Shown here piece by piece: positions 1 to 39,950 of a stretch of 39,950 bases of DNA. The notes beneath the pieces were generated by a model that saw only the letters and a list, made by a program, of their open reading frames with translations, ran no database searches and had not been told where the DNA came from. The stretch spans positions 1-39,950 of the forward strand of contig JANWLL010000119.1 of the NCBI GenBank assembly GCA_025450855.1, in the 5' to 3' direction. The translations under genes were made by a program, and so were the position numbers. Position 1 is the stretch's first letter, and every line of letters begins with the position of its first letter. Source of the DNA: Vulcanimicrobiia bacterium (GTDB taxonomy: Bacteria > Vulcanimicrobiota > Vulcanimicrobiia > Eremiobacterales > Eremiobacteraceae).

Positions 1-143
1 CGAACAAGGCGATCGCGAAGAAATTGGGCGTCTCGGCGCACACGGTCAAGTTCCACGTCGGCTCGATCATGACGAAGCTTCACGCTTCCAGTCGGACCGA
101 AGCGGTCACGGACGGCATCCGCCGCGGCCTGATCTTCTTGTAG
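1..143 (+). CDS. LuxR/FixJ-type response regulator, C-terminal HTH only (5' truncated by window edge)
   Basis: Frame from nt 3 reads NKAIAKKLGVSAHTVKFHVGSIMTKLHASSRTEAVTDGIRRGLIFL*, a typical GerE/LuxR HTH; stop TAG at 141-143. Confidence 0.9.
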   Translation, partial: NKAIAKKLGVSAHTVKFHVGSIMTKLHASSRTEAVTDGIRRGLIFL

Positions 144-162
144 GATCGAACCGGGGGTTTTT

Positions 163-195
163 GGGAGCGGTCGAGATTCATCTCGACCGCCGCGG
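163..195 (+). repeat. Dispersed palindromic element, copy 1
   Basis: GGGAGCGGTCGAGATTCATCTCGACCGCCGCGG; perfect 11-bp arms GCGGTCGAGAT/ATCTCGACCGC with 2-nt loop (167-190). Confidence 0.85.
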
Positions 196-327
196 ACTCG
201 CTTGAGCACGAAGATTAGGAAGAACCGCTAAGCCTTACCGATCAGCGGGGGAGGACGAATCGGGCTACGTCCACATCGGCAAAGTACTTAACCGCGGCAA
301 ATAGCGTCTGCGGGAACGGCCGTCGTT

Positions 328-543
328 TCATGACTTGGTTTCAGGGTCCTCATCCGTCTTGGCATCATACGTCAGCAGCTTGGGCTTGATCGGGAAGACC
401 GCCCATCCGAGAACGAGCCATCCTAGGGCGAGCACGGCATGTGCCCATTGTGGCTGCGTCAGCACATAGATGATTCCGAAGATTCCGACCAGATAAGCGT
501 AGCCGCCTATGATGAACCGAAGCACCAGCACCGCGACGTTCAT
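328..543 (-). CDS. Small (71 aa) membrane protein, unknown function
   Basis: ORF with hydrophobic segments MNVAVLVLRFIIGGYAYLVGIFGIIYVL...VLALGWLVLGWAVF; promoter-like sequence immediately upstream. Confidence 0.65.
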   Translation of the reverse strand: MNVAVLVLRFIIGGYAYLVGIFGIIYVLTQPQWAHAVLALGWLVLGWAVFPIKPKLLTYDAKTDEDPETKS

Positions 544-552
544 GGTGATTCA

Positions 553-581
553 AGTATATAGCAAGGTCGCCGTTGAGTTAA
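553..581 (-). promoter_or_regulatory. Candidate sigma70-type promoter for the 71-aa gene
   Basis: Minus strand TTAACT (581-576) - 17 nt - TATACT (558-553); only 9 nt between the -10 box and ATG (543). Confidence 0.45.
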
Positions 582-627
582 GTGCATCCTTACCGAAATT
601 CGCTAGGCATGATCTTCTATTGAATGA

Positions 628-660
628 CCGCGGCCGTCGAGATGAATCTCGACCGCTCCC
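628..660 (-). repeat. Dispersed palindromic element, copy 2 (inverted relative to copy 1)
   Basis: CCGCGGCCGTCGAGATGAATCTCGACCGCTCCC; 32/33 identical to the reverse complement of 163-195. Confidence 0.85.
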
Positions 661-685
661 GGTCTTCTCTAGCGTATGTCGATCA

Positions 686-1858
686 TTACGCTAGTGCTTG
701 TTTTAGGTCGGCGATAAGGTCGGACGGATGTTCAAGGCCGACCGAGACGCGGAGTAAATCGACGGGCGTCGTCGTGCCAGGGCCCTCGATCGACGCGCGA
801 TGCTCGATGAGGCTTTCGGATCCGCCGAAGCTCGTCGCGCGCGTGAACAGGCGGCACCGCGCCGCTACGGCCATCGCTGCCGCCTCGCCGCCGCGGACCT
901 GGAACGAGAGCAGGCCGCCGAAGCCGCTCATCTGCCGCGCGGCGACCGCGTGGCCAGACGCGCTTTCAAGGCCCGGATAGTGAACCGCGCTGACCTTCGG
1001 GTGCGAAGCGAGAAACCGCGCTAGCTCCAATGCCGACGTCGATTGGGCTCGGACGCGGAGCGCCAGGGTGCGCATGCCGCGCAGAGCGAGCCAGCAATCG
1101 AACGGTGACGGTACGGCGCCGAGCGCGTGCTGGAGATGGCGCAGCCGCTCGAATCTCGCCCCTTCTTCTCTCGCGATCACGGCGCCGCCCAACACGTCGC
1201 TATGGCCGCCGATGTACTTCGTCGTCGCATGCACGACGAAATCCGCGCCGTCGGACAGCGGGCGAGAAAGAACCGGTGTCGCTAGGGTATTGTCGCAGAC
1301 GCAGATCGCTCCGCCGGCATGCGCGATGTCGACAAGCGCGGCGATGTCGGCGACCTTCAGCATCGGGTTCGAGGGCGTCTCCACCCAGATCATCCGCGTG
1401 CTCGGCCGGACCGCGGCGCGCACGGCATCGAGATCGCCGATCTCGACGTACGTCGCCTCAAGGCCCCACGGCGTCAGGCAATCGTTTAAAATGACGCGCG
1501 TACCATAGTATGCGTCGCCTGGGAGGATGACGTGCTCGCCGCGCGCGAGCGTCTGCATGATCGTCGCCGTCGCCGCCGATCCCGACGAGAACGCGGCAGC
1601 GGCGGCGCCGCCCTCCATGACGGCGAGCGCCGTCTCGAGCGAACCGCGCGACGGGTTCGCCTTCCTCTGATAGCTGTAGCCGCGCGAGTAGCCGCCGTCG
1701 GCGTCGCGCTCGAAGATCGTCGATAAATGGATCGACGGCGATACCGCACCGGTCGCCGGCTCGGGCGTAGCCCCGGCATGGACGGCGAGGGTTTCGATGT
1801 GGAGCGAGCTATCTTCGCTCATGAAGGCGACTGAGCCGAGCTTCTCTCGGCATACCAC
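686..1858 (-). CDS. Cys/Met metabolism PLP-dependent enzyme (cystathionine gamma-synthase/lyase-like); alternative start at 1822
   Basis: Trans-sulfuration family signatures: LAVHAGATPEPATGAVSPSIHLSTIF, DAYYGTRVI, WVETPSNPML, VVHATTKYIGGHSDVLGG. Confidence 0.9.
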   Translation of the reverse strand: MVCREKLGSVAFMSEDSSLHIETLAVHAGATPEPATGAVSPSIHLSTIFERDADGGYSRGYSYQRKANPSRGSLETALAVMEGGAAAAAFSSGSAATATIMQTLARGEHVILPGDAYYGTRVILNDCLTPWGLEATYVEIGDLDAVRAAVRPSTRMIWVETPSNPMLKVADIAALVDIAHAGGAICVCDNTLATPVLSRPLSDGADFVVHATTKYIGGHSDVLGGAVIAREEGARFERLRHLQHALGAVPSPFDCWLALRGMRTLALRVRAQSTSALELARFLASHPKVSAVHYPGLESASGHAVAARQMSGFGGLLSFQVRGGEAAAMAVAARCRLFTRATSFGGSESLIEHRASIEGPGTTTPVDLLRVSVGLEHPSDLIADLKQALA

Positions 1859-1874
1859 ATGAGTCCCACGAGGC

Positions 1875-1910
1875 CAGGCCGCGGCGGTCGAGCTAAAGCT
1901 CGACCGCTAC
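1875..1910 (-). repeat. Dispersed palindromic element, copy 3
   Basis: CAGGCCGCGGCGGTCGAGCTAAAGCTCGACCGCTAC; arms CGGTCGAGCT/AGCTCGACCG, loop AA. Confidence 0.88.
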
Positions 1911-1922
1911 AGGTGCGGATCA

Positions 1923-3401
1923 TTAGTACTTGATCTCGAGACCGAACGACGGCGTCTTCGTCTGGGTGTTGTTCCATAGATAACGCTCGCCGTAGAACAG
2001 CTGCAAGCGTTCGCTCAGGCGCAGATCGCCGTACAGGTCGAGCGTCGGATGTTTCGGATCGTAGATACGCGCGTCGATCCCGATCGGGCTGCCGAACGGC
2101 CGGAATAGCGCCGCGATCCCGAGCTTGGAATACTCGACGCCTGCCCCGAGTTGGAGATCCTTCGAGTTGCGGTCGAGCAAGAAGTTGTACGTCGTCGAAT
2201 AGCCGAGATCGTTCGCTCCGACCGTGAGATGCGTCTTCGCGCCGGGCAACAGGACGAGATTCATGTCGCTGGCGGGTCCGCCGCCGTGCGTGCCCCACGT
2301 CTCGCGCACCTGCGCTTGGACGAGCGGCTGCGAGAACAGCCCGCCGCCCGACTGGAAGTGCGGCTGCGGCACCGGAGTCGCGCCGGAAGGAACCGGCTGC
2401 GGAGCGCCCGTCGTCGCCGATCCGGGTTGCGCTACGGCCGTCGAGAACTGTCCGAGGATCGCGTCGGCTTTCGCCGTCACCGACTGCAGGTTCGCGACCG
2501 TCTGCTTCAGCTGCGATTCCGTCTTCGGGTCGCCGGTGATGCCCTCGAGCTCGGTCGCCATCGCTTTGAGCTTCGCCGTCGCGCCCTCGACGTTTTGCAC
2601 GGTGCCGATAAGGCTGTCGTGAAGCAACGGGTCCTGCGCGATCGAGGCGATGCCCGCCATCGTCTTGTTCAGATTGTCCGCCGTCGACGAGAGCCGGTCG
2701 ACGAGCTTCTGGATGCGCGGGCGGTCCTCGCTGACGAGCCCGTTGAGATTGCCCGTCAGCGCGGTCATGTTGCCGCCGGTCGTCTGGATCGTCTCGTTGA
2801 GGGCCGTGACGGTCGACTGCATCTCGGCGGTCAGCGTCGTAAGACTCGAGTCGGCGTCTTGGACGAGGCTGTCCGTATGCGTCGCGACGAGCGAGAATTT
2901 TTTCGCGAGCGCCGGGAGCTCGCGGTTGACGACCGCCATCGTCTTCGAGAAGTTCTTCAATTGCTCTTGACCGGCGCTGAGGAGATCGGTCAGCGTCGGC
3001 GGCAGCGTGCCCCAGGGCTGCTGATCCGGCGGCAGCGGTTGCTGCGGCATGATCATGGCGACCTGGCGCTGCAGCGGAGGCTCGATCGTCAGCGTCGTCG
3101 CGCCCGTGATCGTGATGGCGACGACGAACAGCGAGTCGCGATAGATCGTGACGCCGTTGTTGATCGTGCACGTCACCTCGACGGTCTGATCCGGCAAAAG
3201 ATCGACCGTCGTCACCTCTCCGACCTGGACGCCGGACACGAGCACCGTGCTGCCCTCCTGCAGACCGCCGACGTCGTGAAAACGGATGCCGATATTGTAC
3301 CCATTGTGCGCGAGTGCGTAGTTCGTGATGAAATAGTACGCTGCGAACACGCCCGCAAGCGCCAAAAGGGTGAAAATGCCGACGCGCGCCTGCGTACTCA
3401 C
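1923..3401 (-). CDS. mlaD: MlaD/MCE-family protein with long helical region and C-terminal beta-rich (barrel-like) region
   Basis: N-terminal TM plus MCE domain (IGIRFHDVGGLQEGSTVLVSGVQVGEVTTVDLLPD...VTCTI), long helical stretch, C-terminal strand pattern ending FGLEIKY; next to mlaF and mlaE. Confidence 0.88.
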   Translation of the reverse strand: MSTQARVGIFTLLALAGVFAAYYFITNYALAHNGYNIGIRFHDVGGLQEGSTVLVSGVQVGEVTTVDLLPDQTVEVTCTINNGVTIYRDSLFVVAITITGATTLTIEPPLQRQVAMIMPQQPLPPDQQPWGTLPPTLTDLLSAGQEQLKNFSKTMAVVNRELPALAKKFSLVATHTDSLVQDADSSLTTLTAEMQSTVTALNETIQTTGGNMTALTGNLNGLVSEDRPRIQKLVDRLSSTADNLNKTMAGIASIAQDPLLHDSLIGTVQNVEGATAKLKAMATELEGITGDPKTESQLKQTVANLQSVTAKADAILGQFSTAVAQPGSATTGAPQPVPSGATPVPQPHFQSGGGLFSQPLVQAQVRETWGTHGGGPASDMNLVLLPGAKTHLTVGANDLGYSTTYNFLLDRNSKDLQLGAGVEYSKLGIAALFRPFGSPIGIDARIYDPKHPTLDLYGDLRLSERLQLFYGERYLWNNTQTKTPSFGLEIKY

Positions 3402-3425
3402 GCCGACGTGCTCATCGAAAGCCGG

Positions 3426-4226
3426 CTAAACGGGGATCGGACCAACGTCGCTCCCTTGCAAGAACTGTTGGACGATCGGGTTCGGCGACTGGCGCACTTT
3501 CGAGACCGAGCCGTACTCGATGATCGTCCCCTCGAAAAGCAACGCGATCTCGTCGGCGATCGCGAAGACCGACGGCAAGTCGTGCGAGATGACGAGGCAC
3601 GTCACTTTCAGCTTGTGCTGGATGTTCTTGATCGTCTCGGTGATGATGTTCGTCATGATCGGATCCAGACCGGTCGTCGGTTCGTCGAACATGATGATTT
3701 CAGGTTCGTTCACGATGGCGCGGGCAAACCCCGCTCGCTTTTGCATGCCTCCGGAAAGCTCGCCGGGCAGCCTATCGCCTTCTCCATCGAGCCCGACCGA
3801 TTCGAGCGCGGACTTGACGCGCTCGTTGATCTCGTCGTCCTCGAGATCGGTGAGCTCGTACAACGGAAAGGCGACGTTGTCTGCGACCGTCATAGAGTCG
3901 AAGAGCGCGTTGTACTGGAACGCGAACCCGATCCGTTTACGGATCTCGAGGATCTCCGTCTCCGGCAGCCTGCTGAGCTCCGAGCCGAGCGTGAAAACGC
4001 AGCCGCGGGTCGGCCGGCGCAATCCGTTCGCGACGCGCAAGATCGTCGACTTGCCGGCGCCCGACAGCCCGATGATGCACGTCGTGTGGCCGCGAATGCA
4101 ATCGAGCGAACAATCCGACAGCACGATCTTCTCGCCATACCGAAGCTCGATGGACTGAAGCCTGATCGCGACGTCCGGCGGAGGCGGCGACGGCTCGAGC
4201 TCTCGCGACGGTTTTTCGTCGATCAT
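3426..4226 (-). CDS. mlaF: ABC transporter ATP-binding protein, MlaF type
   Basis: Walker A GLSGAGKST, signature LSGGMQKRAGFARA, Walker B IIMFDEPTTGLDP; ATG 4226 overlaps the mlaE stop by 4 nt. Confidence 0.92.
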   Translation of the reverse strand: MIDEKPSRELEPSPPPPDVAIRLQSIELRYGEKIVLSDCSLDCIRGHTTCIIGLSGAGKSTILRVANGLRRPTRGCVFTLGSELSRLPETEILEIRKRIGFAFQYNALFDSMTVADNVAFPLYELTDLEDDEINERVKSALESVGLDGEGDRLPGELSGGMQKRAGFARAIVNEPEIIMFDEPTTGLDPIMTNIITETIKNIQHKLKVTCLVISHDLPSVFAIADEIALLFEGTIIEYGSVSKVRQSPNPIVQQFLQGSDVGPIPV

Positions 4227-5005
4227 GGGAACAGCACGAACGACAGCGCGAAGTTGAAGACGAAGATCAGGATGATCCCGGTGACGACCGCATGCGTCGT
4301 CACTCGGCCGACCCCTTCGGCTCCGCCTTCCGCGCGGAAACCTTCGTAACCGGCGACGAGGGCGACGAGGACGCCGAACACCGCAGCCTTCTCGAGGCCT
4401 TTGTAGAAATCGGAGAAGATCAACGTCGTCTGCACGGAGTGCCAATACGTGTACGGCGACATGTGCACCCGCAGCCACGCCATGTAATAGCCGCCATAGA
4501 CGCCGACGATATCCGCGAAGACAGTGAGCATCGGGACCGTGATGAACGACGCCAGCAACCGCGGAGTGACGAGAACCTTCACCGCGCTGACGCCCATCGA
4601 CTGGAGCGCTTCGACTTGCTCGGTGACGACCATCGAGCCGAGCGAGGCCGTGATGGCTGCGCCTGCTCGGCCCGCGAAGACGATGCCGGTCAGCATCGGC
4701 CCGAGCTCGCGCACCTCGCCGAAGGCGACGCTTCCACCGACGAACTGCGACAGTCCATAGCTGACCGCTTGCGAGGCCGCTTCGAGCGAGATGACCAGCC
4801 CCGTGAAAAGCGACGTCAACACGACGATCGTCCACGACTCGACGCCGAGGAAGTACGCCTGACGGATCACCTCCGAAGGTCTGAAGTTGAGCGTGACGAC
4901 GTTGCGGCACACCTCGCCGAACATCGTCGCGAGCCCGCCCGCGTATTCGACGAAGCGGTTGACGCCCGAGAACACGCCCCGCCGGCGCGAAGCCGCGACG
5001 CTCAT
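4223..5005 (-). CDS. mlaE: MlaE-family ABC permease
   Basis: MlaE motifs: ELGPMLTGIVFAGRAGAAITASLGSMVVTEQVEALQSMGV. Confidence 0.92.
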   Translation of the reverse strand: MSVAASRRRGVFSGVNRFVEYAGGLATMFGEVCRNVVTLNFRPSEVIRQAYFLGVESWTIVVLTSLFTGLVISLEAASQAVSYGLSQFVGGSVAFGEVRELGPMLTGIVFAGRAGAAITASLGSMVVTEQVEALQSMGVSAVKVLVTPRLLASFITVPMLTVFADIVGVYGGYYMAWLRVHMSPYTYWHSVQTTLIFSDFYKGLEKAAVFGVLVALVAGYEGFRAEGGAEGVGRVTTHAVVTGIILIFVFNFALSFVLFP

Positions 5006-5328
5006 CGCGACGTACCTCCGCCGGCGTCACCGAGGGTGTCGAGCACTCGGCGCGCTGCGTCCAGCCGCCGCTGCGCCGCGCCCCGCTCAGCCTGCGCGTT
5101 ATATTGGCGCTGATACAGATCGTCCAAACGGCGGTCGAGGTCGGCGAGATGGGCGACCGATTCTCGAGCGACGGCGGCGAAATAGCGGTGCATCTCCTTC
5201 TTCAACGAGGCGAACGCCTCGGCGTCACCCGCCTGCGAGCGCGCGCGATCGCGCGATCGCACGAGCGCCTTGTCGGTGACGTGGAACGCTTCGAGCAATG
5301 CGAGCAGCTCGTCGGCTTGGGCATTCAC
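5002..5328 (-). CDS. 108-aa charged helical/coiled-coil protein, unknown function
   Basis: ORF overlaps mlaE and rph by 4 nt on each side; predicted highly helical and charged. Confidence 0.7.
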
Positions 5329-6122
5329 GACGACGCGCCTTTCGGCGCAGTGGTCGACGCCGCAGGCTTGCGTCCGAAAGCAGGCACCTCCACACGGGAT
5401 AGCGTCTCGCGCTGGAGCGCGATTAGGCTATCGATGCCGGCCCGCGCGAATCCCAGCAAACGGTCGAGCTCCTGACGCGAAAACGGCAGCCCTTCCGCGG
5501 TGCCCTGCAGCTCGACGAACTTGCCCTCGCCGGTCATGACGACGTTCATATCGACTTGTGCCTGCGAATCCTCCGCATACGAGAGGTCGAGGACGGGCCG
5601 TCCGCCGACGAGCCCCACCGAAACGGCCGCTAGCCAGTCGATGACCGGCCAGCCGCGAAGCTTGTTCTCCTGGCGCAAGTGCACGAGCGAGAGGCAAAGC
5701 GCGACGAACGCGCCGGTGATCGCCGCCGTCCGCGTGCCGCCGTCCGCTTGGATGACGTCGCAATCGATGGTGATCGTCCGCTCTCCGAGCGCCTTCGTGT
5801 CGACGACGGAGCGCAGACTGCGGCCGATGAGCCGCTGGATCTCATGCGTCCGGCCGCCGATACGCCCCTGCGCCGCCTCGCGCGGCGTCCGCTGGGCGGT
5901 CGACCGCGGCAGCAGCGAATACTCGGCGGTCACCCACCCGACCCCTTGGCCCTTGAGGAACGGCGGAACGCGATCCTCGACGGTCGCAGCGCACAGCACT
6001 TTCGTCTCACCGAACGCGATGAGGAGCGACCCTTCGGCGAAACGGAGGAAGTCGGGCTGCAGCGTCACCGGCCGCAGCGCGTCGTCGGCTCGTCCGTCTG
6101 CCCGCGCGTTAGGGTCTCGCAC
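5325..6122 (-). CDS. rph: Ribonuclease PH
   Basis: RNase PH motifs: [75 protein letters not shown]. Confidence 0.95.
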
Positions 6123-6125
6123 GCG

Positions 6126-7955
<1,830 letters not shown>

Positions 7956-7980
7956 GTCTACAAAACTTGCCTTTCGCCGA

Positions 7981-8613
7981 TCACGACGATCCGTCGAGCG
8001 CGCTTCGGCCGCGCACGCGAGCGATCTTCAGACGCTCGGCGATGAGCACGGCGCGCAGCTTCTCGAGCGCGGCGTCGAAATCGTCGTTGACGATGAGATA
8101 TTCGTAGTTGCCGATCGCGTCCGCCTCGCGCGCGGCGATCGCGACGCGCGCCTCGATGGTCTCCGGCGATTCGGTACGTCGCTGCTCGAGGCGCTCTCGC
8201 AGGATCGCCGCAGACGGAACTGTCAGGAACACGAGCACCGCTTGCGGGTAGATGATCTTGATCGACATCGCGCCGTTGACTTCCGGCTTCATGACGAGAT
8301 CTCGTCCCGCCGCGAGCGCATCCTCGATCGGCTTGCGCGGCGTGCCGTAGAGGTGGCCGGCGTAATCGCGCGTCTCGAGGAACTCGCCCGACGCTCTGCG
8401 GCGCTCGAATTCGGTCCGCTCGAGGAACCAGTAATGCTGACCTTCGACCTCACCCGGACGCGATGGCCGCGTCGTCGCCGAGACGGAGTACGCGAGCTTC
8501 GGCTCGGCCGCGCGCAGCGCGTCGACGAGGCTGTCTTTCCCGGACCCCGAGGGCCCGGAGACCACGAGCAATACGGGTTCGCGTGGGACCGGCGCAAGGT
8601 TGTCGGCTGGCAA
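7981..8613 (-). CDS. gmk: Guanylate kinase (apparent TTG start)
   Basis: P-loop VVSGPSGSGKDSL, SVSATTRPSRPGEVEGQHYWFL, GEFLETRDYAGHLYGTP. Confidence 0.93.
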   Translation of the reverse strand: MPADNLAPVPREPVLLVVSGPSGSGKDSLVDALRAAEPKLAYSVSATTRPSRPGEVEGQHYWFLERTEFERRRASGEFLETRDYAGHLYGTPRKPIEDALAAGRDLVMKPEVNGAMSIKIIYPQAVLVFLTVPSAAILRERLEQRRTESPETIEARVAIAAREADAIGNYEYLIVNDDFDAALEKLRAVLIAERLKIARVRGRSALDGSS

Positions 8614-8648
8614 TCCGTCCTCGTCAACGCTCGGCCGTCAGGTGGTCC

Positions 8649-10361
8649 GTGACGCTCGACGTCTGGCTCGTCGCGCGTCTCGCGACGGAGCTTCGAGACG
8701 CTCTCACCGGCGCCCGCGTGCGGAGCGTCACTGCCGGCGACGGCGGTATGCGGATCGCGTGCTATCGCCGCGGCCTCGCGGCGATCTTGCGCGCCACGCT
8801 CGGACCCGACGGTCCGCTCTTGGCGCTCCACTCCGATCCGGAGCCGGAAAACGAAAACGTCGCCGCGGGTTGGGCCGGGGGCGTGGCTCCGCTGCTGCGC
8901 GGATGCTCCGTCGAATCCGTCCAAGCCGTCCCGGACGACCGCATCGTATTCCTGGACGTCGTTTCTCGTTCCGCATTTGGCGTGCCTGCCCGCCATCGCG
9001 TCGCGTTCGAGCTCGAGCCGAACAAGGCGAACATCCTCGTGCTGCGACCCGCGGATGAGCAACGATGGCAGATCCTCGCTGCGGCGAAGGAGATCGAAGG
9101 AGCACACGGCGCCCGCAGCATCGACGTCGGCGAGCTATATCGGCTGCCGCCGCCGCGCACGCCGAAACTCGACGCGGCGTCATTCGCTTCGGCGATCGAT
9201 GCGCAAGGCGATCTCCAACCTCGCGCGATCGCGCGCCTTCTCGGCGAATTCGACGTCTCATGCACGCCGCCGCTCGCGCGCGACGTCGTCGAACGCGCGA
9301 CGGAGGGCGATGCCGGGGGACCGCTATCCGCCCGGCTCCTCGAGATCTGGGCGCCGCTGCGCGAACGCGTCGCAGCCGCTGCCGCCGATATCACGGCACC
9401 CGTCTTCGCGTGGGGATCCGGCGCAGTTCTCGACGTCGTCCACCTCATCGCGCTGTCGTGGCCGCCCGGGGATATGCGCAACTTCCCCGACCTCAACGAA
9501 GCGTGCGCACGATCGCAGTCGGCCGGCGACCGGAAACGCATGGCCCCCACCGAGGATGCGCTGCGCAAGCGTTTGCTCACGATGATCGAGCGTTGCGATG
9601 TGGAGCGGGCTTCGCTCGAAGCGGCGCAACGGCGAGCGGTCGAGGCGGAACGTTTGAAAGATGCCGGCGACGCGATCTACACGTACCTCGCCGACATCGA
9701 GCCACGAGCCGACTCGCTGTTGACGCCGGAAGGGCTGCGCGTCGAACTCGATCCGACGCTCACGCCGAAGGACAACGCCGCGGCGTACTTCCGCCGCTAC
9801 AAAAAAGCGAAGAGCGGCATGCCGCGCGTCGCGCAGCGTCTCGGCGTGCTCGAGCGCAACCGCACGTTCTGGGAGTCGCTGTTGTGGGAGCTCGACCGCG
9901 CCGCGTCGGACGGCCCGTCGGCGCTCGCGGCGATGTGCGAGGAGATCTCGGACGCGATCGGCCGCAAACGCGCGCCCGCAAAGCGTTCGGCATCGAAGCG
10001 CGCGGCGTCGCGGGTCGTCGACGTACCCGGCGGCGCGGTCGCGCACGTCGGCCGATCGCCGAAGGACAACGAGCGGGTGACGTTCACCGTCGGCGCGCCG
10101 AACGATCTCTGGTTTCACGCGCGCGGCGTTCCCGGGGCGCATGTCATCCTCAAGCTCCGCGATCCGCGCGACCGGCCCACCGACGAACAGATCGTCGCCG
10201 CGGCGTCTCTTGCCGCCGGTCAAAGCCGCGCCGCCGCCGCGTCGAAGGTCGAGGTCGACTTCACGCAACGCAAGCACGTCCGCAAGCAAGGCGGCGGCAG
10301 ACCTGGGCTCGTCTGGTACACGGATTTCCGGACGGTCCTCGTCGAGCCGCTGAAAGCCTAG
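8649..10361 (+). CDS. NFACT family protein (RqcH/Rqc2/FbpA-like), GTG start
   Basis: VTLDVWLVARLATELRDALTGARVRSV start; NFACT-R domain VTFTVGAPNDLWFHARGVPGAHVILKL...YTDFRTVLVEP. Confidence 0.9.
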   Translation: MTLDVWLVARLATELRDALTGARVRSVTAGDGGMRIACYRRGLAAILRATLGPDGPLLALHSDPEPENENVAAGWAGGVAPLLRGCSVESVQAVPDDRIVFLDVVSRSAFGVPARHRVAFELEPNKANILVLRPADEQRWQILAAAKEIEGAHGARSIDVGELYRLPPPRTPKLDAASFASAIDAQGDLQPRAIARLLGEFDVSCTPPLARDVVERATEGDAGGPLSARLLEIWAPLRERVAAAAADITAPVFAWGSGAVLDVVHLIALSWPPGDMRNFPDLNEACARSQSAGDRKRMAPTEDALRKRLLTMIERCDVERASLEAAQRRAVEAERLKDAGDAIYTYLADIEPRADSLLTPEGLRVELDPTLTPKDNAAAYFRRYKKAKSGMPRVAQRLGVLERNRTFWESLLWELDRAASDGPSALAAMCEEISDAIGRKRAPAKRSASKRAASRVVDVPGGAVAHVGRSPKDNERVTFTVGAPNDLWFHARGVPGAHVILKLRDPRDRPTDEQIVAAASLAAGQSRAAAASKVEVDFTQRKHVRKQGGGRPGLVWYTDFRTVLVEPLKA

Positions 10362-11446
10362 CGGTCCGATAGGGTTCGGTCATCGACTTGCGCCAGTTCG
10401 ACGAACATCGCGTCGCCGAACGAATAGAATCTGTATCCGTTCGCGATCGCATCGGCGTATGCGGCGAGCACGCGCTCGCGCCCGGCGAAGGCGCTGACGA
10501 GCATGAGCAGCGTCGAACGCGGCAGATGGAAGTTCGTCAGCAGCGCGTCGGCGGTCCGGAAGCGATACGGCGGATAGATGAATATCGACGTCTCTCGTTC
10601 GCCGGACTCGATGGCGCCGTCCGCGCGCGCCGCTGCCTCGAGCGCACGCAAGACGGTCGTGCCGACCGCGATGACGCGTTTTCCCGCGGAACGCGTCGCT
10701 TCTATGGCTGCTGCCGCGGCCGCGGGGATCTCGTAGCGTTCGGCGTGCATGTGATGCGCCCGGACGTCGTCGGCTTTGACCGGGCGGAACGTGCCTGCGC
10801 CGACGTGAAGAGTGAGCACCGTCCATCCGATGCCCCGTCCGCGAAGCGTCTCGATCGTCTCCTCGGTGAAATGAAGACCCGCGGTCGGCGCCGCTACCGA
10901 GCCCTCTGTCGCGGCGTAGACCGTCTGGTAGCGCTCGTCGGCGTCCGCCGGCGGAGCGTGGATGTACGGCGGCAGCGGCAGATCGCCGAAGCGCGCCATC
11001 GCTTCGGAGACGCCGATACCGTAAAAGCGGACGATGCGGTTGCCGCCGGCCGCCCAGTCGACGATCTCGATGCCGCACTCGGGGGCGAGCGTGAGGCGGT
11101 CGCCCTTGCGGATCCTTTTGCCGGGGCGCGCCATCGCTTCCCAGCACTCCGGCTGCGCGGCCGGATGGAGCAGGAGCACCTCGGCTCGACCACCTTCGCG
11201 GCGGCGAGGGTGGAATCGCGCCCGCAGCACTTTCGCGTCGTTCGCCACCAGGAGATCGCCCGGCTCGACGACCTCGGCGATGTCGGCGAACTTGACGTGA
11301 CGGATAGGCCCGGTCCGAGGCAGCACGAGGAGCCGCGATGCGTCGCGCCGATCGGCGGGTCGCTGCGCTACGAGCGCTTCGGGGAGGATGTAGTCGAAAG
11401 CATCCGTGCGGAATTCTGCAGGCGTCTTTTCGTCATCCATCCTCAT
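10358..11446 (-). CDS. queA: S-adenosylmethionine:tRNA ribosyltransferase-isomerase
   Basis: FDYILPEALVAQRPADRRDASRLLVL, SVAAPTAGLHFTEETI, TLHVGAGTFRPVKADD, TNFHLPRSTLLMLVSAFAGRE. Confidence 0.96.
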   Translation of the reverse strand: MRMDDEKTPAEFRTDAFDYILPEALVAQRPADRRDASRLLVLPRTGPIRHVKFADIAEVVEPGDLLVANDAKVLRARFHPRRREGGRAEVLLLHPAAQPECWEAMARPGKRIRKGDRLTLAPECGIEIVDWAAGGNRIVRFYGIGVSEAMARFGDLPLPPYIHAPPADADERYQTVYAATEGSVAAPTAGLHFTEETIETLRGRGIGWTVLTLHVGAGTFRPVKADDVRAHHMHAERYEIPAAAAAAIEATRSAGKRVIAVGTTVLRALEAAARADGAIESGERETSIFIYPPYRFRTADALLTNFHLPRSTLLMLVSAFAGRERVLAAYADAIANGYRFYSFGDAMFVELAQVDDRTLSDR

Positions 11447-11774
11447 CCGCCGACTGCGACCGCCATGACGCCAGTTTATCGGCCAGCGCGTCGCGATGGA
11501 CCGCGCTGAGCCCCTCGAGCTCGACGCCGACGATCTGACGGTCGTCGGCCTTCGACGGCGTGCACCACCTTACGACGCCCGTCATCGCACCGTCCGCGAT
11601 CTCCGCGATCGCGAACCGCAGCTTCGATCCGAGCGCGAACGGATCGTCGCACAAGATGCCGATGCCGCCCTCGCAGATGTCGAGCGTCATCGCAGCGATG
11701 GGATTCGCGCCGCCCGGGTCGATGATGACGGGGAGCTCTTTGCGGCATCGCTCCCACCGCCGACGCTGGACCAT
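11433..11774 (-). CDS. PilZ-domain protein
   Basis: RKELPVIID...AMTLDICEGGIGILCDDPFALGSKLRFAI...GVVRWC pattern typical of PilZ. Confidence 0.75.
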   Translation of the reverse strand: MVQRRRWERCRKELPVIIDPGGANPIAAMTLDICEGGIGILCDDPFALGSKLRFAIAEIADGAMTGVVRWCTPSKADDRQIVGVELEGLSAVHRDALADKLASWRSQSADEDG

Positions 11775-11778
11775 CGCG

Positions 11779-12927
11779 CTACCTCGTCGCGAGCCTGTCC
11801 GCTATGCTCGCGAACTGGACGCCATGGTAGTAGAACTCGAGGATCTCGTGAGCGCTCTTGCCGGCTTCCGCCATGCCGCGAGCGCCCCACTGTGCCATGC
11901 CGACGCCGTGGCCGAACCCCTCGCCGGATATGCGGATGACGCCGCCGCGTACGGAGATCGAGTCGATGCGCGTGCTCCGCACGACGTGGTTCCCAGCGAG
12001 CGCGCGGAACGTCGTCGCCGGTATGACGCGCGCGTCTTTGCTTCCGCTTATCGCCACGCTGAGCGCACGGCCCGACTCGTCGCGCGATCCGACCGCGACC
12101 GAAACGATCGAGCCGAGGTCGCCGAAGCTCGCGCGAAGGGCCGAAGCGAACGTCTGAGCGTCGACGGACGCGCTCCATCCGTCGTCCGGCGAGGTCGTGC
12201 AGTACGGATCGCGCTGCGCGACGAGATAGGGTTGTGGGTCGGCGAGCGCGTCGCCGCCGCTCGTATAGCCGCCGTCGCAGCTCGAATAGTATGCGTGTAC
12301 GACGTCGGCGCCTGCGATGAGGATCTTGCCGCGCGTGGAGCTCACCGCCGACACGACCGAAGGCGTTTCCGCCGCGACTCCTTTGTAGGCCTGGTCTTGT
12401 TCGCCGGCTCGCAAATCGTAGCCGAGCCACTCGCGGGTGCCCAGATTCGCGACCGCATACGTCCTCGCGACGATCGCCTGCGCTTGCAAGGCGGCTTGCG
12501 GCCAGGACGGGTCCATCTCGCTTCCGACGACTCCGTCGAGGTAGCGCTCGAGATCGACGACGTTGATGACGTCGATCGACCCGTCCGAAGCCGTCTGGAC
12601 GATCGCCGCGCCGCGATAGACCGTGCCGTCGATCGCGAGCGGATAGCGGGGATCGGCCGGTGCGACGACGATCGCGCTGCCCGCTTGGATAGCGCCGGCG
12701 AGGAGCAGACCGCCGGCGTTCGGGCGCACGTCGAGCACCGTCGTCACGTCCGGTTCGACGTACGGACTTCCGCTCGAAGCGTTCGGAGGCCTCACGGTGA
12801 GTCCGCCTTCGGATGAGAGCACGGTCCGGAACTGGTCGCGCAACAGCGATACGCGGATCGGCGTGTCGTCGGCCAGGGCCGGGCTTGCCCACAGGACGAC
12901 GAGAAGCGCCGCGAGTGCGGCTCTCAC
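11779..12927 (-). CDS. SpoIID/LytB-domain protein with signal peptide
   Basis: Signal peptide MRAALAALLVVLWASPALA; YLDGVVGSEMDPSWPQAALQAQAIVARTYAV; C-terminal GFGHGVGMAQWGARGMAEAGKSAHEILEFYYHG. Confidence 0.92.
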   Translation of the reverse strand: MRAALAALLVVLWASPALADDTPIRVSLLRDQFRTVLSSEGGLTVRPPNASSGSPYVEPDVTTVLDVRPNAGGLLLAGAIQAGSAIVVAPADPRYPLAIDGTVYRGAAIVQTASDGSIDVINVVDLERYLDGVVGSEMDPSWPQAALQAQAIVARTYAVANLGTREWLGYDLRAGEQDQAYKGVAAETPSVVSAVSSTRGKILIAGADVVHAYYSSCDGGYTSGGDALADPQPYLVAQRDPYCTTSPDDGWSASVDAQTFASALRASFGDLGSIVSVAVGSRDESGRALSVAISGSKDARVIPATTFRALAGNHVVRSTRIDSISVRGGVIRISGEGFGHGVGMAQWGARGMAEAGKSAHEILEFYYHGVQFASIADRLATR

Positions 12928-13991
12928 AGCAGGCGGGGCTGTCCGGCTTCGTCGTGCCCTATGTGTGCTCGCGCCTGTGGCGTCGCGCGCCGGCCGTTCG
13001 CCGACCGCTGCACGAAGCCGATCTGGATGAGATACGGCTCGACGACGTCGATGAGCGTGTTCTCCTCTTCGTTGAGGCTCGCAGCGAGCGCGCCGATGCC
13101 GACCGGACCGCCGCGATATTGGACGACGAGCGCGTTCAAGAACGCGCGATCGAGCGCGTCGAGCCCGAGCAGGTCGATCCGCTCGAGCTCGAGTGCCGCC
13201 TTCGCGATCTGGCGATCGATGCGGCCGTCGGCTTTCACTTCCGCGAAGTCGCGGACGCGACGCAGCAAGCGGTTTGCGATCCGGGGCGTTCCGCGCGCGC
13301 GCCCCGCTATCTCCTCGCAGCCGCCGGCGTCGATCGCGACGCCGAGCACCGTCGCCGAATGCGCGACGATTTTCGTGAGATCCGCCGGCGTGTAATATTC
13401 GAGGTGGTGGACGATGCCGAAGCGATCGCGCAGCGGCGCGGTCAGCATGCCCGCACGCGTCGTCGCCCCGATGAGCGTGAAGCGCTGGAGGTTGATCTTG
13501 ATCGTCTTCGCGTACGCGCCTTTGTCGACCATGAAGTCGATCGCGAAGTCCTCCATCGCCGGATAGAGGAACTCTTCCACGACACGGCTCAGGCGGTGGA
13601 TCTCGTCGATGAAAAGCACGTCGCCGCGCTCGAGATTCGTCAGGATACCGACGAGATCGCCCGGCCGCTCGAGGGTCGGGCCGGACACTTGACGGAACGT
13701 CGCGCCGAGCTCGCGTGCCACGATGTTCGCGAGCGTCGTCTTGCCGAGGCCCGGCGGTCCGTGGAGGAGGACGTGCTCGAGAGGTTCGGCCCGGCGCTTT
13801 GCCGCCTCGATCGACACCTTGATGTTCTCGACGATCCCGTGCTGCCCGACGTAGTGCTCGAACCCGGTGGGTCGCAAGGTGACGGTGATGATCTCGTCTT
13901 CGATCGTCTCGGTCGCGCTCACGACGGCGTGACGCGACGGCGGCGGCTCCTCGCGCTGCTCTTCGCCCCGGACGGTCGGTTTACGCGGCAT
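12924..13991 (-). CDS. ruvB: Holliday junction branch migration ATPase RuvB
   Basis: RPTGFEHYVGQHGIVENIKV, LLHGPPGLGKTTLANIVARELG, DEIHRLSRVVEEFLYPAMED; start MPRKPTVRG at 13991. Confidence 0.96.
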   Translation of the reverse strand: MPRKPTVRGEEQREEPPPSRHAVVSATETIEDEIITVTLRPTGFEHYVGQHGIVENIKVSIEAAKRRAEPLEHVLLHGPPGLGKTTLANIVARELGATFRQVSGPTLERPGDLVGILTNLERGDVLFIDEIHRLSRVVEEFLYPAMEDFAIDFMVDKGAYAKTIKINLQRFTLIGATTRAGMLTAPLRDRFGIVHHLEYYTPADLTKIVAHSATVLGVAIDAGGCEEIAGRARGTPRIANRLLRRVRDFAEVKADGRIDRQIAKAALELERIDLLGLDALDRAFLNALVVQYRGGPVGIGALAASLNEEENTLIDVVEPYLIQIGFVQRSANGRRATPQARAHIGHDEAGQPRLL

Positions 13992-14071
13992 GTCGGGTGA
14001 TTGGTTTCCGCTCGCGCGCTGCACGCCCTTCGCCCAAGGTCTCCCCAGGCGCGGACAGCGAATCACTGCGC

Positions 14072-14527
14072 ATGAACCCGGTGCTGCAGCAGCGATTAGC
14101 ACGCTCGGCTAATTGGTTTTATTGGATCGCCGGCTTGTCGCTCGTCAATGTATTCGCGGCCAAGTCGAGCTTCCAGTTCGTCCTCGGCTCGGGCGCGGTC
14201 GAGGCCGCGCCTGCGTTCGGGACCACCGCCGCGATCGTCGTCGACGTCTGCGTCATCGGCGGCTTCGCGATCCTCGGCTTTCTCGCGGCACGCCGCCACA
14301 CGTGGGCGTTCATCCTTGGCATGGTCCTCTACGCGCTCGACGGCCTGATCTTTTTGGTCGCAGGGGACTACATCGCCGCCGCCTTCCACGCGTTCGTGCT
14401 TTACGTTCTCTTCCTCGGCGCGCACGCTTCGATCGCCCTCAACAGCATGCCGGTCGAGCGCAGGGCTATGGTCATGCCGCACGCGAGCCCGACTACCGAC
14501 GGACCCGCTCCGCCGCCGCCGGCCTGA
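14072..14527 (+). CDS. 4-TM membrane protein, paralogue 1 of 3
   Basis: SANWFYWIAGLSLVN...VLGSGAVEA...LYALDGLIFLVAGD...FHAFVLYVLF. Confidence 0.75.
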   Translation: MNPVLQQRLARSANWFYWIAGLSLVNVFAAKSSFQFVLGSGAVEAAPAFGTTAAIVVDVCVIGGFAILGFLAARRHTWAFILGMVLYALDGLIFLVAGDYIAAAFHAFVLYVLFLGAHASIALNSMPVERRAMVMPHASPTTDGPAPPPPA

Positions 14528-14536
14528 CGCAGCGCA

Positions 14537-15115
14537 ATGGGACTCGACCGGCAGATCTCATTCGCATCGAAGACGCTCTTTTTCATCGCCGCCGTTTCGG
14601 TCATCCATATCTGGACGAGCGGACTCATGCTCGTCACGTGGTCGCTCGGATCGGGATTCGTCGACCTCGGCTCCGCATACGTCATCGGGGGCCAGCCAAT
14701 TTTGGGGTATGCCCTTGAGGTCACCGGCAGCTCAGGCTTTATCATACTCGGCTTGGGCGTCTCATGTCGCAACGCGATCGTCACCGCCGTCGCGCTGTTG
14801 TTCCTCATCGTCGACTGCCTCGTACTTTTCTACAAACTCGCACCCATCGGCGCTCCCGCGGCATCGATCGGGATATTGGCCAGCTTCCTCGTCGTGTTCC
14901 ACGCGATCGTGTGGTGGTGCGTGTTCCGAGCGTTTTGGGCAGCCCGGCAGTATCGCGTCAACTCCGCCGTCGTCCGCCGCCTCGGATTCGAGACGGAGCT
15001 GAGGCGGCGGTTAGCGGATTCCGACGAGGTGCCGCCGCCCGCCGCTACGTTCGACACCCGCTTTCGCGGCATCACGCCGAGCGGACCGGCCTCGCCGCCG
15101 CAGCCTCAGGGCTAG
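14537..15115 (+). CDS. 4-TM membrane protein, paralogue 2 of 3
   Basis: Shares LGSGxV, a central D, FHA, and the C-terminal tail ELRRRLADSDEVPPPAATFDTRFRG with paralogue 3. Confidence 0.72.
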   Translation: MGLDRQISFASKTLFFIAAVSVIHIWTSGLMLVTWSLGSGFVDLGSAYVIGGQPILGYALEVTGSSGFIILGLGVSCRNAIVTAVALLFLIVDCLVLFYKLAPIGAPAASIGILASFLVVFHAIVWWCVFRAFWAARQYRVNSAVVRRLGFETELRRRLADSDEVPPPAATFDTRFRGITPSGPASPPQPQG

Positions 15116-15126
15116 CGCAGTCACGC

Positions 15127-15669
15127 ATGGGACTCTCGCAGCGGATCGACCGCAGCACGCTCGCACTCTACGTTCTGGGCATTTACGGCCTTGTCGTTTC
15201 TGCCTTTGGGGGGACGGCGGGCCGGATAGCGTTTCTCTTCGGATCGGGGATGGTCACTTTCGGGCAGCAAATCGAGGCCGTCGCGCCGAGCCCGATGGCG
15301 ACAGAGCTCAAGTACGGCGCGGTCTTCATGTTCTTCGCGCTGTCGTATGCCGTTCACCGAAGGATGAGGTGGGCGGCGGTCCTGGCGATCGCGTTCGTCG
15401 CATTCGACGGCGCATTCCTGTACGTATTTGCCGGCGACGTAGGTTCCGGGATGTGGTGGAGCTTAGAGCTGCCGTTTCACGCGCTCACCTGCTGGTGGAC
15501 GTTCGACGCCCTCCTCGCGATGCTGGAATGGCGCACGAACCAGGACGTCGTACGCAGCATCGACGTCGAATTGGAGCTGAAGCACCGGCTCGAAGACACC
15601 GATGCTCCGGCCCCGCAAGCGGCGACGTTCGAGGCGCGCTACCGCCCGCTTCCGCCAGGAGCGATCTAA
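15127..15669 (+). CDS. 4-TM membrane protein, paralogue 3 of 3
   Basis: MGLSQRIDRSTLALYVLGIYG...FLFGSGMVTF...FVAFDGAFLYVFAGD...FHALTCWWTF...ELKHRLEDTDAPAPQAATFEARYRPLP. Confidence 0.72.
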   Translation: MGLSQRIDRSTLALYVLGIYGLVVSAFGGTAGRIAFLFGSGMVTFGQQIEAVAPSPMATELKYGAVFMFFALSYAVHRRMRWAAVLAIAFVAFDGAFLYVFAGDVGSGMWWSLELPFHALTCWWTFDALLAMLEWRTNQDVVRSIDVELELKHRLEDTDAPAPQAATFEARYRPLPPGAI

Positions 15670-16286
15670 GGTCTCGCCTGGCGGCGGTAGATCTCGGTGA
15701 GCAGCTCCTCGGCCGTCGTGACCTTGCCGCTGCTACCGAGCGCTTCGCGCGCCATCTTTTCCGCCTCTTGCGGCTTGTACTGGAGCTGCAGCAGCACGTC
15801 GATCGCCTCGGCGACGAAATCCGGGGCCGGTTCCTTCTTCTTCTCCGGCTCGCCGCGGATGAGCCCAAAGCGCGCGACTTTGCCTTGCAGCTTGGCGACG
15901 ATGTCCTTCGCCTTCTGCTCGCCGATGCCGGGAAGCCGCCGCAAGCTCGCGGTATCGCCCGCGTCGATGTAGCGCGCGATCTCGGCCATCGGCTTCGAAA
16001 ACGCTCGTGCCGCCGTTTTCGGTCCGACGCTCGCGACGGTCAGCAGCGCTTCGAAGAACTCACGCTCGATCGCGTTGGTGAACCCGACGTACATCGCGGA
16101 TCCGCGGTTGCCGTCGATCTGCATGTACGAGAACACCTCGAGCTTGATCGGCCCGCCCGGGCGGACGTTCGCGACCTTTTCCCGCACGCACGCGGGCAGC
16201 ATGATCTCGTAGCAGAGGCCGCCCGCGTCCACGAGCGCCGCTTCCTCCGTGAGCTCGGCGAGTTTGCCTTCGATGCGGGAGAACAT
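15666..16286 (-). CDS. ruvA: Holliday junction branch migration protein RuvA
   Basis: MFSRIEGKLAELTEEAALVDAGGLCYEIMLP; HhH VGPKTAARAF, RRLPGIGEQKAKDIVAKL. Confidence 0.94.
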   Translation of the reverse strand: MFSRIEGKLAELTEEAALVDAGGLCYEIMLPACVREKVANVRPGGPIKLEVFSYMQIDGNRGSAMYVGFTNAIEREFFEALLTVASVGPKTAARAFSKPMAEIARYIDAGDTASLRRLPGIGEQKAKDIVAKLQGKVARFGLIRGEPEKKKEPAPDFVAEAIDVLLQLQYKPQEAEKMAREALGSSGKVTTAEELLTEIYRRQARP

Positions 16287-16765
16287 CAGCGTCCGTCCGT
16301 CCTGCGCAGGTAGGCGATCGCAAGCGCGAGCGCGTCGGTGACGTCCGCCGGCGCGGGCGGTTTGCGCAGCTTCAGCGCCTGGACGACCATCGCCGCGACC
16401 TGATCTTTCGTCGCTGCGCCGCGTCCGACAAGCGCACGCTTCACCGCGGTCGCCGCGTAGTCGTGCACCGGCAAGCCTGCGATCGCGGCGGCGCATACCA
16501 GTGCACCCCGCGCGTGCGCCATGAGGATGGCGGTGCGCGGGTACGCCGTCCGAGCGAAGACCTCTTCGACGATCATGACGTCCGGCCGGAACGTCGAGAT
16601 GACGTCTTCGATGCCGCGCTGCAGCTCGGCGAGGCGCTCTGACAAACACGAACCCTTGCCGGGCGTGATGGTACCGCCTTCGAGAAGCCGCAAGCCGGCA
16701 CCGTTGCGTTCGACGACGCCGTAGCCGGTGATGTGGAGGCTTGGGTCGACACCGAGGACGCGCAT
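16286..16765 (-). CDS. ruvC: Crossover junction endodeoxyribonuclease RuvC
   Basis: MRVLGVDPSLHITGYGVVE; PDVMIVEEVFARTAYPRTAILMAHARGAL; DVTDALALAIAYL. Confidence 0.95.
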   Translation of the reverse strand: MRVLGVDPSLHITGYGVVERNGAGLRLLEGGTITPGKGSCLSERLAELQRGIEDVISTFRPDVMIVEEVFARTAYPRTAILMAHARGALVCAAAIAGLPVHDYAATAVKRALVGRGAATKDQVAAMVVQALKLRKPPAPADVTDALALAIAYLRRTDGR

Positions 16766-16766
16766 A

Positions 16767-17363
16767 TCAGTGAGCGCCGGCGGCCGACGAGGCGCTGGGG
16801 AACTGCGCTTGATATTCGGCGATCCGCTTATCGACCGCACCGATGTCGATGAGCCCGCCGTTCGCCGCGAGCCAGCGTCGGCAGTCAGCATAGAGGAATT
16901 CGAAGTTCTCGTACATCGGCACGCCGCTGATCTGGCGATGGATCGAGAGCACTTCCCTAAGCCTTTCGTAACTGTGGACGATCCGGCTCGCATACGTCGA
17001 GTAGACGACATCGCCTTCGACGAGGCCGAAGCGTACGTACGTCCCGATGCGGTCGAAGGCGCGGATGATCCGTATCTCTTTGTGCACTTTATCGTCTGCA
17101 AGGCCGATCAAAGCGACATCGCGCCGGAATGCCGGCGTCGCCATCAACGCGTCGAGATCCTGATAGACGAACCGGTACGCCTCGACGAAGTCGGCGTCCG
17201 CCAAATCGTACAGCACGGTTCGGGCCGCCTCGAATTGGGTCGCCTTGCGGACCTGTTCGAGTTGATCGACCGTGACCCGGACTTGTCGCGCCGCGAAGAT
17301 GACGGTCGCGGTGATGACGACCGCGGACAAGATCGACCCGATCGCGGCGAGCGCTTCCCACAT
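16767..17363 (-). CDS. N-terminally membrane-anchored DUF4760-like protein, unknown function
   Basis: N-terminal TM (MWEALAAIGSILSAVVITATVIFAARQV) followed by a soluble helical domain; family resemblance recalled, not searched. Confidence 0.6.
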   Translation of the reverse strand: MWEALAAIGSILSAVVITATVIFAARQVRVTVDQLEQVRKATQFEAARTVLYDLADADFVEAYRFVYQDLDALMATPAFRRDVALIGLADDKVHKEIRIIRAFDRIGTYVRFGLVEGDVVYSTYASRIVHSYERLREVLSIHRQISGVPMYENFEFLYADCRRWLAANGGLIDIGAVDKRIAEYQAQFPSASSAAGAH

Positions 17364-17364
17364 G

Positions 17365-19470
17365 TCAGTGCGGCGTCGGACCCAGTACGATGTCGACCGA
17401 CGTGCTGCCCGGCGGCGTGGTCGCGCCCGGTTCGGGTTCGGTGCTGACGACTTTCGCGTTGGGCGGACTGCCGGTCAGCACGGTCACGTGGCCGACGGAA
17501 TAGCCGAGCTTCGTCAACGCTGCGGTCGCGTCTTCGAGCGTCATGCCGACGAGGCTGGGGATCGGCGGCAGCGCGTTCGCCGTGGGCGCGGCGCTAGGCG
17601 CCGTGCTCGGCGCCGCCGGCGAGAACGCGACGTACAGATCGACGGCCGTGCCGGCTCCGGTCTGCGCGCCCGCTTGGGGATTCTGGCTGACGACCGTACC
17701 AGGCGTCGTCGTCGCGTCTTCGACTTGGGCGACCGAACCGACGGTGAGCCCCGCTTGTTGGAGGGTTCCGCGCGCGTCGTTGACCGATCCGCCGACGACG
17801 TTCGGAACGGTGATGGAATTCGGTCCACCGCTCTCCTCGACGCTGATGACCGACCCTGGCTGTGCTTGCGAACCGCCGCTCGGATCTTGATCCATGATCG
17901 TCTGCGGCGGGATGTTGACGTTCGGGATCACCTGGCTCACCTTGAGCGTGAGCCCGGCCTTCGTGACGAGCTTGCGCGCGTCGGCATCGCTCAGGTTGAC
18001 GAGATTCGGCACGGAGACCGCGGACGGTCCGCCGCTCGGGTAGAGCACGACGGTTCCGTGGACGGGCAGCTTCGCACCGGGCGAAGGATTCGTCTTCGCG
18101 ACGAGTCCTTTCGGAACGCTCGCGCTGTGTACGGTAGGGCCGAGCTTGACGACGTAACCCTTTTGCGAAAGGAACGTGATCGCGCCTTTCACATCACGCC
18201 CGATGACGCTCGACAACCCTTGCGTCGGCGGCCCGGCACTCATATAAAGGATGACCGCGGTCCCAGAAGCCACGGCCAAACCCGACGCCGGCTCCGTGCC
18301 GGACACGAGGCCGGCTGCCGTTTGTGCGTCGACCCGCGACTTGACGACGACGTCGTCGAAGCCGGCTGCGTGAAGCGCGGCGACGGCGTCGGCGGTCGTC
18401 TTGCCGGTCAGATCGGGCACGCGTGGTCCGGCGACGATGTTCTGCCGCATCGCGACGGCGATGACCGCGATGATGATGAGCGCTACGATCGTGCTCGCGA
18501 TCATGATGGCACGGCGCGAGTTCCAGACCGATGGCGACGATTCGTCGAGCCCTGCGAACCAGCGGCGGCGCGCGTCGGCTGCGGCTTTTCGCCGCCGGAT
18601 GACGGCGGTATCGGTCTCGCCGTTGCGGGAACCGCCATGCTCGCCGTCGGGTCCGAACCCCAGGCACGCTCGCAGCGCGACGAGCGCCTCGCCGGCCGTC
18701 TGATACCGGTCCTTCGGCGATTTCTGGAGCAGCCGCATGATGATCTCGCGGAGCTGCGGGCTGATCGTTGCGCCGGCGGCCACCGGATCCGGCACCGGCG
18801 CGTTGACGTGCGCCATCGCGACGCCCATCGCCGTCTCCGCGTCGTATGGCCGCTTCCCGGTCACCATTTCGTACAGCACGACGCCGACGCTGTACAGATC
18901 GCTCGCTTCGCACAGCGCCTGGCCCGTCAGATGCTCCGGCGCGCCGTACGGCACGGAAGCGAGGACGTTCTCCTGGCTCGTCACCGTCTGCGCGTTCGCA
19001 GCGCGGGCGATGCCGAAATCGGCGACGCGCACCGTGTCTTCGGGCGTGATGAGGACGTTTGACGGTTTGATGTCGCGATGGAGCAGCTCGCCGCGGTGAG
19101 CGGCGCCGAGCGCCGCGCAGATGCCCATCGCATAGCGGATCGCCGCGGACTCGGGCAGCTTTTTCTCGCGCGCGATGAGCGCCGCGAGCGTCTCGCCGCC
19201 GACGAACTCCTGGACGATGTAGTGCGAGTCGCCGACTTCGCCGACGTCGTACGTGTTGACGATATTCGGATGCGACAGCTTGGCAGCAGCTTGCGCTTCT
19301 TGGTAGAAGCGTTGGACGAATTCATCGTCGGCGGCGAATTGCGGGCGCAGCACTTTTACCGCGACCTGGCGCCGCAGAAGCAGATCGTATCCGCGGTAGA
19401 CGACCGCCATGCCGCCTTCGCCGACCTTCGCGTCGAGGCGATAGCGGTTGTTGTAGATCGTCTCTGGCAC
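17365..19470 (-). CDS. PknB-type Ser/Thr protein kinase with five C-terminal PASTA repeats
   Basis: YRLDAKVGEGGMAVVYRGYD, LLHRDIKPSNVLIT, VADFGIARA; TM segment AIMIASTIVALIIIAVIAVAM; five PASTA-like blocks. Confidence 0.95.
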   Translation of the reverse strand: MPETIYNNRYRLDAKVGEGGMAVVYRGYDLLLRRQVAVKVLRPQFAADDEFVQRFYQEAQAAAKLSHPNIVNTYDVGEVGDSHYIVQEFVGGETLAALIAREKKLPESAAIRYAMGICAALGAAHRGELLHRDIKPSNVLITPEDTVRVADFGIARAANAQTVTSQENVLASVPYGAPEHLTGQALCEASDLYSVGVVLYEMVTGKRPYDAETAMGVAMAHVNAPVPDPVAAGATISPQLREIIMRLLQKSPKDRYQTAGEALVALRACLGFGPDGEHGGSRNGETDTAVIRRRKAAADARRRWFAGLDESSPSVWNSRRAIMIASTIVALIIIAVIAVAMRQNIVAGPRVPDLTGKTTADAVAALHAAGFDDVVVKSRVDAQTAAGLVSGTEPASGLAVASGTAVILYMSAGPPTQGLSSVIGRDVKGAITFLSQKGYVVKLGPTVHSASVPKGLVAKTNPSPGAKLPVHGTVVLYPSGGPSAVSVPNLVNLSDADARKLVTKAGLTLKVSQVIPNVNIPPQTIMDQDPSGGSQAQPGSVISVEESGGPNSITVPNVVGGSVNDARGTLQQAGLTVGSVAQVEDATTTPGTVVSQNPQAGAQTGAGTAVDLYVAFSPAAPSTAPSAAPTANALPPIPSLVGMTLEDATAALTKLGYSVGHVTVLTGSPPNAKVVSTEPEPGATTPPGSTSVDIVLGPTPH

Positions 19471-19485
19471 TGAGTCCTAACCCCG

Positions 19486-20877
19486 TCAGCGCGGGTAGAG
19501 CGGCAACGCGCCGGCGAGGATGGCGCGCGCGATCGGCGCCGACACGACGCCGCCGTACCCCGCGTTCTCGACGACGACCGCGACGACGAGCCTCGGTGCT
19601 TCCGCCGGCGCGAAGCACACGAACCAAGCATCCGGCGGCCCACCGAGATGCGTCGCGGTGCCCGTCTTGCCCGCGACCGTCACGTTCGGCAGCGCGGCTG
19701 CCGTGCCCGTGCCGTATCGCACGGCTGCGATCATCATCGTGCGGACTTCATCTGCGGTTTCCGCCGATATGACGAGCGCCCCTGTCGGCGGCGGAATCGT
19801 GACCGGCGGCTTGCCCCGCACGCGTATCTGCTTGACGAACTGCGGCGGTTCGAGCACGCCGCCGTTCGCGATCGTCGAACCGATGAGCGCCATGCGCAGC
19901 GGCGTCACGACGAGGCTGCCCTGACCGAACGACATCTGCGCGAGCTCCGAGTCGATGATAGAGTTCTGCGGCGGCACGTTGTCTTGGACGACGGAGACGG
20001 GCGTGTCGAGCGGCTCGCCGACGCCGAAGCGCTTGAGGTATTCGTAGAAGCCGGGCGCGCCGAGCTTCACACCGATTTGCGCGAAGTCGACGTTGCTCGA
20101 CAGCGCGAACGCGCCGGTCACCGACTGCGTTCCCGTCACCTCATCCTCGTCGTTGCGGATGCGAAAACCGTCGATGAGGAAGTAGCCGGGGTCGTAGAAG
20201 TCGTCGTCGGGTGTGACCGCCCCGGCGTCGAGCGCCGCGCTCGCGGTGAACATCTTGAACGTCGACCCGGGTGGGTAGAGCCCCGCGACGCCGCGGTCGA
20301 GCAGCGGCGCGTCGGACCGGTCGCGCAAGCCCTTCCAATCCTTTTCGAGGCGGTTCGGATCGAACGTCGGCCGGCTGACGATCGCGAGCACCGCCCCGGT
20401 CCTGGGATCCAACACGACTGCCGCGCCACGGATGTTTTGGGGCAGCGCGCGGTCGACGACCGCGGCGATGTCGCCGCGGAGCGTGAGGACGACGTCGCCG
20501 CCACGGCTCGAACCCGACGCTCTCGATGAGTCGAACGGAGCGAGCATCGATCCCGAACCCGCCGACTTCGACGAGACGATCGAGTCGAGCCCGGCTTCCA
20601 GGCCGGATTCGCCGTAGACAGGCGAGGCATAACCGACGAGCTGCGCGAGCGCGCTGCCGGCGCTATACGCGCGACGCTCGCCGCGGCTTTGCGCGAGCGG
20701 TATGCCGGACGAGTCGAAGAGCGTGCCGCGCTGCGAGATCGACACGCTATGACGAGGGTCACCCTCATGGCTTTCGATGAAGCTGCGCTGCGCGATCTGC
20801 ACGCGCGCGTCGGCGATGGCGAGCACGACGAACGCGACGACGAACCCGATCGCGACATGGATGAGCCGCGCGCGCAA
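19486..20877 (-). CDS. Penicillin-binding protein/transpeptidase (FtsI/PBP2 type); TTG start proposed at 20877
   Basis: LYPPGSTFKMFTASAAL (SxxK), GKTGTATHLGGPPDAWFVCFAP (KTG); earlier ATGs lie inside carB; N-terminal TM IHVAIGFVVAFVVLAIA. Confidence 0.88.
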   Translation of the reverse strand: MRARLIHVAIGFVVAFVVLAIADARVQIAQRSFIESHEGDPRHSVSISQRGTLFDSSGIPLAQSRGERRAYSAGSALAQLVGYASPVYGESGLEAGLDSIVSSKSAGSGSMLAPFDSSRASGSSRGGDVVLTLRGDIAAVVDRALPQNIRGAAVVLDPRTGAVLAIVSRPTFDPNRLEKDWKGLRDRSDAPLLDRGVAGLYPPGSTFKMFTASAALDAGAVTPDDDFYDPGYFLIDGFRIRNDEDEVTGTQSVTGAFALSSNVDFAQIGVKLGAPGFYEYLKRFGVGEPLDTPVSVVQDNVPPQNSIIDSELAQMSFGQGSLVVTPLRMALIGSTIANGGVLEPPQFVKQIRVRGKPPVTIPPPTGALVISAETADEVRTMMIAAVRYGTGTAAALPNVTVAGKTGTATHLGGPPDAWFVCFAPAEAPRLVVAVVVENAGYGGVVSAPIARAILAGALPLYPR

Positions 20878-20887
20878 TGCCGTTGTC

Positions 20888-24126
<3,239 letters not shown>

Positions 24127-24130
<4 letters not shown>

Positions 24131-25212
24131 CGCGCGATCCTCGCGAGGAACTTGGCGAACAAACCGTACGCGTCGCCCGGCCCCGGCGACGCTTCTGGGT
24201 GGAACTGCACCGACTCGATCGGCAGCTCTTCGTGCCGCAAGCCTTCGTTGACGCCGTCGTTGAGGTTGACGAGCGTCTGCACGACGCTGCGGGGCAGCGA
24301 CGCTGCGTCGACCGCGTAGCCGTGGTTGTGCGCGGTGATGAGCACCTCGCCCGTGTCGCACCACCGGACGGGCTGGTTGCCGCCGCGGTGGCCGTACTTC
24401 ATCTTATATGTCTTCGCCCCGAGCGCGAGCGCTAGAAGCTGATGACCGAGGCAGATTCCGAATATAGGAAGCTTCTTGTGGTCGACGGCGCGCTTGAGGG
24501 TGTCGACGACGCGTCCGAGCTCGGACGGGTCTCCGGGTCCGTTGCTCACGACGAGGCCCGCCGGCTCGACGGCGAGGATCTCGTCGAACGACGAGTGGTA
24601 CGGCAGCTCGATGACTTCCGCGCCTGCCCGTGCCAGCGAGCCCGCTATGTTCAGCTTGACGCCACAATCGAGCAGCGCGACACGCAGCCGGCTGTTGCCG
24701 ATCTGCGCTTTCGACCGGACGCTGACGGCCTCGACGAGCTCCGGCGTTCCCAGCGGCTCTGTCATGTACTCGCGTAAGACGTCCTTAGCGCGAGCGACGG
24801 CGTCGTCGCCGACGGCGAGCACCGAGCGCATCGTCCCCGACTCGCGCAAGCGGATGACGAGCGAACGCGTGTCGACGTCTTCGATGCCGCGCACGTGCTC
24901 TGCGTCGAACCATTCGGGAAGCGAAGCGGTACTGCGCCAGTGGCTCGGGTGACGGCTGACGCGCTTGAAGACGCCTCCGGATGCGCAGATGTGATCGTGC
25001 TGCCGGACGGCCGGATCGATCCCGTAGTTGCCGATGAGCGGGTACGTGAACACGAGCAGCTGGCCGGCGTACGACGGATCGGTGAGCGCTTCTTCGTAGC
25101 CCGTCATCCCGGTGTAGAACACCGCCTCGCCGGTCGACGCGCCGTCCGGACCGATGCCGGTCCCTTCGAATGCGCTGCCGTCCGCGAGCAGCAGCACCGC
25201 ACGGCGGCTCAT
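24127..25212 (-). CDS. carA: Carbamoyl-phosphate synthase small (glutaminase) subunit
   Basis: LLLADGSAFEGTGIGPDGASTGEAVFYTGMTGYEE; GPGDPSELG; PIFGICLGHQLLALALGAKTYKMKYGHRGGNQPV. Confidence 0.97.
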
Positions 25213-26552
25213 GCCTTCACCGCACGTCGCGCAGCGTTCGGCCCCTGGAGCGGCCGGCCGCTTCTGTCGACTGCGTACACGATGGCGCCGCCCACAACGC
25301 TCATCGCCGGTTTGACGTCGAATGCCTGGCCGGAAAACGCCGTGGCGCGGCCCTTCGAAAGGAACGCCGCGGGGTCGACCGTCCATTGCCGTTCGAGATG
25401 CAGACCCGTGATGTCGGCCGGCGACCCGGGGGCGAGCGTACCGCCTTCGACGCCGAGCAGCCGCGCGACGTTCGTCGAGAAGTTGGCCACGAGCGTCGCG
25501 ATCGGGAGGTCGCGGAAGGTGTCGAACATCGCCGCGACCGCGGTCTCCAGCCCTGAAAAGCCCACGCAGGCATGCGAGAGCGGCGGTTCTTTATCATCGG
25601 GTGCGTGCGGCGCGTGATCGCTCGCGAAGATGTCGATCGTGCCGTCGACGACCGCGGCTTTGAGCGCTCGGACGTCGGTTGCGGACCGCAGGGGCGGGTT
25701 GACGCGCATCGACGCGTCGAAACCGAGGAGCTGGTCGTCGGTGCAGCGGACGTGGTGCGGCGTCGCTTCGCCGGATGCATCGACGCCGGTCGAGCGCGCC
25801 CACCGCAGGACGTCGATCGTCTCGCGCGCGCTGACGTGGCACAAGTGCCAACGCTTGCCGGTGACACGCGCGACGAGCAGGTCGCGCGCTGCGATCGCGG
25901 CTTCCGCGAGGTTCGGCGCGCCGGCGACGCCGAGCAGATCGCTGATCGCGCCTTCGTTCATGAGGGCGCCTTCGAAAGCCGGGTCATCGCAATGCGATAG
26001 GAACGGCTGCGGCAGGTCGGCGATGAGCCTGGCCGCGTGATACAAGGCCTTGAGCGACGCGGTCGTCGCGCCGTCGTCGGAAAATGCGACTGCGCCCGCT
26101 TTTGCCATGCCGCGCAGAGCCGCCATCGAGTCGCCGGCGCGCGCGATCGTGACGCTGCCGATCGGATAGCATCGCACTCCGCCGATCGCCTCGGCGGCGC
26201 GGATGAGCTGTGATACGGCTGACGCGCGGTCGATGGGCGGCCTCGTGTTCGGCATCGCAGCGACGGCGGTGAAACCGCCGGCAGCTGCAGCGGCAAGACC
26301 GGACTCGAGCGTTTCTTTTTGCGGATCGCCGGGATGGCGCAGATGGACGTGCGGATCGATGAAGCCGGGGCAGAGCACCATCCCCGCGCAGTCGACGCGC
26401 TCGGCGTCAAGATCCGGTTCCGCCGGCGCTCCGTCGATGATCGCGGCGATGACACCGTTGCGGACGGCGATCGTGCGGATCGCGTCAAGACCGAGCGTCG
26501 GATCGATGACGCGCGCGCCCACGAAGTCCCGGTTCGGTACGCGGTTTTTCAA
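25209..26552 (-). CDS. pyrC: Dihydroorotase
   Basis: GFIDPHVHLRHPGDPQKETLESGLAAAAAGGFTAVAAMPNTRPPID; FASDHAPHAPDDKE. Confidence 0.95.
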   Translation of the reverse strand: MKNRVPNRDFVGARVIDPTLGLDAIRTIAVRNGVIAAIIDGAPAEPDLDAERVDCAGMVLCPGFIDPHVHLRHPGDPQKETLESGLAAAAAGGFTAVAAMPNTRPPIDRASAVSQLIRAAEAIGGVRCYPIGSVTIARAGDSMAALRGMAKAGAVAFSDDGATTASLKALYHAARLIADLPQPFLSHCDDPAFEGALMNEGAISDLLGVAGAPNLAEAAIAARDLLVARVTGKRWHLCHVSARETIDVLRWARSTGVDASGEATPHHVRCTDDQLLGFDASMRVNPPLRSATDVRALKAAVVDGTIDIFASDHAPHAPDDKEPPLSHACVGFSGLETAVAAMFDTFRDLPIATLVANFSTNVARLLGVEGGTLAPGSPADITGLHLERQWTVDPAAFLSKGRATAFSGQAFDVKPAMSVVGGAIVYAVDRSGRPLQGPNAARRAVKA

Positions 26553-27478
26553 CGGGCGCCCACCGCAGCGGCGGCGCGCAAACAGCGCTCGAGCGCGGCC
26601 ATCCTGACGTAAACGCCGTTTTCCACTTGGCGTTCGATGCGGCTGCGCGGATCATCCATGAGCGCACCCGAGATCTCGACGCCGCGATTGACCGGACCAG
26701 GATGCATGATGATCGCCTGAGGCGCCATCCTCCCGACGCGCGCATCGTCGATGCCGTAGCCTTCCATGAGATCTTCCGCAGGCGGAAGCTCCGCGCCGTC
26801 GGCGCGCTCCTTTTGGATGCGGAGCAGCATGACCGCATCGGCGCGCGGCAGGCATGCGTCGAGGTCGGTCGACAGCTCGGCGAAGCCCCAGCCGGGTGAC
26901 GTGGGCGGGAGCAAGAGCGGAGGCGCGCACAGCGTCACGTGCGCTCCGAGGAGATGTGCGGCGCGCGCGCTCGACCGCGCGACCCTGCTGTGCCGGATGT
27001 CGCCGCTGATCACGAGCCGGCGCCCGTCGAGCGTGCCGAACTCCTCGACGAGCGTCATCGCGTCGAGCAGACCTTGGGTCGGGTGCGCGTGCCAGCCGTC
27101 GCCCGCGTTGAGGATCGCGGCGCTGAAGTGGCGCGCGAGCGCGTGCGGAAAACCGCTCTCGGAGTGCCGGACGACGAGCGCGTCAGCGCCGATCGCTTGG
27201 ATCGTCCGCATCGTGTCCTCGAGCGTCTCGCCTTTGCCGAGCGACGACGACTCGGGATGGAAATCGTGCCACGTGCCGCCGAGCTTGTGCGTCGCCTGCG
27301 CGAACGACGTCGCGGTGCGCGTGCTCGCCTCGAAGAACATGCCGACGACGATCTTGCCTTTGAGGCGCACCGACGCATCGGCGACACCGCGCTTGAACTC
27401 GAGCGCACGCTTTATCAACGCCTCGATGAGCGGCCGTTGCGCGTCATCGAGGTCGAGGAGCAAGCGATCCGCCGTCAT
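26549..27478 (-). CDS. pyrB: Aspartate carbamoyltransferase catalytic subunit
   Basis: VVGMFFEASTRTATSFAQATHKLGG; NAGDGWHAHPTQGLLDAMT; IMHPGPVNRGVEI. Confidence 0.95.
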   Translation of the reverse strand: MTADRLLLDLDDAQRPLIEALIKRALEFKRGVADASVRLKGKIVVGMFFEASTRTATSFAQATHKLGGTWHDFHPESSSLGKGETLEDTMRTIQAIGADALVVRHSESGFPHALARHFSAAILNAGDGWHAHPTQGLLDAMTLVEEFGTLDGRRLVISGDIRHSRVARSSARAAHLLGAHVTLCAPPLLLPPTSPGWGFAELSTDLDACLPRADAVMLLRIQKERADGAELPPAEDLMEGYGIDDARVGRMAPQAIIMHPGPVNRGVEISGALMDDPRSRIERQVENGVYVRMAALERCLRAAAAVGAR

Positions 27479-28029
27479 GCCGCTTCGCAGATGACGACGC
27501 GATCGGCGTCGTCCGGCTCCGGACGAAGTTCGACGACCACCCTTTCGTCCGATGCCGTCGGCACGAACTTGCCGACGTAGTCGGCCTGGATGGGCAGCTC
27601 CCGCAAGCCGCGGTCGATGAGGACGCACAACCGGACGGCGCGCGGCCGCCCGAGGTCGGTGATCGCGTCGAGCGCCGAGCGCACGGTGCGGCCGGTGAAG
27701 AGAACATCGTCGATGATGACGACGTCCTTGCCGGTCACGTCGCTCGATATGTCGCTCTCGGGCATCTCGCGCGGCGCGTCGTCATCGCGATAGAGGGTGA
27801 TGTTGAGGAAACCGGTCTGCACGGTGACGCCGGTGCGGCGTTTGATCTCGGCCTGGATACGGCGCGCGAGGTTTTCGCCGCCCTTGCGGATACCGATGAG
27901 GACGAGGTCGCGCGTCGCGCCGGTCGGCTCGATGATCTGATGCGTGAGGCGTTCGACGGTGCGCTGAAGCTCGGCAGATGAAAACACGACGAGCTTTTCC
28001 CGCAGCGTGGGCGCTTTCGTCGTGGCCAT
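27475..28029 (-). CDS. pyrR: Bifunctional pyr operon regulator / uracil phosphoribosyltransferase PyrR
   Basis: RLTHQIIEPTGATRDLVLIGIRKGGENLARRIQ; PRPP loop VVIIDDVLFTGRTVRSALDAI; start ATG 28029 (upstream in-frame GTG at 28053). Confidence 0.94.
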   Translation of the reverse strand: MATTKAPTLREKLVVFSSAELQRTVERLTHQIIEPTGATRDLVLIGIRKGGENLARRIQAEIKRRTGVTVQTGFLNITLYRDDDAPREMPESDISSDVTGKDVVIIDDVLFTGRTVRSALDAITDLGRPRAVRLCVLIDRGLRELPIQADYVGKFVPTASDERVVVELRPEPDDADRVVICEAA

Positions 28030-28078
28030 GAGCGGTCGTCTTCGTCGCCCCACGGCTGCGGCCCTGTGCCTCGGTTGT

Positions 28079-28114
28079 GTAGCGGTCGAGCTTCAGCTCG
28101 ACCGGAGACGACCT
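28079..28114 (+). repeat. Dispersed palindromic element, copy 4 (left half of composite element)
   Basis: GTAGCGGTCGAGCTTCAGCTCGACCGGAGACGACCT; 34/36 identical to copy 7. Confidence 0.88.
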
Positions 28115-28140
28115 TCCATTTTACGGTTCGACGCCCAGGT

Positions 28141-28176
28141 CAGGCCGCGGCGGTCGAGCTGAAGCTCGACCGCTAC
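28141..28176 (-). repeat. Dispersed palindromic element, copy 5 (right half of composite element)
   Basis: CAGGCCGCGGCGGTCGAGCTGAAGCTCGACCGCTAC; 35/36 identical to copy 3; its last 26 nt are the exact reverse complement of 28079-28104. Confidence 0.88.
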
Positions 28177-28188
28177 GCAATCATCAGG

Positions 28189-30822
28189 CTAGAGAGTGGC
28201 GCGGCGCTCGCTGGCGAGTTCGAGCGAACCTCTGAGCTCTTCGAGCCGCCGGCGTTCACCCTCGACGACCTCGGCCGGCGCTTTGCGCACGAAACCATCG
28301 GAAGCGAGCTTCCGCTCGATGACGTCGATCTCGCGGTCGGTCTTCTCTATCTCCTTGTCGAGTGACGTGCGCTCGCGCTCGATGACCGCGGCGTCGACCG
28401 GCAGGAACACTTGCGCCGTGCCGAGGCGTCTCGACAACGCGCTCTCCGGCTTCGGGAACTCGCCGTCGCCGATCGCCCGCACAGCGCTTGCGCGGCCGAG
28501 ACGCTCGACGATCTCGGTCTCCCGCTGGAGCAAGCCGATAAGTTCGGGCGACGCGCCGTCGACGAAGACGTCACGGAGTTCGCGGTACGGAAGCTTCGGT
28601 ACGCCGCGCAGGGCGAGCACCGCGTCGACGAACCCGAGCACCTGCGCCATGTCGGAGCGAGCGCCTCTGTCGATCCAGGCGGCAGCGCCGTCCGGCCACG
28701 CGGACTTGCCGATGCGCGGCACTTCGTGCGGCAGCCGCTGCCACAGCTCTTCGGTGATGAACGGCATGATCGGATGAAGCAGCTGGAGCGCGCCGCTCAG
28801 CACGCGGCCGAGGATGCAAGCGCGCGTCGGTGCGCGGTCCTTCGCGATCTCGATATAGACGTCGCACACCTCGTTCCAGACGAAGGTGCGGATCGCGTCC
28901 GACGCTTCGGAGAAGTCGAAGTCGCGGTAAGCGGCGTCGACTCGCTGGACCGTTTGCGCGAGCGCGTCTAAGATGTAGCGGTCGGCAAGCGTCAGTTGGA
29001 CGTCAGGGCACGAGAGCGGTTCGCGCGCCTCGCCGAGCTCGGGAAAAGTCGTCAGGGCGAAGCGGACCGCTTGCCACAGCTTGTTGCAGAACTTGCGCGC
29101 GTCGTCGCAGCGGCCGACGGCGAAGCGGACGTCTTGTCCGGCGTGCATCTGATTGACGATGCCGAACCGCGTCGCGTCGGCGCCGTAATCGCGGACGAGG
29201 TCGAGCGGATCGAGACCGGTACCGAGCGACTTGCTCATGCGCCGGCCCTGTTCATCAAGGATGACGGGCGTGACGAGGACGGTCGAGAACGGCTCGCGAC
29301 CCATGAAATGGATGCCGAGCATGACCATGCGCGAAACCCAGAGGAAGATGATCTCGCGCGCGGTGACGAGCACCTGCGTCGGATACCAGACCTCGAGCTC
29401 CTTCGTCTTCTCAGGCCAGCCGAGGATCGAGAACGGCCATAGGCCCGAGGAGAACCACGTGTCGAGCGTGTCCTCGTCGCGGCGCAGGTCCGTGCGGTCG
29501 CACGTCGCGCACTTCTCCGGCTCGGCCTGCGCGACCGTCGCGTGATCGTCGCCGCAGTACCAGACCGGCAGCCGGTGGCCCCACCAGATTTGGCGCGATA
29601 TATTCCAATCGCGGATGCCCTCGAGCCAATCTTCGTATGTCTTCTGGTAGCGCTCGGGGACAAAACGGACGCGACCCTCGCGCGACGCGGCGAGCGCCGG
29701 CTCCGCGAGCGGTTTCATCTTGACGAACCATTGCAGCGACAGGAGCGGCTCGATCGGCGTGTCGCACCGATAGCAGATCCCGATCGACATCGAGTGTGCC
29801 TCTTCGCGGACGAGCAGACCGCGTTCGCGAAGGCGCCGGGCGGCGAGCTCGCGCGCGTCGAAGCGGTCGAGCCCCGCGAATTCGGGCTCGACGTCGCCGG
29901 TGAGCTTCGCATCGAAGCCGATGACGGACGGCTGCGGCAAACCGCGGCGTTCGCCGATCTCGTTGTCGGTGAAATCGTGGCCCGGCGTGATCTTGAGCGC
30001 GCCGGTGCCGAACTCGCGCTCGACGGCGGCGTCCGCGATGACGGGGATTGGCGCCGGCGACAGCGGGCGCATGACGTGCTTGCCGATGAGCGGCTTGTAG
30101 CGATCGTCGTCGGGGTGGACGGCGACCGCGACGTCGGCGAAGATCGTCTCTGGGCGCGTCGTCGCGATGAAGGCGTCGGGAGCGCCGTCGACGCCGGCGT
30201 AGCGGACGAAATAGAGCGTGCCCTGACGCTCCTCCCGTTCGACTTCGCTATCAGATAACGTCGACGCGCAACGCGGGCACCAGTTGATGAGTCGCGTGCC
30301 CCGGTAGATGAGCCCCTCGGCGTATAGGTCGACGAACACCTTGAGGACGGCGCGACTCATGCCCTCGTCCATCGTGAAGCGGTCGCGATCCCAATCGGGT
30401 CCGAAGCCGAGCGCGCGGAATTGTTGGTAGAGGACGTCGCCGTATTCGCGCCGCCACTCCCATACGCGAGCGATGAACGCGTCGCGGCCGAGGTCGTGCC
30501 GCGTCTTGCCTTCCTTCGCGAGCTCTTTCTCGACGACGTTCTGCGTCGCGATCGCCGCGTGATCTTGACCGGGCAGCCAGACGGCGTTCCGGCCGCGCAT
30601 GCGGTTCCAGCGGACGAGGATATCTTGCGGCGTGTACGTCGAGCCGTGCCCCATGTGGGCGCGGCCGGTGATGTTCGGCGGAGGCATGGCGATGACGAAC
30701 GGCTTGAGATCGGGATCCGGCTCGGCGTGGAAGGCTTTCTCAGCTTCCCAGATCTCGTACCATCGTCGTTCGATCGCGGCCGGATCGTACTTGTCGAGCA
30801 TCGGCGCGCGCAGCTCGGTCAT
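28189..30822 (-). CDS. valS: Valyl-tRNA synthetase
   Basis: PPPNITGRAHMGHG (HIGH box), GRRMSKSLGTGLDPLDLV (KMSKS), WFVKMKPLAEPAL, C-terminal coiled coil. Confidence 0.97.
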   Translation of the reverse strand: MTELRAPMLDKYDPAAIERRWYEIWEAEKAFHAEPDPDLKPFVIAMPPPNITGRAHMGHGSTYTPQDILVRWNRMRGRNAVWLPGQDHAAIATQNVVEKELAKEGKTRHDLGRDAFIARVWEWRREYGDVLYQQFRALGFGPDWDRDRFTMDEGMSRAVLKVFVDLYAEGLIYRGTRLINWCPRCASTLSDSEVEREERQGTLYFVRYAGVDGAPDAFIATTRPETIFADVAVAVHPDDDRYKPLIGKHVMRPLSPAPIPVIADAAVEREFGTGALKITPGHDFTDNEIGERRGLPQPSVIGFDAKLTGDVEPEFAGLDRFDARELAARRLRERGLLVREEAHSMSIGICYRCDTPIEPLLSLQWFVKMKPLAEPALAASREGRVRFVPERYQKTYEDWLEGIRDWNISRQIWWGHRLPVWYCGDDHATVAQAEPEKCATCDRTDLRRDEDTLDTWFSSGLWPFSILGWPEKTKELEVWYPTQVLVTAREIIFLWVSRMVMLGIHFMGREPFSTVLVTPVILDEQGRRMSKSLGTGLDPLDLVRDYGADATRFGIVNQMHAGQDVRFAVGRCDDARKFCNKLWQAVRFALTTFPELGEAREPLSCPDVQLTLADRYILDALAQTVQRVDAAYRDFDFSEASDAIRTFVWNEVCDVYIEIAKDRAPTRACILGRVLSGALQLLHPIMPFITEELWQRLPHEVPRIGKSAWPDGAAAWIDRGARSDMAQVLGFVDAVLALRGVPKLPYRELRDVFVDGASPELIGLLQRETEIVERLGRASAVRAIGDGEFPKPESALSRRLGTAQVFLPVDAAVIERERTSLDKEIEKTDREIDVIERKLASDGFVRKAPAEVVEGERRRLEELRGSLELASERRATL

Positions 30823-30875
30823 GGCCCCGAAGTTCGGTCGAGACCGCGCGCACCCTGCGCGGCGCCTGGAGGCGC

Positions 30876-32498
30876 TTAGCTACACGGGTTGCTCCCACAG
30901 TCGGTCCAGCCGACGATGGTGTAGCTCGAAAGGCTCGGATAGAACGGCGGCGAGTTCGTCTGGAAGCGGGAATCCCACGTGTAGCTGTCCGCCCAGCCGT
31001 TCACCAGGTGGCCGTTGTTCGAATTGAAGACGCCGAGCGGGCTGATATAGTTGTTCACCATGCTGCCGTACACGAGGAGCGGGCCTTTCTTCGGGATGTT
31101 GCCCGGACTTTGCCCTTGGTCCGTCTCGAAGGTCCCCTGTTTCGTGTTCTGGTGGGCGTAGTCGTACGAGTTGCCCGCGAAGACCGCGGCCTCGATCGTG
31201 AGGTTCGCCGGCGCGTTTGACGCGACTTCGACGTTGTGACCGATGATGCCGAGCATGTCCGTGCTCTGACAGCCGCAGCTCTGCGGGTCGTGCTCGTAGT
31301 TGATGTTGCCGCTGATCGTGATATTGTTCTCTGCCGAGTTCTCGTTGTCGTCGTTCGTCGCGATGGTCTGCTGGCCGTTGACCGTGCCTGAGAGCGAGGT
31401 CACGTCGCCGTTGACGAAGATCGCGCCGTTCGCGCTCGCGCCGGAGACGCTCGATCCCGCACCCGAGGGGACGCCGGAGTACGTGGACGTCTTGCCGTTC
31501 TCGACGACCGTCGTCGTGTTCGCGTAGTAGTCGACGGTGACGGTCACTTGAGATGTGATCGGGGTGCTGCCCGTGCCGGGTTTGAAGGTCATCGTCTCGG
31601 TCGTCGCAGTCGACGAGAACGATAGGTTCGTACTGCCGTTCACGTAGATGCCGGTGACGAGCGCGCCGGTGTTCGTCGAATTCGCAGCGTTGTCGTTGAC
31701 GTAGACGTCATGCGTCGACTCCGACGGCATCGACGAGCCGTTCCCGGCAATGCCGGTGAGCGCTTCGGTCGCTATGATCGAACCCGCCGCGTCGGGCGGG
31801 AAACTGATCGGCTGGTTCGTCTGCTTGAACCACGACGACCCATGCGAGTCGACGGAGGCCCAGTCGTTTTGCGAATTCGGCGGTTGGTTTCCGCCGTTCG
31901 GCTGTGCCCACGCGAGCGTTCCTTCGACGGTCACTTTGTCCTCGAAGATCGAAGCGAGCCCGTTCTGCCACCAGATGTTCACCGGATCGCTGGCGCCGCC
32001 GCCGAGGTAGACCCGGCCGTTGAACTGCATGAGTCCTGAGACGAAGTAGTTTCCCGGCGCGTTCGCCCAGCCGGCATAGTTGTAGTCCGCGAAAGAGTCC
32101 TCGAGCGACAGGGCCTCGACGTATCGCGTGTAGCCCTCGGACGAAAGCCCCTCGGACTGCATGAGGTACGTCCGCCGGTTGTTGACGACGTTATGGTTCA
32201 AGATCGTCGCGATGTACGACGGCTTCAGCCCGTTCGGATCGGCGGGGAAGTAGTATTGAGGCGGCGCGACCGCGAGGCCGGGGCTCGACAGCTCTTCTTC
32301 CGCGACGAGCTGCTGGATGCCGGCATCCGCAAGGTAGAGCGCCCGGTTGTCGAAGCCCGTGTACGCGACGTTGCGCAGCTCTTGGGTCACCAGCGTCGCA
32401 AGCCCGCCGACGAGAAGGAGCATGACGACGAGGAGCAAGAGCGCCATCGGCAACGCGAACCCTCGCTTTCGGTTTTCTCTTGCACGGACGTTCAACAT
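30876..32498 (-). CDS. PilX-like / DUF4900-like large minor pilin or pilus-assembly protein
   Basis: NRKRGFALPMALLLLVVMLLLVGGLATLVTQELRN...ALYLADAGIQQLVAEEE; long Asn/Ser/Thr/Gly-rich secreted region. Confidence 0.75.
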   Translation of the reverse strand: MLNVRARENRKRGFALPMALLLLVVMLLLVGGLATLVTQELRNVAYTGFDNRALYLADAGIQQLVAEEELSSPGLAVAPPQYYFPADPNGLKPSYIATILNHNVVNNRRTYLMQSEGLSSEGYTRYVEALSLEDSFADYNYAGWANAPGNYFVSGLMQFNGRVYLGGGASDPVNIWWQNGLASIFEDKVTVEGTLAWAQPNGGNQPPNSQNDWASVDSHGSSWFKQTNQPISFPPDAAGSIIATEALTGIAGNGSSMPSESTHDVYVNDNAANSTNTGALVTGIYVNGSTNLSFSSTATTETMTFKPGTGSTPITSQVTVTVDYYANTTTVVENGKTSTYSGVPSGAGSSVSGASANGAIFVNGDVTSLSGTVNGQQTIATNDDNENSAENNITISGNINYEHDPQSCGCQSTDMLGIIGHNVEVASNAPANLTIEAAVFAGNSYDYAHQNTKQGTFETDQGQSPGNIPKKGPLLVYGSMVNNYISPLGVFNSNNGHLVNGWADSYTWDSRFQTNSPPFYPSLSSYTIVGWTDCGSNPCS

Positions 32499-32508
32499 GC
32501 TCGTAACC

Positions 32509-33132
32509 TCATTGATAGTAGCTGATGAAGATGCGTGAGTTCAACGTGAACTGCGCGGCGGTCACCCCCGCTGCGCTGTTCTGCGCCATGCCGATCGGCG
32601 GAGCCGTCGTGATCTGGATATCGAAGATCGACTGCGTCACGGGCATGACCGCGAACGATTTGACGTCGCGCCCGACCGTCGTGGACGCCGTGAGAGTGTT
32701 GTTCGCATCGAACGTGTTGATGACGAGATCGGGATAGAGGTGACCCGGCGGCGGCGTCGCGGTGAGCTGGATGGTCACCGTCTGGGTGGTTATCTTTCGG
32801 TAATCCGCATCGGCAGGCAGACCCGCCGCCTCGGTGAACGTCACGCTGTTCGCCACAGGAGGTGTCGGATTGCCGTTCGGCGTCGGATAACTCACAGGCG
32901 GGGGCGCATTCGGATCGTTCGGATTGACCATCGCTTGACGGAGCGCTTGCGTCACGCGACCCATCGCCTGGCGTGCGTCGCTCTGCGCGTCGACGTCGGA
33001 CGACGTCTTCGCATAGTGGCCGAAGAGCTGGAGGTAGAGCGCCGTCGTCAGCGAGAGGATGACGCCGATGACCGCGGTTGCGACCATGACTTCGACGAGG
33101 CTCAAGCCCCGATAATGCCTGTGCGCTTTCAC
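32509..33132 (-). CDS. PilW-like minor prepilin (GTG start)
   Basis: VKAHRHYRGLSLVEVMVATAVIGVILSLTTALYLQLF: type III prepilin signal G^LSLVE; overlaps upstream gene by 4 nt (GTGA). Confidence 0.75.
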   Translation of the reverse strand: MKAHRHYRGLSLVEVMVATAVIGVILSLTTALYLQLFGHYAKTSSDVDAQSDARQAMGRVTQALRQAMVNPNDPNAPPPVSYPTPNGNPTPPVANSVTFTEAAGLPADADYRKITTQTVTIQLTATPPPGHLYPDLVINTFDANNTLTASTTVGRDVKSFAVMPVTQSIFDIQITTAPPIGMAQNSAAGVTAAQFTLNSRIFISYYQ

Positions 33133-33689
33133 GACTTCGGCGCTTTCTTCAGGCCGGTGACGACGTACGTGTCCCAACCACCGTGGAGCGTTTGCGTCTC
33201 GATCCAGACGGTGAGATCGGCCGTTTGGTTGTCTTGCGAGCAGGTACCGCCGGCGCCGGTGCCCCCTTTGCAATGGATGTCGGCACGCCACTGGAAGTTG
33301 TACGGTTCTGGGATCGTGCCGCCCGACTCGAGCGTCAAATTCTGGCACCCCGCGTGCCACCCGCCTCCGTTGTACGGACCGGCATCGGCATAAGCGGGAT
33401 ATGCGACGCCGCACGGATCGGGTTCCGGCGGTGCCGCGGCGCCCCAACAGTTCGTCACGCTGCAGCCCAAGCCGGAGAATTCCGGATTCCAGAACTGCGG
33501 ATCGCGCCGCATCTGCTCGAGGTAGTAATTCGCGATCTCGATGGACTCGGTGTGCTTCGCCGCGGCATACTGGCCTTGCGTCGCACCCATCATCGCGCCC
33601 GACCATGCGAGGAACCCGATCGTCAAGATGACGATCGCCACCAACGCTTCGAGCAGCATCGTGCCGCGTCGTCGCCGTGTAACGATGAT
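33129..33689 (-). CDS. PilV-like minor prepilin; non-canonical start proposed (ATC 33689 or 33686), first ATG at 33659 is inside the signal peptide
   Basis: In-frame IIVTRRRRG^TMLLEALVAIVILTIGFLAW; AAGGAG at 33700-33695 placed 5-8 nt before the ATC codons. Confidence 0.6.
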   Translation of the reverse strand: MIVTRRRRGTMLLEALVAIVILTIGFLAWSGAMMGATQGQYAAAKHTESIEIANYYLEQMRRDPQFWNPEFSGLGCSVTNCWGAAAPPEPDPCGVAYPAYADAGPYNGGGWHAGCQNLTLESGGTIPEPYNFQWRADIHCKGGTGAGGTCSQDNQTADLTVWIETQTLHGGWDTYVVTGLKKAPKS

Positions 33690-33733
33690 GAACGCTCCTT
33701 CATGAGTGCGATAGGATATGTTCCTATGAGACG

Positions 33734-33762
33734 ATTATGCGCAGGGTTTTGTGACAGTACAA
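33734..33762 (-). promoter_or_regulatory. Candidate sigma70-type promoter for the minor-pilin operon
   Basis: Minus strand TTGTAC (33762-33757) - 17 nt - CATAAT (33739-33734). Confidence 0.45.
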
Positions 33763-33906
33763 GCGGTGCGCGCAAGAAGTGATGGCGCTCATAGCCGATG
33801 ACGTCATAGAACATGACGTGCGTCGCACTCGCACACGATCACATATGTCGCACGACACAGGCGCGTTAGGTCGGAAGGATTTCTCTTCTATATCGCGATT
33901 TGCGCG

Positions 33907-34869
33907 TCAGCCTGACGAGATAAGCCGCGCGAACGTGTCGGCGTCGACGTTGCCGCCGCTGATGATGATACCGATGCGTGATCCGGCCGTGCCGGCTTTG
34001 CCCGCGAACGCGGCTGCGACCGGCACCGCGCCCGCTGGTTCGACGACGATCTTCGCGCGCCCGAAAAGCACGCGCATCGCCCCGCGGATCTGGTCGTCGC
34101 TCACCGTGACGAAGTCGTCGACGAGTTTGTCGGCGATCGGCCACGTGATGTCGCCGGGCGACGTCGTGCGCAATCCCTCGGCGATCGTGTCGGGCTCCGG
34201 TATCGCGACCGGTCTACGCGCGCGGCGGGATCTCGACCAGTCGTCGCCCGCCTCGGGCTCGGCGCCGACGACGCGGATGTCCGGACGCAAAGCTTTTGCC
34301 ACCGTCGCACAGCCGGAGATGAGGCCGCCTCCGCCGACGGGGGTCACGAGCACATCAAGATCGGGGACTTCGTCGAGCAATTCGAGCGCGGCCGTGCCTT
34401 GTCCGGCGATGACATCGGGATGGTCGAACGGCGGGATGATCGTGCCGCCTCGCTCGGCCTTGATCTGTTCGGCGATCGCCTCGCGGCCTTCACCTCGCCC
34501 GTACGTGACCACGTCGGCGCCGTAGCCGCGAGTCGCGTCGAGCTTGACGCGCGATGCGTAATCGGGCATGACGATCGTCGCGCGGATGCCGAGGAGCTTC
34601 GCCGCGAGGGCCACGCCTTGCGCGTGATTGCCTGAAGAGAACGCGATGACGCCGCGCGCGCGCGCTTCATCGGCGACCCGGCTGAGGGCGTTGTATGCGC
34701 CGCGGAACTTGAACGCGCCGGCCCGTTGGAAGCTTTCGCATTTGAGGAAGAGCGAGCAGCCGGCGATGGCGTCGAGAGCGGCGGAGGTGACGACGGGTGT
34801 GCGGTGGGCGACGCCTTCGATCCGCTTCGCGGCGGCGCGAACGTCGTCAATGGATATCATCGTCAGCAT
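33907..34869 (-). CDS. Threonine/serine dehydratase (PLP fold type II)
   Basis: LKCESFQRAGAFKFRGAYNAL (PLP Lys), AFSSGNHAQGVALAA, TPVGGGGLISG. Confidence 0.93.
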   Translation of the reverse strand: MLTMISIDDVRAAAKRIEGVAHRTPVVTSAALDAIAGCSLFLKCESFQRAGAFKFRGAYNALSRVADEARARGVIAFSSGNHAQGVALAAKLLGIRATIVMPDYASRVKLDATRGYGADVVTYGRGEGREAIAEQIKAERGGTIIPPFDHPDVIAGQGTAALELLDEVPDLDVLVTPVGGGGLISGCATVAKALRPDIRVVGAEPEAGDDWSRSRRARRPVAIPEPDTIAEGLRTTSPGDITWPIADKLVDDFVTVSDDQIRGAMRVLFGRAKIVVEPAGAVPVAAAFAGKAGTAGSRIGIIISGGNVDADTFARLISSG

Positions 34870-34877
34870 TTCATTTT

Positions 34878-34910
34878 GGAGCGGTCGACCTTTACGGTCG
34901 ACCGCCGCGG
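34878..34910 (+). repeat. Dispersed palindromic element, copy 6 (variant stem)
   Basis: GGAGCGGTCGACCTTTACGGTCGACCGCCGCGG; arms GCGGTCGACC/GGTCGACCGC with 5-nt loop (34881-34905). Confidence 0.8.
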
Positions 34911-34961
34911 TCGTGTCTGAGTGCGAGAACAGATGCGGGAGCGTTTGGCAACGTCAGGCGC

Positions 34962-36230
<1,269 letters not shown>

Positions 36231-36254
36231 GCGGTCTATTCCTTTTCGCGCTGC

Positions 36255-36875
36255 TTACGGAGTCGGTTTGGCCGGCGCGGTCTCGCGCGTCTGGCGGTTC
36301 ATGACCACGTCGCAGATCCCGTATGCGACGGCTTCGGGCGCCGTCATGTGGTAGTCGCGCTCCATGTCGCGCTCGATCTTCTCGAGCGGTTGGCCCGTCG
36401 TCTCGACGTATATGTTTGCGAGTTGCCGACGCGTGTTGATGAGATCCTTGGCGTAGATTTCGAGGTCGGTCGCCTGCCCGCCCACCTGCTGGACCCACGG
36501 CTGGTGAATGAGTATCTTCGAGTAGGGCAGCGCAAAACGCTTGCCCTTCGCACCGCCGGTGAGAAGGATCGATGCTGCGCTCGCAGCCAGTCCCGCGCAG
36601 AGGGTCGCGACGTCGGGTCGCACGAGCGACATGGTGTCGTAGATAGCAAGCCCGGCGGTCACGCTCCCGCCGGGACTATTGATGTACATCTCGATGTCTT
36701 TATCGGCATCTTCCTTTTCCAGAAACAGGAGTTGGGCGATGACGAGATTGGCCAGATTGTCGTCGATCGGGCCTGTGACGAAGACGATGCGCTCCTTCAG
36801 CAGCCGAGAGAATATGTCGAAGGCGCGCTCTCCGCGAGCGGTCTGCTCGACCACCATCGGTACGAGATGTCCCAT
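36255..36875 (-). CDS. clpP: ATP-dependent Clp protease proteolytic subunit ClpP
   Basis: [77 protein letters not shown]. Confidence 0.96.
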
Positions 36876-36915
36876 TTAGCGTGAACCTTTCCGGCGCGTG
36901 TGAGCCTTGTGGACC

Positions 36916-38235
36916 TTACGACTGTCCCGCCAGGCTACCCTGCGCGGTACGGATATCTGCCTGCGTGAGCAAGAATTCGATCGTCTTCTGCTTGCGAACG
37001 GAGTCGATGAGCGGGCCGAAACCAGTGTTGCGCCGCACGACGTCGATCATGGCGTCGCGGCTTCGTCCATATGAGCGGGCGAGGTGGTCGAGTTCGCTTT
37101 CGAGCTCTTTCGTCGTCACATCGATGCCTTCGGCGCGCGCGATCTCCTCGAGGATCAGCGCGGTCTTCACTCGCCGCTCTGCTTCCGTGCGATACTCGGC
37201 GGTGAGACCTTGTTCGTCGACACCTTTTGCGGCGAGATACTCGCCCCACGAGCGCCCGATGCTCTGCATATAGTTCTTCGCGTCGGCGAGCAGACTCTCG
37301 ACTTCGCGGTCGACGAGCACGGCCGGCAACGGGAAATCGTGACGCGAAAGCAGTTCGGTGATGAGCTGCTTCTGCACCGCTTCTCGCGCCTGGGCGTCGC
37401 CGACCGCTTCGAGCCGCTTGCGGATGTCGCTGCGCAACGCGTCGACCGATTCGTGCTCGGATACTTTCTTGACGAAGACCTCGTCGAGATCGGGCAACAC
37501 GGGTTGGCGCACGTCGTGGATCGTCACGTCGAAGTTCGCTTCTTTGCCGGCGAGCGTCTCGGCGTGGTAGTGCGGCGGGAAGGTGACTTTGAGCGTCCGC
37601 TTGTCGCCCGGCTTCGCGCCGTAGAGCTGCTCGGCGAATCCAGGGACGAACTTCTCGCTGTTCACCTCGGTCGTGTGATCGGTCGCGCTGCCGCCTTCGA
37701 AAGGTTCACCGTCGATCGTGCCGACGTAGTCCATCGTGACGACGTCGCCGGCCTCGATGCCGCGGTCGACGACCGGCTCGAGCTCGGCTGCGCGTTTGCG
37801 CAGGGCCTGGAGGCTGCGTTCGACTTCTTCTTCCGTCACGCTGACGGGATGACGCTCGAGGGCAAGGCCTCGATAGTCGGCGAGCGTGATGTCGGGGCGG
37901 ACGCTCACTTTCGCCTTGATACGCAGCGATTTGCCGTCGTCGAGGCGCTCGAGATCGATGTGCGGACGGTCGACGGGATCGAGGTTATGCTCTTTGAGGG
38001 CGCGCGAGTACGCGTCGGGCACGACGTCCTCGACCGCTTGATGATCGATCGCTTCGGTGCCGACGTGGCGCTCGAAGATCGGGCGCGGAACGTGGCCCTG
38101 CCGAAAACCTGGCAGGCGATATTGTTTGACGAGCTTGCGAAACGCGCGCTCGCGGGCGGCTTCGAAGTCGGGCGCCGAGACCTCGATGTCGAGTTCGACT
38201 TCGGTCGGCGCGAGTTTACGGACCGTGGCTGTCAC
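36916..38235 (-). CDS. tig: Trigger factor (GTG start)
   Basis: VTATVRKLAPTEVELDIEVSAPDFEAARERAFRKLVKQYRLPGFRQGHVPRPIF; PPIase domain; upstream in-frame ATG overlaps tRNA-Gly. Confidence 0.95.
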   Translation of the reverse strand: MTATVRKLAPTEVELDIEVSAPDFEAARERAFRKLVKQYRLPGFRQGHVPRPIFERHVGTEAIDHQAVEDVVPDAYSRALKEHNLDPVDRPHIDLERLDDGKSLRIKAKVSVRPDITLADYRGLALERHPVSVTEEEVERSLQALRKRAAELEPVVDRGIEAGDVVTMDYVGTIDGEPFEGGSATDHTTEVNSEKFVPGFAEQLYGAKPGDKRTLKVTFPPHYHAETLAGKEANFDVTIHDVRQPVLPDLDEVFVKKVSEHESVDALRSDIRKRLEAVGDAQAREAVQKQLITELLSRHDFPLPAVLVDREVESLLADAKNYMQSIGRSWGEYLAAKGVDEQGLTAEYRTEAERRVKTALILEEIARAEGIDVTTKELESELDHLARSYGRSRDAMIDVVRRNTGFGPLIDSVRKQKTIEFLLTQADIRTAQGSLAGQS

Positions 38236-38274
38236 TGCGCTTCGAAGCGAACCTCCGACTGGGTGCGGGTCTGG

Positions 38275-38346
38275 AGCGGAAGACGAGATTCGAACTCGCG
38301 ACCCTCGCCTTGGCAAGGCGATGCTCTACCGCTGAGCTACTTCCGC
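38275..38346 (-). tRNA. tRNA-Gly (GCC)
   Basis: GCGGAAGTAGCTCAGCGGTAGAGCATCGCCTTGCCAAGGCGAGGGTCGCGAGTTCGAATCTCGTCTTCCGCT; complete cloverleaf, anticodon GCC. Confidence 0.95.
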
Positions 38347-38450
38347 GCTGCATGCGCGAGCGTCGGCTTGCGCCGACGTCAGTCTCATGTTATGCGGGTG
38401 GACCTGTTTTCCTTGCGGGGAATCGCCGTGTCGCGGCGAACGCCGCACAC

Positions 38451-38585
38451 ATGACGGGCGGCGTGATGTTGGGCACGGTCTTGGTGATCGGCGGCGCCTT
38501 GTATGTCGCAGTCTTCGCTTGGGTCACGCAAGCGCGCGTGCGCGCGCTCGGCCCGGACAAATACCCCGAGGATCACGGTCACTGA
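38451..38585 (+). CDS. 44-aa putative single-TM protein between two tRNA genes
   Basis: MTGGVMLGTVLVIGGALYVAVFAWVTQARVRALGPDKYPEDHGH; plausible TM then charged tail; start uncertain. Confidence 0.4.
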   Translation: MTGGVMLGTVLVIGGALYVAVFAWVTQARVRALGPDKYPEDHGH

Positions 38586-38613
38586 ATATTTCGGCCGTTT
38601 CGTTTGATCGGTG

Positions 38614-38695
38614 TGGGCAAGAAAGGACTCGAACCTTCACGGGTCGCCCCACTGGAACCTAAATCCAGCGCGTCTGCCAGTTCCGCCACTTGCCC
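38614..38695 (-). tRNA. tRNA-Leu (TAG)
   Basis: GGGCAAG/CTTGCCC acceptor, anticodon loop TTTAGGT between CTGGA and TCCAG, variable arm, TTCGAGT T-loop. Confidence 0.93.
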
Positions 38696-38709
38696 ATCGC
38701 ACTTTTGTT

Positions 38710-38745
38710 GTAGCGGTCGAGCTTTAGCTCGACCGAAGACGACCT
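38710..38745 (+). repeat. Dispersed palindromic element, copy 7
   Basis: GTAGCGGTCGAGCTTTAGCTCGACCGAAGACGACCT; shares the distinct right flank AGACGACCT with copy 4. Confidence 0.88.
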
Positions 38746-38750
38746 CGCAA

Positions 38751-39152
38751 TCAAACGCCCGTCGAGTGCGGACGTACTTGAAGTAGATTCCGCACCGAGC
38801 CGTCAGGCGAGGCCGCGCGCGCGAGTTTGTCGGCGAAGCGCCACTCCGCATCGTTCTCCACGACGCCGTGCAACAGGATGGTCGCGCCGTGCGCGTCGAC
38901 CCAGATGCGCCGCTTGCCGAGGTTCGGATCGCCGCCGATCGCGGTTTTGAGGCTGTCGGTCGCGAGCACCGCGTCGACGCGCGACTCGTTCACCCAGCGC
39001 TGATAGCGTGCGACGAGCGAGCTGATGTTCGCAGCGGTGCGGCGCTTGAGCGCGACGCGCGCTTGCCGCGGCGCAACCGCGACGCCGGTCGCTGATCCGA
39101 GGAGCGCTGCGGCGAAAATTCCCCAAGCGAGTTTCGTCTGCATGGTCGTCAC
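38751..39152 (-). CDS. BON-domain-like exported/membrane-anchored protein
   Basis: N-terminal hydrophobic segment LAWGIFAAALLGSATGVAVA; BON-like RIWVDAHGATILLHGVVENDAEWRFADKLARAASPDGSVRNLLQV. Confidence 0.65.
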   Translation of the reverse strand: MTTMQTKLAWGIFAAALLGSATGVAVAPRQARVALKRRTAANISSLVARYQRWVNESRVDAVLATDSLKTAIGGDPNLGKRRIWVDAHGATILLHGVVENDAEWRFADKLARAASPDGSVRNLLQVRPHSTGV

Positions 39153-39201
39153 GGGGTTTCGAGGCGGGTCGTGGTTCTCCCGCGCTTGGCGGGTCGCTCG
39201 C

Positions 39202-39950
39202 TCAGGCGAGCGGGAGGCTTATCTGTGCCTTCGTCTGTTCGTCGTGGAAGTCGATGAGCTCGCGGAAACCTTGCATAGGGTCGCCGTCGCCGATCGCTCT
39301 GATGAATCGGCAGGTCGCGAAGCGTGCGCTCGCCGCAGCGTAGTCGGCGTTCCAGCGGTCGAAGCGCTGCTGCTCTTGCGGCGTCTGGAACGGATACGTG
39401 ACGGGCGGTTCCCACATCTTCATGCGCCAGGGCTTCGGCGTGAGGCGAGCACGAAACGATTCCTGTTGCTTGCATAAGTGGACGTAGAGCGGATCGGATC
39501 CGAACTCGCGCAACAAGGCGAGCGATGTTTCGTCCGTGGCGCTCTGCGTCAGGTTCGTGACGATGGCGCGGTAACCGCCGGCGGTTTTGTAGAGGCGAAG
39601 TGAGAGACCATTGGCCTGAGCGATTTGTGCTATCGTGTCCTCGACGCCGGTTTGCGGTTGCTGAACCGGCGGTTGCTGCTTCTTGCCGAACATCGACATC
39701 AATCCCGAGGCGAGCGAGGTGCCGGGATTCGGCGCTGCGTCGTCTGAGTCGATGTCGATGAACATGAGATCGGTCGTGTTGAGCACGAGCGCGCCGTACA
39801 CGTTGCAGGTCACAACGGCTCTTGGTGCAGACGCACCGGCGAATTCCCTGATGACCGGTTCCGGGATCGGCCGGTCGCCGTATTGATAGCGCTGCACCCT
39901 AGTGCGACCCTCGGCGACGAGGGCCACGACGCGCTGCGCCGTCTGCAGCG
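39202..39950 (-). CDS. Conserved-looking protein of unknown function, N-terminus likely cut by window edge
   Basis: Frame stays open past GTG 39927 (LQTAQRVVALVAEG...); contains LMFIDIDSDD, LRLYKTAGGYRAIVTN and FGSDPLYVHLCKQQESFRARLTPKPWRM. Confidence 0.75.
   Translation of the reverse strand, partial: LQTAQRVVALVAEGRTRVQRYQYGDRPIPEPVIREFAGASAPRAVVTCNVYGALVLNTTDLMFIDIDSDDAAPNPGTSLASGLMSMFGKKQQPPVQQPQTGVEDTIAQIAQANGLSLRLYKTAGGYRAIVTNLTQSATDETSLALLREFGSDPLYVHLCKQQESFRARLTPKPWRMKMWEPPVTYPFQTPQEQQRFDRWNADYAAASARFATCRFIRAIGDGDPMQGFRELIDFHDEQTKAQISLPLA

Follow-up and report, generated by a model that had tools for sequence, protein, structure and literature searches.

Seven short palindromes are scattered through the window, by which we mean the whole 39,950-nt stretch analysed here, and they raise the question of what kind of element they are and how they came to be dispersed. 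All seven hairpins of the original prediction are present, at the coordinates given below. Read from the head, copies 1 and 2 have the form GGAG-GATTCATC with a GA/TC apex: copy 1 (163–195, plus strand) carries its GGAG guide at 164–167, a hairpin at 168–189 and an A-type tail (CCGCGG), and copy 2 (628–660, minus strand) has a hairpin at 634–655 with one mismatch at the stem foot and likewise an A tail. Copies 3, 4, 5 and 7 read GTAG-GCTTYAGC. Copy 3 (1875–1910, minus; guide 1907–1910, hairpin 1885–1906, GC/GC apex) ends in the A tail CCGCGGCCT; copy 4 (28079–28114, plus; guide 28079–28082, hairpin 28083–28104, B tail GAGACGACCT) and copy 5 (28141–28176, minus; guide 28173–28176, hairpin 28151–28172, A tail CCGCGGCCT) form the left and right halves of a REPIN-like doublet (28079–28176) with facing tails and a fold z-score of −8.76. 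Copy 7 (38710–38745, plus; guide 38710–38713, hairpin 38714–38735, B tail AAGACGACCT) is placed 3′ of a tRNA-Leu gene (38613–38695, minus). Copy 6 (34878–34910, plus) reads GGAG-CCTTTACGG, with its guide at 34878–34881, a hairpin at 34882–34904, a CC/GG apex, a 5-nt loop and an A tail (CCGCGG).

Copies far exceed chance in the 2.34-Mb draft genome of the host (178 contigs), in which the strict pattern AGCGGTCGA-N4-14-TCGACCG matched 197 + 189 times (386 in all), vs. 0 + 0 for a reversed control. The same pattern gave 278 + 325 (603) matches in a sister species (G001), and 73 perfect-arm palindromes were counted in 348 kb, against none in ∼1.04 Mb of simulated sequence with matched dinucleotide frequencies. 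Copies were called with a scored scanner, a loose fuzzy regular expression having over-called. The statistics draw on 0.54 Mb of host and 0.43 Mb of sister-species sequence, part of it from contigs already known to carry copies, so that copy densities are biased and contrasts less so.

Each repeat unit has a tetranucleotide, GTAG or GGAG, at the foot of a hairpin whose 9–10 bp pair perfectly below a TTYA loop; in the 3′ flank, a CT is conserved 8–10 nt beyond the hairpin. About half of the clusters or more are single units, and the others are tandem arrays or pairs set tail to tail (REPINs). We counted 26 pairs with tails facing, 22 of them spaced 28–31 nt apart, and none with heads facing. 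The two right-flank subtypes that had been predicted, A (CCGCGGYCT) and B (RAGACGACCT), both exist but are mostly the two halves of one such pair, with A+B making up 18 of the 26, A+A one and B+B none. The compensatory stem variation is likewise real but shallow, occurring at only two base pairs of the apex and in few subtypes. Apex type is strongly associated with the head (GGAG with GA or CC, GTAG with GC; Fisher p = 2e-38), and head, apex and the base preceding the head form tight combinations (GGGAG/GA-TC and TGTAG/GC-GC). Between genera the stem sequence is wholly changed and the guide-hairpin architecture is kept.

The host encodes exactly two Y1_Tnp genes, here RAYT1 and RAYT2, so that the presence of a REP-associated transposase, proposed as a check on the prediction, is borne out twice over, each gene being bracketed by inverted repeat copies. 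Both proteins, which are 62% identical, score above cut-off for PF01797 and for NCBIfam NF047646, and the DH-x-H motif and Tyr115 expected of single-tyrosine HuH (Y1) enzymes align in both. E. coli TnpA-REP (4ER8) was recovered with a RAYT profile, at 3e-12, but not by phmmer with RAYT1 as sole query. RAYT1 is flanked by inverted GGGAG copies (2 + 2 in the host, 3 + 3 in G001) and RAYT2 by inverted GTAG copies in both species, and RAYT/REP systems were found in 10 of 14 genomes of one bacterial family.

The hairpins thus almost certainly constitute a REP/RAYT system, judged from sequence. The guess of a REP/BIME-type element was right, as the head tetranucleotide, palindrome, 3′-end or convergent location, tail-to-tail pairs, high copy number and RAYTs all fit REP/REPIN, and the family is therefore ordinary in kind. 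We consider it very probable that the repeats are non-autonomous mobile palindromes, and probable that the two resident RAYT/TnpA-REP enzymes mobilise them as folded single-stranded DNA. Of the two forms in which a selected hairpin had been envisaged, RNA or single-stranded DNA, the latter, folded for the RAYT, is the better reading, and an RNA role, though conceivable, is not needed. By analogy with characterised RAYTs, the enzyme would bind the extruded hairpin together with its guide, cut at CT and rejoin the ends; the conserved tail CT and a published model linking guide to cleavage site (PMC8266576) both speak for this reading. Units spread in this way would survive chiefly at the 3′ ends of genes, sites at which insertion should do little harm.

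Comparison with the sister species is consistent with such spread. Four orthologous sites are empty in one of the two species, copy 3 is absent at its orthologous site in G001, the G001 spacer corresponding to the doublet of copies 4 and 5 holds three REPs, and copy number differs at roughly half of the sites that both species share. Against mobility, and recent mobility in particular, most orthologous sites are common to both species, and no transposition event or excision product was seen; the four empty sites have no obvious target-site duplication, their junctions having diverged such that exact target sites are not readable.

RAYTs, which are domesticated Y1 enzymes, act on substrates described as having a near-universal GTAG guide. 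The published accounts considered here give the guide as GT[AG]G, or GYAG at most, which the GTAG subfamily fits; the GGAG subfamilies differ at position 2 but retain hairpin and guide, and are provisionally filed as REPs with a variant guide. What looks new is guide position 2, in RAYT-flanking REP families with GGAG in this genus and, in another genus (G003), GAAG, the latter present in about 400 copies and nearly fixed. The RAYT1/RAYT2 duplication is older than the species split (98/96 support). At position 104 (E. coli numbering), a conserved guide-contact residue, the two RAYT1 orthologues have His, vs. Arg in E. coli and in the family's 12 other RAYTs. We suggest that RAYT duplicated in this genus and that the guide of one duplicate then changed from GTAG to GGAG, such that RAYT1 (His104) would now serve GGGAG/GA-TC copies and RAYT2 (Arg104) TGTAG/GC-GC copies. 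Such a change would have been tolerated if, as proposed, the CT cleavage site is specified by the AG at guide positions 3 and 4, since both subfamilies retain it. The evidence is correlative, and on balance we lean towards a genuine guide switch by RAYT duplication. That Arg104His was its causal determinant is unlikely, since about 38% of positions differ between RAYT1 and RAYT2, making this substitution one candidate among many, and the GAAG RAYT of G003 keeps Arg104. More tentatively, the duplicated RAYT may have given rise to a REP population of its own by changing its guide, together with the Arg104His replacement in the segment that reads it, and the G003 enzyme, with Asn at position 101, may separately have done likewise with GAAG; specificity in RAYT/REP systems would then be encoded at an evolvable guide position 2, allowing natural orthogonal pairs in one cell.

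The GGAG heads could instead be mutational drift within a GTAG family, with both RAYTs acting on all copies, a possible if somewhat doubtful account. It draws on the lower stem CGGTCGA common to both subfamilies, on the GC apex of 12 of 144 GGAG copies (counting copies whose apex belongs to the three main types), and on published work in which group 3 RAYT binding tolerated guide changes and Mb, on CT substrates, showed strong selection at guide positions 3 and 4 only (PMC8266576). Drift would leave unexplained the tight head-apex combinations, the retention by each RAYT of its own head type in two species, and the near fixation of GAAG in G003, and a GCAG guide was barely cleaved in Sm (PMC8266576). 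A guide switch must itself accommodate a GGAG copy inside the GTAG cluster adjoining G001 RAYT2, a CC/GG GGAG subfamily without a RAYT of its own, GGAG-type repeats in genus g4, where no RAYT was detected, and the genome G009, in which a GGAG head flanks the Arg104 RAYT and nearly every other copy is GTAG. CTAG-like heads near a second RAYT of G010 were left out of account, the gene being split. If true, the guide switch could show how such transposases change target. Two related RAYTs in one genome, with REP populations sharing a lower stem and differing in guide position 2, apex pair and one flanking base, are a minimal natural pair, useful for studying the basis of REP specificity and the origin of new REP families.

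Placement bears on whether the hairpins are instead selected RNA elements, transcribed at 3′ ends as terminators, mRNA stabilisers or sRNA targets and only secondarily mobile. The family had been called strictly intergenic, which holds for all seven copies relative to called genes and, genome-wide, for most clusters (113 of the 121 not at a sequence edge). The proposed test of orientation relative to gene ends placed copies mostly at gene 3′ ends, a median 26–30 nt past them, and in convergent spacers, which are enriched in REP clusters, divergent spacers being depleted. REPs have been reported at the same 3′-end and convergent locations (PMC3733652). This location and the strength of the hairpins suit an RNA function, and such roles have been reported for E. 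coli REPs. However, the same distribution would result if insertions into genes and promoters were removed by purifying selection, and the copies are not ordinary terminators, as had been predicted: they lack a T-tract, no terminator-like site fell among the copies in the 27.9–39.0 kb part scanned, and an Rfam search matched only two tRNAs and no family for the hairpins. An RNA function also gives no reason for each RAYT to be surrounded by guides of matching type, nor for the A/B doublets, the CT conserved in the tail or the empty sites, and we regard it as improbable. Fixed chromosomal binding sites, e.g., for a nucleoid protein or gyrase, would account for dispersed, palindromic, intergenic copies, and binding partners are reported for E. 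coli REPs, but the empty sites, copy-number changes, association with RAYTs and replacement of the stem between genera make them very improbable. No sign of a DDE-transposase MITE emerged: the unit is guide plus hairpin beside Y1 genes, and no target-site duplication was obvious at the diverged junctions of the empty sites.

Among characterised systems, the mobile REP/RAYT reading finds parallels in the Stenotrophomonas (Sm) and Marinomonas (Mb) REPtrons, with GTAG REPs and group 3 TnpA-REP (PMC8266576, PMC3733652). There too a tetranucleotide stands at the base of a perfectly paired hairpin with CT next to it, inverted REPs flank the RAYT, placement is at 3′ ends and the RAYTs lack the E. coli C-terminal tail; the Mb loop, TTTA, agrees with that found here. 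The present system differs in its far-removed bacterial family and in that one of its two subfamilies is GGAG, with a His104 RAYT. The E. coli REP/BIME elements (Y, Z1, Z2) and TnpA-REP/RayT (4ER8) likewise combine guide and hairpin with an HuH/Y1 enzyme and form pairs from two flank types, and the guide-region residues W94, Q95 and E100 are retained in RAYT1 and RAYT2; the stem here has no bulge, however, and the proteins lack the C-terminal tail and have Arg instead of His at position 101, with His at 104 in RAYT1. Pseudomonas fluorescens SBW25 REPINs (PMC3116915) are also inverted doublets forming a long hairpin, with clusters adjoining RAYTs and several REP groups each with its own RAYT, whereas here singletons are common and doublet halves carry different tails.

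All seven palindromes predicted in the window (163-195, 628-660, 1875-1910, 28079-28114, 28141-28176, 34878-34910, and 38710-38745) are present and, when oriented by the head (the tetranucleotide at the 5' foot of the hairpin), read G[TG]AG, CGGTCGA, apex, TCGACCG, and tail. The original prediction had proposed a genome-wide count against chance and a search of related genomes, and both favored a real repeat. The strict pattern AGCGGTCGA-N4-14-TCGACCG matched 386 times (197 forward, 189 reverse), vs. 0 for the reversed control, in the host assembly, a 2.34-Mb draft of 178 contigs (the window being contig C119) that is 81% complete, and 278 + 325 times in G001, a 97% complete genome of a sister species in the same genus. 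Palindromes with perfect arms numbered 73 in 348 kb, vs. none in ∼1.04 Mb of simulated sequence with matched dinucleotide frequencies.

The family is ordinary in kind, a repetitive extragenic palindrome (REP) and tail-to-tail pair (REPIN) system with its REP-associated tyrosine transposase (RAYT), as the REP/BIME-type guess and the suggested transposase search had anticipated. The host assembly contains exactly two Y1_Tnp genes, both assigned by NCBIfam to RAYTs and 62% identical: RAYT1 (L001:1417-1893, minus strand), with two inverted GGGAG copies on each side, and RAYT2 (L002:1420-1893, minus strand), flanked by GTAG copies. The G001 orthologues repeat this arrangement, with three GGAG copies per side of RAYT1 and a single GGAG copy on the margin of the GTAG cluster around RAYT2. 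These four proteins form one clade in which the RAYT1/RAYT2 split precedes species divergence (98/96), and a profile of the family recovers E. coli TnpA-REP 4ER8 (3e-12).

Three head/apex subfamilies were found, TGTAG with GC/GC, GGGAG with GA/TC, and TGGAG with CC/GG, nearly every copy having a TTYA loop. Among copies with one of these apices in 0.54 Mb of host and 0.43 Mb of G001 sequence, GGAG heads occurred with GA/TC (91), CC/GG (29), and GC/GC (12), and GTAG heads with GC/GC (71), GA/TC (3), and CC/GG (0); the pooled Fisher p of 2e-38 is generous because tandem-array copies are not independent. The predicted stem covariation is genuine, but is supported by few subtypes, with stem pairs 8 and 9 showing five complementary combinations; the scan demanded the lower-stem sequence, which partly explains its near invariance. 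Single-stranded DNA folds gave z of −4.4 to −4.9 for single copies and −8.8 for the pair at 28079-28176, which together make one REPIN-like doublet.

Both proposed right-flank subtypes exist, as an A tail (CCGCGGYCT) and a B tail (RAGACGACCT), each closed by a conserved CT 8–10 nt past the palindrome, beyond which conservation drops. Adjacent copies lie in tandem or with their tails toward each other; no heads-facing arrangement occurs. Because 18 of 26 tails-facing pairs combine A with B (one A+A, no B+B; spacing 28–31 nt in 22), each subtype mostly represents one half of a REPIN-like doublet.

Genes were called with a simple codon-usage caller written for this analysis. Placement was predicted to be strictly intergenic; 113 of 121 clusters away from sequence edges do lie between genes, but a few REPs lie within called ones. 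Convergent spacers are enriched given their length (p = 1e-9 host, 8e-11 G001), divergent spacers are depleted, and the median distance of copies past the upstream gene is 26–30 nt in unidirectional spacers, matching the pattern published for REPs (PMC3733652). REPs or REP pairs within called genes (L004:1754-1824 and L097:5752-5822; L013:10332; L065:13331) may reflect either errors in gene calling or insertions that keep the reading frame; one such pair occupies matching positions in the two species. At L003:13215, L006:7154, and L022:2837 (the last with a T-run), REPs lie immediately next to a terminator-like hairpin, GCCGAGCGAAGCTCGGC, which suggests insertion beside terminators.

RAYTs were found in 10 of 14 genomes of the bacterial family, each flanked by its own inverted REPs, mostly GTAG, with GTGG in G002. 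The REPs of G003 are GAAG (409 matches to a pattern open at position 2; 71 of 79 sampled copies); in G009 a similarly open pattern recovered almost exclusively GTAG. The published guide is GT[AG]G (PMC6006769), with degeneracy GYAG/GYRG/GTRG/GTMG (PMC3733652). Neither GGAG nor GAAG appeared as a guide in the REP literature searched, where full-text hits for GGAG with REP terms concerned other subjects only; coverage was incomplete and novelty is unproven, and as far as could be checked the two guides and the RAYTs they flank represent a new variant.

G004, of genus g4 in the same family (loci L101-L104, L107, L108), has 159 matches with a shorter apex, A-TTYA-T, and mostly GGAG, some GTAG, heads; Y1_Tnp was absent from all three g4 genomes, and the G004 repeats are possibly REPs remaining after RAYT loss. 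Another candidate orphan population is in G012, where 193 GAAG-type REPs accompany a sole RAYT flanked by GTAG-type REPs; the GAAG RAYT of its genus was found in G003. A frame change interrupts the second RAYT of G010 (L038, G010:C4), next to which lie palindromes with CTAG-like heads.

In E. coli TnpA-REP the guide-recognition region is discussed as comprising W94, Q95, E100, H101, and R104, of which W94, Q95, and R104 are well conserved (PMC6006769). Our alignment shows Arg at position 104 in E. coli, in 12 other family RAYTs, and in four more distant phylum RAYTs, and His in both RAYT1 orthologues, making this position a possible determinant of guide variation. The GAAG-associated RAYT of G003 keeps Arg104 and has Asn at 101. 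Still more distant Y1 proteins, from G113 and G145, have Glu and Gln at 104, and recognizable guide-tagged hairpins were not found beside their genes. Guide positions 3 and 4 are reported to govern cleavage at CT, and positions 2 and 4 cleavage at CA (PMC8266576). The REPs here retain AG at positions 3 and 4, plus CT, which should leave position 2 open to change. Such freedom, with AG directing CT cleavage, is a coherent model, not a demonstration.

Host and G001 were compared over collinear DNA, much of it 88–90% identical. Occupied in the other species were 11 of 13 comparable host clusters and 12 of 14 in G001, with copy-number change at about half of shared sites; four sites, one holding the window copy at 1875-1910, are empty in one species. 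Mostly shared sites with changing copy number point to elements that turn over slowly and expand locally, and are not evidence of recent transposition. For the CC/GG-type copy at 34878-34910, the orthologous G001 spacer has a REP of the same type ∼50 bp away in opposite orientation (L095:12085-12107), which points to inversion or to separate insertion events in that spacer.
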